Shown here one piece after another: positions 1 through 64,000 of a DNA stretch of 64,000 nt; within the stretch, counting starts at the first letter, position 1, and each line of letters opens with the position of its first letter. The stretch covers positions 251,001 to 315,000 of the forward strand of contig JAENRU010000469.1 of the NCBI GenBank assembly GCA_016647705.1, read 5' to 3'. The stretch is from Eucommia ulmoides. Lineage: Eukaryota; Streptophyta; Magnoliopsida; Garryales; Eucommiaceae. The notes below the pieces were generated by a model. That model was not told the DNA's origin and ran no database searches. It saw only the letters and a list, made by a program, of their open reading frames with translations. Position numbers and translations under genes: made by a program.

Positions 1-33
1 GGTCTTCTTGGGCTTTTGTTGCTATTTTCTCAT
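1..33. repeat. B1 monomer, 5' end cut by the window edge
   Basis: The last third of a B monomer, reading GGTCTTCTTGGGCTTTTG and ending TTTTCTCAT. It shows that the array continues to the left of the window. Confidence 0.9.
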
Positions 34-124
34 GAAAATTGGTATTTTTGGTCCAAACAGACGCAGTCGAATTTTTGTGTCAAACTTGGTCTTTTTGGAC
101 TTTTTGTAGGCGTTTTGTTCTAAA
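34..124. repeat. C1 monomer (representative C family, 91 bp)
   Basis: Begins GAAAATTGGTATTTTTGG and ends GTTCTAAA just before a GACCGTTTC start. C monomers lack the CCGTTTC head that A and B carry, so they begin directly at the shared AAA(A/G)TGGTA box. In C1 the GTCC-N5-GGAC dyad is degraded because the right arm reads AGAC. The usual C1 is 92 bp; this copy is one base short after GGTCC. Confidence 0.92.
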
Positions 125-230
125 GACCGTTTCACCCCAAAAAGTTGTAGTTTTCGCCGAAAATGGACGCATTTGATTCTTCATCTCAAAATTGAATTTT
201 TTGTGTATTTTTGGTGCGGTTTGCTAAGTA
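125..230. repeat. A2 monomer (representative A family, 106 bp)
   Basis: Begins GACCGTTTCACCCC and ends GCTAAGTA. Diagnostic A2 variants are AAAGTTGTAG in place of AAAGTGGTAG and TTCATCTCAAAATTG. In S and M blocks A2 is normally the monomer that precedes the truncated B'. Confidence 0.92.
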
Positions 231-291
231 GGCCGTTTGTCCTAAAAAAAGTGGTATTCTTCGTCCAAAATGGACGAAGTTTAATTTTTGG
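231..291. repeat. B2' truncated monomer (61 bp)
   Basis: Starts like a normal B (GGCCGTTTGTCC), keeps the AAAGTGGTA box and the palindrome, then stops at AATTTTTGG and runs directly into the next A monomer (GGCCGTTTCGCACC). Compared with a full B followed by C, about 134 bp are missing: the last 42 bp of B and a whole C. The same breakpoint recurs throughout the window, with GG shared at the junction. Confidence 0.93.
259..279. repeat. Perfect short palindrome in B monomers (first copy)
   Basis: CTTCGTCC and GGACGAAG form 8-bp arms around a 5-bp spacer AAAAT. It recurs in most B and B' monomers; A4-adjacent B4 monomers keep 6-bp arms and A monomers keep the inner GTCC-N5-GGAC. It could extrude a small hairpin or be a site for a dimeric protein; neither is shown. 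Confidence 0.85.
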
Positions 292-396
292 GGCCGTTTC
301 GCACCGAAAAGTGGTAGTTTTGTCCAAAATGGACGCATTTGACTTCTCATTTCAAAATTGGTTTTCTTGGATATTTTGGGTGCGTTTTGCCCAGTA
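292..396. repeat. A3 monomer (105 bp)
   Basis: Begins GGCCGTTTCGCACC, ends GCCCAGTA. A3 is recognised by GACTTCTCATTTC and nearly always follows a truncated B'. Later copies read either GGTTTTCTTGG or GGCTTTCTTTG near base 70 of the monomer, which separates two A3 subfamilies. Confidence 0.9.
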
Positions 397-498
397 GGCC
401 GTTTCCTCCCGAAAAAGTGGTATTCTTCGTCCAAAATGGTCGAAGTTTAATTTTCGGGTCAAACGCGGTCTTCTGGAGATTTTGTTGCCATTTTCTCC
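397..498. repeat. B3 monomer (102 bp)
   Basis: Begins GGCCGTTTCCTCCC and ends GCCATTTTCTCC. It carries TTTTCGGGTCAAACGCGG rather than the TTTTTGGGTCAAACGCGG of most B1 monomers, which gives it the near match to the CENP-B box. This copy has TGGTCGAAG on the right palindrome arm, breaking the usual TGGACGAAG. Confidence 0.9.
452..468. other. CENP-B-box-like motif (first copy, one core mismatch)
   Basis: The known CENP-B box core is NTTCGNNNNANNCGGGN. This site reads T-TTCG-GGTC-A-AA-CGCG-G, matching 8 of the 9 fixed positions, with C for G at the second-last core base. It recurs in B3 and B4 monomers. Monomers with TTTTTGGGTC match only 7 of 9. No exact match was seen, so binding is only a possibility. 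Confidence 0.4.
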
Positions 499-591
499 GG
501 AAAAGTGGTTTTTTTTTTCCAAAACTGACGCAATCGAATTTTTGAGTCAAACTTGTTCTTTTTGGACTTTTTCTGGGCGTTTTGCTCTGAA
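499..591. repeat. C2m monomer with long T tract (93 bp)
   Basis: Begins GGAAAAGTGG and ends GCTCTGAA, with the diagnostic ACTGACGCAATC. The usual TATTTTTTGTCC is here an uninterrupted T run followed by CC. C2m is typical of M-class blocks, where it introduces the extra trimer. Confidence 0.88.
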
Positions 592-688
592 GACCGTTTC
601 ACCCCAAAAAGTGGTAGTTTTCGCCAAAAATGGACGTATTTGATTTTTCGTTTCAAAATTTGTTTTCTTGGGTACGTTTTGCTCAGTA
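592..688. repeat. A5/A4 hybrid monomer (97 bp)
   Basis: The left half matches the A5 type (GGACGTATTTGATTTTTCG) and the right half matches A4 (GGGTACGTTTTGCTCAGTA). The switch lies in the shared TTGTTTTCTTGG/TTTTTTGGG stretch. It looks like the product of an exchange between A5 and A4 that removed the trimer normally lying between them. Confidence 0.75.
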
Positions 689-789
689 GGCCGTTTCTGC
701 CCAAAAAAAGTGGTATTCGTCGTCCAAAATGGACGAAATTGAATTTTCGGGTCAAACGCGGTCTTCTTGGGCCTTTGACGATATTTCAT
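689..789. repeat. B4 monomer (101 bp)
   Basis: Begins GGCCGTTTCTGCCC and ends GACGATATTTCAT. B4 has GTATTCGTCGTCC and GACGAAATTG in place of the B1 sequences, so its palindrome shrinks to 6-bp arms. It always precedes the anchor monomer C3. Confidence 0.92.
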
Positions 790-885
790 CCCAAAAAGTG
801 GTAGTTTTTGTCCGAAAATGGAGAAAATTTAATTTTTGCGTCAAATTTGGTTTTTTGGGGCCATTTGTAGCCGTTTTTCTTTGAA
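790..885. repeat. C3 anchor monomer (96 bp)
   Basis: Begins CCCAAAAAGTGG, carries TCCGAAAATGGAGAAA and ends TTTTTCTTTGAA. It occurs once per higher-order block. Each later block in this list runs from one C3 start to the base before the next. This copy has GTAGTTTTTGTCC where most C3 copies read GTATTTTTTGTCC. Confidence 0.93.
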
Positions 886-990
886 GGCCGTTTCACATCG
901 AAAAGTGGTAGTTTTGTCCAAAATGGACGCATTTGATTTCTCATTTCAAAATTGGTTTTCTTGGATATTTTGGGTGAGTTTTGCCCAGTA
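886..990. repeat. A1 monomer (105 bp)
   Basis: Begins GGCCGTTTCACATCG, carries GATTTCTCATTTC and ends GTGAGTTTTGCCCAGTA. It directly follows C3 in every block. Confidence 0.92.
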
Positions 991-1093
991 GGCCGTTTCC
1001 ACCCGAAAAAGTGGTATTCTTCGTCCAAAATGGACGAAGTTTAATTTTTGGGTCAAACGCGGTCTTCTTGGGCTTTTGTTGCTATTTTCTCAT
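991..1093. repeat. B1 monomer (representative full-length B, 103 bp)
   Basis: Begins GGCCGTTTCCACCC and ends GCTATTTTCTCAT. In order it contains the CCGTTTC head, AAAAAGTGGTATT, the 8-bp-arm palindrome, GTTTAATTTTTGG, GTCAAACGCGG and the CTTCTTGGGCTTTTGTTGC tail. B' is this monomer with everything after TTTTTGG removed. Confidence 0.92.
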
Positions 1094-1127
1094 GAAAATT
1101 GGTATTTTGGGTGAGTTTTGCCCAGTA
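1094..1127. repeat. C/A chimeric monomer (34 bp)
   Basis: The first 15 bases of C1 (GAAAATTGGTATTTT) continue straight into the last bases of A1 (GGGTGAGTTTTGCCCAGTA). TATTTT is present at both parental positions, so a deletion across that microhomology explains it. It is unique in the window and makes the surrounding block 1198 bp. Confidence 0.88.
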
Positions 1128-1188
1128 GGCCGTTTCCGCCCGAAAAAGTGGTATTCTTCGTCCAAAATGGACGAAGTTTAATTTTTGG
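1128..1188. repeat. B1' truncated monomer (61 bp)
   Basis: Starts with the B1 head (GGCCGTTTCCGCCC) but ends at the standard B' breakpoint (AATTTTTGG, then GGCCGTTTCGCACTG). The breakpoint therefore occurs on a B1 background as well as on B2, as also at about 7.5, 29.7 and 61.5 kb. Confidence 0.88.
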
Positions 1189-1987
1189 GGCCGTTTCGCA
1201 CTGAAAAGTGGTAGTTTTGTCAAAAATGGACGCATTTGACTTCTCATTTCAAAATTGGTTTTCTTGGATATTTTGGGTGCGTTTTGCCCAGTAGGCCGTT
1301 TCCTCCCGAAAAAGTGGTATTCTTCGTCCAAAATGGACGAAGTTTAATTTTCGGGTCAAACGCGGTCTTCTGGGGATTTTGTTGCCATTTTCTCCGGAAA
1401 AGTGGTATTTTTTGTCCAAAACTGACGCAATCAAATTTTTGAGTCAAACTTGTTCTTTTTAGACTTTTTCTGGGCGTTTTGCTCTGAAGACCGTTTCATC
1501 CGAAAAAGTGGTAGTTCTTGCCAAAAATGGACGTATTTGTTTTTTCGTTTCAAAATTGGTTTTCTTGGATATTTTCGGTGCGTTTTGCCCAGTAGGCCGT
1601 TTCCGCCCGAAAAAGTGGTATTCTTCGTCCGAAATGGACGAAGTTTAATTTTTGGGTCAAACGCGGTCGTCTTGGGATTTTATTGCTATTTTCTCGTGAA
1701 AAGTGGTATTTTTGGTCCAAAACGGACGCAGTTGAATTTTTCAATCAAAGTTGGCCATTTTGGGATTTTTGTTGGCGTTCTGCTCTGCAGACCGTTTCAC
1801 CCCCAAAAAGTGGTAGATTTCGCCAAAAATGGACGCATTTGATTTTTCATTTCAAAATTGGTTTTTTTGGGTGCGTTTTGCTCAGTAGGCCGTTTCTGCC
1901 CAAGCAAGTGGTATTCGTCGTCCAAAATGGACGAAATTGAATTTTCGGGTCAAACGCGGTCTTCTTGGGCCTTTGACGATATTTCAT

Positions 1988-3048
1988 CCCAAAAAGTGGT
2001 ATTTTTTGTCCGAAAATGGAGAAAATTTAATTTTTGCGTCAAATTTGGTCTTTTGGGGCCATTTGTAGCCGTTTTTCTTTGAAGGCCGTTTCACATCGAA
2101 AAGTGGTAGTTTTGTCCAAAATGGACGCATTTGATTTCTCATTTCAAAATTGGTTTTCTTGGATATTTTGGGTGAGTTTTGCCCAGTAGGCCGTTTCCGC
2201 CCGAAAAAGTGGTATTCTTCGTCCAAAATGGACGAAGTTTCATTTTTGGGTCAAATGCGGTCTTCTTGGGCTTTTATTGCTATTTTCTCAAGAAAATTGG
2301 TATTTTTGGTCCAAAACAGACGCAGTCGAATTTTTGCGTCAAACTTGGTCTTTTTGGACTTTTTGTCGGCGTTTTGCTCTAAAGACCGTTTCACCCCAAA
2401 AAGTTGTAGTTTTCGCCGAAAATGGACGCATTTGATTCTTCATCTCAAAATTGAATTTTTTGGGTATTTTGGTTGCGGTTTGCTAAGTAGGCCGTTTGTC
2501 CCAAAAAAAGTGGTATTCTTCGTCCAAAATGGACGAAGTTTAATTTTTGGGGCCGTTTCGCACCGAAAAGTGGTAGTTTTGTCCAAAATGGACGCATTTG
2601 ACTTCTCATTTCAAAATTGGCTCTCTTGGATATTTTGGGTGCGTTTTGCCCAGTAGGCCGTTTCCTCCAAAAAAAGTGGTATTCTTCGTCCAAAATGGAC
2701 GAAGTTTAATTTTCGGGTCAAACGCGGTTTTCTGGGGATTTTGTTGCCATTTTCTCCGGAAAAGTGGTATTTTTTGTCCAAAACGGACGCAGTTGAATGT
2801 TCGAGTCAAAGTTGGCCATTTTGGGATTTTAGTTGGCATTTTGCTCTGCAGACCGTTTCACCCCCAAAAAGTGGTAGTTTTTGCCAAAAATGGACGCATT
2901 TAATTTTTCATTTCAAAATTGGTTTTTTTGGGTGCGTTTTGCTCAGTAGGCCGTTTCTGCCCAAAAAAGTGGTATTCGTCGTCCAAAATGGACGAAATTG
3001 AATTTTCGGGTCAAACGCGGTCTTCTTGGGCCTTTGACGATATTTCAT
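1988..3048. repeat. S block, 1061 bp
   Basis: Reads C3 A1 B1 C1 A2 B2' A3 B3 C2 A4 B4. Private variants include CAAATGCGG in B1, GGCTCTCTTGG in A3 and GAATGTTCGAGTC in C2. Confidence 0.9.
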
Positions 3049-4711
3049 CCCAAAAAGTGGTATTTTTTGTCCGAAAATGGAGAAAATTTAATTTTTGCGT
3101 CAAATTTGGTCTTTTGGGGCCATTTGTAGCCGTTTTTCTTTGAAGGCCGTTTCACATCGAAAAGTGGTAGTTTTGTCCAAAATGGACGCATTTGATTTCT
3201 CATTTCAAATTTGGTTTTCTTGGATATTTTGGGTGAGTTTTGCCCAGTAGGCCGTTTACGCCCGAAAAAGTGGTATTCTTCGTCCAAAATGGACGAAGTT
3301 TAATTTTTGGGTTAAACGCGGTCTTCTTGGGCTTTTATTGCTATTTTCTCATGAAAATTGGTATTTTTGGTCCAAAACAGACGCAGTCGAATTTTTGCGT
3401 CAAACTTGGTATTTTTGGACTTTTTGTCGGCGTTTTGCTCTTAAGACCGTTTCACCCCAAAAAGTTGTAGTTTTCGCCGAAAATGGACGCATTTGATTCT
3501 TCATCTCAAAATTGAATTTTTTGCATATTTTGGGTGCGGTTTGCTAAGTAGGCCGTTTGTCCCAGAAAAAGTGGTATTCTTCGTCCAAAATGGACGAAGT
3601 TTAATTTTTGGGGCCGTTTCGCACCGAAAAGTGGTAGTTTTGTCCAAAATGGACGCATTTGACTTCTCATTTCAAAATTGGTTTTCTTGGATATTTTGGG
3701 TGCGTTTTGCCCAGTAGGCCGTTTCCTCCCAAAAAAGTGGTATTCTTCGTCCAAAATGGACGAAGTTTAATTTTCGGGTCAAATGCAGTCTTCTGGGGAT
3801 TTTGTTGCCATTTTCTCCGGAAAAGTGGTATTTTTTGTCCAAAACTGACGCAATCAAATTTTTGAGTCAAACTTGTTCTTTCTGGACTTTTTCTGGGCGT
3901 TTTGCTCTGAAGACCGTTTCACCCAAAAAAGTGGTAGCTTTCGCCAAAAATGGACGTATTTGATTTTTCGTTTCAAAATTGGTTTTCTTGGATATTTTCG
4001 GTGCGTTTTGCCCAGTAGGCCGTTTCCTCCCAAAAAAGTGGTATTCTTCGTCCAAAATGGACGAAGTTTAATTTTCGGGTCAAATGCAGTCTTCTGGGGA
4101 TTTTGTTGCCATTTTCTCCGGAAAAGTGGTATTTTTTGTCCAAAACTGACGCAATCAAATTTTTGAGTCAAACTTGTTCTTTTTAGACTTTTTCTGGGCG
4201 TTTTGCTCTGAAGACCGTTTCATCCGAAAAAGTGGTAGTTTTCGCCAAAAATGGACGTATTTGATGTTTCGTTTCAAAATTGGTTTTCTTGGATATTTTC
4301 GGTGCGTTTTGCCCAGTAGGCCGTTTTCGCCGGAAAAAGTGGTATTCTTCGTCCGAAATGGACGAAGTTTAATTTTTGGGTCAAACGCGGTCGTCTTGGG
4401 ATTTTATTGCTATTTTCTCGTGAAAAGTGGTATTTTTGGTCCAAAACGGACGCAGTCGAATTTTTCAGTCAAAGTTGGCCATTTTGGGATTTTTCTTGGC
4501 GTTTTGCTCTGTAGATCGTGTCACCCCCAAAAAGTGGTAGATTTCGCCAAAAATGGACGCATTTGATTTTTCATTTCAAAATTGGTTTTTTTGGGTGCGT
4601 TTTGCTCAGTAGGCCGTTTCTGCCCAAGCAAGTGGTATTCGTCGTCCAAAATGGACGAAATTGAATTTTCGGGTCAAACGCGGTCTTCCTGGGCCTTTGA
4701 CGATATTTCAT
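3049..4711. repeat. Extended M block, 1663 bp (5 trimers + 1 dimer)
   Basis: An M block carrying one extra trimer. A B3-C2m-A5 stretch is present twice about 301 bp apart, both copies sharing CAAATGCAGTCTTCTGGGG (about 3,780 and 4,081). The duplication looks local and recent. Confidence 0.88.
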
Positions 4712-6209
4712 CCCAAAAAGTGGTATTTTTTGTCCGAAAATGGAGAAAATTTAATTTTTGCATCAAATTTGGTCTTTTGGGGCCATTTGTAGCCGTTTTT
4801 CTTTGAAGGCCGTTTCACATCGAAAGTGGTAGTTTTGTCCAAAATGGACGCATTTGATTTCTCATTTCAAAATTGGTTTTCTTGGATATTTTCGGTGCGT
4901 TTTGCCCAGTAGGCTGTTTCCGCCCAAAAATGTGGTATTATTCGTCCAAAATGGACGAAGTTTAATTTTTGGGTCAAACGCGGTCTTCTTGGGCTTTTGT
5001 TGCTATTTTCTCATGAAAATTGGTATTTTTGGTCCAAAACAGACGCAGTCGAATTTTTGCGTCAAACTTGGTCTTTTTGGACTTATTGTGGGTGTTTTGC
5101 TCTAAAGACCGTTTCACCCCCAAAAGTGGTAGTTTTTGCCGAAAATGGACGCATTTGATTCTTCATCTCAAAATTGAATTTTTTGGGTATTTTGGGTGCG
5201 GTTTGCTAAGTAGGCCGTTTGTCCCAAAAAAAGTGGTATTCTTCGTCCAAAATGGACGAAGTTTAATTTTTGGGTCAAACGCGGTCTTCTAGGGATTTTG
5301 TTTCTATTTTCTCATGTAAAGTGGTCTTTTTGGTCCAAAACGGACGCAGTCGAATTTTAGCGTCAAAGTTAGCCTTTTTGGGCTGGTTGTGGGCGTTTTG
5401 CTCTGAAGACCGTTTCACCCCCAAAAAGTGGTAGTTTTCGCAAAAAATGGACGTATTTGATTTCTCGTTTCAAAATTAGTTTTAAGGGATATTTTCGGTA
5501 CGTTTTGCCCAGTAGGCCGTTTTCGCCGAAAAAAGTGGTATTCTTCGTCCGAAATGGACGAAGTTTAATTTTCGGGTCAAACGCGGTCTTCTGAGGATTT
5601 TGTTGCCATTTTTTCCTGAAAATTTGTATTTTTTGTCCAAAACAGACGCAATCAAATTTTTGAGTCAAACTTGTTCTTTTTGGACTTTTTCTGGGCGTTT
5701 TGCTCTGAAGACCGTTTCACCAGAAAAGTGGTAGTTTTCGCCAAAAATGGACGTATTTGATTTTTCGTTTCAAAATTAATTTTCTGGGATTTTTTCGGTG
5801 CGTTTTGCCCAGTAGGCCGTTTCCGCCTGAAAAAGTGGTATTCTTCGTCCGAAATTGACGAAGTTTAATTTTTGGGTCAAAAGGCGGTCTTCTTGGGATT
5901 TTGTTGCTATTTTCTCGTGAAAGGTGGAATTTCTGGTCCAAAACGGACGCAGTAGAATTTTTAAGTCAAAGTTGGCCATTTTGGGATTTTTGTTGGCGTT
6001 CTGCTCTGCAGACCGTTTCACCCCAAAAAAAGTGGTAGTTTTCGCCAAAAATGGACGCATTTGATTTTTCCTTTCAACATTGGTTTTTTTGGGTACGTTT
6101 TGCTCAGTAGGCCGTTTCTGTCCAAAAAAGTGGTATTCGTCGTCCAGAATGGACGAAATTGAATTTTCGGGTCAAACGCGGTCTTCTTGGGCCTTTGACG
6201 ATATTTTAT
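4712..6209. repeat. L block, subfamily b, 1498 bp
   Basis: Five full trimers with no B'. The B2 position is full length (GCGGTCTTCTAGGGATTTTG) and is followed by a C with GTAAAGTGGTC. Subfamily b is marked by TTTTTTCCTGAAAA near 5,615 and GGTGGAATTTCTGG near 5,921. Its closest partner is the L block at 26,920. Confidence 0.88.
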
Positions 6210-7270
6210 CCCAAAAAGTGGTATTTTTTGTCCGAAAATGGAGAAAATTTAATTTTTGCGTCAAATTTGGTCTTTTGGGGCCATTTGTAGCCGTTTTTCT
6301 TTGAAGGCCGTTTCACATCGAAAAGTGGTAGTTTTGTCCAAAATGGACGCATTTGATTTCTCATTTCAAAATTGGTTTTCTTGGATATTTTGGGTGCGTT
6401 TTGCCCAGTAGGCCGTTTCCTCCCGAAAAAGTGGTATTCTTCGTCCAAAATGGACGAAGTTTAATTTTTGGGTCAAACGCGGTCTTCTTGGGCTTTTGTT
6501 GCTATTTTCTCATGAAAATTAGTATTTTTGGTCCAAAACAGAAGCAGTCGAATTTTTGCGTAAAACTTGGTCTTTTTGGACTTTTTGTAGGCGTTTTGCT
6601 CTAAAGACCGTTTCACCCCAAAAAGTTGTAGTTTTCGCCGAAAATGGACGCATTTGATTCTTCATCGCAAAATTGAATTTTTTGGGTATTTTGGGTACGG
6701 TTTGCTAAGTAGGCCGTTTGTCCCAAAAAAAGTGGTATTCTTCTTCCAAAATGGACGAAGTTTAATTTTTGGGGCCGTTTCGCACCGAAAAGTGGAAGTT
6801 TTGTCCAAAATGGACGCATTTGACTTCTCATTTCAAAATTGGCTTTCTTGGATATTTTGGGTGCGTTTTGCCCAGTAGGCCGTTTCCTCCCAAAAAAGTG
6901 GTATTTTTCGTCCAAAATGGACGAAGTTTAATTTTCGGGTCAAACGCGGTCTTCTGGGGATTTTGTTGCCATTTTCTCTGGAAAAGTGGTATTTTTTGTC
7001 CAAAACGGACGCAGTCGAATTTTTGAGTCAAAGTTGGCCATTTTGGGATTTTTGTTGGCGTTTTGCTCTGCAGACCGTTTCACCCCCAAAAAGTGGTAGT
7101 TTTCGCCAAAAATGGACGCATTTGATTTTTCATTTCAAAATTGGTTTTTTTGGGTACGTTTTGCTCAGTAGGCCGTTTCTGCCCAAAAAAGTGGTATTCG
7201 TCCTCCAAAATGGACGAAATTGAATTTTCGGGTCAAACGCGGTCTTCTTGGGCCTTTGACGATATTTCAT
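6210..7270. repeat. S block, 1061 bp
   Basis: Standard S order. Private variants CAGAAGCAGTCG (C1), GCGTAAAACTTGG (C1) and AAAGTGGAAG (A3) are shared with the S block at 28,416, exactly 22,206 bp away. Confidence 0.9.
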
Positions 7271-8798
7271 TCCAAAAAGTGGTATTTTTTGTCCGAAAAT
7301 GGAGAAAATTTAATTTTTGCGTCAAATTTGGTCTTTTGGGGCCATTTGTAGCCGTTTTTCTTTGAAGGCCGTTTCACATCGAAAAGTGGTAGTTTTGTCC
7401 AAAATGGACGCATTTGATTTCTCATATCAAAATTGGTTTTCTTGGATATTTTGGGTGAGTTTTGCCCAGTAGGCCGTTTCCACCCGAAAAAGTGGTATTC
7501 TTCGTCCAAAATGGACGAAGTTTAATTTTTGGGGCCGTTTCGCACTGAAAAGTGGTAGTTTTGTCTAAAATGGACGCATTTGACTTCTCATTTCAAAATT
7601 GGTTTTCTTGGATATTTTGGGTGCGTTTTGCCCAGTAGGCCGTTTCCTCCCGAAAAAGTGGTATTCTTCGTCCAAAATGGACGAAGTTTCATTTTTGGCT
7701 CAAACGCGGTCTTCTTGGGCTTTTGTTGCTATTTTCTCATGAAAATTGGTATTTTTGGTCCAAAACAGACGCAGTCGAATTTTTGCGTCAAACTTGGTCT
7801 TTTTGGACTTTTTGTCGGCGTTTTGCTCTAAAGACCGTTTCACCCCAAAAAGTTGTAGTTTTCGCCGAAAATGGACGCATTTGATTCTTCATCTCAAAAT
7901 TGAATTTTTTGCATATTTTGGGTGCGGTTTGCTAAGTAGGCCGTTTGTCCCAGAAAAAGTGGTATTCTTCGTCCAAAATGGACGAAGTTTAATTTTTGGG
8001 GCCGTTTCGCACCGAAAAGTGGTAGTTTTGTCCAAAATGGACGCATTTGACTTCTCATTTCAAAATTGGTTTTCTTGGATATTTTGGGTGCGTTTTGCCC
8101 AGTAGGCCGTTTCCTCCCAAAAAAGTGGTATTCTTCGTCCAAAATGGACGAAGTTTAATTTTCGGGTCAAATGCGGTCTTCTGGGGATTTTGTTGCCATT
8201 TTCTCCGGAAAAGTTGTATTTTTTGTCCAAAACTGACGCAATCAAATTTTTGAGTCAAACTTGTTCTTTCTGGACTTTTTCTAGGCGTTTTGCTCTGAAG
8301 ACCGTTTCACCCCAAAAAGTGGTAGTTTTCGCCAAAAATGGACGTATTTGATTTTTCGTTTCAAAATTGGTTTTCTTGGATATGTTCGGTGCGTTTTGCC
8401 CAGTAGGCCGTTTCCGCCCGAAAAAGTGGTATTCTTCGTCCGAAATGGACGAAATTTAATTTTTGGGTCAAACGCGGTCGTCTTGGGATTTTATTGCTAT
8501 TTTCTCGTGAAAAGTGGTATTTTTGGTCCAAAACGGACGCAGTCGAATTTTTCAGTCAAAGTTGGCCATTTTGGGATTTTTGTTGGCGTTTTGCTCTGTA
8601 GATCGTTTCACCCCCAAAAAGTGGTAGATTTCGCCAAAAATGGACGCATTTGATTTTACATTTCAAAATTGGTTTTTTTGGGTGCGTTTTGCTCAGTAGG
8701 CCGTTTCTGCCCAAGCAAGTGGTATTCGTCGTCCAAAATGGACGAAATTGAATTTTCGGGTCAAACGCGGTCTTCCTGGGCCTTTGATGATATTTCAT
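7271..8798. repeat. Compound block, 1528 bp (4 trimers + 2 dimers)
   Basis: Reads C3 A1 B1' A3 B3/B1 C1 A2 B2' A3 B3 C2m A5 B5 C A4 B4, with two truncated B' junctions near 7,532 and 8,000. The B3/B1 hybrid joins GGCCGTTTCCTCCC to GTTTCATTTTTGGCTC. Confidence 0.88.
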
Positions 8799-9859
8799 CC
8801 CAAAAAGTGGTATTTTTGTCCGAAAATGGAGAAAATTTAATTTTTGCATCAAATTTGGTCTTTTGGGGCCATTTGTAGCCGTTTTTCTTTGAAGGCCGTT
8901 TCACATCGAAAAGTGGTAGTTTTGTCCAAAATGGACGCATTTGATTTCTCATTTCAAAATTGGTTTTCTTGGATATTTTGGGTGCGTTTTGCCCAGTAGG
9001 CCGTTTCCGCCCGAAAAAGTGGTATTCTTCGTCCAAAATGGACGAAGTTTAATTTTTGGGTCGAACGCGGTCTTCTTGGGCTTTTGTTGCTATTTTCTCA
9101 TGAAAATTAGTATTTTTGGTCCAAAACAGACGCAGTCGAATTTTTGCGTAAAACTTGGTCTTTTTGGACTTTTTGTAGGCGTTTTGCTCTAAAGACCGTT
9201 TCACCCCAAAAAGTTGTATTTTTCGCCGAAAATGGACGCATTTGATTCTTCATCTCAAAATTGAATTTTTTGGGTAATTTGGGTGCGGTTTGCTAAGTAG
9301 GCCGTTTGTCCCAAAAAAAGTGGTATTCTTCGTCAAAAATGGACGAAGTTTAATTTTTGGTGCCGTTTCGCACCGAAAAGTAGTAGTTTTGTCCAAAATG
9401 GACGCATTTGACTTCTCATTTCAAAATTGGCTTTCTTTGATGTTTTGGGTGCGTTTTGCCCAGTAGGCCGTTTCCTCCCAAAAAAGTGGTTTTCTTCGTC
9501 CAAAATGGACGAAGTTTAATTTTCGGGTCAAACGCGGTCTTCTTTGGATTTTGTTGCTATTTTCTCGTGAAAGGTGGTATTTTTGGTCCAAAACGGACGT
9601 AGTCGAATTTTTAAGTCAAAGTTGGCCATTTTGGGATTTTTGTTGGCGTTTTGCTCTGCAGACCGTTTCACCCCCAAAAAGTGGTAGTTTTCGCCAAAAA
9701 TGGACGCATTTGATTTTTCATTTCAAAATTGGTTTTTTTTGGGTACGTTTTGCTCAGTAGGCCGTTTCTGCCCAAAAAAGTGGTATTCGTCCTCCAAAAT
9801 GGACGAAATTGAATTTTCGGGTCAAACGCGGTTTTCTTGGGCCTTTGACGATATTTCAT
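8799..9859. repeat. S block, first half of 2.417-kb super-repeat copy 1
   Basis: S order with GGGTAATTTGGGTGCGG in A2 and a C of the GAAAGGTGG type with GGACGTAGTCG. A single TTTTTGGTGCCG change at the B' junction (about 9,356) separates it from copies 2 and 3. Confidence 0.9.
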
Positions 9860-11215
9860 CCCAAAAAGTGGTATTTTTTGTCCGAAAATGGAGAAAATTT
9901 AATTTTTGCGTCAAATTTGGTCTTTTGGGGCCATTTGTAGCCGTTTTTCTTTGAAGGCCGTTTCACATCGAAAAGTGGTAGTTTTGTCCAAAATGGACGC
10001 ATTTGATTTCTCATTTCAAAATTGGTTTTCTTGGATATTTTGGGTGAGTTTTGCCCAGTAGGCCGTTTCCGCCCGAAAAAGTGGTATTCTTCGTCCAAAA
10101 TGGACGAAGTTTAATTTTTGGGTTAAACGCGGTCTTCTTGGGCTTTTGTTGCTATTTTCTCATGAAAATTGGTATTTTTGGTCCAAAACAGACGCAGTCG
10201 AATTTTTGCGTCAAACTTGGTCTTTTTGGACTTTTTGTAGGCGTTTTGCTCTAAAGACCGTTTCACCCCAAAAAGTTGCAGTTTTCGCCGAAAATGGACG
10301 CATTTGATTTTTCATCTCAAAATTGAATTTTTTGGGTATTTTGGGTGCGGTTTGCTAAGTACGCAGTTTGTCCTAAAAAAAGTGGAATTCTTCGTCCAAA
10401 ATGTACGAAGTTTAATTTTTGGGGCCGTTTCACCCCCAAAAAGTGGTAGTTTTCGCAAAAAATGGACGTATTTGATTTCTCGTTTCAAAATTGGTTTTAA
10501 GGGATATTTTCGGTGCGTTTCGCCCAGTAGGCCGTTTCCGCCCGAAAAAGTGGTATTCTTCGTCCGAAATGGACGAAGTTTAATTTTTGGGTCAAACGCG
10601 GTCCTCTTGGGATTTTGTTGCTATTTTCTCGTGAAAGGTGGTATTTTTGGTCCAAAACGGACGCAGTCGAATTTTTAAGTCAAAGTTGGCCATTTTGGGA
10701 TTTTTGTTGGCGTTTTGCTCTGCAGACCGTTTCACCCCCAAAAAGTGGTAGTTTTCGCCAAAAATGGATGCATTTGATTTTTCATTTCAAAATTGGTTTT
10801 TTTGGGTACGTTTTGCTCAGTAGGCCGTTTCTGCCCAAAAAAGTGGTATTCGTCCTCCAAAATGGACGAAATTGAATTTTCGGGTCAAACGCGGTCTTCT
10901 TGGGATTTTATTGCTATTTTCTCGTGAAAAGTGGTATTTTTGGTCCAAAACGGACGCAGTCGAATTTTTCAGTCAAAGTTGGCCATTTTGGGATTTTTGT
11001 TGGCGTTTTGCTCTGTAGATCGTTTCACCCCCAAAAAGTGGTAGATTTCGCCAAAAATGGACGCATTTGATTTTACATTTCAAAATTGGTTTTTTTGGGT
11101 GCGTTTTGCTCAGTAGGCCGTTTCTGCCCAAGCAAGTGGTATTCGTCGTCCAAAATGGACGAAATTGAATTTTCGGGTCAAACGCGGTCTTCCTGGGCCT
11201 TTGATGATATTTAAT
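9860..11215. repeat. M-like block, second half of 2.417-kb super-repeat copy 1
   Basis: 1356 bp. B2' carries GTGGAATTCTTCG and ATGTACGAAG, and is followed by an L-type A (GCAAAAAATGGACGTATT, then TTTTAAGGG). The extra trimer follows a B4 that ends GATTTTATTGC instead of the usual C3-leading tail. Confidence 0.88.
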
Positions 11216-12276
11216 CCCAAAAAGTGGTATTTTTTGTCCGAAAATGGAGAAAATTTAATTTTTGCATCAAATTTGGTCTTTTGGGGCCATTTGTAGCCGT
11301 TTTTCTTTGAAGGCCGTTTCACATCGAAAAGTGGTAGTTTTGTCCAAAATGGACGCATTTGATTTCTCATTTCAAAATTGGTTTTCTTGGATATTTTGGG
11401 TGCGTTTTGCCCAGTAGGCCGTTTCCGCCCGAAAAAGTGGTATTCTTCGTCCAAAATGGACGAAGTTTAATTTTTGGGTCGAACGCGGTCTTCTTGGGCT
11501 TTTGTTGCTATTTTCTCATGAAAATTGGTATTTTTGGTCCAAAACAGACGCAGTCGAATTTTTGCGTAAAACTTGGTCTTTTTGGACTTTTTGTAGGCGT
11601 TTTGCTCTAAAGACCGTTTCACCCCAAAAAGTTGTATTTTTCGCCGAAAATGGACGCATTTGATTCTTCATCTCAAAATTGAATTTTTTGGGTAATTTGG
11701 GTGCGGTTTGCTAAGTAGGCCGTTTGTCCCAAAAAAAGTGGTATTCTTCGTCAAAAATGGACGAAGTTTAATTTTTGGGGCCGTTTCGCACCGAAAAGTA
11801 GTAGTTTTGTCCAAAATGGACGCATTTGACTTCTCATTTCAAAATTGGCTTTCTTTGATGTTTTGGGTGCGTTTTGCCCAGTAGGCCGTTTCCTCCCAAA
11901 AAAGTGGTTTTCTTCGTCCAAAATGGACGAAGTTTAATTTTCGGGTCAAACGCGGTCTTCTTTGGATTTTGTTGCTATTTTCTCGTGAAAGGTGGTGTTT
12001 TTGGTCCAAAACGGACGTAGTCGAATTTTTAAGTCAAAGTTGGCCATTTTGGGATTTTTGTTGGCGTTTTGCTCTGCAGACCGTTTCACCCCCAAAAAGT
12101 GGTAGTTTTCGCCAAAAATGGACGCATTTGATTTTTCATTTCAAAATTGGTTTTTTTGGGTACGTTTTGCTCAGTAGGCCGTTTCTGCCCAAAAAAGTGG
12201 TATTCGTCCTCCAAAATGGACGAAATTGAATTTTCGGGTCAAACGCGGTCTTCTTGGGCCTTTGACGATATTTCAT
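11216..12276. repeat. S block, first half of 2.417-kb super-repeat copy 2
   Basis: Near-identical to 8,799-9,859. Differs by GGTGGTGTTTTTGG near 11,991 and by a one-base shorter T run in A4. Confidence 0.9.
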
Positions 12277-13632
12277 CCCAAAAAGTGGTATTTTTTGTCC
12301 GAAAATGGAGAAAATTTAATTTTTGCGTCAAATTTGGTCTTTTGGGGCCATTTGTAGCCGTTTTTCTTTGAAGGCCGTTTCACATCGAAAAGTGGTAGTT
12401 TTGTCCAAAATGGACGCATTTGATTTCTCATTTTAAAATTGGTTTTCTTGGATATTTTGGGTGAGTTTTGCCCAGTAGGCCGTTTCCGCCCGAAAAAGTG
12501 GTATTCTTCGTCCAAAATGGACGAAGTTTAATTTTTGGGTTAAACGCGGTCTTCTTGGGCTTTTGTTGCTATTTTCTCATGAAAATTGGTATTTTTGGTC
12601 CAAAACAGACGCAGTCGAATTTTTGCGTCAAACTTGGTCTTTTTGGACTTTTTGTAGGCGTTTTGCTCTAAAGACCGTTTCACCCCAAAAAGTTGCAGTT
12701 TTCGCCGAAAATGGACGCATTTGATTTTTCATCTCAAAATTGAATTTTTTGGGTATTTTGGGTGCGGTTTGCTAAGTACGCAGTTTGTCCTAAAAAAAGT
12801 GGAATTCTTCGTCCAAAATGTACGAAGTTTAATTTTTGGGGCCGTTTCACCCCCAAAAAGTGGTAGTTTTCGCAAAAAATGGACGTATTTGATTTCTCGT
12901 TTCAAAATTGGTTTTAAGGGATATTTTCGGTGCGTTTCGCCCAGTAGGCCGTTTCCGCCCGAAAAAGTGGTATTCTTCGTCCGAAATGGACGAAGTTTAA
13001 TTTTTGGGTCAAACGCGGTCCTCTTGGGATTTTGTTGCTATTTTCTCGTGAAAGGTGGTATTTTTGGTCCAAAACGGACGCAGTCGAATTTTTAAGTCAA
13101 AGTTGGCCATTTTGGGATTTTTGTTGGCGTTTTGCTCTGCAGACCGTTTCACCCCCAAAAAGTGGTAGTTTTCGCCAAAAATGGATGCATTTGATTTTTC
13201 ATTTCAAAATTGGTTTTTTTGGGTACGTTTTGCTCAGTAGGCCGTTTCTGCCCAAAAAAGTGGTATTCGTCCTCCAAAATGGACGAAATTGAATTTTCGG
13301 GTCAAACGCGGTCTTCTTGGGATTTTATTGCTATTTTCTCGTGAAAAGTGGTATTTTTGGTCCAAAACGGACGCAGTCGAATTTTTCAGTCAAAGTTGGC
13401 CATTTTGGGATTTTTGTTGGCGTTTTGCTCTGTAGATCGTTTCACCCCCAAAAAGTGGTAGATTTCGCCAAAAATGGACGCATTTGATTTTACATTTCAA
13501 AATTGGTTTTTTTGGGTGCGTTTTGCTCAGTAGGCCGTTTCTGCCCAAGCAAGTGGTATTCGTCGTCCAAAATGGACGAAATTGAATTTTCGGGTCAAAC
13601 GCGGTCTTCCTGGGCCTTTGATGATATTTCAT
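12277..13632. repeat. M-like block, second half of 2.417-kb super-repeat copy 2
   Basis: 1356 bp, same composition as 9,860-11,215. It shares the EcoRI-type GTGGAATTCTTCG in B2' near 12,800. Confidence 0.9.
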
Positions 13633-14694
13633 CCCAAAAAGTGGTATTTTTTGTCCGAAAATGGAGAAAATTTAATTTTTGCATCAAATTTGGTCTTTTG
13701 GGGCCATTTGTAGCCGTTTTTCTTTGAAGGCCGTTTCACATCGAAAAGTGGTAGTTTTGTCCAAAATGGACGCATTTGATTTCTCATTTCAAAATTGGTT
13801 TTCTTGGATATTTTGGGTGCGTTTTGCCCAGTAGGCCGTTTCCGCCCGAAAAAGTGGTATTCTTCGTCCAAAATGGACGAAGTTTAATTTTTGGGTCGAA
13901 CGCGGTCTTCTTGGGCTTTTGTTGCTATTTTCTCATGAAAATTAGTATTTTTGGTCCAAAACAGACGCAGTCGAATTTTTGCGTAAAACTTGGTCTTTTT
14001 GGACTTTTTGTAGGCGTTTTGCTCTAAAGACCGTTTCACCCCAAAAAGTTGTATTTTTCGCCGAAAATGGACGCATTTGATTCTTCATCTCAAAATTGAA
14101 TTTTTTGGGTAATTTGGGTGCGGTTTGCTAAGTAGGCCGTTTGTCCCAAAAAAAGTGGTATTCTTCGTCAAAAATGGACGAAGTTTAATTTTTGGGGCCG
14201 TTTCGCACCGAAAAGTAGTAGTTTTGTCCAAAATGGACGCATTTGACTTCTCATTTCAAAATTGGCTTTCTTTGATGTTTTGGGTGCGTTTTGCCCAGTA
14301 GGCCGTTTCCTCCCAAAAAAGTGGTTTTCTTCGTCCAAAATGGACGAAGTTTAATTTTCGGGTCAAACGCGGTCTTCTTTGGATTTTGTTGCTATTTTCT
14401 CGTGAAAGGTGGTATTTTTGGTCCAAAACGGACGTAGTCGAATTTTTAAGTCAAAGTTGGCCATTTTGGGATTTTTGTTGGCGTTTTGCTCTGCAGACCG
14501 TTTCACCCCCAAAAAGTGGTAGTTTTCGCCAAAAATGGACGCATTTGATTTTTCATTTCAAAATTGGTTTTTTTTGGGTACGTTTTGCTCAGTAGGCCGT
14601 TTCTGCCCAAAAAAGTGGTATTCGTCCTCCAAAATGGACGAAATTGAATTTTCGGGTCAAACGCGGTCTTCTTGGGCCTTTGACGATATTTCAT
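13633..14694. repeat. S block, 2.417-kb super-repeat copy 3
   Basis: 1062 bp, near-identical to the S blocks of copies 1 and 2, with one extra T in the A4 T run near 14,574, as in copy 1. Confidence 0.9.
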
Positions 14695-15757
14695 CCCAAA
14701 AAGTGGTATTTTTTGTCCGAAAATGGAGAAAATTTAATTTTTGCGTCAAATTTGGTCTTTTGGGGCCATTTGTAGCCGTTTTTCTTTGAAGGCCGTTTCA
14801 CATCGAAAAGTGGTAGTTTTGTCCAAAATGGACGCATTTGATTTCTCATTTCAAAATTGGTTTTCTTGGATATTTTGGGTGAGTTTTGCCCAGTAGGCCG
14901 TTTCCGCCCGAAAAAGTGGTATTCTTCGTCCAAAATGGACGAAGTTTAATTTTTGGGTTAAACGCGGTCTTCTTGGGCTTTTGTTGCTATTTTCTCATGA
15001 AAATTGGTATTTTTGGTCCAAAACAGATGCAGTCGAATTTTTGCGTCAAACTTGGTCTTTTTGGACTTTTTGTAGGCGTTTTGCTCTAAAGACCGTTTCA
15101 CCCCAAAAAGTTGCAGTTTTCGCCGAAAATGGACGCATTTGATTTTCATCTCAAAATTGAATTTTTTGGGTATTTTGGGTGCGGTTTGCTAAGTACGCAG
15201 TTTGTCCTAAAAAAAGTGGAATTCTTCGTCCAAAATGTACGAAGTTTAATTTTTGGGGCCGTTTCACCCCCAAAAAGTGGTAGTTTTCGCAAAAAATGGA
15301 CGTATTTGATTTCTCGTTTCAAAATTGGTTTTAAGGGATATTTTCGGTGCGTTTCGCCCAGTAGGCCGTTTCCGCCCGAAAAAGTGGTATTCTTCGTCCG
15401 AAATGGACGAAGTTTAATTTTTGGGTCAAACGCGGTCCTCTTGGGATTTTGTTGCTATTTTCTCGTGAAAGGTGGTATTTTTGGTCCAAAACGGACGCAG
15501 TCGAATTTTTAAGTCAAAGTTGGCCATTTTGGGATTTTTGTTGGCGTTTTGCTCTGCAGACCGTTTCACCCCCAAAAAGTGGTAGTTTTCGCCAAAAATG
15601 GATGCATTTGATTTTTCATTTCAAAATTGGTTTTTTTTGGGTACGTTTTGCTCAGTAGGCCGTTTCTGCCCAAAAAAGTGGTATTCGTCCTCCAAAATGG
15701 ACGAAATTGAATTTTCGGGTCAAACGCGGTCTTCTTGGGCCTTTGACGATATTTCAT
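14695..15757. repeat. Shortened second half of 2.417-kb super-repeat copy 3
   Basis: 1063 bp. It follows the M-like half of copies 1 and 2 up to B4, then enters C3 directly, so one trimer is absent. The result has S length but keeps the L-type A after B2' and GTGGAATTCTTCG. Confidence 0.87.
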
Positions 15758-17255
15758 CCCAAAAAGTGGTATTTTTTGTCCGAAAATGGAGAAAATTTAA
15801 TTTTTGCGTCAAATTTGGTCTTTTGGGGCCATTTGTAGCCGTTTTTCTTTGAAGGCCGTTTCACATCGAAAAGTGGTAGTTTTGTCCAAAATGGACGCAT
15901 TTGATTTCTCATTTCAAAATTGGTTTTCTTGGATATTTTAGGTGAGTTTTGCCCAGTAGGCCGTTTCCGCCCGAAAAAGTGGTATTCTTCGTCCAAAATG
16001 GACGAAGTTTCATTTTTGGCTCAAACGCGGTCTTCTTGGGCTTTTGTTGCTATTTTCTTATGAAAATTGGTATTTTTGGTCCAAAACAGACGCAGTCGAA
16101 TTTTTGCGTCAAACTTGGTCTTTTTGGACTTTTTGTCGGCGTTTTGCTCTAAAGACCGTTTCACCCCAAAAAGTTGTAGTTTTCGCCGAAAATGGACGCA
16201 TTTGATTCTTCATCTCAAAATTGAATTTTTTGGGTATTTTGGGTGCGGTTTGCCAAGTAGGCCGTTTGTCCCAAAAAAAGTGGTATTCTTCGTCCAAAAT
16301 GGACGAAGTTTAATTTTTGGGTCAAACGCGGTGTTCTTGAGATTTTGTTTCTATTTTCTCATGTAAAGTGGTCTTTTTGGTCCAAAACGGACGCAGTCGA
16401 ATTTTAGCGTCAAAGTTAGCCTTTTTGGGCTGGTTGTGGGCGTTTTGCTCTGAAGACCGTTTCACCCCCAAAAAGTGGTAGTTTTCGCAAAAAATGGACG
16501 TATTTGATTTCTCGTTTCAAAATTGGTTTTAAGGGATATTTTCGGTGCGTTTTGCCCAGTAGGCCGTTTCCGCCCGAAAAAGTGGTATTCTTCGTCCGAA
16601 ATGGACGAAGTTTAATTTTTGGGTCAAAAGGCGGTCTTCTTGGGATTTTGTTGCTATTTTCTCGTGAAAAGTGGTATTTTTGGTCCAAAACAGACGCAAT
16701 CAAATTTTTGAGTCAAACTTGTTCTTTTCGGACTTTTTCTGGGCGTTTTGCTCTGAAGACCGTTTCACCCCAAAAAGTGGTAGTTTTGCCAAAAATCGAC
16801 GTATTTGATTTTTCGTTTCAAAATTGATTTTCAGGGATATTTTCGGTGCGTTTTGCCCAGTAGGCCGTTTCCGCCCGAAAAAGTGGTATTCTTCGTCCGA
16901 AATGGACGAAGTTTAATTTTTGGGTCAAACGCGGTCCTCTTTGGATTTTGTTGCTATTTTCTCGTGAAAAGTGGTATTTTTGGTCCAAAACGGACGTAGT
17001 CGAATTTTTAAGTCAAAGTTGGCCATTTTGGGATTTTTGTTGGCGTTTTGCTCTGCAGACCGTTTCACCCCCCAAAAGTGGTAGTTTTCGCAAAAAATGG
17101 ACGCATTTGATTTTTCATTTCAAAATTAGTTTTTTTGGGTATGTTTTGCTCAGTAGGCCGTTTCTGCCCAAAAAAGTGGTATTCGTCATCCAAAATGGAC
17201 GAAATTGAATTTTCGGGTCAAACGCGGTCTTCTTGGGCCTTTGACGATATTTCAT
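15758..17255. repeat. L block, subfamily a, 1498 bp
   Basis: Five full trimers. Diagnostic variants are GCGGTGTTCTTG in the full-length B2, GTCAAAAGGCGGTC in B6 and TTTTGCCAAAAATCGACG in A7. Shared with L blocks at 22,104, 51,628 and 55,247. Confidence 0.9.
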
Positions 17256-18617
17256 CCCAAAAAGTGGTATTTTTTGTCCGAAAATGGAGAAAATTTAATT
17301 TTTGCGTCAAATTTGGTCTTTCGGGGCCATTTGTAGCCGTTTTTCTTTGAAGGCCGTTTCACATCGAAAAGTGGTAGTTTTGTCCAAAATGGACGCATTT
17401 GATTTCTCATTTCAAAATTGGTTTTCTTGGATATTTTGGGTGAGTTTTGCCCAGTAGGCCGTTTCCGCCCGAAAAAGTGGTATTCTTCGTCCAAAATGGA
17501 CGAAGTTTAATTTTTGGGTTAAACGCGGTCTTCTTGGGCTTTTGTTGCTATTTTCTCATGAAAATTGGTATTTTTGGTCCAAAACATACGCAGTCGAATT
17601 TTTGCGTCAAACTTGGTCTTTTTGGACTTTTTGTCGGCGTTTTGCTCTAAAGACCGTTTCACCCCAAAAAGTTGTAGTTTTCGCCGAAAATGGACGCATT
17701 TGATTCTTCATCTCAAAATTGAATTTTTTGGGTATTTTGGGTGCGGTTTGCTAAGTACGCCGTTTGTCCTAAAAAAAGTGGTATTCTTCATCCAAAATGT
17801 ACGAAGTTTAATTTTTGGGGCCGTTTTGCACCGAAAAGTGGTAGTTTTGTCCAAAATGGACGCATTTGACTTCTCATTTCAAAATTGGTTTTCTTGGATA
17901 TTTTGGGTGCGTTTTGCCCAGTAGGCCGTTTCCTCCCGAAAAAGTGGTATTCTTCGTCCAAAATGGACGAAGTTTAATTTTCGGGTCAAACGCGGTCTTC
18001 TGGAGATTTTGTTGCCATTTTCTCCGGAAAAGTGGTATTTTTTTTCCAAAACTGACGCAATCAAATTTTTGAGTCAAACTTGTTCTTTTTGGACTTTTTC
18101 TGGGCGTTTTGCTCTGAAGACCGTTTCACCCCAAAAAGTGGTAGTTTTCGCCAAAAATGGACGTATTTGATTTTTCGTTTCAAAATTGGTTTTCTTGGAT
18201 ATTTTCGGTGCGTTTTGCCCAGTAGGCCGTTTCCGCCCGAAAAAGTGGTATTCTTCGTCCGAAATGGACAAAGTTTAATTTTTGGGTCAAACGCGATCGT
18301 CTTGGGATTTTATTGCTATTTTCTCGTGAAAAGTGGTATTTTTGGTCCGAAACGGACGCAGTCGAATTTTTCAGTCAAAGTTGGCCATTTTGGGATTTTT
18401 GTTGGCGTTTTACTCTGCAGACCGTTTCACCCCCAAAAAGTGGTAGATTTCGCCAAAAATGGATGCATTTCATTTTTCATTTCGAAATTGGTTTTTTTGG
18501 GTGCGTTTTGCTCAGTAGGCCGTTTCTGCCCAAGCAAGTGGTATTCGTCGTCCAAAATGGACGAAATTGAATTTTCGGGTCAAACGCGGTCTTCCTGGGC
18601 CTTTGACGATATTTCAT
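17256..18617. repeat. M block, 2.42-kb super-repeat copy 1
   Basis: 1362 bp: C3 A1 B1 C1 A2 B2' A3 B3 C2m A5 B5 C A4 B4. Marked by CTTTCGGGGCC in C3, AAAACATACGCAG in C1 and CGCGATCGTC in B5. Confidence 0.9.
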
Positions 18618-19678
18618 CCCAAAAAGTGGTATTTTTTGTCCGAAAATGGAGAAAATTTAATTTTTGCGTCAAATTTGGTCTTTTGGGGCCATTTGTAGCT
18701 GTTTTTCTTTGAAGGCCGTTTCACACCGAAAAGTGGTAGTTTTGTCCAAATGGACGCATTTGATTTCTCATTTCAAAATTGGTTTTCTTGAATATTTTGG
18801 GTGAGTTTTGCCCAGTAGGCCGTTTCCGCCCGAAAAAGTGGTATTCTTCGTCCAAAATGGACGAAATTTCATTTTTGGGTCAAACGCGGTCTTCTTGGGC
18901 TTTTGTTGCTATTTTCTCAAGAAAATTGGTATTTTTGGTCCAAAACAGACGCAGTTGAATTTTTGCGTCAAACTTGGTCTTTTTGGACTTTTTGTAGGCG
19001 TTTTGCTCTAAAGACCGTTTCACCCCCAAAAAGTTGTAGTTTTCGCTGAAAATGGACACATTTGATTCTTCATCTCAAAATTGAATTTTTTGGGTATTTT
19101 GGGTGCGGTTTGCTACGTAGGCCGTTTGTGCCAAAAAAAGTGGTATTCTTCGTCCAAAATGGACGAAGTTTAATTTTTGGGGCCGTTTCGCACCGAAAAG
19201 TGGTAGTTTTGTCCAAAATGGACGCATTTGACTTCTCATTTCAAAATTGGCTTTCTTTGATATTTTGGGTGCGTTTTGCCCAGTAGGCCGTTTCCTCCCA
19301 AAAAAATGGTTTTCTTCGTCCAAAATGGACGAAGTTTAATTTTCGGGTCAAACGCGGTCTTCTGGGGATTTTGTTGCCATTTTCTCCGGAAAAGTGGTAT
19401 TTTTTGTCCAAATTGGACGCAGTCGAATTTTTGAGTCAAAGTTGGCCATTTTGGGATTTTTGTTGGCGATTTGCTCTGCAGACCGTTTCACCCCCAAAAA
19501 GTGGTAGTTTTCGCCAAAAATGGACGCATTTGATTTTTCATTTCAAAATTGGTTTTTTTGGGTACGTTTTGCTCAGTAGGCCGTTTCTGGCCAAAAAAGT
19601 GGTATTCGTCCTCCAAAATGGACGAAATTGAATTTTCGGGTCAAACGCGGTCTTCTTGGGCCTTTGACGATATTTCAT
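18618..19678. repeat. S block, 2.42-kb super-repeat copy 1
   Basis: Standard S order with GTTGAATATTTTGGG-like A1 (CTTGAATATTTTGG), TGGACACATTTG in A2 and GGCGATTTGC in C2. One base is missing from GTCCAAATGG in A1 near 18,747. Confidence 0.88.
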
Positions 19679-21039
19679 CCCAAAAAGTGGTATTTTTTGT
19701 CCGAAAATGGAGAAAATTTAATTTTTGCGTCAAATTTGGTCTTTCGGGGCCATTTGTAGCCGTTTTTCTTTGAAGGCCGTTTCACATCGAAAAGTGGTAG
19801 TTTTGTCCAAAATGGACGCATTTGATTTCTCATTTCAAAATTGGTTTTCTTGGATATTTTGGGTGAGTTTTGCCCAGTAGGCCGTTTCCGCCCGAAAAAG
19901 TGGTATTCTTCGTCCAAAATGGACGAAGTTTAATTTTTGGGTTAAACGCGGTCTTCTTGGGCTTTTGTTGCTATTTTCTCATGAAAATTGGTATTTTTGG
20001 TCCAAAACATACGCAGTCGAATTTTTGCGTCAAACTTGGTCTTTTTGGACTTTTTGTCGGCGTTTTGCTCTAAAGACCGTTTCACCCCAAAAAGTTGTAG
20101 TTTTCGCCGAAAATGGACGCATTTGATTCTTCATCTCAAAATTGAATTTTTTGGGTATTTTGGGTGCGGTTTGCTAAGTACGCCGTTTGTCCTAAAAAAA
20201 GTGGTATTCTTCATCCAAAATGTACGAAGTTTAATTTTTGGGGCCGTTTTGCACCGAAAAGTGGTAGTTTTGTCCAAAATGGACGCATTTGACTTCTCAT
20301 TTCAAAATTGGTTTTCTTGGATATTTTGGGTGCGTTTTGCCCAGTAGGCCGTTTCCTCCCGAAAAAGTGGTATTCTTCGTCCAAAATGGACGAAGTTTAA
20401 TTTTCGGGTCAAACGCGGTCTTCTGGAGATTTTGTTGCCATTTTCTCCGGAAAAGTGGTATTTTTTTTCCAAAACTGACGCAATCAAATTTTTGAGTCAA
20501 ACTTGTTCTTTTTGGACTTTTTCTGGGCGTTTTGCTCTGAAGACCGTTTCACCCCAAAAAGTGGTAGTTTTCGCCAAAAATGGACGTATTTGATTTTTCG
20601 TTTCAAAATTGGTTTTCTTGGATATTTTCGGTGCGTTTTGCCCAGTAGGCCGTTTCCGCCCGAAAAAGTGGTATTCTTCGTCCGAAATGGACAAAGTTTA
20701 ATTTTTGGGTCAAACGCGATCGTCTTGGGATTTTATTGCTATTTTCTCGTGAAAAGTGGTATTTTGGTCCGAAACGGACGCAGTCGAATTTTTCAGTCAA
20801 AGTTGGCCATTTTGGGATTTTTGTTGGCGTTTTACTCTGCAGACCGTTTCACCCCCAAAAAGTGGTAGATTTCGCCAAAAATGGATGCATTTCATTTTTC
20901 ATTTCGAAATTGGTTTTTTTGGGTGCGTTTTGCTCAGTAGGCCGTTTCTGCCCAAGCAAGTGGTATTCGTCGTCCAAAATGGACGAAATTGAATTTTCGG
21001 GTCAAACGCGGTCTTCCTGGGCCTTTGACGATATTTCAT
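19679..21039. repeat. M block, 2.42-kb super-repeat copy 2
   Basis: Same variants as 17,256-18,617. A one-base deletion in the T run of the C before A4 (about 20,761) shifts the open frame seen in copy 1. Confidence 0.9.
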
Positions 21040-22103
21040 CCCAAAAAGTGGTATTTTTTGTCCGAAAATGGAGAAAATTTAATTTTTGCGTCAAATTTGG
21101 TCTTTTGGGGCCATTTGTAGCTGTTTTTCTTTGAAGGCCGTTTCACACCGAAAAGTGGTAGTTTTGTCCAAAATGGACGCATTTGATTTCTCATTTCAAA
21201 ATTGGTTTTCTTGAATATTTTGGGTGAGTTTTGCCCAGTAGGCCGTTTCCGCCCGAAAAAGTGGTATTCTTCGTCCAAAATGGACGAAATTTCATTTTTG
21301 GGTCAAACGCGGTCTTCTTGGGCTTTTGTTGCTATTTTCTCAAGAAAATTGGTATTTTTGGTCCAAAACAGACGCAGTTGAATTTTTGCGTCAAACTTGG
21401 TCTTTTTGGACTTTTTGTAGGCGTTTTGCTCTAAAGACCGTTTCACCCCCAAAAAGTTGTAGTTTTCGCTGAAAATGGACACATTTGATTCTTCATCTCA
21501 AAATTGAATTTTTTGGGTATTTTGGGTGCGGTTTGCTACGTAGGCCGTTTGTGCCAAAAAAAGTGGTATTCTTCGTCCAAAATGGACGAAGTTTAATTTT
21601 TGGGGCCGTTTCGCACCGAAAAGTGGTAGTTTTGTCCAAAATGGACGCATTTGACTTCTCATTTCAAAATTGGCTTTCTTTGATATTTTGGGTGCGTTTT
21701 GCCCAGTAGGCCGTTTCCTCCCAAAAAAATGGTTTTTCTTCGTCCAAAATGGACGAAGTTTAATTTTCGGGTCAAACGCGGTCTTCTGGGGATTTTGTTG
21801 CCATTTTCTCCGGAAAAGTGGTATTTTTTGTCCAAATTGGACGCAGTCGAATTTTTGAGTCAAAGTTGGCCATTTTGGGATTTTTGTTGGCGATTTGCTC
21901 TGCAGACCGTTTCACCCCCAAAAAGTGGTAGTTTTCGCCAAAAATGGACGCATTTGATTTTTCATTTCAAAATTGGTTTTTTTTGGGTACGTTTTGCTCA
22001 GTAGGCCGTTTCTGGCCAAAAAAGTGGTATTCGTCCTCCAAAATGGACGAAATTGAATTTTCGGGTCAAACGCGGTCTTCTTGGGCCTTTGACGATATTT
22101 CAT
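21040..22103. repeat. S block, 2.42-kb super-repeat copy 2
   Basis: Same variants as 18,618-19,678. It has single-base insertions in T runs near 21,735 and 21,978, and the full GTCCAAAATGG in A1. Confidence 0.88.
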
Positions 22104-23601
22104 CCCAAAAAGTGGTATTTTTTGTCCGAAAATGGAGAAAATTTAATTTTTGCGTCAAATTTGGTCTTTTGGGGCCATTTGTAGCCGTTTTTCTTTGAAG
22201 GCCGTTTCACATCGAAAAGTGGTAGTTTTGTCCAAAATGGACGCATTTGATTTCTCATTTCAAAATTGGTTTTCTTGGATATTTTGGGTGAGTTTTGCCC
22301 AGTAGGCCGTTTCCGCCCGAAAAAGTGGTATTCTTCGTCCAAAATGGACGAAGTTTCATTTTTGGCTCAAACGCGGTCTTCTTGGGCTTTTATTGCTATT
22401 TTCTCATGAAAATTGGTATTTTTGGTCCAAAACAGACGCAGTCGAATTTTTGCGTCAAACTTGGTCTTTTTGGACTTTTTGTCGGCGTTTTGCTCTAAAG
22501 ACCGTTTCACCCCAAAAAGTTGTAGTTTTCGCCGAAAATGGACGCATTTGATTCTTCATCTCAAAATTGAATTTTTTGGGTATTTTGGGTGCGGTTTTCC
22601 AAGTAGGCCGTTTGTCCCAAAAAAAGTGGTATTCTTCGTCCAAAATGGACGAAGTTTAATTTTTGGGTCAAACGCGGTGTTCTTGGGATTTTGTTTCTAT
22701 TTTCTCATGTAAAGTGGTCTTTTTGGTCCAAAACGGACGCAGTCGAATTTTAGCGTCAAAGTTAGCCTTTTTGGGCTGGTTGTGGGCGTTTTGCTCTGAA
22801 GACCGTTTCACCCCCAAAAAGTGGTAGTTTTCGCAAAAAATGGACGTATTTGATTTCTCGTTTCAAAATTGGTTTTAAGGGATATTTTCGGTGCGTTTTG
22901 CCCAGTAGGCCGTTTCCGCCCGAAAAAGTGGTATTCTTCGTCCGAAATGGACGAAGTTTAATTTTTGGGTCAAAAGGCGGTCTTCTTGGGATTTTGTTGC
23001 TATTTTCTCGTGAAAAGTGGTATTTTTGGTCCAAAACAGACGCAATCAAATTTTTGAGTCAAACTTGTTCTTTTCGGACTTTTTCTGGGCGTTTTGCTCT
23101 GAAGACCGTTTCACCCCAAAAAGTGGTAGTTTTGCCAAAAATCGACGTATTTGATTTTTCGTTTCAAAATTGATTTTCAGGGATATTTTCGGTGCGTTTT
23201 GCCCAATAGGCCGTTTCCGCCCGAAAAAGTGGTATTCTTCGTCCGAAATGGACGAAGTTTAATTTTTGGGTCAAACGCGGTCCTCTTGGGATTTTGTTGC
23301 TATTTTCTCGTGAAAGGTGGTATTTTTGGTCCAAAACGGACGCAGTCGAATTTTTAAGTCAAAGTTGGCCATTTTGGGATTTTTGTTGGCGTTTTGCTCT
23401 GCAGACCGTTTCACCCCCAAAAAGTGGTAGTTTTCGCCAAAAATGGACGCATTTGATTTTTCATTTCAACATTGGTTTTTTTGGGTACGTTTTGCTCAGT
23501 AGGCCGTTTCTGCCCAAAAAAGTGGTATTCGTCGTCCAGAATGGACGAAATTGAATTTTCGGGTGAAACGCGGTCTTCTTGGGCCTTTGACGATATTTCA
23601 T
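22104..23601. repeat. L block, subfamily a, 1498 bp
   Basis: Matches the L block at 15,758 (6,346 bp away), including the B2 GCGGTGTTCTTG and A7 AAAAATCGACG variants. A7 ends CCCAATA instead of CCCAGTA. Confidence 0.9.
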
Positions 23602-24961
23602 CCCAAAAAGTGGTATTTTTTGTCCGAAAATGGAGAAAATTTAATTTTTGCGTCAAATTTGGTCTTTTGGGGCCATTTGTAGCCGTTTTTCTTTGAAGGC
23701 CGTTTCACATCGAAAAGTGGTAGTTTTGTCCAAATGGACGCATTTGATTTCTCATTTCAAAATTGGTTTTCTTGGATATTTTGGGTGAGTTTTGCCCAGT
23801 AGGCCGTTTCCGCCCGAAAAAGTGGTATTGTTCGTCCAAAATGGACGAAGTTTCATTTTTGGCTCAAACGCGGTCTTCTTGGGCTTTTGTTGCTATTTTC
23901 TCATGAAAATTGGTATTTTTGGTCCAAAACAGACGCAGTCGAATTTTTCGTCAAACTTGGTCTTTTTGGACTTTTTGTAGGCGTTTTGCTCTAAAGACCG
24001 TTTCACCCCAAAAAGTTGTAGTTTTCGCCGAAAATGGACACATTTGATTCTTCATCTCAAAATTGAATTTTTTGGGTATTTTGGGTGCGGTTTGCTAAGT
24101 AGGCCGTTTGTGCCAAAATAAGTGGTATTCTTCGTCCAAAATGGACGAAGTTTAATTTTTGGGGCCGTTTAGCACCGAAAAGTGGTAGTTTTGTCCAAAA
24201 TGGACGCATTTGACTTCTCATTTCAAAATTGGCTTTCTTTGATATTTTGGGTGCGTTTTGCCCAGTAGGCCGTTTCCTCCCAAAAAAGTGGTATTCTTCG
24301 TCCAAAATGGACGAAGTTTAATTTTCGGGTCAAACGCGGTCTTCTGGGGATTTTGTTGTCATTTTCTCCGGAAAAGTGGTATTTTTTGTCCAAAACTGAC
24401 GCAATCAAATTTTTGAGTCAAACTTGTTCTTTCTGGACTTTTTCTGGGCGTTTTGCTCTGAAGACCGTTTCACCCAAAAAAGTGGTAGTTTTCGCCAAAA
24501 ATGGACGTATTTGATTTTTCCTTTCAAAATTGGTTTTCTTGGATATTTTCGGTGCGTTTTGCCCAGTAGGCCGTTTCCGCCCGAAAAAGTGGTATTCTTC
24601 GTCCGAAATGGACAAGGTTTAATTTTTGGGTCAAACGCGGTCGTCTTGGGATTTTATTGCTATTTTCTCGTGAAAAGTGGTATTTTTGGTCCAAAACGGA
24701 CGCAGTCGAATTTTTCAGTCAAAGTTGGCCATTTTGGGATTTTTGTTGGCGTTTTGCTCTGTAGATCGTTTCACCCCCAAAAAGTGGTAGATTTCGCCAA
24801 AAATGGACGCATTTGATTTTTCATTTCAAAATTGGTTTTTTTGGGTGCGTTTTGCTCAGTAGGCCGTTTCTGCCCAAGCAAGTGGTATTCGTCGTCCAAA
24901 ATGGACGAAATTGAATTTTCGGGTCAAACGCGGTCTTCCTGGGCCTTTGACGATATTTCAT
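23602..24961. repeat. M block, 1360 bp
   Basis: M order. One base is missing from TTTTTGCGTC in C1 (about 23,949), one from GTCCAAATGG in A1, and CATTCGTC-type B1 reads GTATTGTTCGTCC near 23,827. Confidence 0.88.
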
Positions 24962-25555
24962 CCCAAAAAGTGGTATTTTTTGTCCGAAAATGGAGAAAAT
25001 TTAATTTTTGCATCAAATTTGGTCTTTTGGGGCCATTTGTAGCCGTTTTTCTTTGAAGGCCGTTTCACATCGAAAAGTGGTAGTTTTGTCCAAAATGGAC
25101 GCATTTGACTTCTCATTTCAAAATTGGCTTTCTTTGATATTTTGGGTGCGTTTTGCCCAGTAGGCTGTTTCCTCCCAAAAAAGTGGTATTCTTCGTCCAA
25201 AATGGACGAAGTTTAATTTTCGGGTCAAACGCGGTCTTCTGGGGATTTTGTTGCCATTTTCTCCGGAAAAGTGGTATTTTTTGTCCAAATTGGACGCAGT
25301 CGAATTTTTGAGTCAAAGTTGGCCATTTTGGGATTTTTGTTGGCGTTTTGCTCTGCGGACCGTTTCACCCCCAAAAAGTGGTAGTTTTCGCCAAAAATTG
25401 ACGCATTTGATTTTTCATTTCTACATTGGTTTTTTTGGGTACGTTTTGCTCAGTAGGCCGTTTCTGCCCAAAAAAGTGGTATTCGTCGTCCAGAATGGAC
25501 GAAATTGAATTTTCGGGTGAAACGCGGTCTTCTTGGGCCTTTGACGATATTTCAT
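24962..25555. repeat. Minimal block, 594 bp (2 trimers)
   Basis: Reads C3 A1/A3 B3 C2 A4 B4. The hybrid A begins as A1 (GGCCGTTTCACATCG) and continues as A3 (GACTTCTCATTTC, GGCTTTCTTTG). An exchange between A1 and A3 would remove the intervening B1 C1 A2 B2'. Confidence 0.9.
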
Positions 25556-26919
25556 CCCAAAAAGTGGTATTTTTTGTCCGAAAATGGAGAGAAAATTTAA
25601 TTTTTGCGTCAAATTTGGTCTTTTGGGGCCATTTGTAGCCGTTTTTCTTTGAAGGCCGTTTCACATCGAAAAGTGGTAGTTTTGTCCAAAATGGACGCAT
25701 TTGATTTCTCATTTCAAAATTGGTTTTCTTGGATATTTTGGGTGAGTTTTGCCCAGTAGGCCGTTTCCGCCCGAAAAAGTGGTATTCTTCGTCCAAAATG
25801 GACGAAGTTTAATTTTTGGGTGAAACGCGGTCTTCTTGGGCTTTTGTTGCTATTTTCTCATGAAAATTGGTATTTTTGGTCCAAAACAGACGCAGTCGAA
25901 TTTTTGCGTCAAACTTGGTCTTTTTGGACTTTTTGTAGGCGTTTTGCTCTAAAGACCGTTTCACCCCAAAAAGTTGTAGTTTTCGCCGAAAAAGGAGGCA
26001 TTTGATTCTTCATCTCAAAATTGAATTTTTTGGGTATTTTGGGTGCGGTTTGCTAAGTAGGCCGTTTGTCCCAAAAAAAGTGGTATTCTTCGTCCAAAAT
26101 GGACGAAGTTTAATTTTTGGGGCCGTTTCGCACCGAAAAGTGGTAGTTTTGTCCAAAATGGACGCATTTGACTTCTCATTTCAAAATTGGTTTTCTTGGA
26201 TATTTTGGGTGCGTTTTGCCCAATAGGCCGTTTCCTCCCGAAAAAGTGGTATTCTTCGTCCAAAATGGGCGAAGTTTAATTTTCGGGTCAAACGCGGTCT
26301 TCTGGAGATTTTGTTGCCATTTTCTCCAGAAAAGTGGTAGTTTTTTTCCAAAACTGACGCAATCAAATTTTGAGTCAAACTTGTTCTTTTTGGACTTTTT
26401 CTGGGCGTTTTGCTCTGAAGACCGTTTCACCCCCACAAGTGGTAGTTTTCGCCATAAATAGACGTATTTGATTTTTCGTTTCAAAATTTGTTTTCTTGGA
26501 TATTTTCGGTGCGTTTTGCCCAGTAGGCCGTTTCCGCCCGAAAAAGTGGTATTCTTCGTCCGAAATGGACGAAGTTTAATTTTTGGGTCAAACGCGGTCG
26601 TCTTGTGATTTTATTGCTATTTTCTCGTGAAAAGTGGTATTTTTGGTCCGAAACGGACGCAGTTGAATTTTTCAGTCAAAGTTGGCCATTTTGGGATTTT
26701 TGTTGGCGTTTTGCTCTGCAGACCGTTTCACCCCCAAAAAGTGGTAGATTTCGCCAAAAATGGACGCATTTGATTTTTCATTTCAAAATTGGTTTTTTTT
26801 GGGTGCGTTTTGCTCAGTAGGCCGTTTCTGCCCAAGCAAGTGGTATTCGTCGTCCAAAATGGACGAAATTGAATTTTCGGGTCAAACGCGGTCTTCCTGG
26901 GCCTTTGACGATATTTCAT
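25556..26919. repeat. M block, 1364 bp
   Basis: M order with AAAAAGGAGGCATTTG in A2, CCCAATAGGCC at the A3-B3 join, and a T run followed by CC in C2m. Confidence 0.88.
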
Positions 26920-28415
26920 CCCAAAAAGTGGTATTTTTTGTCCGAAAATGGAGAAATTTAATTTTTGCGTCAAATTTGGTCTTTTGGGGCCATTTGTAGC
27001 CGTTTTTCTTTGAAGGCCGTTTCACATCGAAAAGTGGTAGTTTTGTCCAAAATGGACACATTTGATTTCTCATTTCAAAATTGGTTTTCTTGGATATTTT
27101 GGGTGAGTTTTGCCCAGTAGGCCGTTTCCGCCCGAAAAAGTGGTATTCTTCGTCCAAAATGGACGAAGTTTCATTTTTGGCTCAAACGCGGTCTTCTTGG
27201 GCTTTTGTTGCTATTTTCTCATGAAAATTGGTATTTTTGGTCCAAAACAGACGCAGTCGAATTTTTGCGTCAAACTTGGTCTTTTCGGACTTTTTGTCGG
27301 CGTTTTGCTCTAAAGACGGTTTCACCCCAAAAAGTTATAGTTTTCGCCGAAAATGGACGCATTTGATTCTTCATCTCAAAATTGAATTTTTTGGGTATTT
27401 TGGGTGCGGTTTGCTAAGTAGGCCGTTTGTCCCAAAAAAGTGGTATTCTTCGTCCAAAATGGACGAAGTTTAATTTTTGGGTCAAACGCGGTCTTCTTGG
27501 GATTTTGTTTCTATTTTCTCATGTAAAGTGGTCTTTTTGGTCCAAAACGGACGCAGTCGAATTTTAGCGTCAAAGTTTGCCTTTTTGGGCTGGTTGTGGG
27601 CGTTTTGCTCTGAAGACCGTTTCACCCCCAAAAAGTGGTAGTTTTCGCAAAAAATGGACGTATTTGATTTCTTGTTTCAAAATTAGTTTTAAGGGATATT
27701 TTCGGTACGTTTTACCCAGTAGGCCGTTTTCGCCCAAAAAAGTGGTATTCTTCGTCCGAAATGGACGAAGTTTAATTTTCGGGTCAAACGCGGTCTTCTG
27801 AGGATTTTGTTGCCATTTTTTCCTGAAAAGTTGTATTTTTTGTCCAAAACAGACGCAATCGAATTTTTGAGTCAAACTTGTTCTTTTTGGACTTTTTCTG
27901 GGCGTTTTGCTCTGAAGACCGTTTCACCGCAAAAAGTGGTAGTTTTGCCAAAAATGGACGTATTTGATTTTTCGTTTCAAAATTGATTTTTAGGGATATT
28001 TTCGGTGCGTTTTGCCCAGTAGGCCGTTTCCGCCCGAAAAAGTGGTATTCTTCGTCCGAAATGGACAATTTTAATTTTTGGGTCAAACGCGGTCCTCTTG
28101 GGATTTTGTTGCTATTTTCTCGTGAAAGGTGGTATTTCTGGTCCAAAACGGACGCAGTAGAATTTTTAAGTCAAAGTTGGCCATTTTGTGATTTTTGTTG
28201 GCGTTCTGCTCTGCAGACCGTTTCACCCCAAAAAAAGTGGTAGTTTTCGCCAAAAATGGACGCATTTGATTTTTCATTTCAACATTGGTTTTTTTTGGGT
28301 ACGTTTTGCTCAGTAGGCCGTTTCTGCCCAAAAAAGTGGTATTCGTCGTCCAGAATGGACGAAATTGAATTTTCGGGTCAAACGCGGTCTTCTTGGGCCT
28401 TTGACGATATTTTAT
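26920..28415. repeat. L block, subfamily b, 1496 bp
   Basis: Five trimers, with the subfamily b markers TTTTTTCCTGAAAA and GGTATTTCTGG. GGACAATTTTAATTTTTGGG in B7 near 28,066 lost the right palindrome arm. It pairs with 4,712-6,209 at about 22.2 kb distance. Confidence 0.88.
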
Positions 28416-29476
28416 CCCAAAAAGTGGTTTTTTTTGTCCGAAAATGGAGAAAATTTAATTTTTGAGTCAAATTTGGTCTTTTGGGGACATTTGTAGCCGT
28501 TTTTCTTTGAAGGCCGTTTCACATCGAAAAGTGGTAGTTTTGTCCAAAATGGACGCATTTGATTTCTCATTTCAAAATTGGTTTTCTTGGATATTTTGGG
28601 TGCGTTTTGCCCAGTAGGCCGTTTCTGCCCGAAAAAGTGGTATTCTTCGTCCAAAATGGACGAAGTTTAATTTTTGGGTCAAACGCGGTCTTCTTGGGCT
28701 TTTGTTGCTATTTTCTCATGAAAATTCGTATTTTTGGTCCAAAACAGAAGCAGTCGAATTTTTGCGTAAAACTTGGTCTTTTTGGACTTTTTGTAGGCGT
28801 TTTGCTCTAAAGACCGTTTCACCCCAAAAAGTTGTAGTTTTCGCCGAAAATGGACGCATTTGATTCTTCATCTCAAAATTGAATTTTTTGGGTATTTTGG
28901 GTGCGGTTTACTAAGTAGGCCGTTTGTCCCAAAAAAAGTGGTATTCTTCGTCCAAAATGGACGAAGTTTAATTTTTGGGGCCGTTTCGCACCGAAAAGTG
29001 GAAGTTTTGTCCAAAATGGACGCATTTGACTTCTCATTTCAAAATTGGCTTTCTTGGATATTTTGGGTGCGTTTTGCCCAGTAGACCGTTTCCTCCCAAA
29101 AAAGTGGTATTCTTCGTCCAAAATGGACGAAGTTTAATTTTCGGGTCAAACGCGGTCTTCTGGGGATTTTGTTGCCATTTTCTCTGGAAAAGTGGTATTT
29201 TTTGTCAAAAACGGACGCAGTCGAATTTTTGAGTCAAAGTTGGCCATTTTGGGATTTTTGTTGGCGTTTTGCTCTGCAGACCGTTTCACCCCCAAAAAGT
29301 GGTAGTTTTCGCCAAAAATGGACGCATTTGATTTTTCATTTCAAAATTGGTTTTTTTGGGTACGTTTTGCTCAGTAGGCCGTTTCTGCCCAAAAAAGTGG
29401 TATTCGTCGTCCAAAATGGACGAAATTGAATTTTCGGGTCAAACGCGGTCTTCTTGGGCCTTTGACGATATTTCAT
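28416..29476. repeat. S block, 1061 bp
   Basis: Shares CAGAAGCAGTCG, GCGTAAAACTTGG and AAAGTGGAAG with 6,210-7,270, and has the same length to the base. Confidence 0.9.
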
Positions 29477-30538
29477 CCCAAAAAGTGGTATTTTTTGTCC
29501 GAAAATGGAGAAAATTTAATTTTTGCGTCAAATTTGGTCTTTTGGGGCCATTTGTAGCCGTTTTTCTTTGAAGGCCGTTTCACATCGAAAAGTGGTAGTT
29601 TTGTCCAAAATGGACGCATTTCATTTCTCATTTCAAAATTGGTTTTCTTGGATATTTTGGGTGAGTTTTGCCCAGTAGGCCGTTTCCACCCGAACAAGTG
29701 GTATTCTTCGTCCAAAATGGACGAAGTTTAATTTTTGGGGCCGTTTCGCACTGAAAAGTGGTAGTTTTGTCTAAAATGGACGCATTTGACTTCTCATTTC
29801 AAAATTGGTTTTCTTGGATATTTTGGGTGCGTTTTGCCCAGTAGGCCGTTTCCTCCCGAAAAAGGGGTATTCTTCGTCCAAAATGGACGAAGTTTAATTT
29901 TCGGGTCAAACGCGGTCTTCTGGGGATTTTGTTGTCATTTTCTCCGGAAAAATGGTATTTTTTGTCCAAAACTGACGCAATCAAATTTTTGAGTCAAACT
30001 TGTTCTTTTTAGACTTTTTCTGGGCGTTTTGCTCTGAAGACCGTTTCACCCCAAAAAGTGGTAGTTTTCGCCAAAAATGGACGTATTTGTTTTTTCGTTT
30101 CAAAATTGGTTTTCTTGGATATTTTCGGTGCGTTTTGCCCAGTAGGCCGTTTCTGCCCGAAAAAGTGGTATTCTTCGTCCGAAATGGACGAAGTTTAATT
30201 TTTGGGTCAAACGCGGTCGTCTTGGGATTTTATTGCTATTTTCTCGTGAAAAGTGGTATTTTTGGTCCAAAAGGGACGCAGTCGAATTTTTCAATCAAAG
30301 TTGGCCATTTTGGGATTTTTGTTGGCATTCTGCTCTGCAGACCGTTTCACCCCCAAAAAGTGGTAGATTTCGCCAAAAATGGACGCATTTGATTTTTCAT
30401 TTCAAAATTGGTTTTTTTTGGGTGCGTTTTGCTCAGTAGGCCGTTTCTGCCCAAGCAAGTGGTATTCGTCGTCCAAAATGGACGAAATTGAATTTTCGGG
30501 TCAAACGCGGTCTTCTTGGGCCTTTGACGATATTTCAT
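29477..30538. repeat. S-length block with a different order, 1062 bp
   Basis: Reads C3 A1 B1' A3 B3 C2m A5 B5 C A4 B4. It lacks C1-A2 and instead has the extra M-type trimer, so its length equals that of an S block although its composition differs. GCACTGAAAAG and GTCTAAAATGG link it to 7,271-8,798. Confidence 0.88.
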
Positions 30539-31599
30539 CCCAAAAAGTGGTATTTTTTGTCCGAAAATGGAGAAAATTTAATTTTTGCGTCAAATTTGGT
30601 CTTTTGGGGCCATTTGTAGCCGTTTTTCTTTGAAGGCCGTTTCACATCGAAAAGTGGTAGTTTTGTCCAATATGGACGCATTTGATTTCTCATTTCAAAA
30701 TTGGTTTTCTTGGATATTTTGGGTGAGTTTTGCCCAGTAGGCCGTTTCCGCCCGAAAAAGTGGTATTCTTCGTCCAAAATGGACGAAGTTTCATTTTTGG
30801 GTCAAACGCGGTCTTCTTGGGCTTTTGTTGCTATTTTCTCATGAAAATTGGTATTTTTGGTCCAAAACAGACGCAGTCGAATTTTTGCGTCAAACTTGGT
30901 CTTTTTGGACTTTTTGGCGGCGTTTTGCTCTAAAGACCGTTTCACCCCAAAAAGTTGTAGTTTTCGCCGAAAATGGACGCATTTGATTCTTCATCTCAAA
31001 ATTGCATTTTTTGGGTATTTTGGGTGCGGTTTGCTAAGTAGGCCGTTTGTGCCAAAAAAAGTGGTTTTCTTCGTCCAAAATGGACGAAGTTTAATTTTTG
31101 GGGCCGTTTCGCACCGAAAAGTGGTAGTTTTGTCCAAAATGGACGCATTTGACTTCTCATTTCAAAATTGGCTTTCTTTGATATTTTGGGTGCGTTTTGC
31201 CCAGTAGGCCGTTTCCTCCCAAAAAAGTGGTTTTCTTCGTCCAAAATGGACGAAGTTTAATTTTCGGGTCAAACGCGGTCTTCTGGGGATTTTGTTGCCA
31301 TTTTCTCCGGAAAAGTGGTATTTTTTGTCCAAATTGGACGCAGTCGAATTTTTGAGTCAAAGTTAGCCATTTTGGGATTTTTGTTGGCGTTTTGCTCTGC
31401 AGACCGTTTCACCCCCAAAAAGTGGTAGTTTTCGCCAAAAATGGACGCATTTGATTTTTCATTTCAACATTGGTTTTTTTGGGTCCGTTTTGCTCAGTAG
31501 GCCGTTTCTGCCCAAAAAAGTGGTATTCGTCGTCCAGAATGGACGAAATTGATTTTTCAGGTGAAACGCGGTCTTCTTGGGCCTTTGACGATATTTCAT
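30539..31599. repeat. S block, 1061 bp
   Basis: Standard order. Variants: CCAATATGGACG in A1, TTTTTGGCGGCG in C1 and AAAATTGCATTTTTTGGG in A2. Confidence 0.9.
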
Positions 31600-32962
31600 C
31601 CCAAAAAGTGGTATTTTTTGTCCGAAAATGGAGAAAATTTAATTTTTGCGTCAAATTTGGTCTTTTGGGGCCATCTGTAGCCGTTTTTCTTTGAAGGCCG
31701 TTTCACATCGAAAAGTGGTAGTTTTGTCCAAAATGGACGCATTTGATTTCTCATTTCAAAATTGGTTTTCTTGGATATTTTGGGTGAGTTTTGCCCAGTA
31801 GGCCGTTTCCGCCCGAAAAAGTGGTATTCTTCGTCCAAAATGGACGAAGTTTCATTTTTGGCTCAAACGCAGTCTTCTTGGGCTTTTGTTGCTATTTTCT
31901 CATGAAAATTGGTATTTTTGGTCCAAAACAGACGCAGTCGAATTTTTGCGTCAAACTTGGTCTTTTTGGACTTTTTGTCGGCGTTTTGCTCTAAAGACCG
32001 TTTCACCCCAAAAAGTTGTAGTTTTCGCCGAAAATGGACGCATTTGATTCTTCATCTCAAAATTGAATTTTTTGGGTATTTTGGGTGCGGTTTGCTAAGT
32101 ACGCCGTTTGTCCTAAAAAAAGTGGTATTCTTCGTCCAAAATGTACGAAGTTTAATTTTTGGGGCCGTTTTGCACCGAAAAGTGGTAGTTTTGTCCAAAA
32201 TGGACGCATTTGACTTTCCATTTCAAAATTCGTTTTCTTGGATATTTTGGGTGCGTTTTGCCCAGTAGGCCGTTTCCTCCCGAAAAAGTGGTATTCTTCG
32301 TCCAAAATGGACGAAGTTTAATTTTCGGGTCAAACGCGGTCTTCTGGAGATTTTGTTGCCATTTTCTCCGGAAAAGTGGTATTTTTTTTTCCAAAACTGA
32401 CGCAATCAAATTTTTGAGTCAAACTTGTTCTTTTTGGACTTTTTCTGGGCGTTTTGCTCTGAAGACCGTTTCACCCCAAAAAGTGGTAGTTTTCGCCAAA
32501 AATGGACGTATTTGATTTTTCGTTTCAAAATTGGTTTTCTTGGATATTTTCGGTGCGTTTTGCCCAGTAGGCCGTTTCCGCCCGAAAAAGTAGTATTCTT
32601 CGTCCGAAATGGACAAAGTTTAATTTTTGGGTCAAACGCGATCGTCTTGGGATTTTATTGCTATTTTCTCGTGAAAAGTGGTATTTTTGGTCCGAAACGG
32701 ACGCAGTCGAATTTTTCAGTCAAAGTTGGCCATTTTGGGATTTTTGTTGGCGTTTTACTCTGCAGACCGTTTCACCCCCAAAAAGTGGTAGATTTCGCCA
32801 AAAATGGATGCATTTGATTTTTCATTTCAAAATTGGTTTTTTTGGGTGCGTTTTGCTCAGTAGGCCGTTTCTGCCCAAGCAAGTGGTATTCGTCGTCCAA
32901 AATGGACGAAATTGAATTTTCGGGTCAAACGCGGTCTTCCTGGGCCTTTGACGATATTTCAT
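31600..32962. repeat. M block, 1363 bp
   Basis: M order with a nine-T run before CCAAAACTGACG (about 32,382-32,390), GTAGTATTCTTCG and CGCGATCGTC in B5. From about 32.0 kb onward it matches 42,867-44,229. Confidence 0.9.
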
Positions 32963-34023
32963 CCCAAAAAGTGGTATTTTTTGTCCGAAAATGGAGAAAA
33001 TTTAATTTTTGCGTCAAATTTGGTCTTTTGGGGCCATTTGTAGCTGTTTTTCTTTGAAGGCCGTTTCACACCGAAAAGTGGTAGTTTTGTCCAAAATAGA
33101 CGCATTTGATTTCTCATTTCAAAATTGGTTTTCTTGAATATTTTGGGTGAGTTTTGCCCAGTAGGCCGTTTCCGCCCGAAAAAGTGGTATTCTTCGTCCA
33201 AAATGGACGAAGTTTCATTTTTGGCTCAAACGCGGTCTTCTTGGGCTTTTGTTGCTATTTTCTCATGAAAATTGGTATTTTTGGTCCAAAACAGACGCAG
33301 TCGAATTTTTGCGTCAAACTTGGTCTTTTTGGACTTTTTGTAGGCGTTTTGCTCTAAAGACCGTTTCACCCCAAAAAGTTGTAGTTTTCGCCGAAAATGG
33401 ACACATTTGATTCTTCATCTCAAAATTGAATTTTTTGGGTATTTGGGGTGCGGTTTGCTAAGTAGGCCGTTTGTGCCAAAATAAGTGGTATTCTTCGTCC
33501 AAAATGGACGAAGTTTAATTTTTGGGGCCGTTTCGCACCGAAAAGTGGTAGTTTTGCCCAAAATGGACGCATTTGACTTCTCATTTCAAAATTGGCTTTC
33601 TTTCATATTTTGGGTGCGTTTTGCCCAGTAGGCCGTTTCCTCCCAAAAAAGTGGTTTTCTTCGTCCAAAATGGACGAAGTTTAATTTTCGGGTCAAACGC
33701 GGTCTTCTTTGGATTTTGTTGCTATTTTCTCGTGAAAGGTGGTATTTTTGGTCCAAAACGGACGCAGTCGAATTTTTAAGTCAAAGTTGGCCATTTTGGG
33801 ATTTTTGTTGGCGTTTTGCTCTGCAGACCGTTTCACCCCCAAAAAGTGGTAGTTTTCGCCAAAAATGGATGCATTTGATTTTTCATTTCAAAATTGGTTT
33901 TTTTGGGTACGTTTTGCTCAGTAGGCCGTTTCTGCCCAAAAAAGTGGTATTCGTCATCCAAAATGGACGAAATTGAATTTTCGGGTGAAACGCGGTCTTC
34001 TTGGGCCTTTGACGATATTTCAT
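32963..34023. repeat. S block, 1061 bp
   Basis: S order with CTTGAATATTTTGG in A1, GGGTATTTGGGGTGCGG in A2, AAAATAAGTGG in B2' and CTTTCATATTTTGG in A3. A2 onward is the template shared with several later blocks (36.0, 37.8, 40.4, 42.3, 44.7 kb). Confidence 0.9.
33954..33970. repeat. B4 palindrome with one changed arm
   Basis: Arms TCATCC and GGACGA around AAAAT, leaving one mismatch. The same single-change state occurs near 17,190, 36,541, 38,375, 40,969, 42,796 and 45,221 and is the likely intermediate for the double change at 54,116. Confidence 0.75.
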
Positions 34024-35084
34024 CCCAAAAAGTGGTATTTTTTGTCCGAAAATGGAGAAAATATAATTTTTGCGTCAAATTTGGTCTTTTGGGGCCATTT
34101 GTAGCCGTTTTTCTTTGAAGGCCGTTTCAGATCGAAAAGTGGTAGTTTTGTCCAAAATGGACGCATTTGATTTCTCATTTCAAAATTGGTTTTCTTGGAT
34201 ATTTTGGGTGAGTTTTGCCCAGTAGGCCGTTTCCGCCCGAAAAAGTGGTATTCTTCGTCCAAAATTGACGAAGTTTAATTTTTGGCTCAAACGCGGTCTT
34301 CTTGGGCTTTTGTTGCTATTTTCTCATGAAAATTGGTATTTTTGGTCCAAAACAGACGCAGTCGAATTTTTGCGTCAAACTTGGTCTTTTTGGACTTTTT
34401 GTCGGCGTTTTGCTCTAAAGACCGTTTCACCCCAAAAAGTTGTAGTTTTCGCCGAAAATGGACGCATTTGATTCTTCATCTCAAAATTGAATTTTTTGGG
34501 TATTTTGGGTGCGGTTTGCTAAGTAGGCCGTTTGTGCCAAAAAAAGTGGTATTCTTCGTCCAAAATGGACGAAGTTTAATTTTTGGGGCCGTTTCGCACC
34601 GAAAAGTGGTAGTTTTGTCCAAAATGGACGCATTTGACTTCTCATTTCAAAATTGGCTTTCTTTGATATTTTGGGTGCGTTTTGCCCAGTAGGCCGTTTC
34701 CTCCCAAAAAATTGGTTTTCTTCGTCCAAAATGGACGAAGTTTAATTTTCGGGTCAAACGCGGTCTTCTGGGGATTTTGTTGCCATTTTCTCCGGAAAAG
34801 TGGTATTTTTTGTCCAAATTGGACGCAGTCGAATTTTTGAGTCAAAGTTGGCCATTTTGGGATTTTTGTTGGCGTTTTGCTCTGCAGACCGTTTCACCCC
34901 CAAAAAGTGGTAGTTTTCGCCAAAAATGGACGCATTTGATTTTTCATTTCAACATTGGTTTTTTTGGGTACGTTTTGCTCAGTAGGCCGTTTCTGCCCAA
35001 AAAAGTGGTATTCGTCGTCCAGAATGGACGAAATTGAATTTTCAGGTGAAACGCGGTCTTCTTGGGCCTTTGACGATATTTCAT
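34024..35084. repeat. S block, 4.42-kb super-repeat copy 1
   Basis: S order with AAAATATAATTTTTGCG in C3, CCAAAATTGACGAAG in B1 and AAAAAATTGGTTTTC in B3. Confidence 0.9.
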
Positions 35085-36613
35085 CCCAAAAAGTGGTATT
35101 TTTTGTCCGAAAATGGAGAAAATTTAATTTTTGCGTCAAATTTGGTCTTTTGGGGCCATCTGTAGCCGTTTTGCTTTGAAGGCCGTTTCACATCGAAAAG
35201 TGGTAGTTTTGTCCAAAATGGACGCATTTGATTTCTCATTTCAAAATTGGTTTTCTTGGATATTTTGGGTGAGTTTTGCCCAGTAGGCCGTTTCCGCCCG
35301 AAAAAGTGGTATTCTTCGTCCAAAATGGACGAAGTTTCATTTTTGGCTCAAACGCAGTCTTCTTGGGCTTTTGTTGCTATTTTCTCATGAAAATTGGTAT
35401 TTTTAGTCCAAAACAGACGCAGTCGAATTTTTGCGTCAAACTTGGTCTTTTTGGACTTTTTGTCGGCGTTTTGCTCTAAAGACCGTTTCACCCCAAAAAG
35501 TTGTAGTTTTCGCCGAAAATGGACGCATTTGATTCTTCATCTCAAAATTGAATTTTTTGGGTATTTTGGGTGCGGTTTGCTAAGTACGCCGTTTGTCCTA
35601 AAAAAAGTGGTATTCTTCGTCCAAAATGTACGAAGTTTAATTTTTGGGGCCGTTTTGCACCGAAAAGTGGTAGTTTTGTCCAAAATGGAGGCATTTGACT
35701 TCCCATTTCAAAATTCGTTTTCTTGGATATTTTGGGTGCGTTTTGCCCAGTAGGCCGTTTCCTCCCGAAAAAGTGGTATTCTTCGTCCAAAATGGACGAA
35801 GTTTCATTTTTGGCTCAAACGCGGTCCTCTTGGGCTTTTGTTGCTATTTTCTCATGAAAATTGGTATTTTTGGTCCAAAACAGACGCAGTCGAATTTTTG
35901 CGTCAAACTTGGTCTTTTTGGACTTTTTGTAGGCGTTTTGCTCTAAAGACCGTTTCACCCCAAAAAGTTGTAGTTTTCGCCGAAAATGGACACATTTGAT
36001 TCTTCATCTCAAAATTGAATTTTTTGGGTATTTGGGGTGCGGTTTGCTAAGTAGGCCGTTTGTGCCAAAATAAGTGGTATTCTTCGTCCAAAATGGACGA
36101 AGTTTAATTTTTGGGGCCGTTTCGCACCGAAAAGTGGTAGTTTTGTCCAAAATGGACGCATTTGACTTCTCATTTCAAAATTGGCTTTCTTTGATATTTT
36201 GGGTGCGTTTTGCCCAGTAGGCCGTTTCCTCCCAAAAAAGTGGTTTTCTTCGTCCAAAATGGACGAAGTTTAATTTTCGGGTCAAACGCGGTCTTCTTTG
36301 GATTTTGTTGCTATTTTCTCGTGAAAGGTGGTATTTTTGGTCCAAAACGGACGCAGTCGAATTTTTAAGTCCAAGTTGGCCATTTTGGGATTTTTGTTGG
36401 CGTTTTGCTCTGCAGACCGTTTCACCCCCAAAAAGTGGTAGTTTTCGCCAAAAATGGATGCATTTGATTTTTCATTTCAAAATTGGTTTTTTTTGGTACG
36501 TTTTGCTCAGTAGGCCGTTTCTGCCCAAAAAAGTGGTATTCGTCATCCAAAATGGACGAAATTGAATTTTTCGGGTCAAACGCGGTCTTCTTGGGCCTTT
36601 GACGATATTTCAT
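35085..36613. repeat. Compound 1529-bp block, 4.42-kb super-repeat copy 1
   Basis: Four trimers and two dimers: C3 A1 B1 C1 A2 B2' A3 B3/B1 C1 A2 B2' A3 B3 C A4 B4. The B3/B1 hybrid near 35,755-35,856 carries GCGGTCCTCTTGGGC. Confidence 0.88.
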
Positions 36614-38445
36614 CCCAAAAAGTGGTATTTTTTGTCCGAAAATGGAGAAAATTTAATTTTTGCGTCAAATTTGGTCTTTCGGGGCCATTTGTAGCCGTTT
36701 TTCTTTGAAGGCCGTTTCACATCGAAAAGTGGTAGTTTTGTCCAAAATGGACGCATTTGATTTCTCATTTCAAAATTGGTTTTCTCGGATATTTTGGGTG
36801 AGTTTTGCCCAGTAGGCCGTTTCCGCCCGAAAAAGTGGTATTTTTCGTCCAAAATTGACGAAGTTTAATTTTTGGCTCAAACGCGGTCTTCTTGGGCTTT
36901 TGTTGCTATTTTCTCATGAAAATTGGTATTTTTGGTCCAAAACAGACGCAGTCGAATTTTTGCGTCAAACTTGGTCTTTTTGGACTTTTTGTCGGCGTTT
37001 TGCTCTAAAGACCGTTTCACCCCAAAAAGTTGTAGTTTTCGCCGAAAATGGACGCATTTGATTCTTCATCTCAAAATTGAATTTTTTGGGTATTTTGGGT
37101 GCGGTTTGCTAAGTACGCCGTTTGTCCTAAAAAAAGTGGTATTCTTCGTCCAAAATGTACGAAGTTTAATTTTTGGGGCCGTTTTGCACCGAAAAGTGGT
37201 AGTTTTGTCCAAAATGGACGCATTTGACTTCCCATTTCAGAATTCGTTTTCTTGGATATTTTGGGTGCGTTTTGCCCAGTAGGCCGTTTCCTCCCGAAAA
37301 AGTGGTATTCTTCGTCCAAAATGGACGAAGTTTAATTTTCGGGTCAAACGCGGTCTTCTGGAGATTTTGTTGCCATTTTCTCCGGAAAAGTGGTATTTTT
37401 TTTTCCAAAACTGACGCAATCAAATTTTTGAGTCAAACTTGTTCTTTTTGGACTTTTTCTGGGCGTTTTGCTCTGAAGACCGTTTCACCCCAAAAAGTGG
37501 TAGTTTTCGCCAAAAAATGGACGTATTTGATTTTTCGTTTCAAAATTGGTTTTCTTGGATATTTTCGGTGCGTTTTGCCCAGTAGGCCGTTTCCGCCCGA
37601 AAAAGTAGTATTCTTCGTCCGAAATGGACAAAGTTTAATTTTTGGGTCAAACGCGATCGTCTTGGGATTTTATTGCTATTTTCTCATGAAAATTGGTATT
37701 TTTGGTCCAAAACAGACGCAGTCGAATTTTTGCGTCAAACTTGGTCTTTTTGGACTTTTTGTAGGCGTTTTGCTCTAAAGACCGTTTCACCCCAAAAAGT
37801 TGTAGTTTTCGCCGAAAATGGACACATTTGATTCTTCATCTCAAAATTGAATTTTTTGGGTATTTGGGGTGCGGTTTGCTAAGTAGGCCGTTTGTGCCAA
37901 AATAAGTGGTATTCTTCGTCCAAAATGGACGAAGTTTAATTTTTGGGGCCGTTTCGCACCGAAAAGTGGTAGTTTTGTCCAAAATGGACGCATTTGACTT
38001 CTCATTTCAAAATTGGCTTTCTTTGATATTTTGGGTGCGTTTTGCCCAGTAGGCCGTTTCCTCCCAAAAAAGTGGTTTTCTTCGTCCAAAATGGACGAAG
38101 TTTAATTTTCGGGTCAAACGCGGTCTTCTTTGGATTTTGTTGCTATTTTCTCGTGAAAGGTGGTATTTTTGGTCCAAAACGGACGCAGTCGAATTTTTAA
38201 GTCAAAGTTGGCCATTTTGGGATTTTTGTTGGCGTTTTGCTCTGCAGACCGTTTCACCCCCAAAAAGTGGTAGTTTTCGCCAAAAATGGATGCATTTGAT
38301 TTTTCATTTCAAAATTGGTTTTTTTTGGGTACGTTTTGCTCAGTAGGCCGTTTCTGCCCAAAAAAGTGGTATTCGTCATCCAAAATGGACGAAATTGAAT
38401 TTTCGGGTGAAACGCGGTCTTCTTGGGCCTTTGACGATATTTCAT
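36614..38445. repeat. Compound 1832-bp block, 4.42-kb super-repeat copy 1
   Basis: Five trimers and two dimers. It contains a B5 that passes directly into C1 near 37,660-37,690 (CGCGATCGTC, then TTTTCTCATGAAAATTGG), joining an M segment to an S segment. A3 carries CAGAATTCG. Confidence 0.88.
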
Positions 38446-39505
38446 CCCAAAAAGTGGTATTTTTTGTCCGAAAATGGAGAAAATATAATTTTTGCGTCAA
38501 ATTTGGTCTTTTGGGGCCATTTGTAGCCGTTTTTCTTTGAAGGCCGTTTCACATCGAAAAGTGGTAGTTTTGTCCAAAATGGACGCATTTGATTTCTCAT
38601 TTCAAAATTGGTTTTCTTGGATATTTTGGGTGAGTTTTGCCCAGTAGGCCGTTTCCGCCCGAAAAAGTGGTATTCTTCGTCCAAAATTGACGAAGTTTAA
38701 TTTTTGGCTCAAACGCGGTCTTCTTGGGCTTTTGTTGCTATTTTCTCATGAAAATTGGTATTTTTGGTCCAAAACAGACGCAGTCGAATTTTTGCGTCAA
38801 ACTTGGTCTTTTTGGACTTTTTGTCGGCGTTTTGCTCTAAAGACCGTTTCACCCCAAAAAGTTGTAGTTTTCGCCGAAAATGGACGCATTTGATTCTTCA
38901 TCTCAAAATTGAATTTTTGGGTATTTTGGGTGCGGTTTGCTAAGTAGGCCGTTTGTGCCAAAAAAAGTGGTATTCTTCGTCCAAAATGGACGAAGTTTAA
39001 TTTTTGGGGCCGTTTCGCACCGAAAAGTGGTAGTTTTGTCCAAAATGGACGCATTTGACTTCTCATTTCAAAATTGGCTTTCTTTGATATTTTGGGTGCG
39101 TTTTGCCCAGTAGGCCGTTTCCTCCCAAAAAATTGGTTTTCTTCGTCCAAAATGGACGAAGTTTAATTTTCGGGTCAAACGCGGTCTTCTGGGGATTTTG
39201 TTGCCATTTTCTCCGGAAAAGTGGTATTTTTTGTCCAAATTGGACGCAGTCGAATTTTTGAGTCAAAGTTGGCCATTTTGGGATTTTTGTTGGCGTTTTG
39301 CTCTGCAGACCGTTTCACCCCCAAAAAGTGGTAGTTTTCGCCAAAAATGGACGCATTTGATTTTTCATTTCAACATTGGTTTTTTTGGGTACGTTTTGCT
39401 CAGTAGGCCGTTTCTGCCCAAAAAAGTGGTATTCGTCGTCCAGAATGGACGAAATTGAATTTTCAGGTGAAACGCGGTCTTCTTGGGCCTTTGACGATAT
39501 TTCAT
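38446..39505. repeat. S block, 4.42-kb super-repeat copy 2
   Basis: Same variants as 34,024-35,084, with one T lost in A2 (GAATTTTTGGG near 38,912). Confidence 0.9.
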
Positions 39506-41034
39506 CCCAAAAAGTGGTATTTTTTGTCCGAAAATGGAGAAAATTTAATTTTTGCGTCAAATTTGGTCTTTTGGGGCCATTTGTAGCCGTTTTTCTTTGA
39601 AGGCCGTTTCACATCGAAAAGTGGTAGTTTTGTCCAAAATGGACGCATTTGATTTCTCATTTCAAAATTGGTTTTCTTGGATATTTTGGGTGAGTTTTGC
39701 CCAGTAGGCCGTTTCCGCCCGAAAAAGTGGTATTCTTCGTCCAAAATGGACGAAGTTTCATTTTTGGCTCAAACGCAGTCTTCTTGGGCTTTTGTTGCTA
39801 TTTTCTCATGAAAATTGGTATTTTTAGTCCAAAACAGACGCAGTCGAATTTTTGCGTCAAACTTGGTCTTTTTGGACTTTTTGTCGGCGTTTTGCTCTAA
39901 AGACCGTTTCACCCCAAAAAGTTGTAGTTTTCGCCGAAAATGGACGCATTTGATTCTTCATCTCAAAATTGAATTTTTTGGGTATTTTGGGTGCGGTTTG
40001 CTAAGTACGCCGTTTGTCCTAAAAAAAGTGGTATTCTTCGTCCAAAATGTACGAAGTTTAATTTTTTGGGGCCGTTTTGCACCGAAAAGTGGTAGTTTTG
40101 TCCAAAATGGAGGCATTTGACTTCCCATTTCAAAATTCGTTTTCTTGGATATTTTGGGTGCGTTTTGCCCAGTAGGCCGTTTCCTCCCGAAAAAGTGGTA
40201 TTCTTCGTCCAAAATGGACGAAGTTTCATTTTTGGCTCAAACGCGGTCCTCTTGGGCTTTTGTTGCTATTTTCTCATGAAAATTGGTATTTTTGGTCCAA
40301 AACAGACGCAGTCGAATTTTTGCGTCAAACTTGGTCTTTTTGGACTTTTGTAGGCGTTTTGCTCTAAAGACCGTTTCACCCCAAAAAGTTGTAGTTTTCG
40401 CCGAAAATGGACACATTTGATTCTTCATCTCAAAATTGAATTTTTTGGGTATTTGGGGTGCGGTTTGCTAAGTAGGCCGTTTGTGCCAAAATAAGTGGTA
40501 TTCTTCGTCCAAAATGGACGAAGTTTAATTTTTGGGGCCGTTTCGCACCGAAAAGTGGTAGTTTTGTCCAAAATGGACGCATTTGACTTCTCATTTCAAA
40601 ATTGGCTTTCTTTGATATTTTGGGTGCGTTTTGCCCAGTAGGCCGTTTCCTCCCAAAAAAGTGGTTTTCTTCGTCCAAAATGGACGAAGTTTAATTTTCG
40701 GGTCAAACGCGGTCTTCTTTGGATTTTGTTGCTATTTTCTCGTGAAAGGTGGTATTTTTGGTCCAAAACGGACGCAGTCGAATTTTTAAGTCCAAGTTGG
40801 CCATTTTGGGATTTTTGTTGGCGTTTTGCTCTGCAGACCGTTTCACCCCCAAAAAGTGGTAGTTTTCGCCAAAAATGGATGCATTTGATTTTTCATTTCA
40901 AAATTGGTTTTTTTTTGGTACGTTTTGCTCAGTAGGCCGTTTCTGCCCAAAAAAGTGGTATTCGTCATCCAAAATGGACGAAATTGAATTTTCGGGTCAA
41001 ACGCGGTCTTCTTGGGCCTTTGACGATATTTCAT
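39506..41034. repeat. Compound 1529-bp block, 4.42-kb super-repeat copy 2
   Basis: Same order and variants as 35,085-36,613. One extra T at the B' junction (TTTTTTGGGGCCG near 40,067) and one T lost in C1 near 40,348. Confidence 0.9.
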
Positions 41035-42866
41035 CCCAAAAAGTGGTATTTTTTGTCCGAAAATGGAGAAAATTTAATTTTTGCGTCAAATTTGGTCTTT
41101 CGGGGCCATTTGTAGCCGTTTTTCTTTGAAGGCCGTTTCACATCGAAAAGTGGTAGTTTTGTCCAAAATGGACGCATTTGATTTCTCATTTCAAAATTGG
41201 TTTTCTCGGATATTTTGGGTGAGTTTTGCCCAGTAGGCCGTTTCCGCCCGAAAAAGTGGTATTTTTCGTCCAAAATTGACGAAGTTTAATTTTTGGCTCA
41301 AACGCGGTCTTCTTGGGCTTTTGTTGCTATTTTCTCATGAAAATTGGTATTTTTGGTCCAAAACAGACGCAGTCGAATTTTTGCGTCAAACTTGGTCTTT
41401 TTGGACTTTTTGTCGGCGTTTTGCTCTAAAGACCGTTTCACCCCAAAAAGTTGTAGTTTTCGCCGAAAATGGACGCATTTGATTCTTCATCTCAAAATTG
41501 AATTTTTTGGGTATTTTGGGTGCGGTTTGCTAAGTACGCCGTTTGTCCTAAAAAAAGTGGTATTCTTCGTCCAAAATGTACGAAGTTTAATTTTTGGGGC
41601 CGTTTTGCACCGAAAAGTGGTAGTTTTGTCCAAAATGGACGCATTTGACTTCCCATTTCAGAATTCGTTTTCTTGGATATTTTGGGTGCGTTTTGCCCAG
41701 TAGGCCGTTTCCTCCCGAAAAAGTGGTATTCTTCGTCCAAAATGGACGAAGTTTAATTTTCGGGTCAAACGCGGTCTTCTGGAGATTTTGTTGCCATTTT
41801 CTCCGGAAAAGTGGTATTTTTTTTTCCAAAACTGACGCAATCAAATTTTTGAGTCAAACTTGTTCTTTTTGGACTTTTTTCTGGGCGTTTTGCTCTGAAG
41901 ACCGTTTCACCCCAAAAAGTGGTAGTTTTCGCCAAAAAATGGACGTATTTGATTTTTCGTTTCAAAATTGGTTTTCTTGGATATTTTCGGTGCGTTTTGC
42001 CCAGTAGGCCGTTTCCGCCCGAAAAAGTAGTATTCTTCGTCCGAAATGGACAAAGTTTAATTTTTGGGTCAAACGCGATCGTCTTGGGATTTTATTGCTA
42101 TTTTCTCATGAAAATTGGTATTTTTGGTCCAAAACAGACGCAGTCGAATTTTTGCGTCAAACTTGGTCTTTTTGGACTTTTTGTAGGCGTTTTGCTCTAA
42201 AGACCGTTTCACCCCAAAAAGTTGTAGTTTTCGCCGAAAATGGACACATTTGATTCTTCATCTCAAAATTGAATTTTTTGGGTATTTGGGGTGCGGTTTG
42301 CTAAGTAGGCCGTTTGTGCCAAAATAAGTGGTATTCTTCGTCCAAAATGGACGAAGTTTAATTTTTGGGGCCGTTTCGCACCGAAAAGTGGTAGTTTTGT
42401 CCAAAATGGACGCATTTGACTTCTCATTTCAAAATTGGCTTTCTTTGATATTTTGGGTGCGTTTTGCCCAGTAGGCCGTTTCCTCCCAAAAAAGTGGTTT
42501 TCTTCGTCCAAAATGGACGAAGTTTAATTTTCGGGTCAAACGCGGTCTTCTTTGGATTTTGTTGCTATTTTCTCGTGAAAGGTGGTATTTTTGGTCCAAA
42601 ACGGACGCAGTCGAATTTTTAAGTCCAAGTTGGCCATTTTGGGATTTTTGTTGGCGTTTTGCTCTGCAGACCGTTTCACCCCCAAAAAGTGGTAGTTTTC
42701 GCCAAAAATGGATGCATTTGATTTTTCATTTCAAAATTGGTTTTTTTTGGTACGTTTTGCTCAGTAGGCCGTTTCTGCCCAAAAAAGTGGTATTCGTCAT
42801 CCAAAATGGACGAAATTGAATTTTCGGGTGAAACGCGGTCTTCTTGGGCCTTTGACGATATTTCAT
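41035..42866. repeat. Compound 1832-bp block, 4.42-kb super-repeat copy 2
   Basis: Same order as 36,614-38,445, including the B5-to-C1 chimera near 42,080-42,110 and CAGAATTCG near 41,659. One extra T in C2m near 41,876. Confidence 0.9.
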
Positions 42867-44229
42867 CCCAAAAAGTGGTATTTTTTGTCCGAAAATGGAG
42901 AAAATATAATTTTTGCGTCAAATTTGGTCTTTTGGGGCCATTTGTAGCCGTTTTTCTTTGAAGGCCGTTTCACATCGAAAAGTGGTAGTTTTGTCCAAAA
43001 TGGACGCATTTGATTTCTCATTTCAAAATTGGTTTTCTTGGATATTTTGGGTGAGTTTTGCCCAGTAGGCCGTTTCCGCCCGAAAAAGTGGTATTTTTCG
43101 TCCAAAATTGACGAAGTTTAATTTTTGGCTCAAACGCGGTCTTCTTGGGCTTTTGTTGCTATTTTCTCATGAAAATTGGTATTTTTGGTCCAAAACAGAC
43201 GCAGTCGAATTTTTGCGTCAAACTTGGTCTTTTTGGACTTTTTGTCGGCGTTTTGCTCTAAAGACCGTTTCACCCCAAAAAGTTGTAGTTTTCGCCGAAA
43301 ATGGACGCATTTGATTCTTCATCTCAAAATTGAATTTTTTGGGTATTTTGGGTGCGGTTTGCTAAGTACGCCGTTTGTCCTAAAAAAAGTGGTATTCTTC
43401 GTCCAAAATGTACGAAGTTTAATTTTTGGGGCCGTTTTGCACCGAAAAGTGGTAGTTTTGTCCAAAATGGACGCATTTGACTTCCCATTTCAGAATTCGT
43501 TTTCTTGGATATTTTGGGTGCGTTTTGCCCAGTAGGCCGTTTCCTCCCGAAAAAGTGGTATTCTTCGTCCAAAATGGACGAAGTTTAATTTTCGGGTCAA
43601 ACGCGGTCTTCTGGAGATTTTGTTGCCATTTTCTCCGGAAAAGTGGTATTTTTTTTTCCAAAACTGACGCAATCAAATTTTTGAGTCAAACTTGTTCTTT
43701 TTGGACTTTTTCTGGGCGTTTTGCTCTGAAGACCGTTTCACCCCAAAAAGTGGTAGTTTTCGCCAAAAATGGACGTATTTGATTTTTCGTTTCAAAATTG
43801 GTTTTCTTGGATATTTTCGGTGCGTTTTGCCCTGTAGGCCGTTTCCGCCCGAAAAAGTAGTATTCTTCGTACGAAATGGACAAAGTTTAATTTTTGGGTC
43901 AAACGCGATCGTCTTGGGATTTTATTGCTATTTTCTCGTGAAAAGTGGTATTTTTGGTCCGAAACGGACGCAGTCGAATTTTTCAGTCAAAGTTGGCCAT
44001 TTTGGGATTTTTGTTGGCGTTTTACTCTGCAGACCGTTTCACCCCCAAAAAGTGGTAGATTTCGCCAAAAATGGATGCATTTGATTTTTCATTTCAAAAT
44101 TGGTTTTTTTGGGTGCGTTTTGCTCAGTAGGCCGTTTCTGCCCAAGCAAGTGGTATTCGTCGTCCAAAATGGACGAAATTGAATTTTCGGGTCAAACGCG
44201 GTCTTCCTGGGCCTTTGACGATATTTCAT
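42867..44229. repeat. M block, 1363 bp
   Basis: The first part (AAAATATAATTTTTG in C3, AAAATTGACGAAG in B1) continues the 4.42-kb unit. The later part matches the M block at 31,600, including the nine-T run and GTAGTATTCTTCG. Confidence 0.88.
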
Positions 44230-45289
44230 CCCAAAAAGTGGTATTTTTTGTCCGAAAATGGAGAAAATTTAATTTTTGCGTCAAATTTGGTCTTTTGGGG
44301 CCATTTGTAGCTGTTTTTCTTTGAAGGCCGTTTCACACCGAAAAGTGGTAGTTTTGTCCAAAATAGACGCATTTGATTTCTCATTTCAAAATGGTTTTCT
44401 TGAATATTTTGGGTGAGTTTTGCCCAGTAGGCCGTTTCCGCCCGAAAAAGTGGTATTCTTCGTCCAAAATGGATAAAGTTTCATTTTTGGCTCAAACGCG
44501 GTCTTCTTGGGCTTTTGTTGCTATTTTCTCATGAAAATTGGTATTTTTGGTCCAAAACAGACGCAGTCGAATTTTTGCGTCAAACTTGGTCTTTTTGGAC
44601 TTTTTGTAGGCGTTTTGCTCTAAAGACCGTTTCACCCCAAAAAGTTGTAGTTTTCGCCGAAAATGGACACATTTGATTCTTCATCTCAAAATTGAATTTT
44701 TTGGGTATTTGGGGTGCGGTTTGCTAAGTAGGCCGTTTGTGCCAAAATAAGTGGTATTCTTCGTCCAAAATGGACGAAGTTTAATTTTTGGGGCCGTTTC
44801 GCACCGAAAAGTGGTAGTTTTGTCCAAAATGGACGCATTTGACTTCTCATTTCAAAATTGGCTTTCTTTGATATTTTGGGTGCGTTTTGCCCAGTAGGCC
44901 GTTTCCTCCCAAAAAAGTGGTTTTCTTCGTCCAAAATGGACGAAGTTTAATTTTCGGGTCAAACGCGGTCTTCTTTGGATTTTGTTGCTATTTTCTCGTG
45001 AAAGGTGGTATTTTTGGTCCAAAACGGACGCAGTCGAATTTTTAAGTCAAAGTTGGCCATTTTGGGATTTTTGTTGGCGTTTTGCTCTGCAGACCGTTTC
45101 ACCCCCAAAAAGTGGTAGTTTTCGTCAAAAATGGATGCATTTGATTTTTCATTTCAAAATTGGTTTTTTTGGGTACGTTTTGCTCAGTAGGCCGTTTCTG
45201 CCCAAAAAAGTGGTATTCGTCATCCAAAATGGACGAAATTGAATTTTCGGGTAAAACGCGGTCTTCTTGGGCCTTTGACGATATTTCAT
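44230..45289. repeat. S block, 1060 bp
   Basis: Matches 32,963-34,023 at 11,267 bp distance. Two A's are fused in TTTCAAAATGGTTTTC (A1), and GGATAAAGTTTC in B1 breaks the palindrome. Confidence 0.88.
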
Positions 45290-46350
45290 CCCAAAAAGTG
45301 GTATTTTTTGTCCGAAAATGGAGAAAATATAATTTTTGCGTCAAATTTGGTCTTTTGGGGCCATTTGTAGCCGTTTTTCTTTGAAGGCCGTTTCACATCG
45401 AAAAGTGGTAGTTTTGTCCAAAATGGACGCATTTGATTTCTCATTTCAAAATTGGTTTTCTTGGATATTTTGGGTGAGTTTTGCCCAGTAGGCCGTTTCC
45501 GCCCGAAAAAGTGGTATTCTTCGTCCAAAATTGACGAAGTTTAATTTTTGGCTCAAACGCGGTCTTCTTGGGCTTTTGTTGCTATTTTCTCATGAAAATT
45601 GGTATTTTTGGTCCAAAACAGACGCAGTCGAATTTTTGCGTCAAACTTGGTCTTTTTGGACTTTTTGTCGGCGTTTTGCTCTAAAGACCGTTTCACCCCA
45701 AAAAGTTGTAGTTTTCGCCGAAAATGGACGCATTTGATTCTTCATCTCAAAATTGAATTTTTTGGGTATTTTGGGTGCGGTTTGCTAAGTAGGCCGTTTG
45801 TGCCAAAAAAAGTGGTATTCTTCGTCCAAAATGGACGAAGTTTAATTTTTGGGGCCGTTTCGCACCGAAAAGTGGTAGTTTTGTCCAAAATGGACGCATT
45901 TGACTTCTCATTTCAAAATTGGCTTTCTTTGATATTTTGGGTGCGTTTTGCCCAGTAGGCCGTTTCCTCCCAAAAAAGTGGTTTTCTTCGTCCAAAATGG
46001 AGGAAGTTTAATTTTCGGGTCAAACGCGGTCTTCTGGGGATTTTGTTGCCATTTTCTCAGGAAAAGTGGTATTTTTTGTCCAAATTGGACGCAGTCGAAT
46101 TTTTGAGTCAAAGTTGGCCGTTTTGGGATTTTTGTTGGCGTTTTGCTCTGCAGACCGTTTCACCCCCAAAAAGTGGTAGTTTTTGCCAAAAATTGACGCA
46201 TTTGATTTTTCATTTCTACATTGGTTTTTTTGGGTACGTTTTGCTCAGTAGGCCGTTTCTGCCCAAAAAAGTGGTATTCGTCGTCCAGAATGGACGAAAT
46301 TGAATTTTCGGGTGAAACGCGGTCTTCTTGGGCCTTTGACGATATTTCAT
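45290..46350. repeat. S block, 1061 bp
   Basis: Matches 34,024-35,084 at 11,266 bp distance. Local changes include CATTTCTACATTGG in A4 and TTCTCAGGAAAAG at B3-C2. Confidence 0.9.
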
Positions 46351-47713
46351 CCCAAAAAGTGGTATTTTTTGTCCGAAAATGGAGAAAATTTAATTTTTGC
46401 GTCAAATTTGGTCTTTTGGGGCCATTTGTAGCCGTTTTTCTTTGAAGGCCGTTTCACATCGAAAAGTGGTAGTTTTGTCCAAAATGGACGCATTTGATTT
46501 CTCATTTCAAAATTGGTTTTCTTGGATATTTTGGGTGAGTTTTGCCCAGTAGGCCGTTTCCGCCCGAAAAAGTGGTATTCTTCGTCCAAAATGGACGAAG
46601 TTTCATTTTTGGCTCAAACGCGGTCTTCTTGGGCTTTTGTTGCTATTTTCTCATGAAAATTGGTATTTTTGGTCCAAAACAGACGCAGTCGAATTTTTGC
46701 GTCAAACTTGGTCTTTTTGGACTTTTTGTCGGCGTTTTGCTCTAAAGACCGTTTCACCCCAAAAAGTTGTAGTTTTCGCCGAAAATGGACGCATTTGATT
46801 CTTCATCTCAAAATTGAATTTTTTGGGTATTTTGGGTGCGGTTTGCTAAGTACGCCGTTTGTCCTAAAAAAAGTGGTATTCTTCGTCCAAAATGTACGAA
46901 GTTTAATTTTTGGGGCCGTTTTGCACCGAAACGTGGTAGTTTTGTCCAAAATGGACGCATTTGACTTCCCATTTCAAAATTCGTTTTCTTGGATATTTTG
47001 GGTGCGTTTTGCCCAGTAGGCCGTTTCCTCCCGAAAATGTGGTATTCTTCGTCCAAAATGGACGAAGTTTCATTTTCGGGTCAAACGCGGTCTTCTGGAG
47101 ATTTTGTTGCCATTTTCTCCGGAAAAGTGGTATTTTTTTTTCCAAAACTGACGCAATCAAATTTTTGAGTCAAACTTGTTCTTTTTGGACTTTTTCTGGG
47201 CGTTTTGCTCTGAAGACCGTTTCACCCCAAAAAGTGGTAGTTTTTGCCAAAAATGGATGTATTTGATTTTTCGTTTCAAAATTGGTTTTCTTGGATATTT
47301 TCGGTGCGTTTTGCCCAGTAGGCCGTTGCCGCCCGAAAAAGTAGTATTCTTCGTCCGAAATGGACCAAGTTTAATTTTTGGGTCAAACGCGATCGTCTTG
47401 GGATTTTATTGCTATTTTCTCGTGAAAAGTGGTATTTTTGGTCCGAAACGGACGCAGTCGAATTTTTCAGTCAAAGTTGGCCATTTTGGGATTTTTGTTG
47501 GCGTTTTACTCTGCAGACCGTTTCACCCCCAAAAAGTGGTAGATTTTGCCAAAAATGGATGCATTTGATTTTTCATTTCAAAATTGGTTTTTTTGGGTGC
47601 GTTTTGCTCAGTAGGCCGTTTCTGCCCAAGCAAGTGGTATTCGTCGTCCAAAATGGACGAAATTGAATTTTCGGGTCAAACGCGGTCTTCCTGGGCGTTT
47701 GACGATATTTCAT
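46351..47713. repeat. M block, 1363 bp
   Basis: M order, with GAAACGTGGTAG in A3, GGCCGTTGCCGCCC in B5 and GGGCGTTTGACG in B4. Confidence 0.88.
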
Positions 47714-49075
47714 CCCAAAAAGTGGCATTTTTTGTCCGAAAATGGAGAAAATTTAATTTTTGCATCAAATTTGGTCTTTTGGGGCCATTTGTAGCCGTTT
47801 TTCTTTGAAGACCGTTTCACATCGAAAAGTGGTAGTTTTGTCCAAAATGGACGCATTTGACTTCTCATTTCAAAATTGGCTTTCTTTGATATTTTGGGTG
47901 CGTTTTGCCCAGTAGGCCGTTTCCTCCCAAAAAAGTGGTATTCTTCGTCCAAAATGGACGAAGTTTAATTTTCGGGTCAAACGCGGTCTTCTGGGGATTT
48001 TGTTGCCATTTTCTCCGAAAAAGTGGTATTTTTTATCCAAATTGGACGCAGTCGAATTTTTGAGTCAAAGTTGGTCTTTTTGGACTTTTTGTAGGCGTTT
48101 TGCTCTAAAGACCGTTTCACCCCAAAAAGTTGTAGTTTTCGCCGAAAATGGACGCATTTGATTCTTCATCTCAAAATTGAATTTTTTTGGTATTTTGGGT
48201 GCGGTTTGCTAAGTAGGCCGTTTGTCCCAAAAAAAGTGGTATTCTTCGTCCAAAATGGACGAAGTTTAATTTTTGGGGCCGTTTCGCACCGAAAAGTGGT
48301 AGTTTTTTCCAAAATGGACGCATTTGACTTCTCATTTCAAAATTGGCTTTCTTTGATATTTTGGGTGCGTTTTGCCCAGTAGGCCGTTTCCTCCCAAAAA
48401 AGTGGTATTCTTCGTCCAAAATGGACGAAGTTTAATTTTCGGGTCAAATGCGGTCTTCTGGGGATTTTGTTGCCATTTTCTCCGGAAAAGTGATATTTTT
48501 TGTCCAAAACTGACGCAATCAAATTTTTGAGTCAAACTTGTTCTTTCTGGACTTTTTCTGGGCGTTTTGCTCTGAAGACCGTTTCACCCAAAAAAGTGGT
48601 AGTTTTCGGCAAAAATGGACGTATTTGATTTTTCGTTTCAAAATTGGTTTTCTTGGATATTTTCGGTGCGTTTTGCCCAGTAGGCCGTTTCCGACCGAAA
48701 AAGTGGTATTCTTCGTCCGGAATGGACGAAGTTTAATTTTTGGGTCAAACGCGGTCGTCTTGGGATTTTATTGCTATTTTCTCGTGAAAAGTGGTATTTT
48801 TGGTCCGAAACGGACGCAGTCGAATTTTTCAGTCAAAGTTGGCCATTTTGGGATTTTTGTTGGCGTTTTGCTCTGTAGATCGTTTCACCCCCAAAAAGTG
48901 GTAGATTTCGCCAAAAATGGACGCATTTGATTTTTCATTTCAAAATTGGTTTTTTTGGGTGCGTTTTGCTCAGTAGGCCGTTTCTGCCCAAGCAAGTGGT
49001 ATTCGTCGTCCAAAATGGACGAAATTGAATTTTCGGGTCAAACGCGGTCTTCCTGGGCCTTTGACGATATTTCAT
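47714..49075. repeat. M-length hybrid block, 1362 bp
   Basis: Reads C3 A1/A3 B3 C2/C1 A2 B2' A3 B3 C2m A5 B5 C A4 B4. The C hybrid near 48,030-48,120 starts as C2 (CAAATTGGACGCAG, GAGTCAAAG) and ends as C1 (TTGGTCTTTTTGGAC). Two exchanges are needed to produce it. Confidence 0.87.
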
Positions 49076-49670
49076 CCCAAAAAGTGGTATTTTTTGTCCG
49101 AAAATGGAGAAAATTTAATTTTTGCATCAAATTTGGTCTTTTGGGGCCATTTGTAGCCGTTTTTCTTTGAAGGCCGTTTCACATCGAAAAGTGGTAGTTT
49201 TGTCCAAAATGGACGCATTTGACTTCTCATTTCAAAATTGGCTTTCTTTGATATTTTGGGTGCGTTTTTGCCCAGTAGGCCGTTTCCTCCCAAAAAAGTG
49301 GTATTCTTCGTCCAAAATGGACGAAGTTTAATTTTCGGGTCAAACGCGGTCTTCTGGGGATTTTGATGCCATTTTCTCCGGAAAAGTGGTATTTTTTGTC
49401 CAAATTGGACGCAGTCGAATTTTTGAGTCAAAGTTGGCCATTTTGGGATTTTTGTTGGCGTTTTGCTCTGCAGACCGTTTCACCCCCAAAAAGTGGTAGT
49501 TTTCGCCAAAAATTGACGCATTTGATTTTTCATTTCTACATTGGTTTTTTTGGGTACGTTTTGCTCAGTAGGCCGTTTATGCCCAAAAAAGTGGTATTCG
49601 TCGTCCAGAATGGACGAAATTGAATTTTCGGGTGAAACGCGGTCTTCTTGGGCGTTTGACGATATTTCAT
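49076..49670. repeat. Minimal block, 595 bp (2 trimers)
   Basis: Reads C3 A1/A3 B3 C2 A4 B4 as at 24,962. An extra T (GCGTTTTTGCCC) lies near 49,268 and TTTTGATGCC in B3 near 49,362. Confidence 0.9.
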
Positions 49671-51033
49671 CCCAAAAAGTGGTATTTTTTGTCCGAAAAT
49701 GGAGAAAATTTAATTTTTGCGTCAAATTTGGTCTTTTGGGGCCATTTGTAGCCGTTTTTCTTTGAAGGCCGTTTCACATCGAAAAGTGGTAGTTTTGTCC
49801 AAAATGGACGCATTTGATTTCTCATGTCAAAATTGGTTTTCTTGGATATTTTGGGTGAGTTTTGCCTAGTAGGCCGTTTCCGCCCGAAAAAGTGGTATTC
49901 TTCGTCCAAAATGGACGAAGTTTAATTTTTGGGTTAAACGCGGTCTTCTTGGGCTTTTGTTGCTATTTTCTCATGAAAATTGGTATTTTTGGTCCAAAAC
50001 AGACGCAGTCGAATTTTTGCGTCAAACTTGGTCTTTTTGGACTTTTTGTAGGCGGTTTGCTCTAAAGACCGTTTCACCCCAAAAAGTTGTAGTTTTCGCC
50101 GAAAATGGACGCATTTGATTCTTCATCTCAAAATTGAATTTTTTTGGTATTTTGGGTGCGGTTTGCTAAGTAGGCCGTTTGTCCCAAAAAAAGTGGTATT
50201 CTTCGTCCAAAATGGACGAAGTTTAATTTTTGGGGCCGTTTCGCACCGAAAAGTGGTAGTTTTTTCCAAAATGGACGCATTTGACTTCTCATTTCAAAAT
50301 TGGCTTTCTTTGATATTTTGGGTGCGTTTTGCCCAGTAGGCCGTTTCCTCCCAAAAAAGTGGTATTCTTCGTCCAAAATGGACGAAGTTTAATTTTCGGG
50401 TCAAACGCGGTCTTCTGGGGATTTTGTTGCCATTTTCTCCGGAAAAGTGATATTTTTTGTCCAAAACTGACGCAATCAAATTTTTGAGTCAAACTTGTTC
50501 TTTCTGGACTTTTTCTGGGCGTTTTGCTCTGAAGACCGTTTCACCCAAAAAAGTGGTAGTTTTCGGCAAAAATGGACGTATTTGATTTTTCGTTTCAAAA
50601 TTGGTTTTCTTGGATATTTTCGGTGCGTTTTGCCCAGTAGGCCGTTTCCGACCGAAAAAGTGGTATTCTTCGTCCGGAATGGACGAAGTTAAATTTTTGG
50701 GTCAAACGCGGTCGTCTTGGGATTTTATTGCTATTTTCTCGTGAAAAGTGGTATTTTTGGTCCAAAACGGACGCAGTCGAATTTTTCAGTCAAAGTTGGC
50801 CATTTTGGGATTTTTGTTGGCGTTTTGCTCTGTAGATCGTTTCACCCCCAAAAAGTGGTAGATTTCGCCAAAAATGGACGCATTTGATTTTTCATTTCAA
50901 AATTGGTTTTTTTTGGGTGCGTTTTGCTCAGTAGGCCGTTTCTGCCCAAGCAAGTGGTATTCGTCGTCCAAAATGGACGAAATTGAATTTTCGGGTCAAA
51001 CGCGGTCTTCCTGGGCCTTTGACGATATTTCAT
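49671..51033. repeat. M block, 1363 bp
   Basis: M order. GCCTAGTAGGCC in A1, GTGATATTTTTTG in C2m, TTTTCGGCAAAAATGG in A5 and GTCCGGAATGG in B5 are partly shared with 48.1-49.0 kb. Confidence 0.9.
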
Positions 51034-51627
51034 CCCAAAAAGTGGTATTTTTTGTCCGAAAATGGAGAAAATTTAATTTTTGCATCAAATTTGGTCTTTT
51101 GGGGCCATTTGTAGCCGTTTTTCTTTGAAGGCCGTTTCACATCGAAAAGTGGTAGTTTTGTCCAAAATGGACGCATTTGACTTCTCATTTCAAAATTGGC
51201 TTTCTTTGATATTTTGGGTGCGTTTTGCCCAGTAGGCCGTTTCCTCCCAAAAAAGTGGTATTCTTCGTCCAAAATGGACGAAGTTTAATTTTCGGGTCAA
51301 ACGCGGTCTTCTGGGGATTTTGATGCCATTTTCTCCGGAAAAGTGGTATTTTTTGTCCAAATTGGACGCAGTCGAATTTTTGAGTCAAAGTTGGCCATTT
51401 TGGGATTTTTGTTGGCGTTTTGCTCTGCAGACCGTTTCACCCCCAAAAAGTGGTAGTTTTCGCCAAAAATGGACGCATTTGATTTTTCATTTCAACATTG
51501 GTTTTTTTGGGTACGTTTTGCTCAGTAGGCTGTTTCTGCCCAAAAAAGTGGTATTCGTCGTCCAGAATGGACGAAATTGAATTTTCGGGTGAAACGCGGT
51601 CTTCTTGGGCCTTTGACGATATTTCAT
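51034..51627. repeat. Minimal block, 594 bp (2 trimers)
   Basis: Reads C3 A1/A3 B3 C2 A4 B4, again with TTTTGATGCC in B3. A4 has the CAACATTGG form. The CAGTAGGCTG join to B4 is shared with 55.1 kb. Confidence 0.9.
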
Positions 51628-53124
51628 CCCAAAAAGTGGTATTTTTTGTCCGAAAATGGAGAAAATTTAATTTTTGCGTCAAATTTGGTCTTTTGGGGCC
51701 ATTTGTAGCCGTTTTTCTTTGAAGGCCGTTTCACATCGAAAAGTGGTAGTTTTGTCCAAATGGACGCATTTGATTTCTCATTTCAAAATTGGTTTTCTTG
51801 GATATTTTGGGTGAGTTTTGCCCAGTAGGCCGTTTCCGCCCGAAAAAGTGGTATTCTTCGTCCAAAATGGACGAAGTTTCATTTTTGGGTCAAACGCGGT
51901 CTTCTTGGGCTTTTGTTGCTATTTTCTCATGAAAATTGGTATTTTTGGTCCAAAACAGACGCAGTCGAATTTTTGCGTCAAACTTGGTCTTTTTGGACTT
52001 TTTGTCGGCGTTTTTGCTCTAAAGACCGTTTCACCCCAAAAAGTTGTAGTTTTCGCCGAAAATGGACGCATTTGATTCTTCATCTCAAATTGAATTTTTT
52101 GGGTATTTTGGGTGCGGTTTGCCAAGTAGGCCGTTTGTCCCAAAAAAAGTGGTATTCTTCGTCCAAAATGGACGAAGTTTAATTTTTGGGTCAAACGCGG
52201 TGTTCTTGGGATTTTGTTTCTATTTTCTCATGTAAAGTGGTCTTTTTGGTCCAAAACGGACGCAGTCGAATTTTAGCGTCAAAGTTAGCCTTTTTGGGCT
52301 GGTTGTGGGCGTTTTGCTCTGAAGACCGTTTCACCCCCAAAAAGTGGTAGTTTTCGCAAAAAATGGACGTATTTGATTTCTCGTTTCAAAATTGGTTTTA
52401 AGGGATATTTTCGGTGCGTTTTGCCCAGTAGGCCGTTTCCGCCCGAAAAAGTGGTATTCTTCGTCCGAAATGGACGAAGTTTAATTTTTGGGTCAAAAGG
52501 CGGTCATCTTGGGATTTTGTTGCTATTTTCTCGTGAAAAGTGGTATTTTTGGTCCAAAACAGACGCAATCAAATTTTTGAGTCAAACTTGTTCTTTTCGG
52601 ACTTTTTCTGGGCGTTTTGCTCTGAAGACCGTTTCACCCCAAAAAGTGGTAGTTTTGCCAAAAATCGACGTATTTGATTTTTCGTTTCAAAATTGATTTT
52701 CAGGGATATTTTCGGTGCGTTTTGCCCAGTAGGCCGTTTCCGCCCGAAAAAGTGGTATTCTTCGTCCGAAATGGACGAAGTTTAATTTTTGGGTCAAACG
52801 CGGTCCTCTTGGGATTTTGTTGCTATTTTCTCGTGAAAGGTGGTATTTTTGGTCCAAAACGGACGCAGTCGAATTTTTAAGTCAAAGTTGGCCATTTTGG
52901 GATTTTTGTTGGCGTTTTGCTCTGCAGACCGTTTCACCCCCAAAAAGTGGTAGTTTTCGCCAAAAATGGACGCATTTGATTTTTCATTTCAACATTGGTT
53001 TTTTTGGGTACGTTTTGCTCAGTAGGCCGTTTCTGCCCAAAAAAGTGGTATTCGTCGTCCAGAATGGACGAAATTGAATTTTCGGGTGAAACGCGGTCTT
53101 CTTGGGCCTTTGACGATATTTCAT
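51628..53124. repeat. L block, subfamily a, 1497 bp
   Basis: Five trimers with GCGGTGTTCTTG, GTCAAAAGGCGG and AAAAATCGACG. One base is missing from TCTCAAATTG in A2 (about 52,086). B6 reads GGCGGTCATCTTGG, shared with 55,247. Confidence 0.9.
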
Positions 53125-54185
53125 CCCAAAAAGTGGTATTTTTTGTCCGAAAATGGAGAAAATTTAATTTTTGCGTCAAATTTGGTCTTTTGGGGCCATT
53201 TGTAGCCGTTTTTCTTTGAAGGCCGTTTCACATCGAAAAGTGGTAGTTTTGTCCAAAATGGACCCATTTCATTTCTCATTTCAAAATTGGTTTTCTTGGA
53301 TATTTTCGGTGAGTTTTGCCCAGTAGGCCGTTTCCGCCCGAAAAAGTGGTATTCTTCGTCCAAAATGGACGAAGTTTCATTTTTGGCTCAAACGCGGTCT
53401 TCTTGGGCTTTTGTTGCTATTTTCTCATGAAAATTGGTATTTTTGGTCCAAAACAGACGCAGTCGAATTTTTGCGTAAAACTTGGTCTTTTTGGACTTTT
53501 TGCAGGCGTTTTGCTCTAAAGACCGTTTCACCCCAAAAAGTTGTATTTTTCGCCGAAAATGGACGCATTTGATTCTTCATCTCAAAATTGAATTTTTTGG
53601 GTAATTTGGGTGCGGTTTGCTAAGTAGGCCGTTTGTCCCAAAAAAAGTGGTATTCTTCGTCCAAAATGGACGAAGTTTAATTTTTGGGGCCGTTTCGCAC
53701 CGAAAAGTGGTAGTTTTGTCCAAAATGGACGCATTTGACTTCTCATTTCAAAATTGGCTTTCTTTGATATTTTGGGTGCGTTTTGCCCAGTAGGCCGTTT
53801 CCTCCCAAAAAAGTGGTTTTCTTCGTCCAAAATGGACGAAGTTTAATTTTCGGGTCAAACGCGGTCTTCTTTGGATTTTGTTGCTATTTTCTCGTAAAAG
53901 GTGGTATTTTTGGTCCAAAACGGACGAAGTCGAATTTTTAAGTCAAAGTTGGCCATTTTGGGATTTTTGTTGGCGTTTTGCTCTGCAGACCGTTTCACCC
54001 CCAAAAAGTGGTAGTTTTCGCCAAAAATGGACGCATTTGATTTTTCATTTCAAAATTGGTTTTTTTGGGTACGTTTTGCTCAGTAGGCAGTTTCTTCCCA
54101 AAAAAGTGGTATTCGTCATCCAAAATGGATGAAATTGAATTTTCGAGTCAAACGCGGTCTTCTTGGGCCTTTGACGATATTTCAT
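53125..54185. repeat. S block, 1061 bp
   Basis: S order with GGACCCATTTC in A1, TTTGCAGGCG in C1 and CTCGTAAAAGG at B3-C. B4 carries the double arm change TCATCC/GGATGA. Confidence 0.9.
54116..54132. repeat. B4 palindrome with paired arm changes (copy 1)
   Basis: Arms TCATCC and GGATGA around AAAAT. The usual B4 arms are TCGTCC and GGACGA. Both pairing partners have changed and the dyad is kept. Confidence 0.8.
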
Positions 54186-55246
54186 CCCAAAAAGTGGTAT
54201 TTTTTGTCCGAAAATGGAGAAAATTTAATTTTTGCGTCAAATTTGGTATTTTGGGGCCATTTGTAGCCGTTTTTCTTTGAAGGCCGTTTCACATCGAAAA
54301 GTGGTAGTTTTGTCCAAAATGGACGCATTTGATTTCTCATTTCAAAATTGGTTTTCTTGGATATTTTGGGTGCGTTTTGCCCAGTAGGCCGTTTCCGCCC
54401 GAAAAAGTGGTATTCTTCGTCCAAAATGGACGAAGTTTAATTTTTGGGTCGAACGCGGTCTTCTTGGGCTTTTGTTGCTATTTTCTCATGAAAATTAGTA
54501 TTTTTGGTCCAAAACAGACGCAGTCGAATTTTTGCGTAAAACTTGGTCTTTTTGGACTTTTTGTAGGCGTTTTGCTCTAAAGACCGTTTCACCCCAAAAA
54601 GTTGTAGTTTTCGCCGAAAATGGACGCATTTGATTCTTCATCTCAAAATTGAATTTTTTGGGTATTTTGGGTGCGGTTTGCTAAGTAGGCCGTTTGTGCC
54701 AAAAAAAGTGGTATTCTTCGTCCAAAATGGACGAAGTTTAATTTTTGGGGCCGTTTCGCACCGAAAAGTGGTAGTTTTGTCCAAAATGGACGCATTTGAC
54801 TTCTCATTTCAAAATTGGCTTTCTTTGATATTTTGGGTGCGTTTTGCCCAGTAGGCCGTTTCCTCCCAAAAAAGTGGTTTTCTTCGTCCAAAATGGACGA
54901 AGTTTAATTTTAGGGTTAAACGCGGTCTTCTGGGGATTTTGTTGCCATTTTCTCCGGAAAAGTGGTATTTTTTGTCCAAATTGGACGCAGTCGAATTTTT
55001 GAGTCAAAGTTGGCCATTTTGGGATTTTTGTTGGCGTTTTGCTCTGCAGACCGTTTCACCCCCAAAAAGTGGTAGTTTTCGCCAAAAATGGACGCATTTG
55101 ATTTTTCATTTCAACATTGGTTTTTTTGGGTACGTTTTGCTCAGTAGGCTGTTTCTGCCCAAAAAAGTGGTATTCGTCGTCCAGAATGGACGAAATTGAA
55201 TTTTCGGGTGAAACGCGGTCTTCTTGGGCCTTTGACGATATTTCAT
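54186..55246. repeat. S block, 1061 bp
   Basis: S order with GGGTCGAACGCGG in B1 and TTTTAGGGTTAAACG in B3. GGGTCGAACGCGG is shared with the S blocks of the 2.417-kb super-repeat. Confidence 0.9.
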
Positions 55247-56744
55247 CCCAAAAAGTGGTATTTTTTGTCCGAAAATGGAGAAAATTTAATTTTTGCGTCA
55301 AATTTGGTCTTTTGGGGCCATTTGTAGCCGTTTTTCTTTGAAGGCCGTTTCACATCGAAAAGTGGTAGTTTTGTCCAAAATGGACGCATTTGATTTCTCA
55401 TTTCAAAATTGGTTTTCTTGGATATTTTGGGTGAGTTTTGCCCAGTAGGCCGTTTCCGCCCGAAAAAGTGGTATTCTTCGTCCAAAATGGACGAAGTTTC
55501 ATTTTTGGGTCAAACGCGGTCTTCTTGGGCTTTTGTTGCTATTTTCTCATGAAAATTGGTATTTTTGGTCCAAAACAGACGCAGTCGAATTTTTGCGTCA
55601 AACTTGGTCTTTTTGGACTTTTTGTCGGCGTTTTGCTCTAAAGACCGTTTCACCCCAAAAAGTTGTAGTTTTCGCCGAAAATGGACGCATTTGATTCTTC
55701 ATCTCAAAATTGAATTTTTTGGGTATTTTGGGTGCGGTTTGCCAAGTAGGCCGTTTGTCCCAAAAAAAGTGGTATTCTTCGTCCAAAATGGACGAAGTTT
55801 AATTTTTGGGTCAAACGCGGTGTTCTTGGGATTTTGTTTCTATTTTCTCATGTAAAGTGGTCTTTTTGGTCCAAAACGGACGCAGTCGAATTTTAGCGTC
55901 AAAGTTAGCCTTTTTGGGCTGGTTGTGGGCGTTTTGCTCTGAAGACCGTTTCACCCCCAAAAAGTGGTAGTTTTCGCAAAAAATGGACGTATTTGATTTC
56001 TCGTTTCAAAATTGGTTTTAAGGGATATTTTCGGTGCGTTTTGCCCAGTAGGCCGTTTCCGCCCGAAAAAGTGGTATTCTTCGTCCGAAATGGACGAAGT
56101 TTAATTTTTGGGTCAAAAGGCGGTCATCTTGGGATTTTGTTGCTATTTTCTCGTGAAAAGTGGTATTTTTGGTCCAAAACAGACGCAATCAAATTTTTGA
56201 GTCAAACTTGTTCTTTTCGGACTTTTTCTGGGCGTTTTGCTCTGAAGACCGTTTCACCCCAAAAAGTGGTAGTTTTGCCAAAAATCGACGTATTTGATTT
56301 TTCGTTTCAAAATTGATTTTCAGGGATATTTTCGGTGCGTTTTGCCCAGTAGGCCGTTTCCGCCCGAAAAAGTGGTATTCTTCGTCCGAAATGGACGAAG
56401 TTTAATTTTTGGGTCAAACGCGGTCCTCTTGGGATTTTGTTGCTATTTTCTCGTGAAAGGTGGTATTTTTGGTCCAAAACGGACGCAGTCGAATTTTTAA
56501 GTCAAAGTTGGCCATTTTGGGATTTTTGTTGGCGTTTTGCTCTGCAGACCGTTTCACCCCCAAAAAGTGGTAGTTTTCGCCAAAAATGGACGCATTTGAT
56601 TTTTCATTTCAACATTGGTTTTTTTGGGTACGTTTTGCTCAGTAGGCCGTTTCTGCCCAAAAAAGTGGTATTCGTCGTCCAGAATGGACGAAATTGAATT
56701 TTCGGGTGAAACGCGGTCTTCTTGGGCCTTTGACGATATTTCAT
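55247..56744. repeat. L block, subfamily a, 1498 bp
   Basis: Near-identical to 51,628-53,124, with the A2 base restored. Confidence 0.9.
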
Positions 56745-57806
56745 CCCAAAAAGTGGTATTTTTTGTCCGAAAATGGAGAAAATTTAATTTTTGCGTCAAA
56801 TTTGGTCTTTTGGGGCCATTTGTAGCCGTTTTTCTTTGAAGGCCGTTTCACATCGAAAAGTGGTAGTTTTGTCCAAAATGGACCCATTTCATTTCTCATT
56901 TCAAAATTGGTTTTCTTGGATATTTTCGGTGAGTTTTGCCCAGTAGGCCGTTTCCGCCCGAAAAAGTGGTATTCTTCGTCCAAAATGGACGAAGTTTCAT
57001 TTTTGGCTCAAACGCGGTCTTCTTGGGCTTTTGTTGCTATTTTCTCATGAAAATTGGTATTTTTGGTCCAAAACAGACGCAGTCGAATTTTTGCGTAAAA
57101 CTTGGTCTTTTTGGACTTTTTGCAGGCGTTTTGCTCTAAAGACCGTTTCACCCCAAAAAGTTGTATTTTTCGCCGAAAATGGACGCATTTGATTCTTCAT
57201 CTCAAAATTGAATTTTTTGGGTAATTTGGGTGCGGTTTGCTAAGTAGGCCGTTTGTCCCAAAAAAAGTGGTATTCTTCGTCCAAAATGGACGAAGTTTAA
57301 TTTTTGGGGCCGTTTCGCACCGAAAAGTGGTAGTTTTGTCCAAAATGGACGCATTTGACTTCTCATTTCAAAATTGGCTTTCTTTGATATTTTGGGTGCG
57401 TTTTGCCCAGTAGGCCGTTTCCTCCCAAAAAAGTGGTTTTCTTCGTCCAAAATGGACGAAGTTTAATTTTCGGGTCAAACGCGGTCTTCTTTGGATTTTG
57501 TTGCTATTTTCTCGTAAAAGGTGGTATTTTTGGTCCAAAACGGACGAAGTCGAATTTTTAAGTCAAAGTTGGCCATTTTGGGATTTTTGTTGGCGTTTTG
57601 CTCTGCAGACCGTTTCACCCCCAAAAAGTGGTAGTTTTCGCCAAAAATGGACGCATTTGATTTTTCATTTCAAAATTGGTTTTTTTTGGGTACGTTTTGC
57701 TCAGTAGGCCGTTTCTTCCCAAAAAAGTGGTATTCGTCATCCAAAATGGATGAAATTGAATTTTCGAGTCAAACGCGGTCTTCTTGGGCCTTTGACGATA
57801 TTTCAT
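56745..57806. repeat. S block, 1062 bp
   Basis: Near-identical to 53,125-54,185, including GGACCCATTTC and the double arm change in B4. One extra T in A4. Confidence 0.9.
57737..57753. repeat. B4 palindrome with paired arm changes (copy 2)
   Basis: Same TCATCC/GGATGA arms as at 54,116, inherited through the 3.62-kb duplication. Confidence 0.8.
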
Positions 57807-58867
57807 CCCAAAAAGTGGTATTTTTTGTCCGAAAATGGAGAAAATTTAATTTTTGCGTCAAATTTGGTCTTTTGGGGCCATTTGTAGCCGTTTTTCTTTG
57901 AAGGCCGTTTCACATCGAAAAGTGGTAGTTTTGTCCAAAATGGACGCATTTGATTTCTCATTTCAAAATTGGTTTTCTTGGATATTTTGGGTGAGTTTTG
58001 CCCAGTAGGCCATTTCCGCCCGAAAAAGTGGTATTCTTCGTGCAAAATGGACGAAGTTTAATTTTTGGGTTAAACGCGGTCTTCTTGGGCTTTTGTTGCT
58101 ATTTTCTCATGAAAATTAGTATTTTTTGTCCAAAACAGACGCAGTCGAATTTTTGCGTAAAACTTGGTCTTTTTGGACTTTTTGTAGGCGTTTTGCTCTA
58201 AAGACCGTTTCACCCCAAAAAGTTGTAGTTTTCGCCGAAAATGGACGCATTTGATTCTTCATCTCAAAATTGAATTTTTTGGGTATTTTGGGTGCGGTTT
58301 GCTAAGTAGGCCGTTTGTGCCAAAAAAAGTGGTATTCTTCGTCCAAAATGGACGAAGTTTAATTTTTGGGGCCGTTTCGCACCGAAAAGTGGTAGTTTTG
58401 TCCAAAATGGACGCATTTGACTTCTCATTTCAAAATTGGCTTTCTTTGATATTTTGGGTGCGTTTTGCCCAGTAGGCCGTTTCCTCCCAAAAAAGTGGTT
58501 TTCTTCGTCCAAAATGGACGAAGTTTAATTTTCGGGTTAAACGCGGTCTTCTGGGGATTTTGTTGCCATTTTCTCCGGAAAAGTGGTATTTTTTGTCCAA
58601 ATTGGACGCAGTCGAATTTTTGAGTCAAAGTTGGCCATTTTGGGATTTTTGTTGGCGTTTTGCTCTGCAGACCGTTTCACCCCCAAAAAGTGGTAGTTTT
58701 CGCCAAAAATGGACGCATTTGATTTTTCATTTCAACATTGGTTTTTTTGGGTACGTTTTGCTCAGTAGGCCGTTTCTGCCCAAAAAAGTGGTATTCGTCG
58801 TCCAGAATGGACGAAATTGAATTTTCGGGTGAAACGCGGTCTTCTTGGGCCTTTGACGATATTTCAT
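57807..58867. repeat. S block, first of an identical-looking pair
   Basis: S order with GGCCATTTCCGCCC and TTCGTGCAAAATGG in B1, two otherwise rare changes that disrupt the head and the palindrome. The later part matches 54,186-55,246. Confidence 0.9.
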
Positions 58868-59928
58868 CCCAAAAAGTGGTATTTTTTGTCCGAAAATGGA
58901 GAAAATTTAATTTTTGCGTCAAATTTGGTCTTTTGGGGCCATTTGTAGCCGTTTTTCTTTGAAGGCCGTTTCACATCGAAAAGTGGTAGTTTTGTCCAAA
59001 ATGGACGCATTTGATTTCTCATTTCAAAATTGGTTTTCTTGGATATTTTGGGTGAGTTTTGCCCAGTAGGCCATTTCCGCCCGAAAAAGTGGTATTCTTC
59101 GTGCAAAATGGACGAAGTTTAATTTTTGGGTTAAACGCGGTCTTCTTGGGCTTTTGTTGCTATTTTCTCATGAAAATTAGTATTTTTTGTCCAAAACAGA
59201 CGCAGTCGAATTTTTGCGTAAAACTTGGTCTTTTTGGACTTTTTGTAGGCGTTTTGCTCTAAAGACCGTTTCACCCCAAAAAGTTGTAGTTTTCGCCGAA
59301 AATGGACGCATTTGATTCTTCATCTCAAAATTGAATTTTTTGGGTATTTTGGGTGCGGTTTGCTAAGTAGGCCGTTTGTGCCAAAAAAAGTGGTATTCTT
59401 CGTCCAAAATGGACGAAGTTTAATTTTTGGGGCCGTTTCGCACCGAAAAGTGGTAGTTTTGTCCAAAATGGACGCATTTGACTTCTCATTTCAAAATTGG
59501 CTTTCTTTGATATTTTGGGTGCGTTTTGCCCAGTAGGCCGTTTCCTCCCAAAAAAGTGGTTTTCTTCGTCCAAAATGGACGAAGTTTAATTTTCGGGTTA
59601 AACGCGGTCTTCTGGGGATTTTGTTGCCATTTTCTCCGGAAAAGTGGTATTTTTTGTCCAAATTGGACGCAGTCGAATTTTTGAGTCAAAGTTGGCCATT
59701 TTGGGATTTTTGTTGGCGTTTTGCTCTGCAGACCGTTTCACCCCCAAAAAGTGGTAGTTTTCGCCAAAAATGGACGCATTTGATTTTTCATTTCAACATT
59801 GGTTTTTTTGGGTACGTTTTGCTCAGTAGGCCGTTTCTGCCCAAAAAAGTGGTATTCGTCGTCCAGAATGGACGAAATTGAATTTTCGGGTGAAACGCGG
59901 TCTTCTTGGGCCTTTGACGATATTTCAT
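58868..59928. repeat. S block, second of an identical-looking pair
   Basis: Repeats GGCCATTTCC and TTCGTGCAAAATGG of the preceding block at exactly 1,061 bp. I found no difference between the two along most of their length. Confidence 0.9.
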
Positions 59929-61290
59929 CCCAAAAAGTGGTATTTTTTGTCCGAAAATGGAGAAAATTTAATTTTTGCGTCAAATTTGGTCTTTTGGGGC
60001 CATTTGTAGCCGTTTTTCTTTGAAGGCCGTTTCACATCGAAAAGTGGTAGTTTTGTCCAAAATGGACGCATTTGATTTCTCATTTCAAAATTGGTTTTCT
60101 TGGATATTTTGGGTGAGTTTTGCCCAGTAGGCCGTTTCCGCCCGAAAAAGTGGTATTCTTCGTCCAAAATGGACGAAGTTTAATTTTTGGGTTAAACGCG
60201 GTCTTGTTGGGCTTTTGTTACTATTTTCTCATGAAAATTGGTATTTTTGGTCCAAAACAGACGCAGTCGAATTTTTGCGTCAAACTTGGTCTTTTTGGAC
60301 TTTTTTTCGGCGTTTTGCTCTAAAGACCGTTTCACCCCAAAAAGTTGTAGTTTTCGCCGAAAATGGACGCATTTGATTCTTCATCTCAAAATTGAATTTT
60401 TTGGGTATTTTGGGTGCGGTTTGCTAAGTACGCCGTTTGTCCTAAAAAAAGTGGTATTCTTCGTCCAAAATGTACGAAGTTTAATTTTTGGGGCCGTTTT
60501 GCACCGAAAAGTGGTAGTTTTGTCCAAAATGGACGCATTTGACTTCTCATTTCAAAATTGGTTTTCTTCGATATTTTGGGTGCGTTTTGCCCAGTAGGTC
60601 GTTTCCTCCCGAAAAAGTGGTATTCTTCGTCCAAAATGGACGAAGTTTAATTTTCGGGTCAAACGCGGTCTTCTGGAGATTTTGTTGCCATTTTCTCCGG
60701 AAAAGTGGTATTTTTTTTCCAAAACTGACGCAATCAAATTTTTGAGTCAAACTTGTTCTTTTTGGACTTTTTCTGGGCGTTTTGCTCTGAAGACCGTTTC
60801 ACCCCAAAAAGCGGTAGTTTTCGCCAAAAATGGACGTATTTGATTTTTCGTTTCAAAATTGGTTTTCTTGGATATTTTCGGTGCGTTTTGCCCAGTAGGC
60901 CGTTTTCGCCCGAAAAAGTGGTATTCTTCGTCCGAAATGGACAAAGTTTAATTTTTGGGTCAAACGCGATCGTCTTGGGATTTTATTGCTATTTTCTCGT
61001 GAAAAGTGGTATTTTTGGTCCGAAACGGACGCAGTCGAATTTTTCAGTCAAAGTTGGCCATTTTGGGATTTTTGTTGGCGTTTTACTCTGCAGACTGTTT
61101 CACCCCCAAAAAGTGGTAGATTTCGCAAAAAATGGATGCATTTGATTTTTCATTTCAAAATTGGTTTTTTTGGGTGCGTTTTGCTCAGTAGGCCGTTTCT
61201 GCCCAAGCAAGTGGTATTCGTCGTCCAAAATGGACGAAATTGAATTTTCGGGTCAAACGCGGTCTTCCTGGGCCTTTGACGATATTTCAT
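59929..61290. repeat. M block, 1362 bp
   Basis: M order with GTCTTGTTGGGC in B1, TTTTTTTCGGCG in C1, CAGTAGGTCG at A3-B3, AAAAGCGGTAG in A5 and CGCGATCGTC in B5. Confidence 0.9.
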
Positions 61291-62049
61291 CCCAAAAAGT
61301 GGTATTTTTTGTCCGAAAATGGAGAAAATTTAATTTTTGCGTCAAATTTGGTCTTTTTGGGCCATTTGTAGCCGTTTTTCTTTGAAGGCCGTTCCACACC
61401 GAAAAGTGGTAGTTTTGTCCAAAATGGACGCATTTGATTTCTCATTTCAAAATTGGTTTTCTTGAATATTTTGGGTGAGTTTTGCCCAGTAGGCCGTTTC
61501 CGCCCGAAAAAGTGGTATTCTTCGTCCAAAATGGACGAAGTTTCATTTTGGGGCCGTTTCGCACCGAAAAGTGGTAGTTTTGTCCAAAATGGACTCATTT
61601 GACGTCTCATATCAAAATTGGTTTTCTTGGATATTTTGGGTGCGTTTTGCCCAGTAGGCCGTTTCCTCCCGAAAAAGTGGTATTCTTCGTCCAAAATGGA
61701 CGAAGTTTAATTTTCGGGTCAAACGCGGTCTTCAGGGGATTTTGTTGCCATTTTCTCCGGAAAAGTGGTATTTTTTGTCCAAATTGGACGCAGTCGAATT
61801 TTTGAGTCAAAGTTGGCCATTTTGGGATTTTTGTTGGCGTTTTGCTCTGCAGACCGTTTCACCCCCAAAAAGTGGTAGTTTTCGCCAAAAATGGACGCAT
61901 TTGATTTTTCATTTCAACATTGGTTTTTTTGGGTACGTTTTGCTCAGTAGGCCGTTTCTGCCCAAAAAAGTGGTATTCGTCGTCCAGAATGGACGAAATT
62001 GAATTTTCAGGTGAAACGCGGTCTTCTTGGGCCTTTGACGATATTTCAT
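61291..62049. repeat. Short block, 759 bp (2 trimers + 1 dimer)
   Basis: Reads C3 A1 B1' A3 B3 C2 A4 B4. The truncated B1 reads GTTTCATTTTGGGGCCG, so the standard B' breakpoint sits on the GTTTCATT form of B1, with one T fewer. This suggests that the junction was copied in by exchange with another block. Confidence 0.9.
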
Positions 62050-63411
62050 CCCAAAAAGTGGTATTTTTTGTCCGAAAATGGAGAAAATTTAATTTTTGCG
62101 TCAAATTTGGTCTTTTGGGCCATCTGTAGCCGTTTTTCTTTGAAGGCCGTTTCACATCGAAAAGTGGTAGTTTTGTCCAAAATGGACGCATTTGATTTCT
62201 CATTTCAAAATTGGTTTTCTTGGATATTTTGGGTGAGTTTTGCCCAGTAGGCCGTTTCCGCCCGAAAAAGTGGTATTCTTCGTCCAAAATGGACGAAGTT
62301 TCATTTTTGGCTCAAACGCAGTCTTCTTGGGCTTTTGTTGCTATTTTCTCATGAAAATTGGTATTTTTGGTCCAAAACAGACGCAGTCGAATTTTTGCGT
62401 CAAACTTGGTCTTTTTGGACTTTTTGTCGGCGTTTTGCTCTAAAGACCGTTTCACCCCAAAAAGTTGTAGTTTTCGCCGAAAATGGACGCATTTGATTCT
62501 TCATCTCAAAATTGAATTTTTTGGGTATTTTGGGTGCGGTTTGCTAAGTACGCCGTTTGTCCTAAAAAAAGTGGTATTCTTCGTCCAAAATGTACGAAGT
62601 TTAATTTTTGGGGCCGTTTTGCACCGTAAAGTGGTAGTTTTGTCCAAAATGGACGCATTTGACTTCCTATTTCAGAATTCGTTTTCTTGGATATTTTGGG
62701 TGCGTTTTGCCCAGTAGGCCGTTTCCTCCCGAAAAAGTGGTATTCTTCGTCCAAAATGGACGAAGTTTAATTTTCGGGTCAAACGCGGTCTTCTGGAGAT
62801 TTTGTTGCCATTTTCTCCGGAAAAGTGGTATTTTTTTTTTCCAAAACTGACGCAATCAAATTTTTGAGTCAAACTTGTTCTTTTTGGACTTTTTCTGGGC
62901 GTTTTGCTCTGAAGACCGTTTCACCCCAAAAAGTGGTAGTTTTCGCCAAAAATGGACGTATTTGATTTTTCGTTTCAAAATTGGTTTTCTTGGATATTTT
63001 CGGTGCGTTTTGCCCAGTAGGCCGTTTTCGCCCGAAAAAGTGGTATTCTTCGTCCGAAATGGACAAAGTTTAATTTTTGGGTCAAACGCGATCGTCTTGG
63101 GATTTTATTGCTATTTTCTCGTGAAAAGTGGTATTTTTGGTCCGAAACGGACGCAGTCGAATTTTTGAGTCAAAGTTGGCCATTTTGGGATTTTGTTGGC
63201 GTTTTACTCTGCAGACCGTTTCACCCCCAAAATGTGGTAGATTTCGCAAAAAATGGACGCATTTGATTTTTCATTTCAACATTGGTTTTTTTGGGTACGT
63301 TTTGCTCAGTAGGCCGTTTCTGCCCAAAAAAGTGGTATTCGTCGTCCAGAATGGACGAAATTGAATTTTCGGGTGAAACGCGGTCTTCTTGGGCCTTTGA
63401 CGATATTTCAT
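62050..63411. repeat. M block, 1362 bp
   Basis: M order. It has the longest T run of the C2m series (ten T, about 62,831-62,840), GCACCGTAAAGTGG in A3 and CAGAATTCG near 62,684. Confidence 0.9.
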
Positions 63412-64000
63412 CCCAAAAAGTGGTATTTTTTGTCCGAAAATGGAGAAAATTTAATTTTTGCGTCAAATTTGGTCTTTTGGGGCCATTTGTAGCCGTTTTT
63501 CTTTGAAGGCCGTTTCACATCGAAAAGTGGTAGTTTTGTCCAAAATGGACGCATTTGATTTCTCATTTCAAAATTGGTTTTCTTGGATATTTTGGGTGAG
63601 TTTTGCCCAGTAGGCCGTTTCCGCCCGAAAAAGTGGTATTCTTCGTCCAAAATGGACGAAGTTTCATTTTTGGCTCAAACGCGGTCTTCTTGGGCTTTTG
63701 TTGCTATTTTCTCATGAAAATTGGTATTTTTGGTCCAAAACAGACGCAGTCGAATTTTTGCGTCAAACTTGGTCTTTTTGGACTTTTTGTCGGCGTTTTG
63801 CTCTAAAGACCGTTTCACCCCAAAAAGTTGTAGTTTTCGCCGAAAATGGACGCATTTGATTCTTCATCTCAAAATTGAATTTTTTGGGTATTTTGGGTGC
63901 GGTTTGCCAAGTAGGCCGTTTGTCCCAAAAAAAGTGGTATTCTTCGTCCAAAATGGACGAAGTTTAATTTTTGGGTCAAACGCGGTGTTCTTGGGATTTT
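63412..64000. repeat. Start of another L block, cut by the window edge
   Basis: Reads C3 A1 B1 C1 A2 and a full-length B2 with GCGGTGTTCTTGGG, the marker of L subfamily a. The array continues to the right. Confidence 0.88.

What the first reader, a model, noticed from the sequence alone, without database searches (positions are those of the whole stretch)
1..64000. Satellite whose block lengths are built from two quanta, about 300 bp and 166 bp
Anchor-to-anchor distances fall on 594, 759, 1061, about 1361, 1498, 1529, 1663 and 1832, all close to 300n+166k with k from 0 to 2. The monomer order in each block explains its n and k. Most described higher-order satellites have one dominant block length per array. 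Here several lengths are interleaved but obey one grammar (A-B-C trimers plus an A-B' dimer).
Basis: seen in the sequence. Interest (0 to 1): 0.8.

Follow-up and report, generated by a model that had tools for sequence, protein, structure and literature searches.

The report
Layered satellite array, probable centromere repeat
This stretch is a plant satellite DNA array whose odd block lengths come from a three-part repeat plus a few deleted versions of it that were copied many times, which is a known kind of structure.

Summary
The 64 kb is one satellite, in a genome that matches Eucommia ulmoides by assembly statistics. Parsing gives 234 complete blocks of three sizes, not two: 298-304 bp (133, A-B-C trimers), 292-295 bp (54, trimers with an 8-bp deletion) and 165-168 bp (47, A-b dimers). 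Phase is kept at 657 of 659 monomer joins. The 167-bp block is best read as a trimer that lost 135 bp from B into C; 45 of 49 b monomers show the same junction at the same offset. The blocks build nested higher-order repeats: VWUQR 1498 bp, sTUQR 1362 bp, sPQR 1061 bp.

The grammar is local. The exact 28-base junction occurs 51 times in the 947-Mb genome, all within 123 kb of one 438-kb contig; other parts of the contig have other repeat lengths. Motifs of degenerate relatives cluster on 13 of 17 chromosomes, at one main site on 11, which suggests a centromere-type family with old arrays and a younger homogenised one. Centromere function is untested.

Interleaved higher-order variants derived by deletion are known, for example in human D8Z2. 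My few literature searches found no description of this family. It is a new member of a known kind.

The parts
1..64000 (+). Satellite array, all monomers on one strand; part of a 437,733-bp contig (C32:251001-315000)
144..310 (+). First dimer block s = A4-b, 167 bp (44 A4-b blocks and 3 A1-b blocks in the window)
251..310 (+). Monomer b: in the consensus the first 42 bases equal B2 of V and R (0 differences) and the last 19 bases are closest to C2 (2 differences); junction near 290-293
259..279 (+). Example of the 21-bp dyad CTTCGTCCAAAATGGACGAAG of B-type monomers (115 exact copies in the window)
2403..3463 (+). HOR form sPQR, 1060-1063 bp (21 of 50 complete copies)
7852..9212 (+). HOR form sTUQR, 1361-1363 bp (8 of 50)
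5126..6624 (+). HOR form VWUQR, 1496-1499 bp (6 of 50), without a deletion dimer; V is the undeleted A4-B2-C3 trimer
35500..35966 (+). Shortest HOR form sR, 467 bp (2 of 50; the other at 39921-40387)
905..1207 (+). Irregular block (A1-B2-b-b in the parse) holding both out-of-phase joins of the window
9734..14574 (+). Recent local duplication: 9734-12157 against 12151-14574, 99.8% identical, shift 2417 bp, about two HOR copies long
52087..57686 (+). Recent duplication: 52087-54066 and 55707-57686 identical over 1,980 bp, shift 3620 bp

Best explanation
The window is a homogenised higher-order array of a plant satellite whose basic unit is a ~107-bp monomer that became a trimer (A, B, C). A five-trimer unit, VWUQR (1498 bp), is the longest of the three common forms. 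One illegitimate deletion removed 135 bp across a B-C boundary and made the 167-bp dimer s; an in-register exchange between trimers T and U removed a further trimer length. This gave sTUQR (1362 bp) and sPQR (1061 bp). Unequal homologous exchange, which keeps the A-B-C register, then amplified and mixed these forms in blocks of one or more HOR copies within about 123 kb. The family is probably centromeric or pericentromeric. Shown: monomers, phase, junction, HOR forms, chimeric blocks, locality of the exact junction, clustering of motif hits on chromosomes. Inferred: unequal exchange as the process, the number and order of events, and centromeric location.
For: Monomer order keeps A>B>C>A or A>b>A at 657 of 659 joins, as homologous exchange predicts. 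The b junction is shared: 45 of 49 monomers labelled b show TTTGGGGCCGTTT at the same offset, one has a single substitution, two show it shifted by one base, and one belongs to the irregular block. The exact 28-mer occurs 51 times in the genome, all at C32:243,760-366,413 on the + strand, reversed control 0. The undeleted A4-B2-C3 trimer V is present in 6 complete copies. P matches T up to base 206 and U from base 207, with two sites the other way; T matches R in its first half and W in its second, with two sites the other way. Copies of one HOR form are 95-100% identical (means 97.5-97.7%), while A, B and C consensuses are 67-84% alike. HOR copies of one type are neighbours less often than in shuffles (7 against a mean of 14.3; 0.8% of shuffles as low; 15 of the 50 copies were lumped as 'other'), as expected if amplified segments span several HOR copies; one such 2417-bp duplication is seen directly. 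Motif hits of relatives cluster at one main site on 11 of 17 chromosomes and at two on 2 more.
Against: P and T are not clean two-piece chimeras, so gene conversion or several exchanges are needed. C9 and C10 have two clusters each; C2 and C17 have no hit; C4 has one and C15 three scattered hits; stray hits lie elsewhere on several chromosomes. Only one chromosomal cluster, 2 kb on C6, was read as sequence. The array comes from a PacBio FALCON/Quiver assembly (PMC7603500, passages seen); near-identical repeats could be collapsed or misjoined, and no reads could be checked. No CENH3 or FISH data were available, and the mammalian CENP-B-box pattern has 0 matches in the window.
Confidence: 0.85

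Rival explanations
1. The ~107-bp monomer started as a tandem repeat inside a Ty3/gypsy-type LTR retrotransposon and was expanded into a satellite, as reported for nine of eleven Lathyrus sativus satellites.
For: On contig C20 short degenerate arrays of the same monomer (six monomers of one array, cut by eye, are 68-88% identical to the satellite consensuses; baseline about 60% for one shuffled pair) adjoin LTR-like repeats at 6226, 7039 and 11186 and a gag-start-like frame ending near 8699. Precedent: PMC7004042 (abstract and two sections read).
Against: The gag/array junction of C20 occurs once in the genome at up to 3 mismatches, so this junction is not a copied one; the second junction was asked for but not answered. 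A 2-kb sample on C6 is monomer array throughout. Motif hits are clustered on most chromosomes instead of evenly dispersed. The gag and pol labels are recalled; Pfam gave no retroelement family for three pieces, only two weak unrelated matches. Retroelements inserted in or beside old arrays is the simpler reading.
Confidence: 0.12
2. The lengths are kept by selection, for example for nucleosome phasing: 166 bp as one nucleosome with linker and 300 bp as about two.
For: Only the numerical coincidence and the constancy of block lengths.
Against: The exact junction of the 167-bp block is confined to 123 kb of one contig, and other parts of the contig carry other lengths, such as 222-bp A-C blocks and B-motif spacings of 865, 932 and 1224 bp. 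Deletion plus homologous exchange explains the lengths without selection.
Confidence: 0.04
3. Assembly artefact: collapsed or wrongly joined reads produced the interleaving.
For: FALCON/Quiver assembly, a short contig outside the chromosomes, and segments 99.8-100% identical over 2-2.4 kb.
Against: Monomer phase is kept at 657 of 659 joins, and the haploid source removes allele mixing. Misassembly could change copy order and number but would hardly create one junction in 51 exact copies.
Confidence: 0.06

Closest known systems
Human alpha-satellite higher-order repeats, D8Z2 of chromosome 8 (PMC8099727; passages seen)
   Same: Several HOR lengths interleaved in one array, shorter forms derived from a longer one, regional differences in HOR mix, layers of different identity.
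   Different: Different species and monomer (no sequence comparison made); basic unit here is an A-B-C trimer of ~107-bp monomers; one derivative arises by a deletion inside monomers, whereas the D8Z2 forms are counted in whole monomers.
Plant and animal higher-order satellites surveyed by Melters et al. 2013 (PMC4053949; passages and the section on HOR structure seen)
   Same: Multimers of diverged monomers acting as the repeat unit; clear cases in 76 of 171 species with Sanger data.
   Different: That survey rarely saw units of three or more monomers, for want of read length; here the three common units have 11 to 15 monomers.
Retrotransposon-derived satellites of Lathyrus sativus (PMC7004042; abstract and two sections read)
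   Same: Tandem monomers found beside Ty3/gypsy-like sequence (the label here is recalled).
   Different: The one array/retroelement junction tested here is unique in the genome.
Arabidopsis CEN178/CEN159 length variants (recalled, no call)
   Same: A shorter variant of a centromeric repeat unit.
   Different: Not compared by sequence here.

Membership tests
Satellite DNA (long tandem array) | Head-to-tail tandem copies over tens of kilobases | tested here: met
   660 monomers over 64,000 bp; the 19 other loci read on C32 (173,733 bp) are the same satellite
Higher-order repeat array | Identity between HOR copies much higher than between the monomers inside a copy | tested here: met
   95-100% between copies of one HOR form against 67-84% between A, B and C consensuses
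Higher-order repeat array | Monomer types in fixed order | tested here: met
   657 of 659 joins in phase; three forms make up 35 of 50 complete HOR copies
Centromeric satellite | One main cluster per chromosome | tested here: inconclusive
   motif hits cluster on 13 of 17 chromosome contigs, at one main site on 11; C9 and C10 have two, C4 and C15 only scattered hits, C2 and C17 none
Centromeric satellite | Bound by CENH3 / located at the primary constriction | not testable with these tools
   needs ChIP or FISH
Centromeric satellite with CENP-B box | TTCGNNNNANNCGGG (recalled; a mammalian feature) | tested here: not met
   0 matches on either strand in the window
Retrotransposon-derived satellite | Monomer arrays at a fixed place inside a repeated LTR element | tested here: inconclusive
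   one junction of one locus tested, unique in the genome at up to 3 mismatches, which speaks against it; the second junction did not complete

The most novel reading that the evidence does not exclude
This is the centromeric repeat family of Eucommia ulmoides with an alphoid-like life history: old, degenerate 107-bp monomer arrays at one site on most chromosomes, and a young homogenised higher-order core, perhaps specific to one chromosome (in the listed hits the C-type B motif of this contig recurs nine times at C9:46.18-46.20 Mb and once each on C3 and C5), in which a single out-of-register deletion gave a new unit that spread through 123 kb.
Probability: 0.45. Interest if true: 0.5.

Novelty: new member of a known kind. 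Interest (0 to 1): 0.35.

Why it matters
It gives a candidate centromere satellite for a tree whose genome paper has no occurrence of 'satellite' or 'centromer' in the held main text, with sequences ready to be tested as probes. The parse also shows, in one array, steps from trimer to shortened higher-order repeat, including a deletion junction that can be followed copy by copy. Beyond that it confirms known rules of satellite evolution.

Tried and rejected
Matches elsewhere: exact motif scans of prokaryote genomes (0) and viral contigs (0; one 18-mer hit, whose locus does not align to the window); blastn of one 1061-bp piece against plasmids and phages (none); Rfam at gathering scores (none). 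These collections are of prokaryotes, their viruses and plasmids, so this says little. Literature: searches for lengths, for five sequence strings and for Eucommia with satellite or centromere terms (20 of 223 papers listed) showed no description of this family; subscription papers, figures and supplements are not covered. Searches were for comparison systems or the assembly size.

Coding: only 3 ORFs of 150 aa or more in 64 kb; not pursued.

Retrotransposon origin: considered after the C20 locus, then lowered (see rivals). A 15-base version of the b junction also occurs once in the first 10 kb of C20; the 28-base form does not, so it was not counted as the b unit.

Chromosome assignment of the contig: a Q-specific motif was to be looked for on C9, but the tool did not complete.

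Dropped before counting: low-identity labels 'b' in the parse of L003, whose first 2.3 kb is inverted; blocks of unlisted composition and groups of one; groups under 6 copies in the substitution count; the 11 spacings of 2,500 bp or more.
Full report
WHERE IT IS. The window is C32:251001-315000 of a 946,670,599-bp genome in 391 contigs. The contigs C1-C13, C16 and C17, whose lengths I saw, are 43-80 Mb long; hit positions show that C14 and C15 reach at least 15.9 and 54.7 Mb; C32 is 437,733 bp. The statistics match the haploid Eucommia ulmoides genome (PMC7603500, passages seen): 947.86 Mb, 17 pseudochromosomes, scaffold N50 53.15 Mb and longest scaffold 79.92 Mb, against C10 = 53,144,382 bp and C8 = 79,924,242 bp here. 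The species is therefore an inference, a strong one. The start of C9 holds degenerate plant-type telomere repeats.

WHAT THE ARRAY IS MADE OF. A decomposition with 11 monomer models yields 660 monomers. A is 105-108 bp (98-99 bp in the subtype with an 8-bp deletion), B is mostly 88 bp, C is mostly 106-107 bp, and b is mostly 60 bp. Complete blocks starting at A number 234: 133 of 298-304 bp, 54 of 292-295 bp, 47 of 165-168 bp. Part of this fit follows from the phase: in an array that keeps A-B-C order, block lengths must be sums of the units.

WHAT THE 166-bp UNIT IS. The consensus of monomer b equals the first 42 bases of B2 as found in trimers V and R (0 differences) followed by a tail closest to C2 (2 differences over 19 bases, against 4 or 9 for the other C types). 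The block is 135 bp shorter than the undeleted trimer V (A4-B2-C3), which is present in 6 complete copies. The junction is the same in nearly all copies (45 of 49 at the same offset), so one illegitimate deletion followed by amplification is the simplest account. By eye from the consensuses the overlap at the junction is about one base, which fits illegitimate joining. Because the tail is C2-like and the next monomer is A1-like, the donor may have been a Q-R boundary further on and not the same trimer; the data do not settle this.

HIGHER-ORDER FORMS. Split at A4, the window has 50 complete copies: sPQR 21, sTUQR 8, VWUQR 6, sTUQPQR 3, and 12 in rarer arrangements. P is a T/U chimera (T-like to base 206, U-like from 207, with two sites the other way) and T looks like an R/W chimera with two exceptions. 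So the 1061-bp form is the 1362-bp form less one trimer length by in-register exchange. The direction is inferred: a chimeric P is more simply made from T and U than the reverse. Phase is kept at 657 of 659 joins; both exceptions are in the irregular block 905-1207. Copies of one form are 95-100% identical. Segments have been duplicated recently (99.8% over 2,424 bp at a shift of 2,417; 100% over 1,980 bp at a shift of 3,620).

THE GRAMMAR IS LOCAL. The exact 28-base b junction occurs 51 times in the genome, all at C32:243,760-366,413 on one strand, 32 of them in the window; the reversed control has 0. Variant junctions would be missed by this exact search. On C32, 19 loci amounting to 173,733 bp were read besides the window; 10-100 kb, 110-200 kb and 210-230 kb were seen only through motif hits, of which the first 100 were listed. 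Outside the junction stretch the contig is the same trimer satellite with other HOR lengths: B-motif spacings of about 893 bp near 1-30 kb, 879/897 bp at 37-46 kb, and 865/895/932/1224 bp at 130-155 kb, and 222-bp A-C blocks in the samples at 200-210 and 230-240 kb (four and two). The first 10 kb is more diverged (mean identity to the window's monomers 0.847, against 0.94-0.985 in the other parts except the partly inverted L003). Each domain thus has its own derivative, as expected when arrays homogenise locally.

RELATIVES ON CHROMOSOMES. Three motif searches of the genome (36 + 29 hits; 30 + 45; 639 + 127, first 100 listed in contig order, so complete up to C31) put clusters at C1 1.80-1.89, C3 23.31-23.52, C5 19.16-19.36, C6 36.81-37.13, C7 13.25-13.28, C8 54.69-55.00 (two hits), C9 46.13-46.20 (and 33.88), C10 42.60-43.91 and 45.56-45.99, C11 40.50-41.20, C12 31.76 (two hits), C13 32.44-32.60, C14 15.95-15.98 (two hits) and C16 30.30-30.69 Mb. 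Stray single hits lie on C4, C5, C9, C10, C14, C16 and three on C15; C2 and C17 have none. The clusters near 1.8 Mb of C1, 46.2 of 47.5 Mb of C9 and 41 of 43.8 Mb of C11 are close to contig ends, which for a centromere would mean acrocentric chromosomes. One cluster was read: 2 kb on C6 is a degenerate array with TRF matches of 64-70% at 106-107 bp and a hint of a 213-bp dimer (77%), without the A-B-C trimer order being seen. The exact 30-base B motif of the young array (507 + 25 hits) is listed first on C32, so by contig order it is absent from C1-C31. This is the pattern of an old layer and a young homogenised array, as in primate alpha satellite. It suggests, but does not show, a centromeric family.

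OTHER FEATURES. B-type monomers carry a 21-bp dyad, CTTCGTCCAAAATGGACGAAG (115 exact copies; a 9-bp stem by the script's count, reached by 0 and 0.7% of 300 dinucleotide-preserving shuffles for the B2 consensuses of R and T, 0.3% for b). B1 and the U form of B2 have weaker dyads (8.3% and 2.3% of shuffles), and the A and C consensuses tested have none beyond chance (46% or more). CpG is over-represented in the window (observed/expected 1.28; 1.12-1.32 in 19 other C32 loci) against 0.49-1.05 in 14 non-satellite samples. Even so, C-to-T and G-to-A changes are about 2.2 times as frequent at CpG as at other sites (25.3 against 11.6 and 20.7 against 9.1 per 1000), a mild sign of germline CG methylation. 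The two together are unexplained.

ORIGIN OF THE MONOMER. On C20 degenerate copies adjoin LTR-like repeats and a gag-start-like frame (the gag label is recalled). A retrotransposon source is a known route (PMC7004042), but the one gag/array junction tested is unique in the genome and the family is clustered, so insertion of retroelements into or beside old arrays is more likely here.

COMPARISON WITH THE KNOWN. Human D8Z2 has four main interleaved HOR types, derivatives of an 11-monomer form and regionally distributed (PMC8099727). Higher-order structure is widespread in plants and animals (PMC4053949). The present array is a new member of that kind. What is distinctive is modest: an out-of-register deletion that became a regular unit and can be traced to one junction and one 123-kb stretch.

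Noticed in passing
window 259-279 and 114 further exact copies: 21-bp dyad CTTCGTCCAAAATGGACGAAG in B-type monomers, beyond chance in the B2 consensuses of R and T and in b; a possible protein-binding or structure-forming site.
   Followed up: partly
window 1-64000; C32 loci L002-L007 and L018-L030: CpG is enriched (observed/expected 1.12-1.32) although CpG sites in the window show about twice the transition rate of other sites.
   Followed up: partly
L037 3413-8699 and L038 (contig C20): LTR-like repeats in inverted order with a gag-start-like frame and pol-end-like frames (labels recalled) next to short degenerate arrays of the same monomer.
   Followed up: partly
L003 33-2325 (C32 about 100.0-102.3 kb): Inverted segment of the satellite; in the other C32 loci read, the anchor GTGGTA was found on one strand only.
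   Followed up: no
L004 and L018 (C32:200001-210000 and 230001-240000): Another deletion derivative, a 222-bp A-C block (four and two copies).
   Followed up: no
C9:46184199-46195954: Nine copies of the C-type B motif, two pairs of them 594 bp apart; the largest group of this motif type on a chromosome in the listing.
   Followed up: partly
contigs C18 and C20 (L036, L037): Contig lengths of exactly 250,000 and 500,000 bp, and C20 begins with 2,500 N; a sign of how the assembly was cut.
   Followed up: no
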